Positions 1 through 64,000 of a stretch of DNA of 64,000 nucleotides are shown here, one piece after another. Under the pieces are notes generated by a model. It was given only the letters and a program-made list of their open reading frames with translations. It made no database searches and was not told where the DNA came from. The translations under genes were made by a program, and so were the position numbers. Within the stretch, counting starts at the first letter, position 1, and every line of letters starts with the position of its first letter. Source of the DNA: Nepenthes gracilis (lineage: Eukaryota > Streptophyta > Magnoliopsida > Caryophyllales > Nepenthaceae); contig BSYO01000023.1 of NCBI GenBank assembly GCA_033239525.1, positions 9,986,385 through 10,050,384 of the forward strand, written 5' to 3'.

Positions 1-95
1 AGAGAGAAGAGTGGTTGACACTTGACGGTAAAATTGGGTTTGTTCCATTGTGTTGTAGTGTACATGTTTGAATCCTAATAAGTGATGTTAGAATA

Positions 96-1451
96 TAGGT
101 TTTATCAGTGTAAAAACTATTTTTGATGGCGTTATCGTTGAAGAACCTATCATTCTCAGTCAGGCAATTTAATGAAAAATAATTTTATATTTTTGCAATG
201 AAAAGTAAAGAATATTTTCAACATCGAAAGAAATGAGAAAAATATTGAAAAAAAAGATGACAAATCAAAAAAATTGAAAGATGAAGAATCACAAAGCATA
301 AAGGATTTGGCTAATTATATAATCAAGTTATTTCTTACGGATAATATTTAATAAGAAGTTATTAGGTTGTTAGATTAAATAGACATCTAGATAAAGCTTT
401 AAGATTAGTACAAGTCCAAATATATGTAACAAGGTTGTATATGGAAAAGCTATTATATGACTTTTGGTTGTCAAAAGGAAGAAATTTCGAGAAGTATTTA
501 TACAAGTCCAATCATGTGACGCAAATGTTTGGAAAGGACACATTTAGTCTTAATGATGCCATCGTTTTTTTTTTTTTTTTTTGAAAAAGTTTAGGCGGAG
601 AGGAAGTAATAAGATTTAGAGACAGTTAAATGTTTTAGTTTTCACTAGCAATCGAGAAAATGTGAGATCTATAAAGAGAGGTGGCGAGTTAGTAATAAGT
701 TATAGCCAGCCCAAGCTCAAGAATATTAAATGTTACCATTATGGTAAGAAGGACTAGATAAAGAAGAACTATTTTAAGTAGAAGTAAGAGAATGAGGGAG
801 GTAGTGAGTGTCAAGAGAAGGGATCATGACTGTGATAATCAAACTTCTATTACTACCTACGATGACCTTATTGTTATTGGCGTGGAAAAGACAATGAGCT
901 TTGAGAGTCTCTTTGGTTATATCACAGGGAAGGAAGTATTCAAGGTGACATTTGATAGAGGCTTTAATTTCCCAGAGCAATATCCAAATAATCAATAAGT
1001 GGTTTGGTTAAGGTAGTGTAAGAAGGTTGAGGTGGCGTGCTAATAAGAGAGACCCAACCAATATGAGGGCATCAAATGAGAATGGTAATATTTCAAATTT
1101 ATTGGTGGATCGGAAGAGGATGTCATTAGTTTGTAGAGTGTGGCTCTAGAAGCTCAATGGAGGAAAAGTTGCTAAATGATATGAGATGATAGATTTAGAC
1201 TCTGAAAAGGTGTGCATCAATAAGTTTGTGTAAAAAAAATTATTAAATTTTGGGTTACTCTCTTATATGTCGTATTCTCATTGACATGTTATCTAGTGGG
1301 TCGCTAAATATCGTGTAAGAATTTGCTCAAATAAAGACATTTATTGAGGGGTAAACAAAAAGTGCACGATGAATGCATAATGGACATATGTGCCAATATA
1401 AGTAAGATTTTAGCATCTAATACATGTTTAAAATGATGCCAAACGAATTTC
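96..1451 (+). pseudogene. Decayed Ty1/copia gag region
   Basis: A heavily mutated stretch that still reads, with many stops and frameshifts, like the gag of a Ty1/copia element. Near 101-113 is a degenerate initiator-Met-type primer site (TTATCAGTG), then an ATG at about 126 followed by a gag-like N-terminus. Around 735-790 there is a zinc-knuckle remnant (CYHYGKKD then KKNYFK), followed by an acidic linker and residues like those before a copia protease. No LTR is visible on the left, since the window starts close to where it would lie. From about 1016 to 1451 the sequence is too decayed to assign. The E1 element is inserted at the right end, and the same flank resumes at 6665. The copia assignment is an inference from order and motif resemblance. 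Confidence 0.4.
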
Positions 1452-1577
1452 AGTAGTGATGGGTTTGGTAAAACCCGACCCAAGAAAAAGTTTAAATTGC
1501 TTTATCTAACCCACGGGTGATTATTCAACCGTTTGATCCAATTCACCGGCGGTTGACTATGGATATGATCAACCGTC

Positions 1578-1584
1578 TATATAA
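1578..1584 (+). promoter_or_regulatory. TATA box of E1 LTR
   Basis: The sequence TATATAA, followed by GG, lies 122 bp inside the LTR. It is preserved in the 3' LTR at 6084-6090. The position fits a U3 promoter; the transcription start is inferred only. Confidence 0.6.
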
Positions 1585-1607
1585 GGACCTCATCCAAAGA
1601 GAAGGAG

Positions 1608-1775
1608 AAGGGAGAAAACCTCCAAGGGGAGAAAACCTCCAAAAGGGAGAAAACCTTCAAAAACCTCCAAGAGGAGAAAACCTCCAAAAGGGAGAAAACC
1701 TCCAAAAACCTCCAAGATGGGGAGAAAACCTCCAAGAGGGAGAAAATCTCCAAAAAACCTCCAGAGAGAGGAGGT
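1608..1775 (+). repeat. Purine-rich GGGAGAAAACCTCC repeats in LTR
   Basis: Short-period repeats built from GGGAGAAAACCTCCAAAA and AACCTCCAAGA variants, just downstream of the TATA box and so probably within the transcribed leader. The 3' LTR carries the same array at 6116-6295 with a different arrangement of units, which accounts for most of the length difference between the LTRs. The short in-frame readings across it are by-products of the repeat. Confidence 0.8.
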
Positions 1776-2134
1776 TTCTTTATAAAGAGGAGTTATCCTC
1801 CACGAAAGAGGAGGGCCTAAAAAAAAGTAAGAAAAAGAAGAGGGAGAGAGGAGGAGAGGAAGGAAAAACTCTCTCTCTTTCTCTAAAAATTATTATCTAT
1901 AAAAAATGAATACATCTTTCCCTTTTTATTCTCAAAAAGGCCATTACTGACTTGAGCGTCGGAGAGCCTTTGGGGATTTAGCCCCATTGGCCTTCTGACC
2001 ATCTCGTCTACTTTTGTGTTGCACAGGACTCAGATTCAAAACTATGGAGACGGATCCACGTCAGATCGACAAATAAGAAGATCCGATTTGCGGCCCCTGA
2101 CCCGTAGGACAATCCGAATTTTTGGTACGCAACA

Positions 2135-2152
2135 TTGGCGCCGTCTGTGGGA
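2135..2152 (+). other. Primer-binding site of E1
   Basis: TTGGCGCCGTCTGTGGGA directly follows the 5' LTR. The same 18-mer is perfect in E2 (minus strand) and slightly mutated in G1 and G2, which supports one lineage. The priming tRNA is not asserted. Confidence 0.85.
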
Positions 2153-3942
2153 AACGGCCAAAAAGCCAGTTTTACCACTAAAAAAGCATAAAACAAAATT
2201 GACGTAGCAAGCATTCCGATCAAATAAATTAGACAACTTTCTGAACAAATGGTGGCAGTACTCTCCCTACCCTTGGCGCATTAACGCTTGGGTGGGGCAA
2301 GCTACTTCCTATCTTCTACGATTTCCCTATAAAGAGAAGTCGGAGAGCCAAATCAAGCCAAATCGGCAGGCATTTTTTCAGGCAGGAGATTAATACTCGC
2401 GCACAGATTATACATCCAAAATGCTCCAAGTTTTGTACAAGATATAGTCATCAAACGCTGGGGGCTTCTCCTCCGCACCGATATCTAATCCAAAAAAAAA
2501 AAAGTTTTGGTCACGGCCAGCCTATACTCCATTTCCACGGCCGGTTTGACTAAGTCAAACCGGCCTCAACTCCCTTTCCATTAAAAAAAAAAAAAGGAAG
2601 AAAAGCAGAGGCAGATCGGGCAGCAAAAGAAAAGAAAGAGGAGAGAGGGGAGAGAGGAGGAAGAAGGCGGCAAGTCTAGCAGCGGCGACAACCACCGTCG
2701 CCGGAGGAGGCGCATCCCAGATCTGAAGCCGATGATGCCTTCTTCCCTCTTCCCCTCCGATTTCATGCCGAGATGTGAGTGGAGAAAGGGGATCGTGAGC
2801 CGCAAGGAACCACCGCCGCTACAACCACTATCGCCGGAAGAAAATCTCCAAATCAAGGCAAGCAAACCCTTCCGCCCTCTTTGAGGATACATGTATTGTG
2901 GTTGCATGTGGCAATTTTGTGGTGATTCGGCGAGATTTTGGTGCATTGTGTAACGTGGCGCAGTGGAGAAAAGAAGAAGGCACTGATGGCGCTTGCATAA
3001 GCTGCCGTTGCCACCGATTTCGTCGCCGGACGGCCGTCACCGTGACTGGCAACATCGCATGTACCGAGACAGCATTTCACCGGTGTTCATCATCTTCAAA
3101 GCCCTCTCTTTTTGGTTCCTCAAATCACAGACAAAGAGCCACTCCGTCCCGTAAACGCTACATCTCGCCCAAATTTCACTCCGTACTTCTCTCTCACACA
3201 AATCGGAGTTCAAAGGCACTACGGGCGCTTTCACTCCTTGCCCACAAGGAGGCAAATGCGGCAGAACAATCCTGTCGACCCGAGCCACTCCGTCCAAAAA
3301 AGTAACATGCCGTCCAAAATCTACTCCGGCATTTTCTCGAATTCACACCGCCAACAAAGAATAATGGTGCCCCAAATCTACGCAAGTCATATATCACTGG
3401 ATTTCAAAAATCCACTCCTAAAAAACTACTTGGTTTCAAAATCCACTCCGCAAAAGGCTACTTCGGTTTTCAAAATCCACTCGCAACATCGACTTGATTT
3501 CAAAAATCCACTCGACTTGATTCCAAAATCCACTCCGCCAGCCAGAACTATGGCATCCCGAAAATCAATTTCGGCTAATGCTACTTCGGCTCTCAAACTT
3601 GATTTTGCATTAAGGAAGTGGAACGTGATTTCTAAAGCCGAACTTGATTCTTTAAAGGGCGAACTTAATTTCGACACGCAAAAGCTGGACTTGATTTCTA
3701 AAAGGGCCGAACTGAATTTGTATGCGCACCAGCCGGACGGACTTCTTTCAAAAGGCTGGAAATGATTTTTCATGTGAAAAAGGGACGAACCAAATTTCTG
3801 CGCTCAAGCCGAACTGAATGATTTCAAAAAGCCGAACTCGATTCTTCAAGGGACGAACTGAAAAGCCGCTCCCGTCCGTTTCGCAGCCTCCTCTCTCATG
3901 GCCTCGACGGTTTCGGAACCACTTTCTTCGTTTCCCTAATGT
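2153..3942 (+). other. Non-coding leader and interior of E1
   Basis: This stretch has no retrotransposon protein. Around 2580-3080 it is GC-rich and full of GCCGCC/CGCCGG runs, resembling the 5' end of a plant gene. From 3390 to 3870 a short motif (GATTTCAAAAATCCACTC and variants) recurs irregularly, as does a CCGAACT(T/G) motif. Open frames here are only up to about 217 codons, composed of these repeats, with no recognisable domain. Part of it may be captured host DNA, together with the clearer fragment that follows. Confidence 0.5.
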
Positions 3943-4309
3943 GATTTGCTGCGATCGTTGGCGATTCTTTCAATGTTGATTTTTGTCGGATTGAAGAGCT
4001 TTGTTCGGACGGGGGATTGATTCTTCAGATTTATGCCAGAGAAAGGAAGGATCTTCTTTTTGATCCATTGGTGGTCCTGGTGGTTTGAATGTGGTAATGT
4101 AAATGAAAGCCTGTGAATTCTGTTCATAGGTTGTATGTGATAAAAAATCCACCAATGATGCAGCCAGACACTCATTTATTGATGAAACTGGGAAAATTGA
4201 GTTGGATTTGATTTCGATTGATAATACTTTTCAAAGGTTATCTGGAGTGCATAAATTAAGTTCTTCAAGTTCATCGGAGAGAACAACAAAGGTAACTCCG
4301 GCAGCTTAG
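3943..4309 (+). pseudogene. Candidate captured host-gene fragment in E1
   Basis: Two reading-frame segments look like genuine plant protein rather than retrotransposon sequence. The first (3945-4088) has mixed hydrophobic and charged composition, with GDSFNVDFCRIEE and QIYARERKDLLFDP. The second (4130-4309, 59 codons and a stop) contains NDAARHSFIDETGKIELD then a serine run SSSSS. Between them lies a short non-coding piece ending TTCATAG, like the tail of an intron, and the second segment is interrupted at ACAAAG/GTAACT, a good donor site. This pattern of exon, intron, exon, donor suggests a transduplicated gene piece copied with its intron. The donor gene was not recognised. Codon-like composition is visible; the capture is inferred. 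Confidence 0.4.
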
Positions 4310-4978
4310 ATCTCGGTCGCGCCTCGATCACGTTTCCCATCGCCGAAAGCAGCCCGTTTTCCAGATAGTTACCGTAGAGAAAAACACTTTATCGAAAGCT
4401 GCAGCTAGAGCTGAAGTTGAACTTGGTGTTAAATGAGCAAATCGGCCTACCTTGAGGATTGGGATTTACTTGAAAGAGATCATTCCACTTGTTTAACGGA
4501 GTGATCAAAGATCTAGAGATCAATCCACTCCTATCATCTCCTCTCACAACTTGTTGGTCGGCATTTTCTTTCCAACCGCAAATCGGTCATGTCTCTCACA
4601 AACAACCGATTTGAATATTCAAACACCCCTCAATTCCAAACCGGGCCGGCGCTCTACATTCTCAGCAAGATAATCGAAACCAAAAAAATTGAGGTGATCA
4701 AAGTCCATTCCATCCGGAAGCACCACGGTCGCTCAAAGCACTCCAAAAATACTCCGGCTCTCGGAATACTCATCCACTCCTAAGGTCACGATCTCGAACT
4801 TCAATCAACTCCGGATTTAAGCTAACTCCGGACGTCAATCAACTTCAGATTTCAGCACAGATTCTCCCCTAGCAGCATGAAGCAATTCAAAAAATCTCTC
4901 GCAAAATTCAGAATGAAACTTTGAAGGTGTAGAAACCAATTTCAACTTCAAAATCGGCATCATCTCTCACAAGAAAAG
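4310..4978 (+). other. E1 interior, unassigned
   Basis: No recognisable gene. A short frame at 4368-4437 ends AAARAEVELGVK and stop, and may be a further piece of the captured sequence. The rest contains scattered AACTCCGG and AAATCGG motifs and reads as non-coding leader-like sequence. Confidence 0.4.
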
Positions 4979-5371
4979 CCTCGGTTACACACCGAGCGGC
5001 CCAAAAGTGGTCGAATTCTAAACCTCGGTTACACACCGAGCGGCCCAAAAGGGGTCGAATTCTAAACCTCGGTTACACACTGAGCGGCCCAAAAGCGGTC
5101 GAATTCTAAACCTCGGTTACACACCGAGCGGCCCAAAAGCGATCGAATTCTAAACCTCGGTTACAAACCGATTGGCCCAAAAGCGGTCGAATTCTAAACC
5201 TCGGTTACACACCGAGCGGCCCGAAGCGGTCGAATTCTAAACCTCGGTTACATCACCGAACGGCCCGAAATGGTCGAATTCTAAACCTCGGTTAAGCACA
5301 CCGAGCGGCCCAAAAGAGGCCAAAATTTCTAAACCTCGGTTACACACCGAGCGCCCAAAAGAGGTCGAATA
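4979..5371 (+). repeat. 44-bp hairpin tandem array in E1
   Basis: Nine head-to-tail copies of about 44 bp. Each begins with a hairpin CTCGGTTACACACCGAG (6-bp stem, 5-nt loop) followed by a conserved tail CGGCCCAAAAGCGGTCGAAT and a TCTAAA spacer. Units 1-4 are nearly identical, while later units vary in loop length. The tail is the same as that of arrays at 8417-8766 (minus), 36364-36651 and 59095-59305, although the hairpin arms differ. The array lies about 600 bp before the 3' LTR, in the element's 3' untranslated part. Confidence 0.92.
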
Positions 5372-5870
5372 AACCCGGAGTGACAAAAAAATGGAGTCAC
5401 CAAATCCGAGTAAAAATCCGAGTGACCAAAAAAATGGAGTCACCAAATCCGAGTAAAAACCCGAGTGACTAAAAATGGAGTCACCAAATCCGAGTAAAAA
5501 ATCCGAGTGACCAGAAAATGGAGTCACCAAATCCGAGTGACCAGAAAAATGAGTCACCAAATCCGGAGTAAAAAATCCGGAGTGAAAAATGGAGTCACCG
5601 ATCCGAGTAAAAAATCCGAGACCAGAAAATGGAGTCACCGATCCGAGTGACAAGAAAAATGGAGTCACCCAGATCCGAGTAAAAAAATTGAGTGACCAGA
5701 AAAATGGAGTCACCGATCCGGATAAAAAATCCGGAGTGACCGGAAAATGGAGTCACCGGATCCGGAGTAAAAATCCGGAGTGATCGGAAAAATGGAGTCA
5801 CCAAATGAGTAAAAATCCGGAGTGACTGAAAAATGGAGTGACCAAAAATGGAGTCACCAAACCGAGTAAA
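5372..5870 (+). repeat. Second tandem array of E1, GGAGTCACC/GGAGTGACC
   Basis: Directly after the first array come about a dozen units of roughly 40 bp made of ATGGAGTCACC, AAATCCGAGT, AAAAATCCGAGTGACC and variants. GTCAC and GTGAC alternate, so each unit can fold with itself or its neighbour (GTCAC pairs with GTGAC). Spacer lengths vary by a few bases. No counterpart was seen in the other elements. Confidence 0.85.
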
Positions 5871-5947
5871 TTAATCCGAAATCATTAAAAATTCTAAGTA
5901 ATCAATCCCATCAGAAAACATGCTAGAAGTTAAAATTTTAATCTTCT

Positions 5948-5962
5948 AGCATGGGGGGCTTA
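5948..5962 (+). other. Polypurine tract of E1
   Basis: A G-rich run (ATGGGGGG then CTTA) ends immediately before the 3' LTR, where plus-strand DNA synthesis is primed in LTR elements. It fixes the orientation together with the primer site. Confidence 0.65.
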
Positions 5963-6659
5963 TGATGGGTTTGGTAAAACCTGACCCAAGAAAAAGTTTA
6001 AATTGCTTTATCTAACCCACGGGTGATTATTCAACCGTTTGATCCAATTCACCGGCGGTTGACTATGGATAAGATCAACCGTCTATATAAGGACCTCATC
6101 CAAAGAGAAGGAGAAGGGAGAAAACCTCCAAAAACCTCAAAGAGGAGAAAACCTCCAAAAGGGAGAAAACCTCCAAAAACCTCCAAGAGGAGAAAACCTC
6201 CAAAAGGGAGAAAACCTCCAAAAACCTCCAAGATGGGGAGAAAACCTCCAAAAACCTCCAAGAGGGAGAAAATCTCCAAAAAAAACCTCCAGAGAGAGGA
6301 GGTTTCTTTATAAAGAGGAGTTATCCTCCACGAAAGAGGAGGGCCTAAAAAAAAGTAAGAAAAAGAAGAGGGAGAGAGGAGGAGAGGAAGGAAAATTCTC
6401 TCTCTTTCTCTAAAAATTATTATCTATAAAAAATGAATACATCTTTCCTTTTTTATTCTCAAAAGGCATTATCGACTGAAATATCGGAGAGCCTTTGGGG
6501 ATTTAGCCCCATTGGCCTTCTGACCATCTCGTCTACTTTTGTGTTGCACAGGACTCAAATTCAAAACTATGGAGACGGATCCGCGTCAGATCGACAAATA
6601 AGAAGATCCGATTTGCGGCCCCTGACCCGTATGACAATCCGAATTTCTGGTACGCAACA
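5963..6659 (+). repeat. 3' LTR of E1
   Basis: Begins TGATGGGTTTGG, ends ACGCAACA, and is followed at once by the AGTAG duplication. It matches 1457-2134 with a few substitutions and with changes in the purine-rich repeat. Confidence 0.93.
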
Positions 6660-6664
6660 AGTAG

Positions 6665-8366
6665 CATTTGGCCTGATGAGTGTTTGAAAAATACATGTAC
6701 GTGGCTTGCTAATAGTAGCGTGCCTAATGTGTAGGCGACAGGTGGGTGCACGTGAGCTAAAATGGGTATAAAAATTTCTGATTCATTTTAAAAGTAAGAT
6801 TTCTAAGAGTCCTAAACACAATGCGTGCTACAGTGAATAAACCAGAAAGAAAAAAGAAGAATGGAAAGTTTTCAGTATCAGATTGATTTGATTCAGATTT
6901 CATTATGGATCAAGTTTGGATATGTAATCCTAACTACTATTATAGGATGTATTATTAATTGGTTATTTATTTTTCTTGTTAAATTTTCTCGTATGGTTAC
7001 TAGGTAAATGTAGCTAGTATTTAACCAGTTATTTACACTCGTCATTATGAAGGGCTCTTGGAGGGGTCCATTTGTAACAAAATATCAGTAGATGATACTA
7101 TTTGAAAATTGTCATGTACTTTTTCTCTTAATCAAAAAAATTATTAAATTAGTAAATTATTTGATGAAAATAATTTATCATATGTATTTATAATAAATAA
7201 ATTAATTGAACTCATTTTTGTAATAATTTGACTTGAAGTTACCAAAAATCATAAAAAAAAATCCACATTCTATATAATAACAAATTGTATGTGGTATGTG
7301 ATTTTGAATTATAGTCTATTATATTAAATAATACATGTCTTCATATTTGTATAAATTAAGTTTGAACTATTAATTATGGTTATATTAGAAGCGTAAGATC
7401 AATTCATTTAAATTAAACTCATTAAATTAATAGGTCGAATTTAAATTTAATTTTATCCTTGAAAAATTAATTACTTGAGTTATCTAGCTTTTATGACCTT
7501 AATTATGTATTTAATTATCAATAAATCATAAATAGATCTTAATATTTCATTATATTTAATAATGTTTATCCTTCAAGTTTTAATATATAGGTTGTTTAAT
7601 TTTTTTATTAAATTAATAATGCATAATATTTTATTAGATTATAGGCTATGCTAAACAATAACCTAAATATTATTATTATTAAATAATATAAATACTGATT
7701 AAAAAAGTATACTTTTAGTTTTTTTGTATTGATACATGTATTTATATTTTTAAATGTATAAAGTATAATTTATTTCAATTAATTCATATAAGAATGTTAG
7801 ATAACTCAAGTGAAAATAAATATTTAAAAAATATAAATAAATTTAATTAAGATTTTATTATTTGTTAAATACATATATTTGTATTTATAAATTTGTAAAA
7901 TATTTTTTTATACTTACATATTCTTAAAATATTATTGTATAAGTAGTATATAAAAAATTAATAAAGATTTTACTTTACAATAAATAAAAAATGATAAAAA
8001 ATACTTTTAAAATATTTTCAGAGTTTTTAAAATTTTAGTTAAAAATTAAAAATCTGAAAAAACTCTTTTTTCCCAGTTTTTAAAATAGAAAAAGATAATT
8101 TAAAATTGTTTTCTTATTTTTTTTCATTTTTTCCAAAATATTTGGAAAACAATCACAAATTTTTAATTACCGAAAAGGCCCTAAGATAAAAAGTGTACAA
8201 TCAGTTGATCTATTTTATGAAAATAAAGATTACTTATAAAATATCAAAAGTGTTGGATAGTTATTAGCTTTGATTAACTTTTTCTCCGTTCAAACTAATC
8301 CTTTTAGAATGTACTAAGTAAATTTTATATGATTGACAAACATCATTGTATAAATATTCTCAGTTA
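6665..8366. other. AT-rich spacer, no gene seen
   Basis: The first few hundred bases continue the flank interrupted by E1 and may belong to the decayed copia element. The remainder is very AT-rich with homopolymer runs and no coding signal on either strand. It ends at the TATAT target duplication of E2. Confidence 0.6.
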
Positions 8367-8371
8367 TATAT

Positions 8372-8397
8372 TGTTGCGTTCCGAATTTCGGGGTCCA
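8372..8397 (-). repeat. 26-bp remnant of E2 3' LTR
   Basis: Matches the end of the other LTR (9932-9957) with three substitutions, then homology stops abruptly. The missing ~1.2 kb was deleted together with whatever lay between the array and the LTR. Confidence 0.8.
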
Positions 8398-8416
8398 ATT
8401 ATATATTCTGGAGCCT

Positions 8417-8766
8417 CTCGGCCGGAGCCGAATTTTTAGAATACGACCTATGGGGTCGCTCGGATAAGACCGAGTTTTTAAATACGACCTCTGGGGTCGC
8501 TCGGCAGGAGCCGAGTTTTTAGAGTACGACCTCTGGGGCCGCTCGGTCGGAGCAAAGTTTTTAGAATACGACTTCTTGGGCCGCTTTGATAAAACAAAGT
8601 TTTCAAATACGACCTCTGGGATCGCTCGGCCGGAGCTGAGTTTTTAGAGTACGACCTCTGGGGCCGCTCGGCCGGAGCCGAGTTTTTAGAGTACGACCTC
8701 TGGGGCTGCTCGGCCGGAGGCGAGTTTTTAGAATACGACCTCTGGGGCCGCTCGGCCGGAGCCGAG
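8417..8766 (-). repeat. 42-bp hairpin tandem array in E2
   Basis: Nine units of about 42 bp. On the element's strand each has a hairpin CTCGGCTCCGGCCGAG, a tail CGGCCCCAGAGGTCGTA, then a CTCTAAAAA spacer. Unit 5 (8584-8599 on the plus strand) has CTTTG and CAAAG arms in place of CTCGG and CCGAG, two paired changes that keep the stem. The neighbouring unit 4 has one old arm and one new arm, like an intermediate. Unit 2 changes the loop but keeps the arms. Confidence 0.93.
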
Positions 8767-9051
8767 TTTTTTGCTTTGACTTGCGAGCGGCCTTGGTGTT
8801 GATGAAGGAACATGAGAATACATCATGATGGACATAACGAAGGGACCTTTTCATTCATGTATATGCGTTACATTGGGTGGCCTCCAGGGCCATTTCGAAT
8901 CCTCACGTTACATTAGTGCCCTGAGTCCTAGTTGACGCATACTTGAGCCTCGGCGTCTCTCTCGTTGCTCCCTTACCGACCGCGGCCTTTTGACAGTTCT
9001 GCCCTGTGCTGGCCTTTACGAAGTTGGTGCGCGCAGCCCCCCAGTCGATGG
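8767..9051 (-). other. E2 segment between gag and array
   Basis: About 285 bp linking the gag stop to the array. No reading frame or domain is seen. It sits where pol has been lost in this derivative. Confidence 0.5.
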
Positions 9052-9855
9052 TCAGGCGTGTTTCGTGCCCATTATGGCTTTGCCTTTTGAGCGGCGTGAC
9101 CGATTGCATCCTACTGTTCCCCAGCCTTGCCTGGGTCGTGGCAGGAAATGGTCGAGATAGCCCTCCATTACCAGCCGCTCGACTTCTGCCTGGAGCTTCC
9201 TGCAGTCCTCGGTGTCATGGTCGTGGCTGCACTGGTAATGACAGTATTCCCACTGGTCACCCCCTTCTAGGTTCTTCAACTCCTTGGGCCATTTCAAGAA
9301 CTCTTCGTCTCGGATCTGCCTCAGGATGCTAGTGAGTGACTTAGCGAGGGCAGGTGAGCCTGATGGCCCGTCTCCTCTAAAGACCATCCGTTCGGGCTCG
9401 TTTTGCCCGGACGGTTCTTGGGCCTTCTGTTGGGCGCCATCTCTTCTTTTTCCTTCCCCTGTCCTCGGGGGTAGTGAGTCTTCTCTTCCTCCCGGCTGGC
9501 TTGCTTCGCCGGTCTTGGGTTCAAAGACTGTCTTCCAGAGCCTCTTGAGCCCTCTTTTTGTTGGGACCTGGGCCATGGACTTCTTTTGATTGAGGTAATC
9601 CCTCAACTCGCCAGGAGCTTGCGCAGCTTGTCGCTCCTGGGGCGCTGCTGGCCGCGAACTTTCAGGGTATGCTCCCCTGGACTGCTCATCCACCCTCTCG
9701 CGGAGAGTATGGACTGCTCTTGAGAGGTTGTCCACCTTCTTTACCAATTTCTGTACGCTAGTACCGGGACGGCCACTCGCCATGCCGCCTGATGGGAGGC
9801 ACCTGTCGAAGGGTCCTATCTCTCGGGTGGACGTGCTGTCTTGCCTGCCTGCCAT
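9052..9855 (-). CDS. Uninterrupted gag-like protein without gag core, E2
   Basis: A 267-residue open frame starting at MAGRQDSTST about 75 bp after the primer site. The frame extends upstream into the LTR, but this ATG fits the transcript. The N-terminus is basic and Ser/Thr-rich, followed by a probable coiled coil (VQKLVKKVDNLSRAVHTL) and a charged low-complexity middle. The C-terminal part matches the gag tail of G1 and G2: EEFLKWPKELKN, then a knuckle-like CHYQCSHDHDTEDC, then KLQAEVERLVMEGYLDHF. The capsid-like core seen in G1 (around 31,400-31,650) is missing without breaking the frame. As the reading frame is open, a product could be made in its present form, perhaps an RNA-binding Gag fragment; function is inferred. 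Confidence 0.6.
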   Translation of the reverse strand: MAGRQDSTSTREIGPFDRCLPSGGMASGRPGTSVQKLVKKVDNLSRAVHTLRERVDEQSRGAYPESSRPAAPQERQAAQAPGELRDYLNQKKSMAQVPTKRGLKRLWKTVFEPKTGEASQPGGREDSLPPRTGEGKRRDGAQQKAQEPSGQNEPERMVFRGDGPSGSPALAKSLTSILRQIRDEEFLKWPKELKNLEGGDQWEYCHYQCSHDHDTEDCRKLQAEVERLVMEGYLDHFLPRPRQGWGTVGCNRSRRSKGKAIMGTKHA

Positions 9856-9913
9856 TTTTAGAGCGCTGGTTGTTCTGCAAGGGTAGGAGGCGTAGAGCTT
9901 TTTGTTAATGCGT

Positions 9914-9931
9914 TCCCACAGACGGCGCCAA
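9914..9931 (-). other. Primer-binding site of E2
   Basis: Reads TTGGCGCCGTCTGTGGGA on the minus strand, immediately inside the LTR, and is identical to the site of E1. Confidence 0.9.
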
Positions 9932-11144
9932 TGTTGCGTTTCGGGTTTCGGGGTCCAGTGCAACGCAAGTATTAGGAGTGTAGGGTGTCGAGAAGGGGTG
10001 ATTAAAATCGGATTTTTACGTGGAAAGCCACCCCCTGAATGAGGAGGAAAAACCACGAGGCTCTGGGCCTATGAAAATGCTTCACTATGATTTGAAGTCT
10101 TACAAAGTACAAGTTTTGGGAATTCCTTCCTTATCTCTTGTTAGTGTTTCTCTTCTTTTAAAAGCTCTTTCGTTGGGAAGCTTTGTCACCTTTGTTCCTT
10201 CTTGTTATGAAGAGAGGAAAAAAGGGGCCGAGAGTCTTCTTATTTTCTTATTTGTTCTCCTGGAAAAGCGGAAGAAAAAGGTTCCCTGAAAAGGGGATTT
10301 CACTGGGTATTTATAGAAAAAATCATGCCGTTGGGGAGAGAACACGTGGCAGCTGGCATGTGGCCGAGAGGCTGTCTGCTGTTCTGTTGACCACGCCAAG
10401 CGCATGAGGGAGCCGTCCACTTGCCTTGTTGTCCATGTCAGAAATGATGGCGTGTTCAGGGAAGCACGCTGCTGGCGCCGCTGGTAGGGCCTGAGCATCT
10501 CAGGAACGTAGACTCTAGGTGTCAGTCTTGATTTGATTAGGCGTGTCCTGTGGAGGCGGCGTCCTGCAGTAATTGTATGTTTCTTGAAAATTGGTGAAGT
10601 TGCTTAGTTGGTGCTCTTGGCCGTGTATGAGTTGGTCCTCGTCCTCGTGTGGCATGCATTGTCCCTTTGTGAGTTCGCGAACCCGTTCGAGGGAGGTAGC
10701 TCTTGGACGTTAACTACCCTTTTGGAAGGACTTGAAGGATCTCTGATTCCATGTGAAGGGTCCTTAGGCTTTTTCTTGACTTCTTGGATCATTCTGAAAC
10801 CTGATGGAACCTCTGAGGCTCTCGGACTTCTTCTTCTAATCCTCGTACCTGAGGGCCGGGGTTCACAGACATTTCTCTGGCGTCCTGGACGTCGTCAGCT
10901 GTTTGTGATGTCCTCAAGCCCCTATTGGTTAAAGGGACATCTCGGACTTTTACCGTAACTTTGGCTTTTGGGACACTAGCCCACGTTCTCAGGCTTGTTA
11001 GGCCAGTCTAGTATAAGGGGCTAGCCTGGGTTTTGGGCCTCTTGGGCTGTCCAGTTCTCTTGGTCCGCGGACATATATCTGGGCTTTTCACTTGGGCTCT
11101 TTCTTTGGACCTTGTTTTATGGGCCCCTATATTGGAACCCAACA
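9932..11144 (-). repeat. 5' LTR of E2
   Basis: On the minus strand it begins TGTTGGGTTCCAATATAGG and ends AACGCAACA just before the primer site. Length is 1,213 bp. Only its last 26 bp have a partner in the other LTR. Open frames inside it have no recognisable domain. Confidence 0.85.
10308..10316 (-). promoter_or_regulatory. TATA box of E2 LTR
   Basis: CTATAAATA on the minus strand, about 830 bp from the LTR start and 375 bp before its end, a sensible position for a U3/R boundary. Confidence 0.55.
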
Positions 11145-11149
11145 TATAT

Positions 11150-12289
11150 AATCTTTTCAATTCATCCGAACTAACCTGTGCAAATTAAAAATAGATGACT
11201 ATTGGGTGTTAGTTTGCCTCGGATCTCAACTTGTGGAGCAATCAGCCCAGAGAGCCTTATCAGTTTCATTCCTATTCTGGTTCGAAAGGAGCAATATTAA
11301 AGAACAAATAAATATTAAATCAATGAGATACATCAATATCTCAACATGAATATCTTCCTATTAGTTTATTATTAAATTAATAAAAAGATTTAGATTTGAT
11401 CAGTCTAATATATCAAAAAAAATACTTGATAGTCCTAAAAGAAGGATTATGCAGAGAATATTAACAGAATAGAATAATCGTGTTAAAATAAAATCTAACA
11501 TCCATATAATTGATTATGACTTTGTAAATGCAGCTAATCAGTGATAATCTTTCTCCAATGATAACATTTGGCTCTTATCGTATAAATATTTCAACAATTT
11601 TTATTTATGAGGGATCTGATTTTTATTTGTCTATATGATCAACTCTTGCTCAAGAAAAAGAGAAAATTGAGGAAATACTCTCTCATACTCTCATCAAACA
11701 GCAACTAAAATCTCTGTCTTAACCCTATAAAAAATAAAGGCAAGTTCCTTGATTTCCAAGAAAAAGCCACAGCCAGTCCCTAAGGAAAAAAAAGCCTTGA
11801 TCTTGCTTCGCAGATTTGAACGGTCAATTTGTACAATTAAATAAAATAAACTGTCTAAATTTATTATAATTTTTTTTAAAATTTCTAATATGATCGGATT
11901 TGGACAGTTGGTTTTATCCAACCATACAAATTAACTGTCTAAATCTTTAAGGCAGGATCTTACGTGAATCAAGATTCCTGATCTCCCTACCAAGGGAGAT
12001 GATTTCCGAGGAGAGTACAAATGTCATCCAGTGATAAAATTTAAAGATTCGATAATATGTATCAATTACTGATATTTTTAAGTTTATATTGATTTTAAGT
12101 ATCGAAAGGGATAATTTAGGATTATGATCACTTTATTGGTCCCACTTTAAATGATACTCAATATTTATTTAAGTTATTATTTAAAAATATGATAATAAAA
12201 AATAATGAATAACTATTTAGGTTAGCCAAAATTTCTTGCATCTCTTGAGTCAAACTCGGACAAAGTAGCATCATGCAACGAATCGATAG
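11150..12289. other. Upstream spacer of the PDI gene
   Basis: AT-rich spacer without coding signal. Around 11,820-11,960 the motif AACTGTCTAAAT occurs twice and GGACAGTTGG once, suggesting a degraded small inverted-repeat element, though boundaries were not found. Confidence 0.4.
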
Positions 12290-12308
12290 CCAATAAATGT
12301 GTCCCACG
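12290..12308 (+). promoter_or_regulatory. ER stress response element (ERSE)
   Basis: CCAAT, nine bases, then CCACG: an exact fit to the ERSE consensus CCAAT-N9-CCACG. It lies 245 bp upstream of the PDI start codon. In plants and animals such elements bind NF-Y together with an ER-stress bZIP factor and induce ER folding genes, so the site suits the gene behind it. Binding is inferred. Confidence 0.7.
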
Positions 12309-12552
12309 TAGATCAATAACCTATCACCAAGCGAGTGTAACAATTTCTACGTAGTCGCGCGTGTACAATGTATTCTTAGAAACTCAGCGTTCACGAGTCT
12401 CTCTCTCTCTGTCTCGCTGTTGCTCAGTCGCGCTCTGTTCGAGTACCGAGTCTAGTACCTACTAGCGCGGACGATATCATCAGAGACTTTCTTACCCGGA
12501 GGCTATCTAGCAGCCAAGAGAAGCAGAAATCGAGGGAGGGAGGATTTTTGCA

Positions 12553-15500
12553 ATGGCGTTTAGGGTTTTCATGCTCTCAATTCTCTTGCTTTTTTCTCTA
12601 GTTGCTATCTCCTCTGCTTCCGAAAGTGATGGAGCTGATTCTTCAACAGAGTTCGTTCTTACGCTAGATCAATCCAATTTCTCTGAAATCGTCTCCAAGC
12701 ACGATTTTATCGTTGTCGAGTTTTATGCTCCCTGGTGCGAATTTTCTCCATTTACATGTTTAGCTTAGGATTTACTTCGATTTGGCTGAAGATTGTTATG
12801 CTTGAATTTGTGAGAATTTGTTCCCTTTTTTGTGGAAATTATCTTCATTTAGATTCTTTTGGTGGCTTCTTGTTAATTCACTGTATAATTGAAGTAAGAG
12901 GGATCATGTGACAAAGTCGTCGCGGCTTTTTAGTGCTACAAATAGTAATATTGGTCTGAAAATGTTGTCTGAATTAAGTGATCAAAATGGAGAATTTATG
13001 TTTGACTCTAGGTTACTCAGAAGTTCAATAACATAGGATATTGTTTTTTGGTGGCACTAAGAAAACTAGAGAATTCTAGTTCGATCTAAATTACAGGGTT
13101 CTTGATTACTATATTTTGTTCTCCCTAATAACCAAAGATTACAATTTTCAACTCTAATCTCTTTTGACACATTAGGGAAAAGTATTTCGTCTGGGGATGA
13201 AATTTGTCAGCGTGCTATCTCATCCAGCTGTCGCATTGGAAGTCTATGGTTTGCAATTGCGGGCTCCCTAATTTAGTTGCTATCCATATTTGTTGGGGTT
13301 CAGGTTCAACTTCTAGTTGAAGATTATCGATAAACTGAGTGATAACCTCATGTGAACAAGTTGAACACACGTTTAGATGTGGCTATAACTTTTGTAAGCT
13401 ACATGCTTCCTTTCCATTAGGCACGGTAATGCAATAAGTTTCCAAAGGTGTTTGTTGGACAAAATAAGTACTGAAAACAGAGGCATGCGTGTAACCCATG
13501 TGTGTATGCCCTTTTGTTGGCAAACCACAGAGAAAGAGAGGGCGAGCGTTCCTTCGTTTGGGGGAATACCTGCATTCACTCATATCTCAATTTAGTGGCA
13601 GCATCCACCTGCCTTTTATATTTCATTAGCATTGCTGCATTGACTTACATGAAAATAATTTGGGAAATATGATTTCTCTTGTTGAGGTGGTCAATCTTGT
13701 TTCTCTGGTATTCATGGTTTTGATGCTTTATCGACTTTATTATAGGTGTGGCCACTGCAAGAAACTTGCCCCAGAGGTACTTCTTTTTCTTTTCAATATT
13801 CTAGATAGAATTTTCCCTAATGCTTTAGATATGGAGCATATGGTCCAAATTAGCTGACTGCAATACTTTTATATCTTTGGAAAATTGTGTAGTATGAGAA
13901 AGCTGCATCAGTATTGAGCAGTCACGATCCTCCTATCGCCCTAGCAAAAGTTGATGCTAATGATGAGTTAAACAGAGAGCTTGCCTCCAACTATGAGGTC
14001 AAGGGTTTTCCTACACTGAAGATCCTGAGAGATGGAGGAAAAACTGTGGAAGATTACAAAGGTCCCCGTGATGCAGAGGGTATTGTTGCTTATTTAAAGA
14101 AACAAAGTGGCCCTGCATCAGTTGAAATTAGATCTGCTGAAGATGCCACCAATTTTATTGGGGACAACAGAGTAGTTATTGTGAGTTATCTGACTTCTTT
14201 TTTTCCCCATCTACATGTTCCTTTCAGCGCTAGGCTTTCCAAAGTTTTTGACCTTGCAAGCAGGTTGGAATCTTCCCTGAATTTTCTGGTGAGGAGTTCA
14301 TCAACTTCACAGCTTTGGCTGAAAAGTTACGCTCTGACTATGAATTTGGTCATACTTTGGATGCCAAGCTTCTTCCGCGTGGTGAATTGTCAGTGACAAA
14401 GCCCACTATCAGGTTGTTCAAGCCCTTCGATGAGCTGTTTGTTGACTTCCAGGTGTAAAATGGTTCACATCTCTTATTTGTCTTTTGTCTGTATTTTTGT
14501 TTTTTGCGTGCTGTTCTATGCAAAAACATATAGCTAATATATTGGAGCAACATGCATGCAGGATTTTCATGTAGATGCTCTTGGGAAGTTTGTTGAAGAA
14601 TCCAGCATGCCTACTGTGACTGTTTATAACAAGGATCCTAGCAACCATCCTTATGTTATTAAATTCTTTAACAGTCCCAATGCTAAGGTACTAAACTAGC
14701 TTCTTTTCTTGTACATAAAATGATGGTTCTACCACGTCCATTTAATGGTAATTTACCTTACTGATCATCAAATAACCAAAAAAAAAAAAAAAGCAGTACA
14801 AATACTAGCTTTTAACTCTTTCACCTTGATAAAAATTGCTCATATGAGTGAACCTGTTGCTTTTTCGTTTATTATATTTGTTGGATTGTGGCAACCATTA
14901 GTTACATAATTTCCCTAAATAAAATCTTGATGTTAAATTTCTATCTTTAATGGCCCATCACCCCTTGGAGAAATAGGAAGGCCTTCATTAGTCACTTTCC
15001 TTCCTTCGAGGAAAGTTAACTATCTGAAGTGAGAGTTGTAAATATCCCCTGTTTCTATGAATCTGATGACAACTGTTTGTTTTGCCACACTTCTTAGATT
15101 TGTTGATCTAATTGATATGAATGATATATTATCTCCTTAGTTTTGCATGTGGATCATTTAGATTTTGTACAAAACTGGGGAAAGATAATCCTCTCTAAAA
15201 ATTGAACTCTTGACTTCTAATGTTTAGGTCAGAATGATAAGATCTTATAACAAGGCCTTGAATGCGATAGGCTTAAAGTTGGAATTCCCTTTTTTATATT
15301 ATCTTTTCAGCTTGCTGTCATCATGTTTGTACCGTTTTTGTTGGATAGTTATTAACTGTGCGTGTAGTCATTATGTGTTTCTTTTACTGAACTCCTTGTT
15401 TACGCAACTTTGTCATTTGTTCTGGGATGACTGTGCTCACTGCTGGAAAAAAAAAAAAAAATCCTTTTTTTCTTTACTGCGATTAAGCACCCATTGCTTT

Positions 15501-17856
15501 GTACTATAACCCCTAATTGGCTTTCCCTGTATTCATTTTGGATCTCATCAACTGACCTTTGAAAGTATTTGCCTGCTGGTGCTTATTTGTGTTACACTGG
15601 AAAAAGAGTATTGTTCTCCCTGTCCCTCCGAAAAGATGAGATAGCTAAATTTGAGTTCTTACATTTTATAATCTGTTCAATATTTCCTCACAAGTGACTC
15701 TGGATTGGGTAGGCCATGTTGTTTATGAACTTCAGTGATGAGAATGATCCTTATAAAACAAAGTATCATGAAGTTGCCAAGGAATATAAAGGGAAGGGCA
15801 TAAGCTTTCTGCTAGGAGATATTGATGCTAGTCAGGGTGCCTTCCAGGTGAATTGGCTTTCTTTTACTCTCTTTTCTGTTGTGCCTTTCTAAGAGTTTGT
15901 GTTTTGACATTAGATTGTCTGTCTACTTGGATGAACAGTTCTTTGGATTGAAAGAGGATCAGGTTCCACTCATTGTCATCCAGTCCAATGATGGACAGAA
16001 ATATCTTAAACCAAATTTGGAGCTTGACCATATTGCATCATGGATAAAGGAATTTAAGGTGATGCTTGGTTAATCATATAGATTTGTATTAACAGGGATA
16101 AAGGACTATGTGGTTTTTGTATTGCCCCGTTTTGATCTTTTACCTTTTTGTCTTCTTTGTTAAGTATGCATGCATGTGCCACTGCAGTGGATTGGAGCTA
16201 TTGAGGGGCGGTTGGGGGAGGGAGAGACACTTAAATGTCTCTTAACAAATCTGCTCTGCTGCAGGACGGCAATGTGCTCCCATTCGTAAAGTCTGAACCT
16301 ATCCCTGCGACTAACAACGAACCTGTTAAGATTGTTGTTGCTGACACTCTTCAGGAGATGGTTTTCAACTCTGAGAAAAATGGTAAGAATTGGTGCATGC
16401 ATTTGTGTTTCTAGTTGCTTATTGCAATTTTTTTTGTCATGATGATAGTCTTTTATCTGTTACAGTTCTTTTGGAATTTTACGCTCCCTGGTGCGGACAT
16501 TGCAAAAATTTGGCTCCAATTTTAGATGAAGTTGCTGTTTCATTTGAAAATGATACAGATGTGGTCATTGCGAAGCTGGTAAGTTGCTTGTCTTGATTTT
16601 TTAGAATTTTAATTTTTTAAAGCATACTATTTAAGACTGACAAGTATATTTGCTTTTTTATACATTTATGTGATGAATGAATTAATGCTAAGGAAAAATG
16701 ATATAGCTTCTTGCCTTGGCCACCATTTCAATCTTGTACAAGTGTCATTCACTGCATTGAATTTTTTTGGCTAACGATTGTATGATTATTTAGGTCAGTG
16801 GATAAAAATAAGTATTTTCTTGTGATCAATTTAGATATTGGCAGATATTATGAATATCAGCCTATATATTAGTATTGGTCCCCAAATATTGATATTCTAA
16901 TATTTTGATGATATCGCGATATGTTGTTGTATTATTAATATATCCGATATTTAGTCGATGTATCGGTTGATATGACCTTGTCAGCATATAATTTTAAAAC
17001 TATTTTTATTCGATATATTTAATACCGATATATATTGTCTAATATATCTAATATCAATATTGTAGTTAATGATTTGATATCGATATTTTCATCCATATAT
17101 ACTTAAGTTAATGTAATTTTTTGTTTTGAACTTTTGTGGTAAAGTTTTCAGGGAACAAATTGATATTTTCTAACATCTTGAAATATTGTTCATTTTGTCA
17201 GTTGCATTGGAGAAAAGATGTCAGTCAGAGAATATGTGTTGATTCATGTTGTTTTCTTGTTGAAACAAATGGGTATGGGATTTTTGTGTGTTGTGTTTCA
17301 CAGACATTTTTTAATGATTTTTCTCAATTCGGAGCCTGCAATGCAGGAAAGCTTTAGACATTATTTGGGTCACTGGTTGTGACTCATGAGTCATAAAGGA
17401 TTCACCCATTGCACTTAAACTGAAATTTGTGCTAATTTAACAGAAAATAAAAAGGATTCATAGGTTATTAGGAGAGTGAATAAGGAAAGAACTGCTTTCT
17501 GGTGTTGACAACTCATCTAGGTTGGCTTACTAATGCATTGTGTTCTTAATTTCTTGTTTCAAATACTAAGAATTGAGATGATTATTTGCATTTATTTTAT
17601 TTGTATTTTAATATATATAGGTATTAGGTTTATATTTTTTTGATATTTGTGCAATTCCTAACCACAGGATGCTACTGCAAATGATATTCCACAAGATACT
17701 TTTGAGGTTAAAGGGTATCCAACTTTGTATTTTAGATCTTCAAGTGGAAATATAGTGCAGTATGATGGAGAGCGGACTAAGGAGGACATCATCGATTTCA
17801 TTCACAAGAATAGGGATCAAATATCGTCGCAATCTTCACCTAAGGAGGAACTTTGA
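12553..17856 (+). CDS. PDIL1: Protein disulfide isomerase, PDIL1 type (a-b-b'-a')
   Basis: Catalyses formation, breakage and reshuffling of disulfides in proteins folding in the ER lumen. Ten exons with GT/AG introns join in frame: 12553-12734, 13746-13776, 13893-14180, 14264-14452, 14562-14687, 15713-15847, 15939-16058, 16265-16382, 16466-16578, 17668-17856, giving 496 residues, the usual size. Residues 1-23 are a signal peptide (hydrophobic core [12 protein letters not shown]). Domain a has [14 protein letters not shown] (CGHC at 62-65, split by intron 1 within the Trp codon). Domains b and b' follow, then a' with [14 protein letters not shown] (CGHC 406-409). The C-terminus is SSPKEEL, a KDEL-like ER retrieval signal. 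The leader near 12,397-12,450 is CT-rich. No frameshift or missing catalytic residue was seen. The a-b-b'-a' layout fits PDIL1; which paralogue is not decided. Confidence 0.96.
16840..17105. repeat. ATATCGG-type repeat in PDI intron 9
   Basis: A run rich in GATATCG, CCGATAT and TATATCGG variants inside the last intron. Similar sequence recurs at about 25,640-25,750. It looks like an old dispersed repeat; ends and family were not determined. Confidence 0.4.
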
Positions 17857-17861
17857 TTTTG

Positions 17862-18298
17862 GTAAATACTGTCCTCATTCATTAGGAGGATGTTTGGTTC
17901 ACTACCTTTGCTTACAAGGAAAAAAATAATTCTTATCTATTATCATTTTAAGTTCGGATCAGGTCCACATTTTTGTCTTCCCTACTAAGTAGGACAAGAT
18001 TACTGTCATGTCTACTTTGAGAAATTCATCCTCATTTGCTTTATTAATTAGTGACATACCTGGTATGTTGAAGATTATTGGAATGATTTCTTTTCTTTTT
18101 TTTTTTAAAGTGGGGGAGACTGATGTTGGACAAGTGGCAGAAGACTTTACATACCTTTTTTTTTTCATTATGTTTTCAATTTTTTTTTTCATATAGGAAA
18201 CGATATCAATGAATTTTCAGGTTCTATAGGCCATTACTTTTCTTAATTTTAGCGGAATTATTATTTCCATATGCATTATTTGCTTCTATATTTTGCAG
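17862..18298 (+). other. Possible intron in the PDI 3' UTR
   Basis: A donor TTTTG/GTAAAT lies five bases after the stop codon, and a pyrimidine-rich acceptor TTTTGCAG/GC lies at 18,298. The sequence between is AT-rich with T runs like the other introns. Splicing is only inferred. A short spacer from stop to donor would not trigger nonsense decay by the usual distance rule. Confidence 0.35.
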
Positions 18299-19566
18299 GC
18301 AATTTACCTGATTTTGGTTATCTTTGTGATTGTATGACATCCTGGCATTTTTCTGACTCTCCTTTTCACCTTCTATATGAATTTAATTTTAGCATTCCGT
18401 AGCCTCAAATGAGCTAAATCCATTGTTGTCTGACATGCTTCCCTCAAATCTGTTACCTATATTTCTTCCAGCATTTCTTCATATTGGTGTCTTATAAATC
18501 CATGCCCAATTAATACCAAATCTGGACTTGATTATAAATATGAGTTCCATGAACAGCACCTAATAACGTGAACAGTGATCCTCACTTCTGAAGTCAAGAG
18601 CTAAGCACTTCTCAGGTGAATTAATTGGTGGGCAAACCTAAATTAAGCAAGCCACCTATGGTGCGTCTTTAAAACTCAAGGCCTCCAAATGAAGACATTC
18701 CAGTGGTTTGGATTTGATAAAAAATTTGCAGAATCCACAGAAATTCTCAACATTCACACATCCAGCTTTCTTTATTTGTGCATGTAACCCAAATTTTGTT
18801 AACTGTAGTGTGTAGTACCAACTTTAACTATTTTTGATTGTGTGTGTGTATGTACACAAATATATACACACACACACACTCACACATATATATATATAGA
18901 AATATATACACATGTATGTATGTATGGATGGATGGATGGAGTTTGATTTGTGTAATAGTATAGTATGCACTTATTGGACAAAGATGGTATGATTATTGAG
19001 GATGTGGAGTGTGCAGTGGAGCTCTGCATATCCCGGCAAAGGTGGAGATGGACCTCTAATCTGATCCACTTCCTGGAGGTAAACAAAAGTGTTCTGGAAA
19101 AGTTTACCATCTGGATTGGAGGTGTCCGTATCTGACACTGTACATAGCCTCCCTTTCCTCCTTTTTTGATCAGTGAGATCAGACTTTAGAATATTCAATG
19201 CAGTCCACGAGTAGGGCTAGAATGTACCCAGCTTTCTCTTGCAACACAGATGGTCCGGTTTCAGTGTTTCGATTTATAGAGTAAACTTATCATTGCACCA
19301 AAGCTTATATTCTGAAAAAATTTCAATGCTATTCTCTTCAAAAGATGGGGGGCATCACCCAGTTATAAGTTTGCTTCTTCTTTTCCAATAGGCCAAAATG
19401 ATTTTATGACAATCAACGGCGAATGAATCAGCTTATGAAACCTTCATCTCTCAGTACCTGTCTTTCCACACCTTTCTTCAGAAATCACAATGCCATGCTT
19501 CTCAAACTTAATAACTTAATAGAACAGTAATGTCTTGCTGTCAATTTCGGTTGATCGCTGAATGTC
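18299..19566. other. PDI downstream region, non-coding
   Basis: No protein family recognised. The first part may be PDI 3' UTR. The 19,200-19,566 part could be the 3' UTR of a minus-strand gene ending at 19,567. Confidence 0.35.
18841..18942. repeat. Compound microsatellite (TG/CA/TA/ATGG)
   Basis: Adjacent short runs of TG, AC, TA, TATG and TGGA units over about 100 bp. It is likely to be length-polymorphic. Confidence 0.9.
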
Positions 19567-19694
19567 TCACCAGCCGTAAAATCCGTTGGAGTCCTTGATC
19601 ATGACTGCAATGGGCGAATCTGCGATGGCCTGCTTTGTTGGATGGTGGGAAGACTGCCAAGAGAGATCAAAATCATCCGAGTCTCCTAGAGACT
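19567..19694 (-). pseudogene. Candidate terminal coding exon, unknown gene
   Basis: On the minus strand an acceptor GATCAG at 19,695-19,700 is followed by 42 codons ending in TGA. The reading has protein-like composition, with SDDFDLSWQSSHHPTKQAIA then AVMIKDSNGFYGW. The other frames have more stops. No upstream exon was found between 19,700 and the TRIM element at 20,785, so this may be a gene relic, a gene with a long disrupted intron, or a chance frame. The family was not recognised. Confidence 0.3.
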
Positions 19695-19700
19695 CTGATC

Positions 19701-20779
19701 AAATAAAGAGAATCAGTGGGTGGGATTGAGCGGGGGGAGATGCCCTATGATCTGCCAAAATGCATATCTTTTTTGTTGCCTCAAAGGTTTGAAATTTTTA
19801 ATTGAAATGGGTCTGTAGATTTGTACATTTATTCTCTTGAATAATATGCTATTTGTCCATTTGCATTTCTTTGAGAATGGGCTCATTTATCTGTGCAATA
19901 CAACTACTATGGGCTGGTTAATTAACAGAGGTAAATCAATCTTGTATCCAACTTGGTGTTGTTTAGTAAATTTTTCATCTTGAGGAATTATATTTTTGGT
20001 GGGTGAATCAATTTTGAGTCCAACTTGTTTTTTATTATTTTATTTTTAAATTTTTTTATGGATTGATGACTAAAATTTTTGGGGGTGGCTTGGGGTGGGT
20101 TGCGGTGGTGGTCTGTAGTTTCCTTTGGGGCCAGGTTTCAGATCAGTTTCCATGGCTTAAAAAAGCATATGGGGAAATGGCCTCTATTTCGTGGCGGAAT
20201 TGACCTATACTCTCTATGAAATGGCTTAATTCATAGAACTGAAACTTGTTCTCTGTATAGTTTGGACTAGGTAAAGCTTTTTCGTGGGAGTCACCCAAAG
20301 AACATGCAAAATACCCTTACTACATATTTTACCCGTATAATTCCTCTTCTCCCTCCCCATTTCTCTCTCTCTCTCTCCCTTCTCGGTATTTCAACTTGGC
20401 CCAAGCTTTCCCTATTACTTCGTCACAAATTCCAGTGTTTCATTTCACATCCAAAAAATCCCAGATTTTTTTGGTAACAATTGTTATTTTTCTCAGTTTT
20501 ATTGTCCCAGTTTTCATTTGTGTTATTTTAGGAAAATGAGTAATGTTTCACCCGTAACATATTTATAATTTGTTGAAACCCAACAAAGTCATTTCACATA
20601 GCCAGTTATGATCATTGCATTATACTGCTGCAAACATTATATTACATTAGTTTCTTACACTGAGTTAGATTTTAGAGGACCATTACATACCACCACCGAA
20701 ATCCTGTTAATGGTATTTGCTCCATAAGTTGCTGATATTCTTGATTGCAGCTGAAAGCTTTTCAAGAAATATGATGAGG
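19701..20779. other. Spacer, no gene established
   Basis: Mostly AT-rich. A CT-rich stretch (20,340-20,390) resembles a plant gene leader. An acceptor-like TTGATTGCAG at 20,742-20,751 is followed by a short frame that stops within about 25 bases, just before the TRIM insertion. No complete gene could be built. Confidence 0.35.
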
Positions 20780-20784
20780 ACATT

Positions 20785-21232
20785 AGATGCGAACATTATG
20801 AATGAAGAGATTTGATTTGATTTTTATTTAGAAGAGATTTGATTTTATTATTTATTTAACTTTTTTTCTAAATTAGAAGAGATTTGATTTTATTTTCAAA
20901 TTAATAGAGTTTGATTTTATTTGATTAGTAAATATTTTATTTGATATTATTATTATTTTATTTTAGGAAGTTATGTCATTTAGTTAGAAAATTATATTTA
21001 TTTTTAAATTATCTTAGAATTAGGATTACTCTATATAAGAATCTTAAACTTTATTATTTGAGGCATGTTTGATGAATTGAATGAAATATTAAGTGATTGT
21101 GCTTTCCTTTCCCTATCCCTCTTGGTCTCATTTCTTTTTGCTCTCTACCCCCTTCTCTGATCTCTGTACTTTCTCTGTCTTTCATCCTTATGTTCTCCTT
21201 CCCCTCCCTTACTTCCCCTCTTCCTTACGTCA
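20785..21232 (+). repeat. 5' LTR of TRIM-like element
   Basis: 448 bp, AT-rich with repeated GAGATTTGATTTTATT, a TATATAAG motif near 21,032, and a CT-rich end. Clearly matches 21647-22073 with moderate divergence. Confidence 0.85.
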
Positions 21233-21236
21233 AATT

Positions 21237-21247
21237 TGGTATCAGAG
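21237..21247 (+). other. Primer-binding site of TRIM-like element
   Basis: TGGTATCAGAG, complementary to the 3' end of plant initiator Met-tRNA, as in most plant copia elements and TRIMs. Confidence 0.8.
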
Positions 21248-21646
21248 AAGATTCCCATTTCCTGCACTAAATTATGATTGTCTTTATTTTCTCTTGTTCC
21301 TTTTGCTTCTCACCTCACTTTGTTCCCTTTCCGTTCACCCTTTCTCCTCTCCTGCCTTACCCTCGCCACCCCTTCCCTGCATCACAAAGGATCTAAAATC
21401 AACCATTAGCTAGAACTATTATTGTGAGTAGAATGGTCATGTCTACATCACATACTCGACATTGTGTGCTCATTTCATTAGATAGGGGTACAAACAGATG
21501 TGCAGATTGACAGATGTATGGGGTGATAGAGTAGTGCCAGAAGTGTCAGCTTATCCTGAGGATTACGTAGCCACTCATCTTGTGGTTAGAAAATTGACTA
21601 CAGAAATTTTATTCGGCGGGGGCAAGTCCCAACACCCCGGAAGAAT

Positions 21647-22073
21647 TGATGCGGATATTATAAATGAAGAGATTTGATTTTATTTCCTATTTGATTTTAT
21701 TTTCAAATTAGAAGAGATTTGATTTTATCTCCCATTTGATCATTTCTAAATTAGTAGAGTTTAATTTTATTTGATTAGTAAAGATTTGGTTTGATTTGAT
21801 TTTTTTATTTAAGAAAGTTATGTCATATTTAGTTAGGAAATTATATTTATTTCTAAATTATCCTATGATTAGAGTTTCTTTATATGAGGACCCTAAACTC
21901 TATTGTTTGACATATGGTTGATTAATTGAATGAAATATTGAGTGATTGTATTTTCTTTCTCCTCTCCCTCTTGGTCTCCTCTCTTTCTAGTCTCTACCCA
22001 TTTCTCTGATCTTTATTCTCCCTCTGTTTCTTTTTTTTCTGTTTTCCTTCCCCTCCCCTCCTTCCCTGCATCA
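21647..22073 (+). repeat. 3' LTR of TRIM-like element
   Basis: 427 bp, starts TGATGCGGATATTATAAATG and ends CCTGCATCA before the ACATT duplication. Confidence 0.85.
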
Positions 22074-22207
22074 ACATTCCAGGCGTTTGATTTATCACTT
22101 TATTTTATTAGATAGCTTCCATATTGTGTCATATCTTGATGTTTTTGAAATTTTATAGTTTTTGTAATATTTACAATACTTATGGAATGTTCTATTTTTT
22201 TCCATCA

Positions 22208-22667
22208 TGTTGGGATTTGGGGAGATGATCAATAGTGAAGTAACAAATAATCATTGGACACAACACCAAATTTATGTGAAAAAATTCTGAAAGGAAAAAA
22301 AACCATGAGCAAATGAGAAGTTTGACTGATTTGGAAAGGAAATACAACATGAATGCAAGAGGAGGCTAAAGTGCTCTCTGAGGCTCACAATACATGACTT
22401 TCTTATAAATCATAAAGCAAAGCAATGTATTTATATTCTAAGAGGCTGTTTGAGCAGCCATCACAGGGTCCACTTGTAGTTTGTCACTAGAAATCTACTC
22501 AACCCTAAGTATCAACAAATATATTATGGATGTCTGTTCGTACAGCTTCACTTGAGTGAAACATTGTTTGAATAATGCACAAAATTCCCTTGTAGCCAAA
22601 AGACAATAGAACTTTGTACTCGTAAACTTCTCGGGTTGAACAAAGCATATTCTGATCATACTCGACA
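22208..22667 (-). repeat. 3' LTR of copia element
   Basis: On the minus strand begins TGTCGAGTATGATCAG and ends AAATCCCAACA. Similar throughout to 24111-24539. Confidence 0.75.
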
Positions 22668-22758
22668 AATCTCCACCTTAAACTGAATTCCACCGCAAAT
22701 AAATTTTCAAACAGAAGAACTCTCAACATTTTCCACAAAGCCTTTAAGGCCCGCACAA

Positions 22759-23530
22759 TCAAACATATATACCAATCAAGTTCAAGTAGTACTCAAACTT
22801 AACAATTGAAAGAAGCATTGTCATCTTGTCAGTAGGGTTATCTTTAGTCCCAATCTTCTTCACAACAATGTTATTGTGAGCAATGTTCCGAAGGAAATAG
22901 TACCTTACATCAATTTGCTTTTTACTTTCGTCATACGTTTGATCCTTGGCAAGATAAATGGCACTTTGACTATCATAATAAATTGTTGTGACCTGCAAAT
23001 TCTTGTTGAGCTCACTAAACAGCCGCTTTAAACAAATAGCTTCCTTCATAGCCTCAGTAATTGCCACATACTCTGCTTCAATAGTGGACAGTGCAACTTT
23101 GGGCTGAATAATAGCCTTCCAACTAATGTCAAGAGAGAAAACATACCCAGTAAACAACCTTTCATCAAGATCTTTGGTGAAGTCTCAATCAATAAAGCTG
23201 ACAATATCATCGCAGCATTTTCCAAAATGCAAACAAGTACCAGTAGTGTCACACAAGTATTTCAAAATCCACTAAATTTTTTCCTAGTGCTCTTTACTTG
23301 AATTGGCTATATATCTACTAACTGCATTAACTGCGTATGCAAAATCTGGACATGTATGCATCATCGCATGCATCAAAGAACCAACAACACTTGAATATGG
23401 CACTTGTGACATGTATTCAATATCTTTATCGGTTTGAGATGATAGAGAGGATGAAAGTTTGAAATGCTCGACAAGAGGAGTGTTAAAAGGTTTGGCATTT
23501 TTCATATTGAATCTTGTAAGCACTTTGTGA
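22759..23530 (-). pseudogene. Copia RT C-terminus and RNase H remnant
   Basis: The piece at 23,284-23,523 reads FNMKNAKPFNTPL, VPYSSVVGSLMHAM and YAVNAVSRYIA, the thumb region of copia RT. After a frame break, 22,759-23,157 reads ALSTIEAEYVAITEAMKEAI and DSQSAIYLAKDQTY, the RNase H domain with its acidic residues. The C-terminal end ENPTDK-like motif appears as KDNPTDKMT. No intact frame spans both parts. Confidence 0.85.
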
Positions 23531-23539
23531 ATATAATTT

Positions 23540-24070
23540 TTTTTGGCTCAAGCACAGCTTTGTGAATATAAGAGTATCATGACTATATAATATAGTTTCT
23601 CTAAATTGAGAATACAAAGTAGGCGACGAATATGACAATATTGAAGCTAAATATTTGCTTTCATGCTTGACATCTATATTTTCCAAATCAGTAACGATGT
23701 CTTTAAAAATCATTAAGATAATCTGTAATCGACTTACCTTCTATCATACTAATCAAAAACAGGCCCTGCTTTAGATGGAGCTTGTTTGTCAAACTCTTCG
23801 ACGTGCATAAGGACTCCAACTTACGGCATAACAAGGAAGCATTCTTCTCCTTCATGACATCACGCAGAATCTTTTTTGAGAGATGTACATGAATATGGAT
23901 AAAGCCTTTGATTGCTCTGTCAGTTCATCCCAATTGCTAGGCATCTTTAAAAAGCCTAGCGATGGATCATCTAAATCCAGCTGTGTCACAATAGCCTGCA
24001 TCTTTAATTGCCTTAACAAAAAATTGGTGTTGCAATTAAGACGAGGAATCTCATATTTTATCAAAGCCAT
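23540..24070 (-). pseudogene. Copia gag remnant
   Basis: The minus strand starts MALIKYEIPRLNCNTNF, then LRQLKMQAIVTQ, matching the N-terminus of copia gag (UBN2-type). Further on, LENIDVKHES and SILSYSSPTLYSQF match its second half, after frameshifts. It is joined to RT sequence by a deletion of several kilobases. Confidence 0.75.
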
Positions 24071-24110
24071 AGCAAATCTAAATTCAAAAACTTACTCTCT
24101 GATACTAGTT

Positions 24111-24539
24111 TGTTGAGATTTGGGGAGATGAATAATAGTAAAATAACAAACTATTGCAGATAGAATATTAGATTTATGTGGAAAAACCTCAAGGAACAAA
24201 ACACAAGGCGAAGGAGGATAATTTTCACTAATTTGGATAGGACGTACTAGAGTAATACAAGAAGAGGCTTAAAGTGCTCTCAAAGTTCACAATAAATGAC
24301 TCTTTTATAGACCCTGTAACAAAACGATTTATTTATATTCTGAGATGCCGCTTGAGCAGCCAACTTGTGGTTTGAAATCTACTTGACTGTTAAGTATAAG
24401 TGAATACCTCACAGGAAAACTATCTATACAGTTTTGCTCAAGAAAAACATTGTGTGAATGTCCCCTGCTACCAAAAGGGGGTAGAGGTTTGCATCACAAA
24501 CTTCTCGGATCGAATAAAGCATATTTGGGTCACACTACA
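24111..24539 (-). repeat. 5' LTR of copia element
   Basis: On the minus strand ends AAATCTCAACA a few bases before the degenerate primer site. Partner of 22208-22667. Confidence 0.72.
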
Positions 24540-24542
24540 TTA

Positions 24543-24965
24543 TTTTCTTCTCTTATGTGGTTAGTAATTATGAAATTACATTTGTTTCCTAGTCAATCTA
24601 AGGGTAATGTATCTCTATATAAGGATTTAAATTTTATAGTTTGAGTAGTTATTTATTAATGAAACTTTGACAACAATTATTGTGTAATTCTTTCTTCCCT
24701 TGCATCTTCTTCCCCTCTCCTCTTGGGCCATTATTAAGGTGAATCTAAATGTTTAGACTTTTTATGAATTCAATGGTTAGGATTAAAAGTTGAATGGATG
24801 AGTGGTGAATATTGTATCAAGTGTTTTAAATAACCATTTATCCTTCATGAATCTGAGTTGTATTCATGACCATTGGGTTCACAGGGTGGATAAAATTTTA
24901 GATTCACTTTAACAGCATCACTCCTCTTATCTTTCTTCCCTGCATCATAATGTCCATCCAATCTC
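24543..24965 (+). repeat. Possible LTR fragment related to the TRIM element
   Basis: Part of this stretch (CTCTATATAAGGATTTAAAT, a gene-poor AT section, then CCTTGCATCTTCTTCCCC and CCCTGCATCA) resembles the second half of the TRIM LTRs. The MITE at 24738-24908 interrupts it. Weak similarity judged by eye. Confidence 0.35.
24738..24908. mobile_element. Small MITE with GTGAATCTAAA inverted ends
   Basis: 171 bp bounded by terminal inverted repeats GGTGAATCTAAA and AGTGAATCTAAA (read inward), flanked on both sides by TTAA. The duplication can be read as TTAA or TAA, which leaves the superfamily open. No coding capacity. Confidence 0.6.
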
Positions 24966-25639
24966 TTTTACACTCCCATTTGCACGTATTTCCTAGTGAT
25001 CCTGCTTTAATATTAATATTGTGCGAGTATTGAATCTTTGTTGTCACCTTTCAGCAGGGGAGGGGAAGCTCTGTCACCAGAAGAAATCATCAGACAGCCC
25101 TACACAAGATTTCTGCAATTTCCCAGCTGCTTATTCGCCAAAAGCAGTGTCCTGAGTCACAAGAGCAAATGCCGCTCTCTCCCCCCCACCCCCAAGTTTC
25201 CTCGTTCTTTGTTTCAAGATTTTCACGCCCTTGTTCCTGAATAAAATGGTGAGCCTTTATGAGCTTTTTTTTTTTTTTTTTTTAAATAGCCAGTTGGAGT
25301 TTCCATTTCCGGAGATTAAATTGTTGCTTATGGCAAAACTCGTATAGCTGTAAAAATCTTAAAACGTTTTAGGAGTATTTGAGTTGCAGACTCTCAAGTC
25401 TGACTGCACTGTTAAGCTTCGATAGCTTCTTAAAGTGCATGCTTTATGAACTACATCAATCGATCAGATCTGTGGCTTTGAACCGATTGGATTCAGCTAA
25501 CGAATGGTAGAATGCAGTCAGCTGTAGTGTGTTTTGTGTATTGATGAAAAGGGGTCCTTTCAAGCTTTATTCTTGCAAAGTACCCTGAGTTGTGGTGAGA
25601 TGGGAATTCCAATCAGTCACTCACAATATACATATAAAC

Positions 25640-25750
25640 ATCGGTCTGTGACAAAATTGATAAATATATATTTGCAGATATATCGGTAAATATATGTATT
25701 CTATACATTGCCGACATATCAATTAACAGTTGATATATAAAATGATTCTA
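25640..25750. repeat. Second copy of ATATCGG-type repeat
   Basis: Contains ATATATCGGTAAATATATG and GCCGACATATCAATTAAC, the same style as the repeat in PDI intron 9. Confidence 0.3.
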
Positions 25751-27514
25751 ATAATCTCAGGTGTCAATGTACTCACCATGTTGCCATTAGATACACAGAA
25801 TTGTTTCATATGAAATGCAGGATGGCAATTAAGTTGGTACATTAGGTATTCAGCTAGAGGTGTTTTATTTTTATTTTTAATTACTTTTAACTTCAGTGAA
25901 TCTTATTATCTTCATATAAAGTCAGATTAATTTTATCAATTAAAAATTTTACTAGCAAAGTAGATGTCTATAATCTTAATTTGATATGGAAGAATAGTGA
26001 CTGGGCATACTAGGTTTTCAATGTGCTAGTCTTAACAACTTCAATGAAAATTATGTAATTGGTTTGGTCTAATTTATCTTGGCAGTCTGAAAATTAAAAA
26101 TAAAAAGGACTTATCATATGTGATTGATGAGTAGTTTAGCATGAAACTTGCACTAATTTTAGTATTATATGTAATTATTTCTTAATTAAAAATCATATAT
26201 CAAAATGGATAATAACTTCAAACTATAACTAAGGACAATGGAGAAAGCCCTCATTATTGGGTTATTGAGACCATAATTGAATTTCATGTGATTCTAAAGA
26301 CCTATTATATGCACCTTGGTCAAGCAAACTCTCATTTTTCATCTTCTTTTCTTTCCATGAAGTCTCAAATATTTTGATACTTGTATTGGTTCTTAAGGAG
26401 GTAGGGCACTTTTTATGATGGAATTTGTGTCGATAAAGTCGTGTTTGGTATGATATATGACTTGTATGTCCCAACTTAACGTGGTAAGTGGCCCGTGTTG
26501 TGCTCGGAAAATCATGCCTATAGGCTGTGTCATGCCAGGAGTTGACATGGCATCTTCCATTATTAAAAAAATAAAATTATATAAATTATTATAAAAATAT
26601 ATATTATATTTTATTTATTTTGTTAATTATTATTCATTTGTCCATAAAAACAAAACTTTTGTCTAATTTGTGCTATCAACCATACTTCAGGGTAGAGGTG
26701 GCCTGGATCGAGTGCTACCCCACGCACGTTCATCTATTAATTTTTAAAATATTTTCATACAAATATTTCATTAGGTGTAATTGCTCCTACCAAAATAATG
26801 AGGAATAGAGAAAGACTAGCTTGTATGCATCTAAAAGATTAAGGTTAAGTATTAAGGTCGATATCTGATACCTATTCAAAAAATTAGGGGACCCTTAATC
26901 ATGATTTATCTTGATCTTTTGCAAATAGATAAATAAAAGAATATATAAATATACAATATTTGGAAAGTATATTCACTTCTAGCAATAAGTAAAGTTTAAT
27001 TTTTTAGATCTATCACCAAAACTAAATATAATATATAATAGATTTTAAGGACAAAGAAAAGTCTCAAAAATTAATTAATTTTTAAGTAAAACTCTCTGAG
27101 TTTCTCCAATCAATAAAAGTAATGTAATACAAAAGCCAACTTATAATTCAGGTAGATTAGACATACTAAATTTTACCAGACCTATAACATCTACTCAAGA
27201 ACTCTTTGAATCTACTCATGATAGTAAACAAGACAACTTTTGGTATTTTTATCGGACTTACTTTATTTACTACTGAATCTCTACACACAATTGAAATTTA
27301 GTGTCATGCTACCAATTTCATAATTAAAGTTTGTAGACTGGAATAGGTGTAAAAATAATCGAGGAAAAAGTTGGATGAGAAACTTTCACGATTTTATTTC
27401 ATAAGAATAGTTTAATTTTCTCTAATAGTGAATCTCTTTTTACATTAATTAATGAGTGTCCAAGAGTTGCAACAATATTTCTCTGTGTCTTCTACAAAGA
27501 ATAGAGAGGTATGT

Positions 27515-27780
27515 ATACAAAGAGTTGAAATTATGTCAAAAAATTCACATATGAAAGAAATGTAGCACCACATTGCTCATACACTACACAGGCATGTATC
27601 AAACATGAAGTTACCCACAAAAGCATACGCAGGCGTACATTTGACATAGGCATTCTAGATAAAATGCATTCATGTGTTGGATAGGTTGCATCAAATGTTG
27701 GCATTCTACACAGAATGCACTCATATATCAAGCACTAATATTTTAAATAGAATGTACTTATACATTGAAAAGGCGTGAAT
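27515..27780 (-). repeat. ~52-bp tandem units, U3 array remnant
   Basis: Four or five degenerate units containing AGAATGCACTCATATATC and AAAATGCATTCATGTGTTG. On the minus strand they match the arrays at 47,390-47,650 and 51,960-52,150 belonging to the copia LTR-like family. No attached LTR was recognised here. Confidence 0.5.
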
Positions 27781-29184
27781 CAGACCTAGGAACTAGGTGT
27801 TGGTCTTTAATTGAATACAGTGTACTAGCATTTGTTAATACTTGAACATCCTTTAAACCACTTATTTTCCTAGTCATAAAATATACTAATATAATATATT
27901 CCTAACAACCTTTAATTTGGTTTGCTTGTAAGATTGTTTAAGAATTATTGTTTATTTATTTTTTTATATTGAGCTATTTCTATTTTCTTCATGATTAATG
28001 GAAGCTATAACAATATCATACCATGCTCTTTAGAATTTGAACCATTGTGACAATTCGGCTGATCTCTGTCATTTCTTTTGCGAATTTTCTTTGTCATTTA
28101 AATACAATAACCAAGCAAATGCTATTCGTATCTGAGATTTTGTTACATATATTAAAAGTATTGGTACTCTCTTTATGATTTTAGGGGTTAATGATGCATA
28201 CAAATACAATATTGTTGTATTTTATAGTTCTTGAATCATGTTATTTTAGGATCCGGACTTCGTGGACTCCTGTTTATGAAATCAATCGGTGCATTTGGAG
28301 TAATTAAGACCAGAGTATAGAAAATTTAAAATTATGTCGGATTAAAATTATTATACAATCGGTAATTTTTTTGTGTAATTTTATAAATTATAATACCAGA
28401 TAAATTATAAATGACATATCTGACTTTATGTCATTGTTCTCTTCTCAAAGGAGAAGAGGTTTATTTTCCCATCTTCTCCCACTTTTCTCTTTTTGATAAC
28501 AAGTGTGCACAAAGAAAGTGCATAAGACATTTTGTTTTTCTAATTAGAAATTAGAAAAGGTAATCAACCGCTCTCGAAAAATCATTTTGTCTGTGTCATA
28601 AAATGCTCATGGGTTATTATATATATAAAATATATAAATATGTGTTATTTATAAAATAGATTATAATTAAGAATTATATTTGATTTATGATTTATTATTA
28701 TGTAGTATATAAATTTTTTAGTAACTTTTAAAATTTTTGAAACAATCTGTTATAAAATGATTTCGATTAGTTAGTTTATTATAAATGAATATTTTAGTAA
28801 ATTTATTAATACACATGTTATAGACAATTCTAACTTATAGTATAAAGTGATATTAATATGATATTGATATATTTATTTTAATTTTATTAATTTTTATCTA
28901 TAATTTATATATTAATATTATTATTTTATAAATTAATTATTGATTATGAAATATAATTTTTTTAGTTTTAATAGTGAAGAAATATGGGAAAATTATTTCG
29001 ATGCTCTCATATCAATTACACCGCATACACAATGATAGTGATTCTAAATTATCAAAATTACAACCTAATTTTGGCTAAGATATTATTGCTACTTTCTCTA
29101 ATTTTAATCACACCTAGAAAATGTTCCACTAATATATGATAAATTTTTAAGATTAAATTAGTTAACTGTTAAGAATGGACAATT

Positions 29185-29211
29185 TATATATATATATATA
29201 TATATATATAA
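29185..29211. repeat. (TA)n microsatellite
   Basis: Perfect TA dinucleotide run. A shorter one is at 29,528-29,544 near the G1 insertion point. Confidence 0.9.
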
Positions 29212-29581
29212 TAGATTATAGATATAAAAGTTGTAAGAATACAGAATGCTTAAAGTGACATATAGAAAATATGAGTGACAATAATTATTTTTAAATCAAA
29301 TTAAATTTGCATTTTTAAATGGTGCATAGTCCGCAGTTTTTCAATAGCTAAATCAAAAAAGATTGACGAAATATATAGTTTAATTAGTGAGTCATTTTCT
29401 CAAGTAGAAGACTACAAGTTTGAACAATTCATGTAGATGCTTGCAACCCAAGTATGTAAAAATATCTTAACAAATTGTTAAAAGTGGTACTTTTATTTTT
29501 TATAATATAAATTAATTTCTAAATTTATATATATATATATATATAATCTAATTTTTCTAATAGTGTATATGCTTTTCAAAT

Positions 29582-30640
29582 TGATGGGTACACCAGAATA
29601 TGGGCTGGCTTATGGTCAACGAAGACCCAAAAAGTATGCCAGATGGTCAACGTAAAAACGGCCCAACAGGGTGCGAAGGCCCAAGGTTTAAAAGGCCTAA
29701 GACGGTCAACGCCATCGTTGACCGGAAGACGGTTAGCGCACACGCAGACGGTCAACTCGAGCGTTGACCGGAATCATTGTAGCAACAGGCCAAAAATTAA
29801 AGGCTTTTACGGGCCAGGCCCACGTAAGCCCACGATCCATCAGGTGGCCAGAAACGGCTTTCCTAGCCATTTCCACGATCTTTGCTGGTTCCCAAAGCGA
29901 ATATTGACAAAATCGGCGCCCTTCTCGTAAGGAAGACGCCAGATTTTCCCAATCTCCTGCCAACTGGGACACTCCAATGGTAAAAAAACATAGAAGGAAT
30001 GTAAGTGATTTGGAAAGCCGCTGGCCACCGTGGAGGGAAACTATTTTAATTCTTTTGGCAAATGGTATCAACTCTGAAAGGCAGGTCAACCAAGAGTCAC
30101 ACAGCGGATCACTCCTTCCAAAGGAGGAAGATCGCCCGCTCAACCATAAGTAAGCTCTAATATTTTCATTCCAGACACGCTCTCAGTTACTTACGCTTTC
30201 TGTTATGCAAACTCTTACTAAGGCCACTCATGCAAGCTACTGCTTTTACGACGCCCATGAAAACTACAGACTGACACTTCTCCATTTTCTACTCTCATTC
30301 AAAAACCTAAAGCATACAAACACGCTTCTTACGGCCGTTTACTACCTCCCCACCATCCAGATTCAAGAAGACAGCTTTGTCTCTCTTTCATCTGGAAACA
30401 CACACACACACATACTCTCTCTCTCTTTCTCAATTCTCAGTTTCAGAAACCTTCTTGTATTTCGAAGGCTGTTTACTGACTTGAGCGTCGGAGTGTTTTC
30501 GGTGATACAACTTCCCGCTGACACACTGACCTCCTATTCTTTTTAGTGGTGTGCAGGATCCAAACTCAGGGAACGGTGCCGGAACCAGGACAACCGGATC
30601 AACCTGAATCTGTTCGAAGTTCGGATCCAAGGACGCATCA
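29582..30640 (+). repeat. 5' LTR of G1
   Basis: 1,059 bp, TGATGGGTACAC to GGACGCATCA. Matches 39370-40416 along its whole length. The first 190 bp hold a W-box cluster. Confidence 0.95.
29614..29769. promoter_or_regulatory. Cluster of six W-boxes (TTGACC) in U3
   Basis: Exact TTGACC or its complement GGTCAA occurs at 29614, 29645, 29704, 29718, 29750 and 29764. The last four form two palindromic pairs: GGTCAACG-CCAT-CGTTGACC, and GGTCAA-CTCGAGCG-TTGACC. WRKY factors bind TTGAC(C/T), so the LTR promoter may answer to defence or stress signals. The other LTRs of G1 and G2 keep versions of the pairs. Confidence 0.5.
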
Positions 30641-30658
30641 TAGGCACCGTCTGTGGAA
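30641..30658 (+). other. Primer-binding site of G1, mutated
   Basis: TAGGCACCGTCTGTGGAA follows the LTR directly. It differs from the intact site of E1 and E2 at a few positions. Confidence 0.75.
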
Positions 30659-30725
30659 AACGCTTACAAAAGCCAACCACGAATTCGCACAACGCTCTCT
30701 TTCACTGTCTAATTTTGCATTCACC

Positions 30726-32430
30726 ATGGTGAACACGAGAGCTTAAGCTAGCGACCCCGCTAGAGACGCCGCCAATCCCGACCAGGACCACGTTGCTGGT
30801 GCCACGGTCAACAAGATAATGGGCGGAGTGCCAGCGCCCTACTTCCAGCCGCTGATGGAGCAGATATAAGCCAACAATCGTCTGCTCTAAATACTTTACA
30901 TTCAGAACGAGCAACGACTGTAAGCGGCTCCTCTAGCAGCCGTCCCCGCACCGGCCACCAAAAAGGGTGGCCAGAGAAAAAAGAAGCCAGCCAAGAGGCC
31001 TAAGAGATCTCGGAGCAATCTAGTTCCAGCCTCCTCCCGCGTTCCTGACCAGAACAGGCCTGAAGAACGCTCCGGGAGCACATCTCCTTGAGAAATTCTG
31101 GAGAGAAGAAATCGCCGATACTCTCGGGCTGAAGACGGGAACGCAGTTCAGGAGCGAGCCTCCGGGATCAAGCAGTGCAGCTGAGAGGCGAGCAAACCAC
31201 CTTTGAACCTCAAGGGACAAAACAGAGTTGAGCGTTTACCTCAACTCCAAAAGATCAACAAACACCGCTCGCACAGATCTGCGAGTGGACAAAATATGGA
31301 ACCGTGTGTTCCAAGATGAGGAGCGTGCCATCGACTTCGACCGATCTCCTTTCACAGCGGAGATCCTGAGCCGCCCACTACCTACAAAGTTCAAGATGCC
31401 TTCCCTTGACTCATACGATGGGAGCAGTGATTCGGTTGACCACCTCGATCACTTCCGTACCCATTTGAGTTTACAAGGGTTAGAAGACTCAGCGATGTGT
31501 CGCTGTTTTCCGCTCACGCTGAAGGGAGATGCCCGAATCTGGTTTTATCACCTCCCTTCAGGCACCATCAGTAACTTTCGTGAGCTCACAGATCTCTTCC
31601 TGGCTCAATATGCCTCGAGCCGATGGGAAGAGAAACAGCTGTGGCATCTCTCCCACATCAAGTAGAAATCGGGAGAGAACCCACGACAATTCCTGGATCA
31701 TTTTGTGGCAGAGGTTAGACGGATTACCCGGATTACAGAGGAGATGAAGTTGGGCAGTTTCATCTCTGCGCTGACCTACGGTGACTTTTTCAAGCACCTG
31801 GCCCATAAAAATCCTCAGACCTTTCGGGAGGCGGAATCCGTCACCCGAGCCTACGCTGCAGTAGAGGAGGCCAACGAGGCAAAACGTCCAGAATAGGCGG
31901 ATCAGCCTCGATCTTTCCCTGGAGAAGGGAAGAGGAAGTACAGCGACGGAGATCACTCCCGCCAGAAGCAACGCCAGACTGGGCCCCCAGAGTGCAGAGA
32001 CTACAGGCCCACCAACTTCACATGTCTGACGGACACACGTTCAAACGTCCTCATGTAGATCCACGGAGAAAAATTCCTAAAGTGGCCAAAACTACTGAAT
32101 AAGGAGTCTGGAAACCAGTCGAAGTATTGCGATTTCCATCGCTCTACTGGCCATTCAACTGAGGACTGTAAGACACTGCAAAGGGAGATCGAGGAGCTGA
32201 TTTATAGAGGTCACCTCACCAAATTTGTCAGGGGTCCTGGATAGAGCTCAGGCGCAGCTAGCAGAGAGGGGCAGGAGCAGACTCCTCCCCGAAATTGGGT
32301 CGCAGCAGGGGTGGTTAACATGGTTACCACCCGACCTGCTAAAAACCCATCTGGCGGTAAGGAACAGCAGGCTAGGAGGAAGAAGTAGCGCACTGCGGAT
32401 AACACTATCAGCTTTAGTGATGATGACTTA
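30726..32430 (+). pseudogene. gag of G1
   Basis: Begins MVNTRA and then a TAA at codon 7, with further TAA at codons 55 and 66. After a frameshift the frame from 31,228 holds the capsid-like core (FKMPSLDSYDGSSD, LTLKGDARIWFYHLP, LTDLFLAQYAS). Next come PRQFLDHFVAEVRRI, then the knuckle-like motif KYCDFHRSTGHSTEDC and EIEELIYRGHLTKF near 32,120-32,225. Stops within this frame sit mostly at codons that are CAG or TGG in G2. Gag would form the particle and bind the RNA. Confidence 0.9.
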
Positions 32431-32439
32431 GCCAATGTA

Positions 32440-32838
32440 GTGTCCCCCCATGCTGATCCCCTTGTTGTATCCGCGTTCATTTCGGACGGTAGTATAAACT
32501 ACCAATTAAAACGAGTTTTTATTGATAATAGAAGTTCTCGAGATTTGCTTTACTTAGATGCTTTCTTCAGATTAGGCTTAAAAAATAATCAATCAAAACC
32601 TACCGAATACCCATTATACGGCCTCGACAACAAGCCAGTGCCCGTTCAATGGACTATCCAGTTGGAAGTCACCTTGGGTACGTATCCAAAAACAGCAAGT
32701 CGAATGCTCACCTTCCTGGTGGTTGACCTACCCTCGGTATACAACGCCATACTGGGCAGACCGTGCTTGACAGCGTTTGGGGCGGTCACTTTCGATCCCA
32801 CACCTCAAAATGAAGTTTCCAATGCCCTACGGTGTTAG
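32440..32838 (+). pseudogene. Protease of G1
   Basis: The retropepsin-like region. It reads VSAFISDGSINYQLKRVFID and, at 32524-32538, D-N-R-S-S where an active aspartic protease has D-x-G-(S/T/A). The conserved Gly is Arg here. The flap and the second hydrophobic motif (SVYNAILGRPCLTAF) are present. Same frame as the gag core. The frame stops at TAG 32836-32838. Confidence 0.85.
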
Positions 32839-33106
32839 AGAGGTGCTGGGTGATTAGGTTATCGGACGAACCTGTTACATGTCACAGATTGCCCCAAGCG
32901 GCAGCGTTAGAACAGTGGGGGAACTTGACCATCGGGATTAGACAACCCTCTAGCAAGCGCAGTCCGGTGAAGCAAAAGATCTAATCTCACTGCACTCGGA
33001 AGTGCCGGATAAGTGTGTACAGATCGTCGACTCACTTACCGGACCACTGCGCGATGAATTGGTTGCGTTCCTACGAAGTAACGCTGATCTTTTTACATGG
33101 ACTCCA

Positions 33107-34183
33107 GCAGACATGCCTGGAATCTCAGCAGAGATAATGATCTACAAATTGGGACTTGATTTCAGCTGAAAGCCCATTAGGCAGAAGTGGAGGAACCACT
33201 CCATGGAAAAACTAATCACCATCCGAGAAGAAGTCAAAAAGCTGTTAGACGTAGGCTTCATTAGGGAAGTCCAATACCCGGACTGGCTCTCTAATGTCGT
33301 ATTAGTAAAGAAAAGCAATGAAAAATGACGGATGTCCGTCGATTTTACCGGCGTTAACAAGGCTTGTCCAAAGGACAGCTTTTCCTTGCCCAGGATCGAC
33401 CTACTGGTTAACTCAACAGCCGGACATGAGCTGCTAAGCATCATGGATGCCTATTCGGGTTACAACTAGATCCAGATGAGTCCGGAGGACGAGGAGCACA
33501 CCTCGTTCATGACCGATCAGGGCACCTACTGCTATAAAGTAATGCATTTTGGACTCAAAAACGCTGGAGTGGCCTACCAACGTTTGGTTAACAAAATATT
33601 CGAAAAACAGATTAGTCACAACATGGAGGTTTACGTCGACGACATGCTCGTCAAGAGCAGGGTCATCGGCAACCACATCCGCGACCTAGAAGAGTCATTC
33701 GAGGTGCTCCGTAAGCATCACATGAAGCTGAATCCTGCTAAGTGTATCTTCGGAGTAGCCTCCAGCAAATTCTTGGATTTCATCGTCTCCCAATGGGGGA
33801 TCGAGGCAAACCCAGAGAAGATCAAGGCGCTCACCGACATGGCTCCGCCACGGAATGTAAAGGACATCCAACGACTGACTGGACGGCTGACAGCATTGTC
33901 CCGCTTCCTTGCGAAGTCCGGTGACAAGTACCAGCCCTTCTTTAAAGTCCTTAGAGGAACAAAATCCAACGGGTTCTCATGGCCAGCAGAATGCCAAACC
34001 GCTTTTAATGAACTGAAACGGTATTTGGCCAACCCGCCGTTGTTGGTGTCACCCAAGGGCGGAGAGAAGCTATACCTTTACTTGGCAGTGTCGGAGGCAT
34101 CCCTCAGTTCTGTCCTCGTGCACCAGGACTCTGACGCTCAACGGCCGGTCTACTACGTGAGTAAAACATTGACCGGCCCATAG
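33107..34183 (+). pseudogene. Reverse transcriptase of G1
   Basis: Gypsy RT with motifs in order: VKKLLDVGFIREVQYPDWLS, VDFTGVNKACPKDSF, MDAYSGYN, GTYCYKVMHFGLKNAG and the catalytic YVDD at 33632-33643. Then KCIFGVASSKFLDFIVS, and the connection region with RLTGRLTALSRF. Stops occur in the N-terminal part (one at former Arg, one at former Trp compared with G2, one at the Gln after GYN). From 33,476 the frame stays open for 235 codons. Confidence 0.95.
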
Positions 34184-34206
34184 ACCTGTTACTCACGCGC
34201 AGAAAA

Positions 34207-34968
34207 TTGGCCATGGCGCTAATATTCTCAGTGTGGAAGTTGAGGCCTTACTTTCAGGCCTACTGGATAGTGGTCCTCACGGACCAGCCGCTAAAAAATA
34301 TCCTCCAGAAGCTCGACGTTTCTGGACGATTGATAAAATGGGCTATCGAATTGGGCGAGTTCGACATCGAATTTCAGCCCAGGTTTGCTGTGAAAGTACA
34401 GCCGTTGGCTGATTTCATTATTGAGACTACAACCCCAGTCCTCGAGGAACAGCCCGAAGAAAGCGTGGAACTGCTTGTCAGAGTTCCAGAATGGATACTC
34501 TATGTTGACGGATCGTCAACGGACATGGGCAGTGGCACAGGAGTGGTCCTTAAAACCCCCAACGGGTTTGAGGTGAAATACTCCCTCAGGCTTAATTTCT
34601 CGGCAACAAACAATGTTACCAAGTACGAGGCCCTATTAGCTGAATTGCGGTTAGCTAAGGAGTGCTTCGCCAAGAGGTTGGCAGTTTACAGGGACTCCGA
34701 GTTAATCGTTAACCAAATTAACGGAGGCTTTGAGGCTAACAACCATCTCTTGGCCAAGTACTTGGCAAAGGCAAGGGAGGCCGCCCAGGGTTTCGAAAAA
34801 CTGACCCTGGTTCACGTCCCCCGAACTGAAAATTGGAAGGCGGACCAGCTGGCCAAACCCGCTACTGCCGAAAATCGAGAACAGTATCTGAGGGACATAC
34901 GGGAGATCCTAGACGCTCCCAGCATTGAGAAGCGAGAGGCAATGCAGATTTTCGAAGCGAAAAGCTGA
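34207..34968 (+). pseudogene. RNase H region of G1
   Basis: Opens in a new frame after a small frameshift. Reads LRPYFQAYWIVVLTDQPLKN, LIKWAIELGEFDIEF, then the RNase H domain: YVDGSSTDMGSGTGVV, TKYEALLAELRLAK, DSELIVNQINGGFEA and WKADQLAKPA. The acidic catalytic positions D, E, D are kept. The archaeal-like RNase H with a GSGTG loop is usual in Tat-lineage elements. The frame is uninterrupted for 253 codons. Confidence 0.9.
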
Positions 34969-36196
34969 ATGACGCCTTTCCTAAACTACCTGGCGGACGG
35001 ATCATTGCCAGAAAATGTGGAGAAGGCCAAACGGGTCAAGAAGACAGCCGGCTGGTATGCTGTGGTTGATGAACTGTTATACCGCCGTGGCTACTCGACT
35101 CCATACCTCCGCTATCTAACTTCCGAAGAGGCTAACTACGCTTTAAGCGAAGTCCACATCGGGATTTATGGGTCTCACATTGGTGGAAAAAACTTGACCT
35201 TTAAGGTCATGCGCCAGGGCTATTACTGGCCCTCGATGAAAAAAGACGCGCTGGAGTTCGTGAAGAAATGTGAAAGCTGTCAGCTTCACAGTAACTTCCA
35301 CCGCCAGCCGTCCACAAATCTGAAAGCCCTTCAGGCCCCTTGGCCCTTCACAATGGGGGCTCGATCTTCTCAGCCAGTTTTCCATTGCCACGGGGCAAAG
35401 AAAATTCGTCATCGTAGACATCGATTACTTTACCAAGTGGGTCGAAGCTGTCCTACTGGCTAAGATAACAGAACACAACGCCCTGGAATTCCTCCGCCAG
35501 AGCATCGTCTGTAGATTCGGCGTCCCCGAGGTCGTTGTGACTGACAACGGGATCCATTTCTCTGGGAAACGCTTCACCAAGAATTGCACGAGCCTTCGCA
35601 TCATGCTGGTCCACACTTCGGTGGCATACCCCCAAGCAAACGGACAGGTGGAGGTGACAAACCGAACGCTGCTCCATGGGTTAAAGACTAAGCTGGAAGA
35701 CGCAGGGAGCTCCTGGGCAGACGAGCTCCCTTCCGTTCTTTGGTCTTATCGAACAACCCCGAAGGAACCAACGTGCGAGATGCCCTTCAGCCTCTGTTAC
35801 GAGACTGAGGCGGTAATCTCGGTCTAAATCGGGCTTCCAAGTCTCAGGGTGGAGTCATTCGACCCACTGACTAACTCCCAAAAAATCAGGGAGCACTTAG
35901 ACTTGTTAGAGGAAGCTCGCAACGCTGCCAGAGAATGGACAGCAGCCTACCAATATCGGATCGCCCGATACTACAACAAAAAAGTTAAGGCACGATGATT
36001 CGATGTAGGAGATCTGGTCCTACGAGGCGTCGATGCCACAGGCAAGCTGGCCGGCAGCAATAAGCTCTCCCCTAATTGAGAAGGGCCTTTCATTGTCTCC
36101 GCCGTCCTACGAAATGGAGCCTACAAACTCCGGGGCCAGGACGGGAAACTGGTTTCGCGAACGTGGAACGCCATCCACCTCAAACGATACTTCTAG
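34969..36196 (+). pseudogene. Integrase of G1
   Basis: N-terminal zinc domain with HIGIYGSHIGGKNLTFKVMR, YYWPSMKKD and CESCQLH. A frameshift near 35,360 moves the frame. The catalytic core has FTKWVEAV, VVVTDNGIHFSGKRF (second Asp), YPQANGQVEVTNRTL (Glu) and SYRTTPKEPT. The C-terminal part has RYYNKKVKAR and GDLVLR, and ends LKRYF before TAG at 36194. Stops at V-TAA (35,825) and others make it non-functional. Confidence 0.92.
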
Positions 36197-36208
36197 TAGC
36201 AGACACAG

Positions 36209-36316
36209 GTACGCACTTGCATTATTGTTTGCACTCGCTTGCTTGTTTACATTTCGCAAAAATAAGTGTTTACTTAGCATACTTCCTATATACATGTGTA
36301 TGTATTTTTTTTGCAG
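36209..36316 (+). other. Intron-like segment after G1 pol
   Basis: Starts ACACAG/GTACGC 12 bases after the pol stop and ends with a T-rich TTTTTTTTGCAG. G2 has an equivalent at the same place (58924-59043). It may be a 3' UTR intron of the sense transcript. Confidence 0.45.
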
Positions 36317-36363
36317 GTTACCTGACCTAGACTGCCCTAAGTCGGGAGGGTCTTCACCCTCTC

Positions 36364-36651
36364 GTTAAACCCTGGTCATCCAGGAGGCCCATAAGCAGTC
36401 GGACTTGAACCTCGATCATCCGAGCGGCTCATTAGCGTTGTACCTAAACCCTGGTCATCCAGGTGGCCATGAGTGGTCTATTATAAACCCTGGTCATCCA
36501 GGTGGTCTATGAGCGGTCTATTATAAACCCTGGTCATCCAGGTGGCCCATAAGTGGCCTAATATGAACCTCATTCATCCAAGCGGCCCATTAGCGGTCGT
36601 ACTAAACCTTGGTCATCCAAGTGGCCCGATAGCGGTCAAAACCTTAGGGCG
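36364..36651 (+). repeat. ~40-bp hairpin tandem array in G1
   Basis: Seven units, each a hairpin CCTGGTCATCCAGG followed by TGGCCCATAAGCGGTC and a spacer TAAAC. Unit 2 has arms CTCGA/CCGAG (36411-36424). Unit 7 has CTTGG/CCAAG (36608-36621), a paired change. Loop TCAT is constant. Confidence 0.93.
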
Positions 36652-36929
36652 CTTATGTAGCATACGCAACGACCTCCTCTACGAGGAGATAGCGTGATCA
36701 GTTAGCGACGGTCAAAGGGAGAAGCATCCTTCTCCAACGTTAGCCGTCCAAGTCATCACCTGGACAGCGCCACCAGGCTGGTTAACACAACCGCCTGCCA
36801 AGCCTAAGAATCTCACTTCTTAGGCAGCCCAACAACGGCAACCGGCCAACCTAGTTGGCCGTCTATGTAATAAAGCATACAAACACGAGCAGTGAAAATA
36901 AATGAACACGAAATTGAAAGAGTTTCCAT

Positions 36930-36935
36930 TTTATT
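36930..36935 (-). terminator. Poly(A) signal of G1 antisense gene
   Basis: AATAAA on the minus strand, 55 bases beyond the antisense stop codon. G2 has the same signal at an equivalent distance. Confidence 0.5.
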
Positions 36936-36989
36936 GCTTTAAATGTGTTACAAAGTTACATAAGTACAAAAAGGAAAAGGTACAAAAGT

Positions 36990-38781
36990 CTACGGAGGCG
37001 GTGACCGCCTCTGACTGTCCTGGGGCTCCACCACAAGGTCATCCTTATGCTGCACCCCACGGTTTCCTAAGTGAAGGTACTCAACGGGGAAGTCAGGGTC
37101 GATCAGCCTCACAAGACGCCGACAAATCTGGACCCCCTCAAACATCCGTCCGTGCAGCATGCCCTCGACCTCGTGGGGACGGATCCGGAGACCGAGCTCG
37201 TTCTTCAAAGTGGATATTCGATCGGCAAGCCATTTCTTGCTTGCTTTGCTTCGATCCTCATCTTCTTTCAAACGGACATTCCCAACTCTTAAGCTGGCAA
37301 TCTTCATTTCCATTCCTGCCAGAACAGTTTCGAGGGCAGCAGTCTCCTCGCGATGCTCTCCTATTGAAGCAGCCAGCTTAGCGTCCAACCAGGTGATCTC
37401 TGCCTCCCTATCAGCCAGCGCCTGATCGCGTTGCGCCACCACCTTAAAGACAGCGGAGGCCACCTTAGCGGCTGCACAAATGACAGACAAAGGCCAAGTT
37501 AGAAATCTGGAAATGAGAAAGTACGAGGAATTAATCAACAAGAATCATACCTCCCAAAATCTCCTCGCGGGCCTCTTCGGCCTGGCCTCTAGACCTGGCC
37601 CAAGTGGCGGCGGCCCAGGAGCATCCTCTCGAGTCAAGCTCGTAGCTGCTTCCTCCAGAATGAGCTCCAAGAGCTCATCAGTCTCGCCCACGGCAGCAGC
37701 ATGTTCCTCAATTGCAGCCTCTGGAGCGGCTACTGGAAAATCGTGCTCCACCATTCGCTCCATAGCAGGAATCTGCGCTACTGGAGAGCTAACAGACGGC
37801 TCCCGCGCCTCCACCACTAGCTCGCAAGCGGGGTCCGTAAAAGACTCCATCAATAAGCACCAGGAACCAATTGCTGCACGGGCTGCGCTAAGATGACTCC
37901 TCCTGAGTCCGCCGACTAGTCCTCGTGGGTCTTCTCCAGGACCGCAGTGCTACCAGGCCCGCTGCAGATTCCGGCAGCCACGTAATCGATGCGGGACGAC
38001 GACGACGACGAGGGAGTCTCCAGCACCTTTTCCAACAGCGGGCCAATAAATCCTTCGTTAGTATGCCGCATGCGGATGATTACGCCCTTGGAGTCCTCAG
38101 GCCTCATCACCCTTATTGGTGGCATGGGTTTTTGAACTGGGGATGGCGGACCCCAATTCACCTTCTTAGTCTCCTCCCGAGAAACCAAAAAATTTCGGTT
38201 GAACTCGTTGGGGTTCTCCTTTATTAACTTAGTCAACCACTCCTGGGCCACCGTCTCCGCCACAAACGGCGTCCCCGCATATGCCTCCGGAACCTGGCCC
38301 CAGTCTTTTTCAAGGGGCCAGGCTGTTCCCACACTCACAAAGAAAAACCGGTTCTTTCAGTTCTTCAACAAGTCATATATGGCCTTATTTATTTTTATGC
38401 TAGAATGGGGGACAAGCGATGTCCACTCTCCTCCTTGATTTATTTTAAACAAGACCTAACCATGGACATCCTAAGCTTCTTACCACACTTTTGAAGAAAA
38501 ATACACATAGTACAGAGATACCGAATAGTGTTGGTATGGAGTTGAGTGATGGGTACTCGTAGAGCTTTTAAAAGAGACTCCAAATCATCCGGCAACGGGA
38601 GACGAAGGCCGCTCCTCAGGTGGGCCTCGTAGACTATGATATGCCCCACTGGAGGAGCAAAAGCTCTGTCATTCCTTCCCGGGACTCTCCATACTATTTC
38701 CTTCGGGACATTAAACTCAACGCACAACGCTTTAACGTCACACACTCTCAGAACGGAGGCGATGTCTGCAACGGATGCCAT
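36990..38781 (-). pseudogene. Antisense ORF (aORF) of G1, gypsy-type transposon protein
   Basis: A gene on the strand opposite to gag-pol, as in Tat-lineage elements, where such proteins are annotated as putative gypsy-type transposon domain (PF04195-like). Starts MASVADIASVLRV at 38,781, with VYEAHLRSGLRLPLP. After a break come KNRFFFVSVGTAW, EWLTKLIKENPNEFN and an acidic Ser-rich linker. A 79-bp intron (37472-37550, donor GAG/GTATGA, acceptor TTTGTGCAG) leads to an exon coding a coiled coil (REAEITWLDAKLA, LKNELGLRIRPHEVEGML) that ends RRSPPP. Stops and a phase mismatch at the intron in this copy make it a pseudogene. Its role is not known. Confidence 0.75.
37472..37550 (-). other. Intron of the G1 antisense gene
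   Basis: Minus-strand GTATGATTCT to TTTGTGCAG, 79 bp. It separates the acidic part from the coiled-coil exon, exactly as the G2 intron at 60209-60275 does. Confidence 0.55.
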
Positions 38782-39069
38782 GGCTTACTCGAAGAACTAG
38801 GGTTTCTGAAAGTTAGGAACGGAGAAGACGAAAGCTTGGAGGCGTAAAAGATTTTCGGAATGAATGGGGAAAACTTAAACGGCAAGCACACTCAAAAACT
38901 CCTCATTAAGGACGCCGTCAGTCCTGACACGTGTCAACTCCCTACTTGGCCCTTCAAAAATTGGACTTTGACGCATTAATGGCCAAGATCTCCACCGAAC
39001 CAAAGGGAGACGCATGTCTTCTTCTGACCTGCAAACCGGTTGATGGCCACGCGTCAATCAAGCCTAGCA

Positions 39070-39250
39070 GGAAGTCCTCCAGAACTAACCAAAACGGTCA
39101 ACAATTTTAGTCAACATCCTTCTCCGGAATTAACCAAAACGGACAACAATTCCGATCAACATTCTTCTCGGGAATTGACCAAAACGGTTAACAATTCTGG
39201 TCAACATTCTTATACGGAATTGGCCAAAACTGTCAACAGTTCTGGTCAAA
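39070..39250 (+). repeat. 48-bp repeats with GTCAAC motifs before 3' LTR of G1
   Basis: Four units of about 48 bp, each with GAATT(A/G)ACCAAAACGGTCAA-like and GGTCAACATTCTTCT-like parts. Each unit holds one or two W-box-like cores (GTCAA/TTGAC). G2 has degenerate equivalents at about 61,945-62,060. The array lies upstream of the antisense gene start and may belong to its promoter. Confidence 0.75.
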
Positions 39251-39369
39251 CTTTCCTTTCTGCCTTTCATAGAGTCCTCCGGAATCCTCAAACGATGAAG
39301 GATAGTAAGGGACATCCCATGATGAACATACCGGAGCCCAGAATTCTGGCCACCAACATGAGAGACTAG

Positions 39370-40416
39370 TGATGGGTACACCGAAAAATGGGCTGGCCCA
39401 TGGTCAACGGATGCCCAAAAGGTATGCCAGACGGTCAACGTAAAAAATACCTAACAAGGTGCGAAAGCCCAAGGCTTGAAAGGCCCAAGACGATCAACGC
39501 CATCATTGACCGGAAGATGGCTAACGCGCAGCGACGACGGCTCGGCGTTGGCGTTGTCACTAATCAACAACAGAGCCAAAAAATAAAAGGCTTTTACGGG
39601 CCAGGCCCACGTAAGCCGACGATCCATCAAGCGGCCAGCAACGGCTCTCCTAGCAATTTCCACGATCTTTGCTGGTTCCCAAAGCGGATATTGACAAAAT
39701 CAGCGCCTTTCTCGTAAGGAATGCGTTAGATTTTTCCAATCTCCTGCTAATTGGAACGCTCCAACGGTAAAAAACACAGAAGGAAAGTAAGTGCTTTGAA
39801 AAGCCGCTGACCGCTGTAGAAGGAAACTATTTCAATCCTTTTGGCAACTGGTATCAACTCTGAAAGGCAAGTCAACTAAGAATCACACAGGAGATCACTC
39901 CTTCCAAAGGAGAAAGATCGCCCGCTCAACCAGAAGTAAGCCCTCGAATTCTCATTCCAGACACGCTCTCAGTTACTTACGCTTTCTGTTACGCAAACTC
40001 TTAGTAAGGCTACTCACGCAAGCTACTGCTCTTACGATGCCCACGTAAACTACAGACTGACACTTCTCCATTTTCTGCTATCATTCAAAAACCTAAGGCA
40101 TACAAACGCGATTCTCACGGCCGCTTACTGCCTCCCCACCATCCAAATTCAAGAAGATAGCTTTGTCTCTCTTTTATCTGAAAACACACACACACTCTCT
40201 CTTTCTCAATTCTCAGTTTCAGAAATCTTCTTGTATTTCGAAGGCTGTTTACTGACTTGAGCGTCGGAATATTTTCGGTGGGACAACTTTCCGCCGACAC
40301 ACTGATCTCCTGTTCTTTTTAGTAGTGTGCATGATCCAAACTCAGGGAACGGTGCCGAAACTAGGATAAGCGGATCAATCTGAATCTGTTCGAAGTTCGG
40401 ATTCAAGGACGCATCA
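39370..40416 (+). repeat. 3' LTR of G1
   Basis: 1,047 bp, TGATGGGTACACC to GACGCATCA, followed by the CAAAT duplication. Partner of 29582-30640. Confidence 0.95.
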
Positions 40417-40421
40417 CAAAT

Positions 40422-42150
40422 AATAATTTATCATATACTTGTGTTATAGTTTCAATTTTCAAAAACTAAAAAGTATTTATAAAAAAAGAATGATTAGTTT
40501 TAAAATTTTTAAATACCCACATATTACTTCTATAATTTTTAAAATAATTAATACTATTATACATAAATTTAAATATTTAATAAGATTTTTTGGTTACTTT
40601 TGATAATATTTTTAATAATAATTTTATTATTTCTTTATTAAAATTGTAATTTTTTTAAATTTTAAAGAGTAAATTATTTCATACAAGATGTGAATATGAT
40701 ATTATTAATATTTTTATTTAAGGATATTTTATAATTTTTTTTCTCTTTATATAAAGAAAATAAATAAATATTATTCTATTTAGAGCATCTTCTTCTTAGA
40801 AGTAACAATTTAAAAACTTATATAGACAACACAAGTTGAGATATAAGAAAATAAAATTTGACTATCTAATAAGATAAAACTTGATATTATATATGCTAAA
40901 AATTGTGTATTCCTTTTATTATATTTTAATCATCTTTTATATTGAAAATATTCCAACAACGAAATCGATTATAGATATTAATTAAAAATGACTAAAATAA
41001 TTAAATATTTTTTAAAATTATTTTATTTTATTTCTAACAAACTTATAAATGCCTATTATATAACAAAGAATCTAATGTTAAGTTAATCGTTGTCATTTAC
41101 TAACATAATTCATCTTTTTTTGAAAGATTATGGTTTTCACTATGTAATACCTAAGATTGAGATATATATTTTAAATAAAATTTGAATAAATAATTTTAAA
41201 TAAATATTAAAATTATTTAAAATATATGTTCACTAATATTATATTTAATTATATCTTTTAGAAAAAAATTTAAAATATTGAAGAAATCATTTAATACTAT
41301 CATATCTCATAAATTTACATAAGATATATATATGCTTCAAAGAATTCTATAATAATATAAGGTTGATCGACAATGCGAAAGAAATGAATGCCTGTAACAA
41401 TCATAAATTGCATGCAATGTACAACTTATATATACCATAGTCAATATTGGAATCGTACACTTCAACAGTAAGAGCAAGCAGTAACAGAAATGATCAACGA
41501 GATTTGCTTTTGATGGTATGGGCTCAATATGAACTACAATTAATTACTAAAAATATAATTTTGGCTAAAATTATTTATTATTAGCAGTCAGACCATATTT
41601 TTAATATTACAAATAGTAATTCAAAGTTTTAGATTTTGGATTGGTAAAAGGCCAAAAAATACATATTTTTTATACCCGCATCAGTGGCACAGGACATATT
41701 ATCCTCACCAGTAAATACAATGTCATCGAAGTCATCTTTCAGTACTAATGGTCAAGTAATTGATGAAAAAAAAAAGTAAAATAATACCAAAAATTACAAA
41801 AATACCAACCCTTTTTAAAGATTTATTGAACGCAAAAGATTGTATCAAAAATCTAAATATTTTTAATTCCAATGAAAAAATTACTCAAGAAGTAGCGATA
41901 GTGAAAATGTAAATAATACCTAAAAATAATTAAATTATTATTAGATATACTTTTTGCTACTTTTTAAAATTAGAATATTATAAGCTCATAGTTGGAATAA
42001 CAAGGGGCTGTTTGGCATTTTCATGGTTGCTTCTCCAAAAAAGTTTAAACATATCTTCATATGTGAAATCTCAAAAGATAAAAGATTCTTGAAATAACTC
42101 ATAAGGTACCAAGATTGTAACCAAAACAAAAAAAAAAAAAAAAAAAAAAG
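40422..42150. other. AT-rich spacer, no gene seen
   Basis: Very AT-rich, with homopolymer runs and an A22 tract near 42,127-42,149. No coding signal found. Confidence 0.6.
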
Positions 42151-42154
42151 AAGA

Positions 42155-42860
42155 ACATATCTCCCCATAACTAAAGTTTTGTGTCTAATATGTGCCTATT
42201 CGGTCCATGTGTGTTGGGGTGTTATTTTCTAAAAAGCTGCATACTTTTGACCTAATTTTTATTTTTATTTCTATAAACACCTAAAATAAAAGGTGTATAA
42301 AGGTTGCAACTATAACGCTTTCTTTAATAAAAGTGAATAGCCATCTTTTGACTAAGAAAACTAAAATTCCTTTCACTTGAGATGAATTGCCAATGTTTTC
42401 TTTTCCAATATTTTCTACCTTATTTTATGCACTTGCTCCAATCCGAAAGCGTTGGTGTGGTAGATGAGTAGCGGGGACATTAAGATCCACTAATATACAA
42501 AGATTCTATTACAAGTGAAGTATGATCAATAAGAGGATCAAAATATGTCCGATTTTACTGATACATACAAATCCAATATGTTCTTTAATAGAAGTCACAA
42601 ATTAGAAGTAAATCAATTTAAATTTAATATATCATTATTATTTAAATTGTAAGTTGACTTTTTTAATATAATACTTTTACTGACTATAAAAGCCTGAAGA
42701 ATTTTATTTGATAACTATTAATAATTAAAGTTTTTCTTCTTTACCAAAATCTATATGTTAAATTTCTTATTATTTATATTTAATTTAGTACTATAATTAA
42801 TTGTAAATATTTATTTCGATATACATCCAGTATAGAATACTTTAGACCAAAATTTCCTTA
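42155..42860 (+). repeat. LTR-like repeat copy A
   Basis: Shares with copies B and C the series TATTTTCTAAAAAGC, a TATAAACACC-like TATA region, GTGTATAAAGGTTG, ACTTTCTTTGATAAAAG-like, and AAGAGGATCAAA. The upstream tandem array present in B and C is missing, cut off at a poly(A) tract. Confidence 0.6.
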
Positions 42861-43204
42861 TTCACCAAAATCTCGATTACTTTAGAATATGTAAACTCAC
42901 ACAATCAAAATAAACTCGAATATATAATATATATAAAAAGTATTCTACAGTAGATGCATACGAGTAAGCCTTCATCAATTCATTTCTACGTCAATGGGAG
43001 CAATTATGCATATTAGAGGGTGAACACAAGAGTATTCATAAAATTAATGAATGAATGGGTGTAGGGTAGTACCTAATCCAAGTAGATACCACCCATAAAT
43101 ACAACAAATATGAAACTAAAGTCCTATTATTATGGAATAAAGAGGAATTTAATATGTGTAATTAAAATAGTAAAAAACTACATGCTATTGTTATAGCTAT
43201 TTTT

Positions 43205-44620
43205 CTGTAAAAATTCAAGCATATCTCCATGTGTAAAATTTTTAAAGAAGCTTGGGAGATACCTAAAATCATCCATGAAGGAACCAAAATGATTAAGAAT
43301 TCTTCATTGCAAATACTTACTACTAATTTGGTGAAATTAGGATGAAAAAATATGAGACATTTGATAAATTTTATACCAATTTAAATGACAATATAAATCT
43401 CATGTTCAATCTTGGAAAAAGAATTCCTAAAAATCACATGATTTGTAAAGTCATAAGATCTCTTCTATAGTAATTCAAAACTAAGGTCGCAGTCATAAAA
43501 GTGAGTAAATATCTCGACAAAGAAAAAATTGAAGAACTTGTTGGCTTGCTAAAAATTTATGAACATACATTGTTTTGATCAACTGAAAACAAATCCATTG
43601 CACAAAAATCTATCAAGGAAAAATTAGAAAATGAATTTGATGTACAATTCGTCAATCATGAAGAATTTGCCATTTTCATAAAAATATTCAAATAATTTTT
43701 GAAGAAAAATAAAAAAACTCTTCTTGTTACTAAAAAAAGCAACTCAAACCCCCATGAAAGTGATAAGAAGAACAAAAGAGAAATTAAAGATATGAAAAAT
43801 AGGAAATATTAACGTGTGTAGTGTCATGAATGTTATGAGCTTGGGATATTTGAACTTAATACCCAAATTTTAAATGCCAAAAGGAGCAAACTATGAATGC
43901 TACTTTGAATGATTGACAAATGGAATGAGCTTAATAATAAAGTTGTATAGAAGAATGTGAGGTAAATTACATGGCTTTTATAACTTTTATGATTAAATGT
44001 GATGAGAATATGGGAGGAAAATTAAAATAATCTAATAACTCTATAAACAAGTTAGAAAGTAAATTTGGTGGCTTTCAAGAAATCTATAATAAACTTTTAA
44101 AAGAATGCCTAAAAGTCAAAAAAAAAAAAAAAAAAAAAAAAAGCAAGTCCCTTAACCTAAAACTATTCAAATTCAAAAAAGTGAAACTTACTCTTTGAAC
44201 TAAACTAAAACTTGATAATGACACATAATCAAGATCTTAAAAATTTAAACAAGTTATTAAATGAACAAATCAAGACCCATGAGACAGACCTCAAAAATGT
44301 AACAAATGATATTAAAATATTTTCAAATGAAACATAAAAACTTGATCATATATTGAGTCTAGGAAAAATAGATAAAAATAAAAAAGGCCTCAGTTATTCT
44401 AATGACATGACAAAAGCCAACATTAAACTGAAAACCATTTTTTGTTCCGGTCACCATGGTCCCGACGAAGAATACAACTAAAAGACTTGTACAATAGCAA
44501 TCAAATAGGATAATTAGAAAGAGCAATTTTGAGACCATGCTAAGGAAACCACCAAACTCCATCTCTAAATTTATTCTTATATGTCAAGGGTGTGGATATA
44601 AGAGTCTTATGTTGTAATAC
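43205..44620 (+). pseudogene. SIRE/Maximus-like copia gag remnant
   Basis: Reads, with stops, KEAWEILKIIHEGTKMIK, then YETFDKFYTNLNDNIN, MFNLGKRIPKNHMICKVIRS, KVSKYLDKEKIEELVGLL and, near 43,820, the zinc-knuckle start CHEC. Around 44,350 SLGKIDKNKKGLSYSN matches the gag C-terminal region of SIRE-type elements. An A-rich tract at 44,118-44,142 interrupts it. Frames shift several times. Confidence 0.75.
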
Positions 44621-44959
44621 AGCAAATTAAGTTCGTCTTGGGACTTAGTTTGCCTATGGCTGCTTGCCTTGTGCATCTTGTATTCTAAATGATCATAATC
44701 AAGGCAAAAATGTTCACTCTCTTGTAAATCAAATTATGTATTTGGTAAAATAAATTACTAAATAACTAAAAAATTTAACTTTGTGGATCAAAAGGAGTGA
44801 TATTGACAATCCCAAAACTACATTGTCAATGAAATGATTTAATATGCAGTATATATAATTAAAAAAATATTCTTGTACCTGACCCATGCTTGTGTCTTGC
44901 TCGTGTGCCAATTTTCTTGTGCTTCTAGCACCTTTCGCACACCTAATGCACTGTGCAGT

Positions 44960-45140
44960 TATGCCTAGTGAGATCCTATCTAGAGTTTGAGCACATTCTA
45001 TCTAAAAATATCCGCACCCAATGCATGCCTCTCCAATGCTTGTACATAGTCTTTTCAAAATATCCATGCTTGAAGCATGACTCTCTAGAACTCATGAATG
45101 GTTTCTCCTGCCTGATGTGTTTGATATGCTTGTGCGCTGA
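44960..45140 (+). repeat. Degenerate units like the copia U3 array
   Basis: GAGCACATTCTATCTAAAAA and TATCCGCACCCAATGCATG resemble the ~52-bp units at 47,390-47,650. Position inside the element suggests an insertion or rearrangement. Confidence 0.35.
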
Positions 45141-45681
45141 ATTGTAGTGCCCTATTTTTTCTTGTGTTGTTCATGTGCCATCCACCTTTTTCAACTCTCC
45201 ATTCACATTCTCTCTCAACTCTCTCATCAAAATCCCTCTTTCTATCTTAACTTTTCAAGATCTATGCACCTTCTTTCAAATCCAAGGAGAATAAAAGGTA
45301 TATTTTTATATTTCTTTCTCTCCTTCAAGATTTTGTGTCTTCGATTCATGGTGAAAGCTAGGCTTCATCACGGTAATGATTTTATGCCTCTCCTAGTGAG
45401 ATTTCCCATGTAAGTAACCAAATTTTGTTGGGTTCTGTTATAGTTGAAAAGATTTGGTTGTAAAACCTAATATTTTTAAGGGTATTTTGTCTTAGGTAGT
45501 CTAGTGTGGAACTCACCCCTGTTTTAGCATTTTATCTTTATGCTTTGGGTTTCTCTTACGTTGGCTTTGTAGGAGTTACTTCCTTGCAACCTTAATGTGA
45601 TAGTTTTTGGTTTGGATCTTGATTAGGATATCAAATCTATAATTCTTTGAACAAATCCTTATATTTTTCTTTTAGTTTTAG

Positions 45682-46800
45682 ATGGCCTCATCTAAGAAAT
45701 TTGTTAAAAAGCATTCATATAGTGATGTTATATTGGAATCAGACCACTTCATAAATGCTACTGTAGAATATCTCTTTTTTAAATCGATGAACCATCACCA
45801 ATTAACCTCAGAACCAGAGGTGGAAATTGGTTCTCTTGATCGATCCACATCCTCCATCAATGTGGACCAGCAATAGGAATCATTTCTCACCAACCTTATT
45901 TCTTCCTCTGTCTTCCCTATCCAAGAATTTTATGTTAACATTTATAATGTTGTCAAGGAATCCAACCCATTCTCTGCCTTTTTGAGGAGGAGCAACCTTC
46001 AGATCACTTCAAAGGTGATAGCAAGCACTCCTAATTTTTCAATAGTGTCCTCTCCTAAATATCTTTATTCATTTTATGACATGCCATTGTACAACAAAAT
46101 CGCCTCTTTCCTTCATTGCGGTCCCATGATTTGGCATGGCAAATCATTTAAAATGAAGTTCATCTCTCCCTACTTGCTTATAGTGTGTCTTGTCATATTA
46201 ACATTTTTTCCATGACATACTATGTCTCCCTCCAGCATGATAAGGCCTTATTCTTATATGTCCTTCTCATGCAGTCGATAGATCTCCCCTTTCATCTTTG
46301 CTCACATCAAATTTTTGACTTTGTAAGTCAAAAGGACGACTTTCTTTCCGTGGTTGTCTTATTTAGCAATTGATTTTGGGTCTTAGGGTATTATTTTTGG
46401 ACCTTCCTCATGTGTGTCTCAGCAAACCTACTGATCAAAATACTTATGAACAAATCAAGGCACACACTCGATGTCACTCCCTTGAACATCATGATTCAAT
46501 AATGAGCCGTATCTGGATGTCGGACAATCTCAGTCTACCCTTGGTCTTGTCCAACTATCCTTGTCCTTCTCATCCTCTTCCTCCATTATTATGGATTAGT
46601 TCTCTTAGACATTTGACCAAATGAATGCTAACCTATCAAGGCTTATCGCAAATCAAGATTGGATAGGGTTCCATAATCTTGAGGGTCTTTGACAGACTGA
46701 TGCCCGGTGAATGCCTATGAGAAGTTCATGGGGGGAGTATGGATTGCCTCTTCAATGAGCTCTAATCTATGAGGGGCAGTGATTACTTTGATGTAGAATA
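45682..46800 (+). pseudogene. Extra ORF, putative plant transposon protein
   Basis: Starts MASSKKFVKKHSYSDV. The core reads IQEFYVNIYNVVKESNPF, then ITSKVIASTPNFS, LYNKIASFLHCG and, after a frameshift at about 46,190, YYVSLQHDKALFLYVLLM then IDLPFHLCSHQIFDFVS. The order and spacing resemble the plant transposon protein domain often carried by plant LTR elements (PF20167-like). More frameshifts follow up to about 46,800. Upstream, 45,140-45,680 looks like a leader, possibly with an intron. Function of the family is unknown. Confidence 0.6.
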
Positions 46801-47389
46801 GTGTACTTTCTTTGGTAATTCGTGACAAAAGGCGGAGTATTAAAAAACATAGAAGTGAAGTTGAATAAAAAGAAAAGGGTGAGTAATGCATTTTTTTAAT
46901 GATTGTGTATTATTTGGTTTGTAATTCAACTTAATGTTTTATATATATTGTACTTTGATTATATATCTTTTATATACAGTAATATTCTTGCAGTTTTATT
47001 TCTACACATTTTATAATTGCACTAGCTATATTTGATAAAGAGCAATAGGAGCTATTGCTTTCAAAAGTTAAATGTGTAAGTGTCATCATTTGTTCTTTAT
47101 TTATGAGTAGATTTTGTTATATATGAGTTCTATATTAGTGGTATTTGAACTTACAATTTATATGTTTTTGATTTTGGTTATATAAAAGGGTTTTTGTCAC
47201 GAAATTATCAAAGAAAAAGATTATTAAAAGTATTTTATATTGACATATCACGTGACTATGTAAATAGGAATTTTAAAGAATTTTTATGAGTCAATGAAGA
47301 GAAGTATTGGATACACACCTATTATTACAAATATGCCATCTCTTAATATCCATATTTGATTTGCAATTGATCTGCGTTTGAGTGCATCT

Positions 47390-47650
47390 TAACTAGAGTA
47401 TACTCGCACAATGTGCGTTCAAACCAAGCATAAGCGCAGGTTATCTAGATTGCCCGCACTTGATACATAGTTGAGTTGTGCATGAGAGTATTTTACCCAA
47501 AATGCCCCCACCATATATGTCTAAGTTATGTACGAGTGCATTTTATTCAAAATATCTGCGCTTGATGTGTGTCCAAACTATTTATGAGTATATTTTATTC
47601 AAAATGTTTGTATTTGATATGAGCCTGAGTGACATACGTATGTTAGGGAG
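47390..47650 (+). repeat. ~50-bp tandem array in U3 of copy B
   Basis: Four to five units of about 50 bp containing GAGTGCATTTTATTCAAAAT, then TGCGCTTGATGTGTGTCC and a spacer. It lies directly upstream of the TATA-containing repeat, where U3 enhancer repeats occur in LTRs. Confidence 0.7.
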
Positions 47651-48400
47651 TGGCCTCCTTACTAAAACTTCTATACTTGATGCACGGCTATTTGACATAC
47701 ACGTATTGGTATGCTGTTTTCTAAAAGGTTGCGTGCTTTTAGCATTATTTTCAATCTTCATTATAAATACCTTTCTTTGATTTATTAAATGGTTGAATAA
47801 AAAGTGTATAAAGTTATAACTTCAAAACTTTCTTTGATAAAAGTGAATAACTATCTTTTAATTGAGAAAACAAAAAAATCATTTCTCTTGAAATAAATTT
47901 CCAAGATCTTCCCTCCCCATATTTTCTATATCATTTTACGCGCTAGTTTCAACTTATAAGCTTTAGTTTGGTATGTGGGTGGCATAGACATTAAAATTCA
48001 ATAGTTGACGCAGATCTTTCTACACGTGAAATAAGATCGATAAGAAGATCAAAAGTATTCGATTTCAGTGCTGCACACAAATCAAATAAGTTCTTTTGTA
48101 AGGGTCACAAGTCGTGGGTAAATCAGTTAAGATTTAGTGTGTCTGTATCATTTATATTGTAAGTTAATTTTTTTAGTACATTACTTTTATTAACTTTAAA
48201 AACTCGAAGGGTTTTACTTGATGACTATCTGTTATAGATGTTTTGCTCGTCACCAAGATTTACGTGTTATTTTCTTATTTTTTAAATTTATTTTGTTGAT
48301 ACAATTAGCTATAAATATTTACTTTGGTTTATATCTAATATAGAATATATTTTATATGTATTGTATATTTGAATTTATTTTACTTTCTGTGAATTTATAG
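47651..48400 (+). repeat. LTR-like repeat copy B
   Basis: Aligns with copies A and C. Contains TATAAATACC at about 47,763, then GTGTATAAAGTTATAACTT, a CCTCCCCATATTTTC segment, and the GAAGGGTTTTACTTGATGAC end region. Confidence 0.6.
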
Positions 48401-49600
48401 GGTTTAAAGCAATTGGGATTAGGGACTTTCTAATCTTTACAATAATAATAATATATTATTTTTCCTTTGCCATTGTTTTTTTCCACTAGATTTTTTCCTG
48501 ATAAGATTTTATTGAGGCATATTCTTTTTCGTGACAAATTTTAATAAATTCTCAACTGATAATGGAAGACCACTTATTTTTTTCCTATTTAATTTCTCAT
48601 ATCTTAGACTTCTTAGATGATGAGATTATATCAATGTTCATCCTATTCTTGTATTATTAGGTCTCTTGATTGTTTTATTTTTATATCTATTTTAACTTCT
48701 CATTACATCCCCATTTCTATAAAAGAGTGATTAAGATGAACATGTGAAATAAAGAAAAAGAATTAAAATAATTATGAAATATTAGTAGTTCCTAAACAAC
48801 TAGCTTTCTATATCTTGTGTTCTTATACTAGTTTATGTTCTACTTTTCTTTTATTTTACAATAGGATAGTTGAATGAAATTTCTTGTAACACCCTACTAA
48901 ACATAATTTCTAATTAAAAATAGATAAAGATATATTAGAAACTTAATTGAGTTTTTAATTGACCATACATAAATTTATTTATTGACCCCATTAAATATAT
49001 TTTTATCATGTTTTATTGTTTATTCCATATGTTTTTTATGTTAAGAAATAATATATTGTTTATTGACCTATCTAGAGGAAAAATCCCAGATCCATTCTTG
49101 ATGTTTTGCTTGGATTTCAATCTAATTAAGGGTTGGATTCTCCTCTACATGTAAGCAAAATACTACCTACTCTTTTTTGATTGTGAATATTGCCTTTTTA
49201 CTTATAACATATATTACTAGTGTTGTAAATGTTGGTAAAGTTAGTACTTACTAATTTATTTAGCTCTAAGAACATAGATAAATTGATGAAAATTAGACAT
49301 ACTTATTTGCTTATTATCTTTAGAAATTATTGCCCATTTTGGTTCTTCTATAGTCGGATCTGCTCACGTATAAAAGCAGAATTGAAATCGATTTTGAAAT
49401 TCTGTCAGAAGTCAGAATGAGAATTGAAATTCAAGATTTCATTATCGACTACACCAATTCCCACTAACCAATTAATCATTGTTTATTAATGCCAAAAGTG
49501 GAGGGAGGAAGGGTATGGCAATGAATCTGAAATCAACAAAGGAGCATTTAGTTAGTAGATTTGCCAGGAAATGCATGTTTTTTTTTTTCTTTTTCTTTTT
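48401..49600. other. AT-rich spacer and RR gene downstream region
   Basis: No coding signal. The part next to 49,601 is expected to hold the 3' UTR of the response-regulator gene on the minus strand. Confidence 0.5.
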
Positions 49601-51294
49601 CTATACAGCAAGTCCTTCGAATTCAAACTTGATTCTTCTATCAGAGTGCTTTGACATTGGTGCCTTCCTCTTTCCATAACTACTGGAGTTTTTTAGAAGA
49701 TGAGGTTGCAGTCTCTTCAAGTCTGCCATTTGCACTGGTTTTAACAAGAATTCCTCGGCTCCTCCTTCCATACACCTGCGATTTGGACAATATCAACCAG
49801 TATAATAAATTATTTTATTTCTAGAATATATTTCAGAGATACATTTTGAACATTTTTTTATTCATCTTCAAATGATAAAGTGTCTCATTTTTTCACCCAT
49901 AACAGAAATTTATCTGTCTTACTCTGAATGCCTGTATGAAAATAGCTGAATAGATACGTCTTCATATAAAAATTGGTGTCTAAATAGTGTGAAGAGTGAC
50001 ATGATAATGATATTCTTTACACTTATCTATACAACTTTGGATCATCATTCATTCCGAGCATTTACAATCGGTGTAGATTTTCAACTTTACAAAGAGAACA
50101 CTTGTCCTACATTAGAATTGGAGAACTATTGTATATTAATGTGATTGCCTTGTGTTTTAAATTATCTTCAATAATGTATGTTATTTGTTACTATCAGACA
50201 ATCTTAATTTATTAAAATCTTAGATTTGATATTTTTATAATAAAATACAGTCAAGTAAGATTTTATTACATTTTAAAATAATTTACATGACCCTGTTTAT
50301 ATCTCTAAAATGCTAATATTATTTTAAATAAAATAATGTTATAACACATCTTAAAATTTTTCATTAATATATTTTTCCTCAACCAGGTTTGTTTCTCGAA
50401 GGCCTGTTCTTCCTACACCAGTGACTGTAGTCTGCAAACCTCAATTGTTAGTTGGTAGCTTTGCTCACTGGTTGGCAACCCTATATTTACGGCCAATTAT
50501 TGACGATAAATTTATACTTTGAAGTTTTATATATCTGATTATGATCTAAATTTATATATAAATATAGATAAATTATCTGATAGAAAAAATAAATTATAAT
50601 TTTAATTATATTTTTAATATTTTTCAAAAAAGGGTTTAATAATTGTATAAAATAAGAGGTAAAATTATTTATATATTATTGTTTTTAAATCAAATAATAC
50701 GTAAGGAGTCTCACATGTCAATTCTTGAAGGAACATTCTCAGAGGACATAATAATTACCGGCACATCTTTCCAAGATGATCCCTGCAAGTTGTCACGACA
50801 ATTTCAACCAGAAATAAGTAACTTAGAGTCATAGAATAATTTATAAGAATATATTTTTTATTTGAATTAATTCGTTATCATGTTTATTAGAATTAAATGA
50901 ATTATAGTAGTTATTATTTTTACAAATTAATGCATTTTAAACCTCAGCCCACACATAAAGATGATTTAATATATTCAATTAGAGTGTAACATGTTATAGT
51001 AATAAAAAATCAATATTGGATCATAAGACAAGTTAGTTTAGTCTAATTTGATTATAAAATCATAATTGGTAAAATTAACTTAATTTAAATATGATAATAG
51101 GAATAATTTATCTCAAAAACCCAATATTTTAAATAATTTTACCATTCCATAGCCTCATAAAGTTTCATATATATTAACACAGAATTAAATGAATAGAGTT
51201 GATGAAGAACCTTGACTCTTTTAAGCAGATCGTAGCCACTCATTCCAGGCATAGAGTAGTCTGTCATGATCAAGTTCACTCTCATTCCATTTGC
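49601..51294 (-). CDS. Type-A response regulator, exons 3-5 (5' part missing)
   Basis: Part of a two-component receiver protein; type-A regulators take phosphate from histidine phosphotransfer proteins and dampen cytokinin signalling. Three minus-strand exons join in frame with GT/AG introns: 51211-51294, 50715-50782 and 49601-49775, 109 residues in all. The first has the phospho-acceptor Asp in [18 protein letters not shown]. The second has the conserved Ser in [16 protein letters not shown]. The third has the Lys in [17 protein letters not shown], then a short tail [20 protein letters not shown] and TAG. Only the receiver's second half and tail are present. The first exons, with the acidic pocket, are not found up to 52,403 and may lie beyond the G2 insertion or outside the window. 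All three exons are free of stops. Type-A is favoured by exon pattern and short tail. Confidence 0.85.
49776..50714 (-). other. Intron 4 of the response regulator
   Basis: 939-bp AT-rich intron, donor GACAT/GTGAGA, acceptor AAATCGCAG. It splits a Met codon that replaces the Arg usual at this position. Confidence 0.7.
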
Positions 51295-51889
51295 CTGCAG
51301 ATTGAATAATTTGGTGGGGGGGGAGGAAACCCATGAGAGATAAAAAATAAGACTGATTTTTGTATTCGGATAAGCAGAATTGAATCCATAAAGCCAACCT
51401 AATATTGTTTATCTATGATCCAATATTGGTCCATATTATTTTGATGGAAAAAAATTTTGATATTTTAGATTATATTTAAATCTAAATCTAACCCTGGATT
51501 AAATTTTTCATCTTAGGAACAATTCAACAACTGGCAATATTAATGTAATATACAATTGATAAATAAATGTTCAAATTTAGTGGTTCATTACAAACAATTT
51601 AGCTTTTAAAAATTTTTAATCAACCATCAAATGAGGGCATTATAATATTTTGAATCATAAATTACAAGATAATTCAAATATCTACTTAAAAGTATCAGAT
51701 AACTCATCAAATATGCCAGTATAAAGCGCTAAAAATGAAGGCTAAATTTGTATTAACATTATTTTAGTATTTATATATTATTTTGCATTTTTATGAGATT
51801 TAGAAATATTTTGAAACATTTGGAATGTCAGAGATATTTTATATTACTATATTTCATGACTAGATAAATAGGTGATTTGAAAAATTATC
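51295..51889. other. Intronic or upstream region of response regulator
   Basis: AT-rich, with an acceptor CTGCAG at the exon edge and a G-run near 51,313-51,325. No earlier exon was found. Confidence 0.5.
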
Positions 51890-52403
51890 AAATATTAATA
51901 AAAATGAGTGCCGGATGTTTGCCTATTTTACGTAAATTCGCCTTCTCATAATTTTATTGTTTGATCCAAGGTTGATCTACTCATGAGTATATTCTATCTA
52001 GTACACCTATGTCCAATATATGTTTGATCTATGCATGAATAAATTTTATTCAAAATACCCACGTCTAATGTATTGTTGAGTAACACATGAGTACACTTTA
52101 TATAGAATATCCGCACATGATATACACTTGAGTGACACATGTGCATTGAGGGGCCCTTCCTACTCATGCCTTTATGTCTAATTCGCACCAATGCAATGCA
52201 CATGTGCTGAATCGTTATTTTCTAAATTGCCATATGTTTTTGACTTAATTGTAACCATCTTTATATATATATTTTGTCTCTTCATTAAAAAGGGATATCT
52301 ATTAAGAAAAATGGTTACAACCCTACAATTCTCATTAATTCATTAGTTGAAAAAACCAAACTATTCTCTTGAAATTAAATTGTAAAATTTTTCTCGTACC
52401 ACC
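51890..52403 (+). repeat. LTR-like repeat copy C, left half
   Basis: Includes tandem units (~52 bp; 51,960-52,150) and the TATA-like region. It is cut at CCACC by G2 and continues at 63,186. When the two halves are put together, order and spacing match copies A and B. Confidence 0.65.
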
Positions 52404-53396
52404 TGATGGGTACATCAATAGTGGGCCAGCTTAGGAAGGAAGAATGGCCCAAATCCACAACGGCCCATTAGCGCTTGGATCATCAACGCTTGTCATTGAC
52501 CGAAAAGGCCAATAAATCAGGAGAAGCCCAAGAACTTGACAACCTGCTTGGGTCCATGATGGTCAACACTTTCGTTGACCAAAATCATGCAAGGCGATCA
52601 ACGTTTTTATTGATCGAAAGTATGACTAGTTGGCTGTCTGCAAACCAGGCCTCAAGTGGGCCAAGCTCGGTTTGGTCCACTCTACCGTCTTTGACCAGCA
52701 ACGGTCTTCTCTCCTGATTTTACGCTTTTCATAGAAGGTAATCTCCACTACAACAGTAATTAGCAGATTTAACGTGCATTCCTAAAGGAAGGCGCTAGAA
52801 TTCTTTTCCCGTCTATTGAAAACCCTAACGGCTATAAAACACAAAAGGAAAGCAATCAATCTAGCAACCGTTACTAACATAAAAGCTCCACGTCAAAAAA
52901 GTCAATGATCCCAACAAAATGTGAGAATCAAGCCCTTATACACAAGGAAAGCAACCCAAAACAGCGCCTATAAAAGGCCATGGAGTCCTCACTCTAAGGC
53001 ATGCTTTCATTTGTCCACAATAAGCTCAAACGCTTAAACTTGCCACTAAATCTCTCTGCAGAAAAGCTCACACGCTTCAAACTGCAACTATGTTCACAGC
53101 GAATACAGTGCTTAGAGCCAACGCTCCTTACGAGACAACAAAGCCTCTCTCGACGAGAGCATTCACCGATCTCAAATACTCTCTACATTTCCTTACATTC
53201 TTTACTTCCACCTTTTTAATTCGAAAGCCGTTTGCTGACTTGAGTATCGGAGTGTTTACGATAGGACAACCTCCCACCGTTACCCGACCTCTTATTCGTA
53301 GTTGTGGTGTGCAGGATTCAAACTAAATAGATAGAGCCACACTCAGATAACCGACTTGATCCAAATCTATTTAAAACTTGGATCTATGACGCATTA
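52404..53396 (+). repeat. 5' LTR of G2
   Basis: 993 bp, TGATGGGTACATC to GACGCATTA, where the terminal CA is mutated to TA. Contains palindromic pairs of W-box-like motifs, for example GGTCAACACTTTCGTTGACC at about 52,560. Confidence 0.93.
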
Positions 53397-53414
53397 TTGG
53401 CGCCATCTGTGGGA
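53397..53414 (+). other. Primer-binding site of G2
   Basis: TTGGCGCCATCTGTGGGA, one base different from the E1/E2 site. Confidence 0.85.
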
Positions 53415-53479
53415 AGCATACAAAAAGTTAACCATTTTATTTCCACGATCTTTCTCAGTTTCGCCTTTCACCAAATAGA

Positions 53480-55090
53480 ATGGTGAACACAAGAGCGTAA
53501 GCTAGCGGTCCCGCTAGAGACACGACCACACCCAACTAGGACCACTCTGCTGGTGATCAGGTCAATGGGGTGATCAATAGTGTGCAAATATCCTTTTTTC
53601 AGAATCTGGCGGAGCACATGAGTAGTATGAACAGACTGCTCTAAATGCTCTGCGCCCACCAGGAGAATGTTTAGTAAGGGGCTCCGCCTGCACCATTCCC
53701 TGTTCCGACCTCCAAGAAAGGATAGAAGAAGAAGAAGAAACCGGCCGAGAAAACTAAGAGGCCGGCCAACACTTAGGCTCCGGAGGCTTCATACACCCAG
53801 AGCCGTTCAAAGCTCGAAGAACGTTTGGGCAGTAGGACTCCGAAGGAGAGTCTAGAACATAGGAATCCTCAATACTCTCAGGCGAATGCCTTCCCTCGGG
53901 CTCCGGAGAGAGCCTCTAGGATTGTTAGATTCGCTTGCCGTAGTAGCCGGCCGACTACTTGCCACATCAGAGAAAGAATAGAGTTGAGAACCTACATCAA
54001 CTCCAAAAGAACTGGTGACGCCATCCCCACAAATTCACGGATGGAGAAGATCCTAGAACGCGTGTTCAAAGATGATGAACACGCCATGGATCTGAACAGA
54101 TCACCTTTCACGGTGCAGATCTTGAACCGTCCCATACCGACCAAGTTCAAGATGTTAACTCTTAACTCTTACGATGGGAACGCTGATCCCATGGATCACC
54201 TCAATCATTTTCACACTCATCTGAGTCTATAAGGGTCGGAGGACACAGCCAGGTGTCGCTACTTCCCTCTTACGCTGAAGGGAGACGCCCGCATTTGGTT
54301 CCATCGTCTCCCATCAAATTCAATCCGAAGCTTTCGAGAGCTATTTGATCTCTTATTGGCACAATACGCCTCTATCCGTCAAGAAAAGAAGTAGTCGTGG
54401 CACCTCTCCCACATCAAGCAGAAATAGGGGGAGAATCTACAGAAATTCCTGAATCACTTTGTGGCGAAGGAGAGAAGAATCCCTAGACTCACAGAGGAGA
54501 TAAAACTTGGCAGTTTCATCTCTGCCTTAACGCATGGGGGCTTCTTTAGGCATCTAGCACATAAGAATCCACAGACCTATCAAGAGGCAGAATCTATCAC
54601 CAGGGTTTACGTAGTAGCGAAGGAGACCAACAAGGCTAAAAATCCCGAGTGGACCGAATAATCTCACTCTTTCCCAACTGTGGGAAAGAGGAAGCACAGC
54701 GGCGGTGACTACTCCCATCGGAAGCAGCACAAGATAGGGGGGCTAGAACGAAGGGATTACGGGCCGATCAATATGACGCCCCTAACCGACACACGCTCCA
54801 ACGTCCTCATGCAGATCTATAGGGAGAAGTTCCTTAAGTGGCCAAAACCACTTAAGAAAGCCGAGGGAGCAAATCTAGTCAAGTATTGTGATTTCCATCG
54901 ATCTTTCGGACACTCCACGGAAGATTGCAAGACGCTTCAACGGGAAATCGAGGAGCTCATCCGGAGGGGTCACCTTACCAGGTTCATCAGGAACCCTCGA
55001 CAAAGCTCTGGCGCCTCAGGAGGGGAAGGACAAGAGCCTTCCCCACCATGGAATCGGGTCACGGTTGGAATGGTCAATATAATCATAATT
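53480..55090 (+). pseudogene. gag of G2
   Basis: Starts MVNTRA with TAA at codons 7, 55 and 66, the same three codons as G1. The core reads TKFKMLTLNSYDGNADPM, LTLKGDARIWFHRLP and LAQYASI. The C-terminal part has EKFLKWPKPLKK, KYCDFHRSFGHSTEDC and EIEELIRRGHLTRF. Unlike G1 the whole gag stays in one frame, though broken by stops. Retains 54,680-55,339 as its longest open stretch. Confidence 0.9.
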
Positions 55091-55189
55091 CGGCTGGCTA
55101 AGACCCCAGTAGATAGCAAGGAATATCAGGTTGGGCGGAAGAAACAACACCCAGAAGACAACGTCATTAGTTTTAGCGATAATGACTTG

Positions 55190-55700
55190 AGCCATGTAAT
55201 CTTCCCCCATGCAAATCTCCCTGTTGTATCCGCACTCGTTTTGAACCGTAGCGTCGATTACCAATTGAAACGAGTTTTCATTGATAATAAAAGTTCGCGT
55301 AATTTGCATTACATTGATGTATTTTTTAATTTGGTTTAAAAAAGAGTCAGTTGAAACCTGTCGAAAGCCCACTATATGGCCTTGACAGCGAACGAGTCGC
55401 CGTTCAATGAATGATCCAGCGGGAGGTCACCCTAGGCACATACCCAAGAAAGGTGAGTCATACACTCACCTTCTTGGTTGTCAACCTGCCTTCCGTGAAC
55501 AATGCGATTCTAGGCCGCCCATGCCTAATACCATTTGAAGCCATAACTTCAATACCGCACTTTAAGATGAAAATTTCAACAGCATGCAGTATTGGTGAAG
55601 TGTTGGGCGATCAAGTTATTAGGAGGACATGCTACAAGTCCCAAATCACTCTAAGTGGCAGCATAAAGGCAGCAGGAGAACTTAACCATTGAGATGAAGC
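55190..55700 (+). pseudogene. Protease of G2
   Basis: Reads VSALVLNRSVDYQLKRVFID and D-N-K-S-S at 55283-55297, again without the active-site Gly. The second half (LPSVNNAILGRPCLIPF) is in another frame after a frameshift near 55,340. Confidence 0.8.
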
Positions 55701-55859
55701 AATTTTGCAGCAAGTGCAATCTGATGAGGTTATCGATTTAATCCCACTGAATCCGGAAAACACGGAGAGATGTGTGCAGATCAGATGCTCAATCATCGGG
55801 ACACTGCGTGACGAGCTAATCGCGTTCTTATAACAGAACGCTGACGTTTTCGCATGGAC

Positions 55860-57066
55860 ACCCGCTGACATGCTTAAAATTTCGGTCAGAATAATGGTTC
55901 ACAAGTTGACCTCGATCCCGACCGTAAGCCCATTAGGTAGAAGCGGAGGAACCACTCCATAAAGAAGTTGATTGTTATTCGGGAGGAGGTGAAGAAAGCT
56001 GCTAGATGCCACTTCATTCAGAGAAGTTCAACACTCGGATTGGCTCTCCAACGTCGTCATGGTAAAGAAAAGCAACGAAAAATGGAGAATGGACGTCGAT
56101 CTCACCGACGTTAACAAAGACTGCCCAAAAGACAACTTCCCTTTACTCAAGATCTACCTGTTGGTGGATTTAATACTCGGATACGAGTTGTTGAGCTTCA
56201 GGATGCGTACTCGAATTATAATCAGATCTGAATTAGATCAGAGGACGAGGAGCACACTTCATTCATGACAGACCAATGCACTTACTGCTATAAGGTGATG
56301 CCTTTTGGCCTAAAGAATATAGGTACCACTTACCAGCGGCTCGTGAACAATATGTTCAAAGAGCAGATTGGCCACAATATAGCGGTGTACGTTGACTACA
56401 TGCTCATCAAGAGTAAGACCACTAACGACTATATTCGTGATTTGGATGAATTGTTCAAGATGCTTCACACACATCAAATGAAGCTGAATCCTTCTAAGTG
56501 CATCTTTGGAGTATCCTTAGGGAAGTTCTTGGATTTTATCATCTCTCAACGAGGGATCAATGCAAACTAGAAAAAGATCAAGGCCCTCACGGATATGACC
56601 CCACCATGGAGTGTCAAAGATGTTTAAAGGCTAACCGAATGACTGGCAGTCTTGTCTCATTTCTTGGCCAAGTCCAGCAACAAGTACCAACCTTTTTTCA
56701 AGGCTCTGAGGGGGACAAAATCAAACGGATTTCAATGGACTGTAGAAAGCCAGGCAGTCTTCGATGAATTAAAGTAGTACCTGGCCAGTCCGCTGTTGCT
56801 GACGTCACCCGAGGACGGAGAGGAGTTATACCTCTACCTGGCAGTGTTAGAGGTAGCTCTCAACTCTGTCTTCATACACCAAGATTCCGACTCTCAGCGA
56901 TCGGTCTACTATGCGAGCAAGACGTTGATCGGCGCAGAGATATGCTACCCACATGCAGAGAAGTTAGCCTTGGCACTTGTCTTCACCACCCGAAAACTAA
57001 GGCCTTACTTCCAGACTCATCGCGTGGTAGTCCTGACCGGCCAGCCTCTGAAGAGTATTCTGTAGA
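55860..57066 (+). pseudogene. Reverse transcriptase of G2
   Basis: Fragments in three frames: VVMVKKSNEKWRMDVDLTDV, TYCYKVMPFGLKNIG, and KCIFGVSLGKFLDFIIS. The catalytic box reads YVDY (56388-56399) in place of YVDD, which removes one metal-binding Asp. Many stops. The connection region LRPYFQTHRVVVLTGQPLKS ends it. Confidence 0.88.
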
Positions 57067-57740
57067 AATCCAATGTTTTTGGACGGTTGGTAAAGTGGAT
57101 TATCAAATTGGGAGAATTCGATATTGAATTCCGGTCAAGCCAGCCATCAAGGGGTAGGCTCTGGTTGACTTCATCGTCAAGACCACAACATCAATTCCTG
57201 ATGAACAATCCACTGAGGACGCAGGACTACACGGGAAAGAGACAAAATGGGTTCTCAACGTAGATGGATTTTCTACGGACTTAGGCAGCGGTGTCGGAGT
57301 GGTTCTGAGGACCACCGATGGGTTTGAGGTGAAGTACTCCCTTAGACTCAATTTTTTGACTACCAAAAATATTATTGAGTACGAAACCCTGTTAGTTGGA
57401 CTAAGACTAGCAAAAGAGTACTCCGCTAGATGACTGACCGTCTACAGCGATTCTGAGCTGGTCATTAACCAGGTAAATGGGAGTTTCGAGGTGAGCAATC
57501 CTCACTTAACCAAATATTTAGTTAAGGCGAAGAACGCCATTCGGAGATTTGATAAGATGAACCTGGTTCATGTTCCCAGAATTGAAAATCGGAAGGCTAA
57601 CCAACTTGCTAGGACAGTGGCGGTCAAAAATCTAGAACAATACTCGAGGGATATGCGGGAGGTCCTAAGCACTCTCAACACGGAGGAACAGCAACCAATG
57701 CAAATATCTGATATGGACAGCTGGATCATGCCTTATTAGA
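57067..57740 (+). pseudogene. RNase H region of G2
   Basis: Decayed copy of the G1 region: NVDGFSTDLGSGVGVVLR, EVKYSLRLNF, AKEYSAR and NRKANQLARTVA. Stops and frameshifts throughout. Confidence 0.75.
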
Positions 57741-58915
57741 GATACCTAGTGGACGAAATACTGCCAGACACGTGGACGAAGCCAAGCAGGTTAAAAAGAT
57801 GGCCGGTTGTTTCACCATAGTCGATGGATGGCTGTATCGTTGTGGCTACTCGACCTTGAGAGAAGTCCACTTTGGGATTTACGGATCGTATATCGGCGGC
57901 AAAAACCTAACATTCAAAATCATGCACCATGGATATTACTGTCCAACGATGAAGAAAGACGACCTCAACTTCGTGAAAAAGTGTGAAAATTACCAGCTCC
58001 ACGGTAATCTTGACTATCAACCGCCCACTGATTTGAGGACTCTTCAATCTCCTTGGCCTTTCACACAATAGGGGATCGATATTCTCAACCCATTTCCTAT
58101 TGCTACCGGGCAAAAAAAAATTCATCATCACTGGCATCGACTACTTCACCAAGTGAGTCGAAGCCGCCCCGCCAGACAAGATCAATGAACACAACGCTTT
58201 AAAATTTGCCCACCAGAGTATAATCAATAGATTTGGCATTCCCGAAGCCATAGTGACTGATAACGGAATCTAATTCTCCGAAAAGTGCTTCACCAAGTAT
58301 TGCACCAATCTAGATATCAGATTGGTCCACACTTTAGTAGCGTACCCAAAATCCAACGGATAGGTAGAGGTCACAAATCGCATGCTACTCCACGGTCTGA
58401 AGACAAAGTTGAAAGATGCAGGGGGCTCCTGGGTTGACAAACTGCCCTCCATCCTATAGTCTTATCGAACAACTCTAAATAAACCGACTTACGCGACGCC
58501 CTTCAATCTCTGTTATGGGACTGAAACAGCAATTCCGGTTGAGATTAGATTTCCAAATCTTAGGGTTGAGTCTTTTGACCGATAAGGTAATTCCTAGAAA
58601 ATCTGAGAATACCTAGACTTGTTAGAAGAAGCTCGTAACGCTGCCAGATTGTAGAAAGCAGCTTACCAACAACGAGTCACACGCTATCACAACAAGAAGG
58701 TAAAAGTGCAACACTTGAAAGTTGAAAATTTGGTCTTGCGAAGTATCGAGGTTACGGGTAAGATCACCAACCGGAATAAACTTTTTCCAAATTAGGAAAG
58801 TCATTTTCTAATCTCTGCCGTTCTGCGGAATGGAGCATACAAACTCCGGATCCAGAACAGTAAGTTAGTTTCACAGACATAAAACACGGTTTATCTCAAC
58901 CACTACTTCAAGGAA
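57741..58915 (+). pseudogene. Integrase of G2
   Basis: REVHFGIYGSYIGGKNLTF, YYCPTMKKDD and a zinc domain reduced to CENYQLH (one Cys lost). Core motifs VTDNGI and NRMLLHGLKTKL survive. YPKSNG is followed by a stop. Ends near 58,900 with ILTTTS-like decay of the RYF end. Confidence 0.8.
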
Positions 58916-58923
58916 GGATACAG

Positions 58924-59043
58924 GTAGGTCAGCTATATGTATGCTTGCACATATTATTTCTCTTTAACAAAGGAAAATATTTTTTCTTTCTTATTTGAAC
59001 AGTATCCTTTTTCTTTTCCATATGCATGTGTGTCTACTTGCAG
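58924..59043 (+). other. Intron-like segment after G2 pol
   Basis: ATACAG/GTAGGT to TCTACTTGCAG, 120 bp, with pyrimidine-rich 3' half. Equivalent position to 36209-36316 of G1 but much diverged inside. Confidence 0.45.
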
Positions 59044-59094
59044 GGTTATACAACTTAGACTATCCCTGAGTTGGGTAGATTTTTACCCGCTCGT

Positions 59095-59305
59095 AACTAA
59101 ACCCTGGTCATCCAAGCGGCTCATAAGCGGTCGTAACTAAATACTGGTCATCCAGGCGGCCCACAAGCGGTCGTAACTAAAAACCCCGGTCATCTAGATG
59201 ACTTACAAGCGGTCGTAACTAAACCTAGATCATCCAAGTGACCTATTAACAGTCGAATTAAACCATGGTCATCCAAGTGGCCAATTTGATGCCAAAATCT
59301 TTGGT
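59095..59305 (+). repeat. ~40-bp hairpin tandem array in G2
   Basis: Five units, CCTGGTCATCCAAGCGG and variants followed by CTCATAAGCGGTCGTAACT. More decayed than in G1: several arms are mismatched. Confidence 0.85.
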
Positions 59306-59648
59306 GGGTTTAAACAGCACACGTGACGACCTATTACTTAAGAAGATAGTGTGACAGTCAATGATGGTCGACAGGAACAGAAGTGTCCCATTCAAAAGCC
59401 GGCCGCCCAAGTTCACACTTGGGCAACACCACCAAGCCTCAACTCACGAGTGAAGAACAAGCTTGACTTGACAATAGAGTCCACCCTGATATCTTCTACT
59501 GGACTTAAGTCCATCAAAGAGTGCCACTAACATCTCAAGAAAGGCAGCTGACCAACTTGCGCACAACGCACTATGTTAGCCGAACAATGTGACAACAATA
59601 ATTAAGAAACAGCAACTAAGGCAAAGACACTATCAGTAAAATGATCAT

Positions 59649-59654
59649 TTTATT
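59649..59654 (-). terminator. Poly(A) signal of G2 antisense gene
   Basis: AATAAA on the minus strand, 51 bases past the antisense stop codon, matching the 55 bases seen in G1. Confidence 0.5.
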
Positions 59655-59704
59655 GATTGTGTGCCTTGATAATTACAACAGTCTAAAAAATGGGAGTACA
59701 AAAT

Positions 59705-61595
59705 CTATAAGGGAGCGGAGCGCCCAGGTGGAGGCGATGATGGTCCCTGACCACTCCGGGGCTGTCCCATGAGGCTCTCACGACACTGGAAAGAACGGTT
59801 TGTTTGGTCAAGAAATTTAACTGAAAAATTAGGGTCAATCAACCGTACAATATGACGATTGAGGTTGACACCTTCTCACACTGGTGCTCACAGCATCCGA
59901 GAGACCTCATGGGGATGTATACGAGTTCTCAGCTCATTTTTCAACGATGTCAACTATCCCGAGAGCTGATCAATATGCCTCGTCGCCCAATCAGCTTCCT
60001 CTCTCAACTTGGCATTCTCTTCCTTCAGCCTCGCATTCTCCTCCTCTAGACTCGACACCACGGTCTGAAGAGCGGCTGTGTCATCCAGATACTTTGCCTT
60101 AAGCAGCTCCATCTCTTCCTCGAGCCAGGCAATCTCTCAATCGCGATCAGAGATCACCAGGTCCCTTTAGGGCAACACCTTGCTAACTATGCCAATTACT
60201 TTCTCCTCCTGCAAAGACCAAACATGTCAAGTAACAATGGAGAAGAAAAGGAGAAGGAAAGTTACGAAGATTTACCTACCAGACTCGGCGCTTTGGCCTC
60301 ACTGGTTTGCTGTGAGACCTAGGCTCTGGCGGTGGAGGATTGGAAACAGTAATCTCCTGAATAGGCACAGTAGTGGCTTCCGTCACAGACTCCTCCGAGA
60401 ACTCTATCGAAAGGTCCACCACCTCAACAGGCTTTCCGGTGGCTGGCTCCTTCGGTGCAATGTGTGGCTCCAAAATTGGCTCCTTCAACTCAGTTTGCAG
60501 CTCCGCAACTAGTGGCTCAACAGCTGGCTCTAACAGCTCAGCCAGCGGCTCAGCAGATGGCTCCCACGGCTCAGCTCGTGGCTCCCCAGCTAGCTCCAGC
60601 ATCTCAGCCAGTGGGTTAAAAGTCGGCTCCTTCGGCTCATGTTGCGGCTTCAGCACTGGCTCCGCCAATGCAGGCTGTGCCAAAACAATGGCACTGCTCA
60701 CTCTAGCGTGCAACATGGTGTCATACACCTCTAAAGCTAGCTCAGCTTTGACTCCTGAGCGGCCACCCACTCTTGCAAGGCACCCAGCGGTCACGTAATT
60801 TGGCTCAGAGGATGACGAAGAAGGCTCCACCGTTGCAGCCCTCTTTTGTTTTGGACTGGCAGGAGTTGGGTCAGAGGAAGGTGCACTGGTGTCACCAACG
60901 ATCATAGCTCTGACCTTCCTCTTCCTCCGCGAGGCCTCCAGCGGCGGAATCCTGAACTTTTAGATTGGAGAGGGAGGTTCCCAACGTGCTCTTTTGGCTT
61001 CCTCTTGAGAAACCAAGTGGTCTTTCCTAAACTCATCAGAGTTTTCCCTCACAAGCTCCAATAATTTTGCCATAGTAGTGATCTCTGCCTTCTTCAGCGT
61101 CCTGGTGAAGGCCTTCAGAACGTTGCCCCAATCCCGAGACAAGGTCCACTTTTTAGCGACGCGAATGAAGAAGAAGTGATTCTTTCAATTCTTCAACGAG
61201 TCGTAGATGACCTCGTTGATCGAACAGTCTCTAGGGGACAGAGAAATTTGGTCCCCACTCTGTGTAAAGCAAAATATCACCCTAACGGCGTCAACCATCA
61301 TCATCTAGTAGTGATGGCCCATGAAGATGCACAAAGAACAAAGATATCGCACGGTATTAGCAAGAAACTATGCGATAGGAACCTGAAGAGCAGTGAGAAT
61401 GTCAAGCAATTCTTGAGGAACAGGGAGACGAAACCCACTCTTCAGATGAGCCTCGTATACAGAGATGCAGCCCTTAGGAGGAAAATAAACCCCGTCAAGC
61501 TCGCCGGGTATCACCGAAACGATCTTCTGTAGAATGTTAAACTCTACATACAACTCTCTAACCATACCAGGTGTGAGCACAGAAGCGATTTTCAT
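59705..61595 (-). pseudogene. Antisense ORF (aORF) of G2
   Basis: Homologue of the G1 antisense gene. Begins MKIASVLTPGMVRELYVEFN at 61,595, with VYEAHLKSGFRLPVP. Next NHFFFIRVAK-like, then ELVRENSDEFRKDHLVSQEE and an acidic Glu/Pro-rich linker with repeated EPxAE units (60,276-60,905). A minus-strand intron at 60209-60275 leads to a coiled-coil exon (EEENARLKEENAKLREEA, LKNELRTRIHPHEVSRML, VRLIDPNF). Stops break it in several places. Protein function is unknown. Confidence 0.7.
60209..60275 (-). other. Intron of the G2 antisense gene
   Basis: Minus-strand donor TAG/GTAAAT (or four bases earlier CTG/GTAGGT), acceptor TCTTTGCAG/GAGGAG. Same position in the gene as the G1 intron. Confidence 0.5.
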
Positions 61596-62203
61596 TACAG
61601 AATGAGTTATGGGAATGAGAGTGAGAAGGAAGATGGCACAACACTTAAAATGTTTCAGGAAGGAAAGTTAAAGGAAAGCGTAGAAAGTTTGAAAAGCAAC
61701 GGATGGACCACTAAAAGGAGTGTGAACGCCGGAAAAGGTGAACTATCTCTAAACATGCTCACATCATTGCTGACACGTGTCGCTTCCTAAGCGGGTGTAG
61801 TTGAATCAGATCCTCTGGTGCATTAATTGTCGGAATCATAAATTTACTGCACGTAGGCACGTGGCCAACTTTTTGACTGATAGGCCAGCGGCATAATGGC
61901 GTGCCATTTCAACTCCCACTTCCTTCATCTGTTTTTTGTATTTTGGCCTGGACGGTTAACTAATCTGGTCAACGCTTTCTTAAGCTAGTTCTCCAGATTT
62001 TGTCATAGACGGTCAATGAATCCGATCAATGCTTTGCTTGGCCAGCTCTCTAGATCTTTACCTTACGGCCAGTAGCTATACGCTACATGATCAACAAACT
62101 AAGAAACGTCGCCAGGCCACCTCAAGCAGGTAACCCAACTACTCGCGTCCCATCTTGAAGATGTTGGAGGCTAGAATCCCAAGCCACCAGTATGGGAGGT
62201 TAG

Positions 62204-63185
62204 TGATGGGTACGCCAATAGTGAGTTAGCCTAAGAAGGATGAACAACCCAAATCCACAATGGCCCATTAATGCCTAGACGGTCAACGCTTGCCGTTGAC
62301 CAGTCGAAAGGCCAATGAGCTAGGAGAAGCCCAAGAACAAGACGACCCACTTGATTCAAAGACTGTCAACGCTTCTGTTGACCGGAAGCATGATCAGTTG
62401 GCCGCCTGCAGACTAGGCCTCAAGTGGGCCAGGCCCAATTTGGTCCACGCGACCATCTTCGACCAGGAACGATCTTTTCTTTTGATTTCACGCTCTTCAC
62501 AGAAGGTAATTTTTACTACAACGGTCATCAGTAGATTCAACGTGCATTCCTAAAGGAATGCGTCATAATCTTTTCCCTATTTGTTAGAAACCCTAACGGT
62601 TGTAGAATACAAAAGGAAAACAATCAATTTAGTGACCGTTATTGTAATAAAAGCTCCACGCCAGAAAAGATAGTGATCCTATAAAAGCGCGGAATCAAGC
62701 CCTTTTGTATAAGGAAGGCAACCCAAAGTAGCACCTATAAGAGGCCATGGAATTCTCACTCCAAGGCACACATTCATTCGCCCACAATAAGCTCAAACAC
62801 TTAAACTTGCTATTAAAGCGTTTTACAGAAAAGCTCACATGCTTCAAACTGTAAACGCTCTCTCTCTTTTTGCCACTACGTTCTCAGTGAACATAGTGCT
62901 TAGAGCTAGTGATCCTCACGAGCCAACAAAGCCTCTCTCGACGAGAACACTAACCTATCTCAAACACTCTCTATATTTTTTTTGCATTCTCTACTTTCAT
63001 CTTCTTAATTTGAAGGTCGTTTGCTGATTTAAGCGTCGAAATATTTATGGCAGGATAACCTTCCACCATCACCTGACCTCTTGTTCATAGTTGTAGTGTG
63101 TAAGATCCAAATTCAATAGACGGAGTCAAACTCAGACAACCGACTTGACCCGAATCTGTTCAAAATTTAGATCCATGACGTATCA
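62204..63185 (+). repeat. 3' LTR of G2
   Basis: 982 bp, TGATGGGTACGCC to GACGTATCA, followed by the CCACC duplication. Contains GGTCAACGCTTGCCGTTGACC-type palindromes. Confidence 0.93.
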
Positions 63186-63545
63186 CCACCTTTGTTTTAT
63201 TGTTTACGCATTTGCTCCAACATGTTATCTCCCATTGGTACGTTAGTAGCGTGAAATTGGGATCCAATGGTATGTGAAGGTTTACTAACACATGAAGTAA
63301 GTTTGATAGGAAGATCAAATATTGTCCGAATTTACTATTATGAACAAATCTAATAAGTCTCTTAATAATGGTTATGAGTAGGGAGTAAGTTAGTCAAGGT
63401 TTAGTGTATTTGTATTATGTGATTATAAGTTAATTTTTATAATCTATTACTTTTACTGGTTAGAATAGTTCGAAGGGTTTTACTCGATAATTATTGATTA
63501 TTAAAATTTTTTATCGTCATCAAAATCTATAAGATCCAAACCCCA
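63186..63545 (+). repeat. LTR-like repeat copy C, right half
   Basis: Continues copy C: TTTACGCATTTGCTCCAAC, AGGAAGATCAAATATTGTCC and GAAGGGTTTTACTCGATAA match A and B in order. Confidence 0.65.
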
Positions 63546-64000
63546 AGAAGTATTTTAATAATATTAAATTTAAATAAATTAATAAAAGTTTAAGGCTAAT
63601 TGTGGGTTTTTATCAAAAAATAAATATTTGACCAAAATGAATTTAGCTCAAATGTACTTGATGTGAGTTTGACCCATGTATGAGCCTCTTTTGGATAGAA
63701 TAGTTGTGCCTAAAGTGTGTACTAATATTTCTTGTGTATGTTTAGACTAAAATATAGGTGCCGATTAGGGTGTTTATAGACAATATGAAGTTTGCCTCTA
63801 TACTAGATATGTGCCTAACAGGCACACATATATTATTTTATTATTAATAAGCCATTTGATTGATTTTAGCACTTTTTAACTAAGTTATAAGAGAAAAGAG
63901 AGAAAGAGAGAAGGAAAATAGAGTAAAGATGGGAGCCAAGTAGGACAAGGTGAATCTAGAAAGAATTCAAACTAGTTTTTAACAAATCCAAGTAAAGAAT
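63546..64000. other. AT-rich end of the window
   Basis: No gene seen. GTATGAGCCTCTTTTGGATAG near 63,680 is faintly like the U3 array units. The response-regulator first exons are not recognisable here. Confidence 0.4.

Follow-up and report, generated by a model that had tools for sequence, protein, structure and literature searches.

Four LTR retrotransposons lying in a single 64-kb stretch of the Nepenthes gracilis genome (the whole stretch of DNA analysed here, hereafter the window) have different LTRs, and each carries a short tandem array of the same hairpin-bearing design. What are these arrays, and what might keep them? In the summary accounts given by PMC11963269 and PMC7004042, Tat-lineage elements are said to have a hypervariable 3' region, with repeats that are family-specific, of unknown function and a source of plant satellite DNA. 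A first-pass annotation of the window had nonetheless proposed that one structured RNA motif persists beneath this variability, and it is this proposal that we examine.

One module in four elements

The arrays are homologous copies of one module, which occurs as 30 units in the four elements (Table 1). Spans and periods were obtained with Tandem Repeats Finder (TRF), while the unit counts of 9, 9, 7 and 5 were read by eye from the sequence. Each unit is made up of a hairpin of 5-6 bp and, directly behind it, a tail conserved in sequence, mostly GGCCCA(nn)AGCGGTC. A covariance model built from the 12 units of G1 and G2 matched all nine E1 units and seven of the nine E2 units (E 6e-10 to 0.46), its first non-array match in the whole window appearing at E 1.5. 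Reciprocally, the next-best window matches of a model built from the 18 units of E1 and E2 were four of the 12 G units (E 0.003, 0.007, 0.013 and 0.12), the following match having E 3.8. The array was also the sole blastn match of at least 60 bp between E1 and E2. TRF and the reciprocal models therefore bear out the arrays of hairpin, tail and spacer first described for the four elements. The tail, said to be kept across all of them, is indeed present throughout but is not identical, since E1 units end in GGTCGAAT and E2 units have CGGCCCCAGAGGTCGTA, without the AAGC part. A second array in E1 showed no kinship to the first by either structured model (E-built or G-built), and a covariance-model scan of the window with Rfam gave no match above the gathering cut-off.

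The LTRs of the four elements do differ, as had been noted, yet they have the ends TG(A/T)TGGGT...ACGCA in common, and the primer-binding site TTGGCGCCGTCTGTGGGAA is likewise common to all four, though G2 has one change in it and G1 several. G1 and G2 are 68-69% identical over ~6 kb, making them sister elements and not independent cases. E2 is internally deleted, so that its array abuts what is left of the 3' LTR.

Table 1. Arrays and associated features of the four elements, in window coordinates.
Feature	Position	Strand	Remarks
E1 5' LTR	1457..2134	+	target duplication AGTAG before 5' LTR and after 3' LTR
E1 primer-binding site	2135..2153	+	TTGGCGCCGTCTGTGGGAA
E1 array	4979..5370	+	TRF 44 bp x 8.9; 9 units of 43-48 bp; hairpin CTCGG/CCGAG plus tail; detected by G-only model
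E1 3' LTR	5963..6659	+	93.9% identity to 5' LTR; polypurine tract immediately upstream
E2 3' LTR remnant	8372..8399	-	28 bp; fused to array; target duplication ATATA
E2 array	8407..8771	-	TRF 42 x 8.7; 9 units of 41-42 bp, last truncated; covariance models
E2 gag, nucleocapsid part	9109..9378	-	43% identity to G2 gag; 9133-9315 part 49% to a G1 piece
E2 5' LTR	9932..11144	-	primer-binding site adjoins, 9931 downwards
G1 5' LTR	29582..30640	+	3' LTR 39370-40416, 86.8% identical; target duplication CAAAT
G1 pol, in pieces	33470..35824	+	RT, RNase H, RVT_3 (second RNase H), integrase zinc and core domains
G1 array	36366..36646 (TRF 36366-36637)	+	TRF 40 x 6.9; 7 units of 39-40 bp; covariance models
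G1 antisense ORF piece	38443..38784	-	weak Transposase_28 match, E 0.013, under Pfam cut-off
G2 5' LTR	52404..53396	+	3' LTR 62204-63185, 77.2% identical; target duplication CCACC
G2 array	59098..59302 (TRF 59091-59282)	+	TRF 40 x 4.8; 5 units of 39-42 bp; covariance models

Genomic distribution and lineage

The tail pattern occurs exactly 763 times in the 752-Mb source genome, and its reversed spelling not once. Genome loci were drawn from the 100 of these 763 matches that were listed. All were chosen by an exact tail match, which in at least one unit predetermines the final base of the right arm and the initial base of the tail; how well the tail is conserved is therefore not readable from them, while the remaining arm bases are unselected. 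The unit finder, which recovered 7 of 9 units in E1, 8 of 9 in E2, 6 of 7 in G1 and 4 of 5 in G2, gave 2-17 units per genome array. Periods range from 35 to 46 bp, both unit number and period differ between families, and one array extends over ~1.5 kb (L074). Elsewhere, the pattern had no match in genome_contigs and was found in 39 stretches of viral_contigs, with one match each; none of these 39 loci was below 42% GC and at least 29 were at 60-75% GC, and we took such GC-rich, single-match occurrences as chance. The G1 reverse transcriptase had no relative in viral_contigs, and none was found for the E2 array ORF searched as a protein.

The array-bearing families likely belong to the Retand lineage. 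Taking RVT_3 to represent the aRH domain, G1 has the Tat order (RVT_1, RT_RNaseH, RVT_3 with E 3e-16, Integrase_H2C2 and rve), and RVT_1, RVT_3 (E 4e-10) and Integrase_H2C2 (E 1e-4, under the cut-off) were detected in G2. In Ogre/Retand elements the second RNase H (aRH) is placed between RNase H and integrase (PMC6317226). The antisense ORF piece of G1 resembles TRP28 (PF04195) weakly, scoring 16.2 bits where the cut-off is 26.2. The array lies between pol and the 3' LTR in G1 and G2, and in all 13 coding copies among the genome matches listed it has integrase upstream, on its pol side, and a relative of the TRP28-related piece antisense downstream. Contrary to what is expected of Retand/Tat arrays, the repeat sequence is not family-specific here, the module being common to the E1, E2 and G families.

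E1 is a multi-copy family without recognisable genes that bears the array. No gag, pol or antisense-ORF match was found in E1 beyond one of 18 residues (E 0.008), and only the LTR ends, the primer-binding site and the array tie it to the other elements. Among the matches listed, six of seven E1-type arrays have no coding match within ~5 kb, and six of seven are flanked on both sides by E1 LTR matches, all of these copies having been found via the array itself. The case that would have refuted the first-pass annotation, arrays in elements unrelated to the Tat lineage, was not encountered: the ties are the pol order of G1, the arrangement of the 13 coding copies, the related gag of E2, and the LTR ends and primer site of E1.

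Helix 1 covaries

The two arms of the hairpin (helix 1) truly covary, changing in matched pairs. The exact complement of the five bases preceding the tail was present just upstream in 77 of 154 unique units, compared with 24.5±4.4 after shuffling. These units (192 before duplicates were removed) come from 34 arrays among the matches listed, namely those in 20 fetched 10-kb stretches, in 10 of 30 returned loci (the rest overlapping) and in the window (four). In hold-out units, from 14 loci of which one (L091) yielded no array, the complement was found in 31 of 65, compared with 9.0±2.6. Among the matches listed, 101 units have one of five perfectly paired stem types, against 11 units with any of the eight one-step intermediates between these types. 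The intermediates are thus rarer than doubly changed stems, which points to compensatory change and not to one-sided decay; methylation decay alone is ruled out as the source of the arm changes on the same count. The covariation also withstood correction for phylogeny, a test that the first-pass annotation had called for: under a tree-based null for the 30 window units, 11 of 12 helix-1 measures were significant (P 0.000-0.034, the other being 0.108), and the signal is far stronger in the arrays drawn from the whole genome. Paired helix-1 cells number 43/45 in E1, 31/35 in G1 and 18/25 in G2, whose LTR identities are 93.9, 86.8 and 77.2%. Pairing therefore drops with LTR age, as would be expected if it were kept during mobility and decayed afterwards.

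Individual measures vary in strength. For 21 of the 28 distinct right-arm types in the arm-complement test, the type's own complement was not found above the rate in other units, and most of these types occur in 1-3 units. Where G-type units fit a 4-base loop register (116 of 125), fully paired unique arm pairs, with G.U allowed, numbered 13 of 47 and lay inside the shuffles (9.2±1.8, maximum 15), while Watson-Crick cells (171/235) exceeded them (144.2±5.5, maximum 164). In another shuffle comparison two of five measures were not above the shuffles.

The tail can also pair with itself (CGGCC..GGTCG) in a predicted second hairpin; as a covarying structure this found no support in the window units or the G-type genome units. 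Folding energies of single units were unexceptional (p 0.08-0.64). The flanks of the array, compared between G1 and G2, showed no conserved structure in excess of column shuffles (z -1.06 before and -0.75 after), and a pol-end control scored better in the same test (z -2.89). Single helix-1 defects comprised 10 G.U and 13 A.C, about equal numbers, so there is no sense-strand bias and RNA is not favoured over DNA. Of the RNA motif originally proposed, the structured module with its covarying helix therefore stands, whereas its RNA form draws no support from strand bias.

Possible roles of the arrays

Little is known of the cis-acting signals that direct packaging in plant LTR retrotransposons. 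We tentatively favour, at somewhat less than an even chance, the reading that this one module of likely Retand families, its helix 1 kept by matched arm changes, is a cis-acting RNA tag for the packaging of genomic RNA and for mobilisation. On the sense RNA, the row of units between pol and the 3' LTR would present one hairpin-plus-tail site many times over, and it may be that the element's own Gag, or a partner of Gag, binds these sites and thereby selects that RNA. To be moved by the proteins of its coding relatives, a gene-less family such as E1 would then have to keep the array, just as it has kept the ends of its LTRs, the primer site and the polypurine tract.

The main rival is neutral upkeep by palindrome correction and slippage, an unlikely explanation overall but one with real weight. 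An old hairpin stretch behind pol would have been copied many times over, by slippage or by strand transfer as reverse transcription proceeded, template switching within the hairpin would have rematched its arms in one step, and the functionless array would have been kept by descent. Copying errors at quasi-palindromes change both arms at once, and such correction would account for the rarity of the intermediates; the differences between families in unit number and period would fit as well. It would nonetheless leave unexplained the conserved tail, the TCAT loop (found in 163 G-type units, the next commonest loop in 8), the fixed position in all 13 coding copies among the matches listed and the array of the gene-less E1 family. 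We consider it quite improbable that the array acts instead as a DNA operator, that is, a row of putative binding sites for the protein of the TRP28-related antisense ORF. DNA binding has been predicted for TRP28 (PMC11963269), the array adjoins the TRP28-related gene in the same 13 of 13 listed copies, and helix-1 defects without strand bias would suit such a role. Yet a site read by its sequence needs no arm pairing, while these arms change with pairing kept; periods of 35-46 bp would break a single helical phase, and no TRP28 match was found near the E1-type copies, though the protein could act in trans. Control of the facing antisense gene, which had also been suggested, is not supported, because a minus-strand AATAAA separates that gene from the array in both G1 (36930) and G2 (59649), and the antisense transcript thus likely ends short of the array.

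Directly before the array, G1 and G2 have a GT...AG stretch of ~110 nt that resembles a 3'UTR intron, and a simple pattern search of 12 G-type loci among the matches listed (the 13 coding copies less L072) found the like in 9. With such a putative intron upstream, the array might be an element for RNA export or stability by which genomic RNA leaves the nucleus unspliced, an explanation we regard as improbable. Some retroviral export elements do contain repeats or hairpins: PMC12789967 describes the constitutive transport element of MPMV and the Rous sarcoma virus direct repeats, cis-acting RNA elements located 3' that work for the unspliced genome, with an export role and known host factors. 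The present arrays would resemble these at most in working, as functional analogues not known to be related to them in sequence.

Known Retand 3' arrays occupy the same place, behind pol and often next to it but ahead of the 3' LTR, in the same kind of element and with an antisense TRP28 ORF downstream (PMC11963269). They are described as highly variable and family-specific, in contrast to the covarying module and conserved tail seen here across families, one of them gene-less. Similarly, the short account of Tat/Ogre 3'UTR repeats in PMC7004042, which cites Macas 2009, has them varying in sequence and monomer length and makes no mention of a shared structure. Hairpin-like tandem repeats are also mentioned briefly from Retand-carrying plants (PMC3290532). 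Seen as a covarying module that spans families, one of them gene-less, the 'hypervariable' repeats become a defined structure, open to probing, to searches in other plants and to packaging or export assays. A wider view, which we think doubtful, is that the array might serve an entire retrotransposon lineage as its recognition tag, shared by coding elements and gene-less parasites, and thus be a cis-acting mobilisation signal beneath the hypervariable Tat 3' region. Neighbouring units often differ in stem and share loop and tail; with different stems in succession, each unit would fold locally, avoid mispairing with its neighbours and present the same site to one protein.

Arrays and units of the four elements

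The four arrays proposed in the first-pass annotation are genuine and correctly placed, judged by tandem repeat detection and by their sequences. Units measure 43-48 bp in E1, 41-42 bp in E2 (final unit truncated), 39-40 bp in G1 and 39-42 bp in G2, and every one has a short inverted repeat (helix 1) with a conserved tail directly after it. The tail, CGGCC..GGTCG, is self-complementary with a central G.U, and the module could therefore consist of two successive hairpins (the second being helix 2); covariation supports the first hairpin only.

The annotation also took the arrays to hold one module common to all four elements, and reciprocal covariance-model searches bear this out by linking the E and G units. 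When a model trained on E units only was searched against the 64-kb window, four G units ranked right behind the training units (E 0.003-0.12; next hit 3.8); a sequence-only model reached five places in the same two G arrays, each matched only partially. Conversely, a model of G units only recovered 16 of 18 E units before its first hit outside any array. The array is the sole blastn match of at least 60 bp between E1 and E2 (162 bp, 70%).

LTR ends and primer site are common to the four elements; G2 departs from the shared form by one change, G1 by several. G1 and G2 share 68-69% identity over ~6 kb, have target duplications CAAAT and CCACC, and are both broken in gag-pol: G1 retains matches to gag, RVT_1, RNase H, RVT_3 and integrase zinc and core domains, G2 to RVT_1, RVT_3 and, weakly, integrase zinc. 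The only relative found for the G1 antisense ORF piece was Nepgr_000973 of Nepenthes gracilis (86% identity across 67% of its length), which makes Nepenthes the likely source of the window. The gag nucleocapsid part of E2 is 49% identical to G1 and 43% to G2. Of the E2 3' LTR, 28 bp are left, and the array runs straight into them (target duplication ATATA). The E1 interior gave no match to the gag, pol or antisense-ORF pieces of G1, G2 and E2 except one 18-residue hit (E 0.008).

Coordinates of elements and associated features (window positions, except the fetched locus L074)
Feature	Position	Strand	Description
E1	1457-6659		LTRs 93.9% identical; perfect target duplication AGTAG
E1 LTR mini-hairpins	1608-1780, 6114-6282		tandem GGGAGAAAACCTCC, downstream of TATATAAGG box
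E1 second tandem array	5378-5861		GAGTGAC...GAGTCAC inverted repeats, directly after first array
E1 inverted repeat	5919-5953		11 bp, perfect (CATGCTAGAAG...CTTCTAGCATG); AT palindrome as loop; directly before polypurine tract
E2	8372-11144	minus	5' LTR, primer site, gag nucleocapsid part retained
G1 GT...AG stretch	36209-36316		108 nt, between pol and array, T-rich end; 3'UTR-intron-like
G1 AATAAA	36930-36935	minus	place matching that in G2
G1 45-bp repeat	39077-39249		ahead of 3' LTR
G2 GT...AG stretch	58924-59043		120 nt; as in G1
G2 AATAAA	59649-59654	minus	place matching that in G1
L074, E1-type copy	4383-5846		array expanded to ~1.5 kb

Pairing of the arms

Among the 30 window units, 86.2% of cells were paired, against 81.6% in shuffles and 26-43% with partners slid. 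The covariation score and the number of doubly changed cells lay above all 500 shuffles; pairs with a double change (5 versus 4.1) and further pair types (14 versus 15.1) showed no excess. Under a null in which the observed number of changes was placed randomly on a tree of the units, 11 of the 12 helix-1 measures came out significant (P 0.000-0.034); the exception was percent paired across six pairs, taken on the tree built without helix-1 columns (P 0.108). None of the six helix-2 measures was significant (P 0.21-0.73). Folding energy gave a mixed picture: whole arrays did better than sequences with shuffled dinucleotides (z -4.16, -5.73, -1.78, -2.28), but single units were unexceptional on the sense strand (p 0.08-0.64).

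In the 752.5-Mb assembly containing the window, GCGGCCCAWNAGCGGTCG occurs 763 times and its reversed spelling never. The G-unit model gave 315 matches in 30 of these loci, overlapping loci being counted repeatedly, and array periods there were 35/39, 36, 39-40 and 45-46. We then sought, free of any alignment, the exact complement of the five pre-tail bases in the 22 bases ending three bases upstream: 77 of 154 unique units carried it, against 24.5±4.4 with arms shuffled (maximum 37, 300 shuffles), and 123 against 96.3±4.5 with one mismatch tolerated. The complement of each of the four commonest right arms stood in 62-68% of its own units versus 4-11% of the remaining ones; among all 28 distinct right arms, 21, mostly rare, showed no such excess. 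Fourteen further loci, 13 of them with arrays, served as a hold-out, in which 31 of 65 unique units passed (9.0±2.6 shuffled; maximum 18, 2000 shuffles).

Pairing was perfect in 102 of 174 units with a 4-base loop, drawn from 37 arrays (CCTGG/CCAGG, 34; CTTGG/CCAAG, 27; CTCGG/CCGAG, 17; CCTAG/CTAGG, 17; CCCGG/CCGGG, 6; CTTAG/CTAAG, 1), although stems are inherited among copies of one family and the 101 units of the five commonest types are therefore not 101 independent events. Independent decay of the arms, for instance through methylation, predicts one-step intermediates at least as frequent as double changes; the eight possible intermediates among these five types total 11 units, so decay is not the explanation. 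In a 34-array set, a matched stem type could be found in as many as 18 arrays, a mismatched one in no more than 2. Counting only unique arm pairs, Watson-Crick cells (171 of 235) exceeded all 2000 shuffles (144.2±5.5, maximum 164), whereas fully paired arm pairs (13 of 47) fell within the shuffle range (9.2±1.8, maximum 15). The G-type loop is TCAT in 163 units, TTAT coming next with 8. Units within one array often differ (CCTAG, CCTGG, CTTGG and CTCGG in one locus, L073), E1-type arrays repeat CTCGG/CCGAG, and the last unit detected in 25 G-type arrays had CCAAG as right arm in 12 and CCGAG in 7.

Position of the array and its possible role

Among Retand elements with recent activity, roughly half have been reported to carry tandem arrays, adjoining pol or the 3' LTR, highly variable and family-specific in sequence and of unknown function (PMC11963269). 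Tat 3'UTR repeats have been termed hypervariable, with abnormal strand transfer as their supposed origin (PMC7004042); the domain order with aRH (second RNase H) is likewise documented, as is a 23% share of Retand elements with Transposase_28 (PMC6317226), and hairpin-like tandem repeats are mentioned in Silene (PMC3290532). The available portions of this literature describe no conserved or covarying motif in Retand or Tat arrays, an earlier description in the 2006/2009 primary papers being possible, and six spellings of the tail did not occur in the texts searched.

We surveyed 20 fetched 10-kb stretches, 13 of them coding copies and seven E1-type. In all 13 coding copies, integrase lay in sense 0.76-1.6 kb upstream of the array and a TRP28-related ORF in antisense 2.0-3.6 kb downstream. 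Six of the seven E1-type stretches had no match to the G1, G2 or E2 coding pieces, the other (L088) having an aRH match 4.8 kb upstream, and E1 LTR matches flanked the array on both sides in six of seven (on one side only in L086). Judged from these sequences, E1 thus belongs to a multi-copy family which carries the array and which moved although it has no genes that can be recognised. Mainly because this family carries it, we infer a cis-acting role for the array; the E1-type copies were found through the array itself, which holds the argument at that strength. The expanded array of L074 is possibly a step towards a satellite.

Our tentative preference is for an RNA tag serving packaging and mobilisation, a reading that draws on the module, its covariation, its place and its presence in a gene-less family, all of them observed. 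The array would act as RNA, a point on which a strand test was neutral (10 G.U versus 13 A.C single defects); its partner would presumably be Gag and its role packaging. The main rival, rather less likely, is that neutral slippage with palindrome correction produced the paired arms. An element for RNA export or stability, of which retroviral export elements offer examples in the available parts of PMC12789967 and PMC10309623, seems less probable again, and the least probable reading is an operator for TRP28, whose related ORF accompanies the coding copies and went unmatched in the E1-type stretches.

Neither covariance model linked the second E1 array to the first. The unit of the 45-bp repeat in G1 folded better than shuffled versions of it, whichever strand was taken (p 0.033, 0.003). 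The minus-strand AATAAA of G1 and G2 might serve the antisense gene as its poly(A) signal. Of 12 other coding copies, 9 show both GT...AG sites by a simple pattern.
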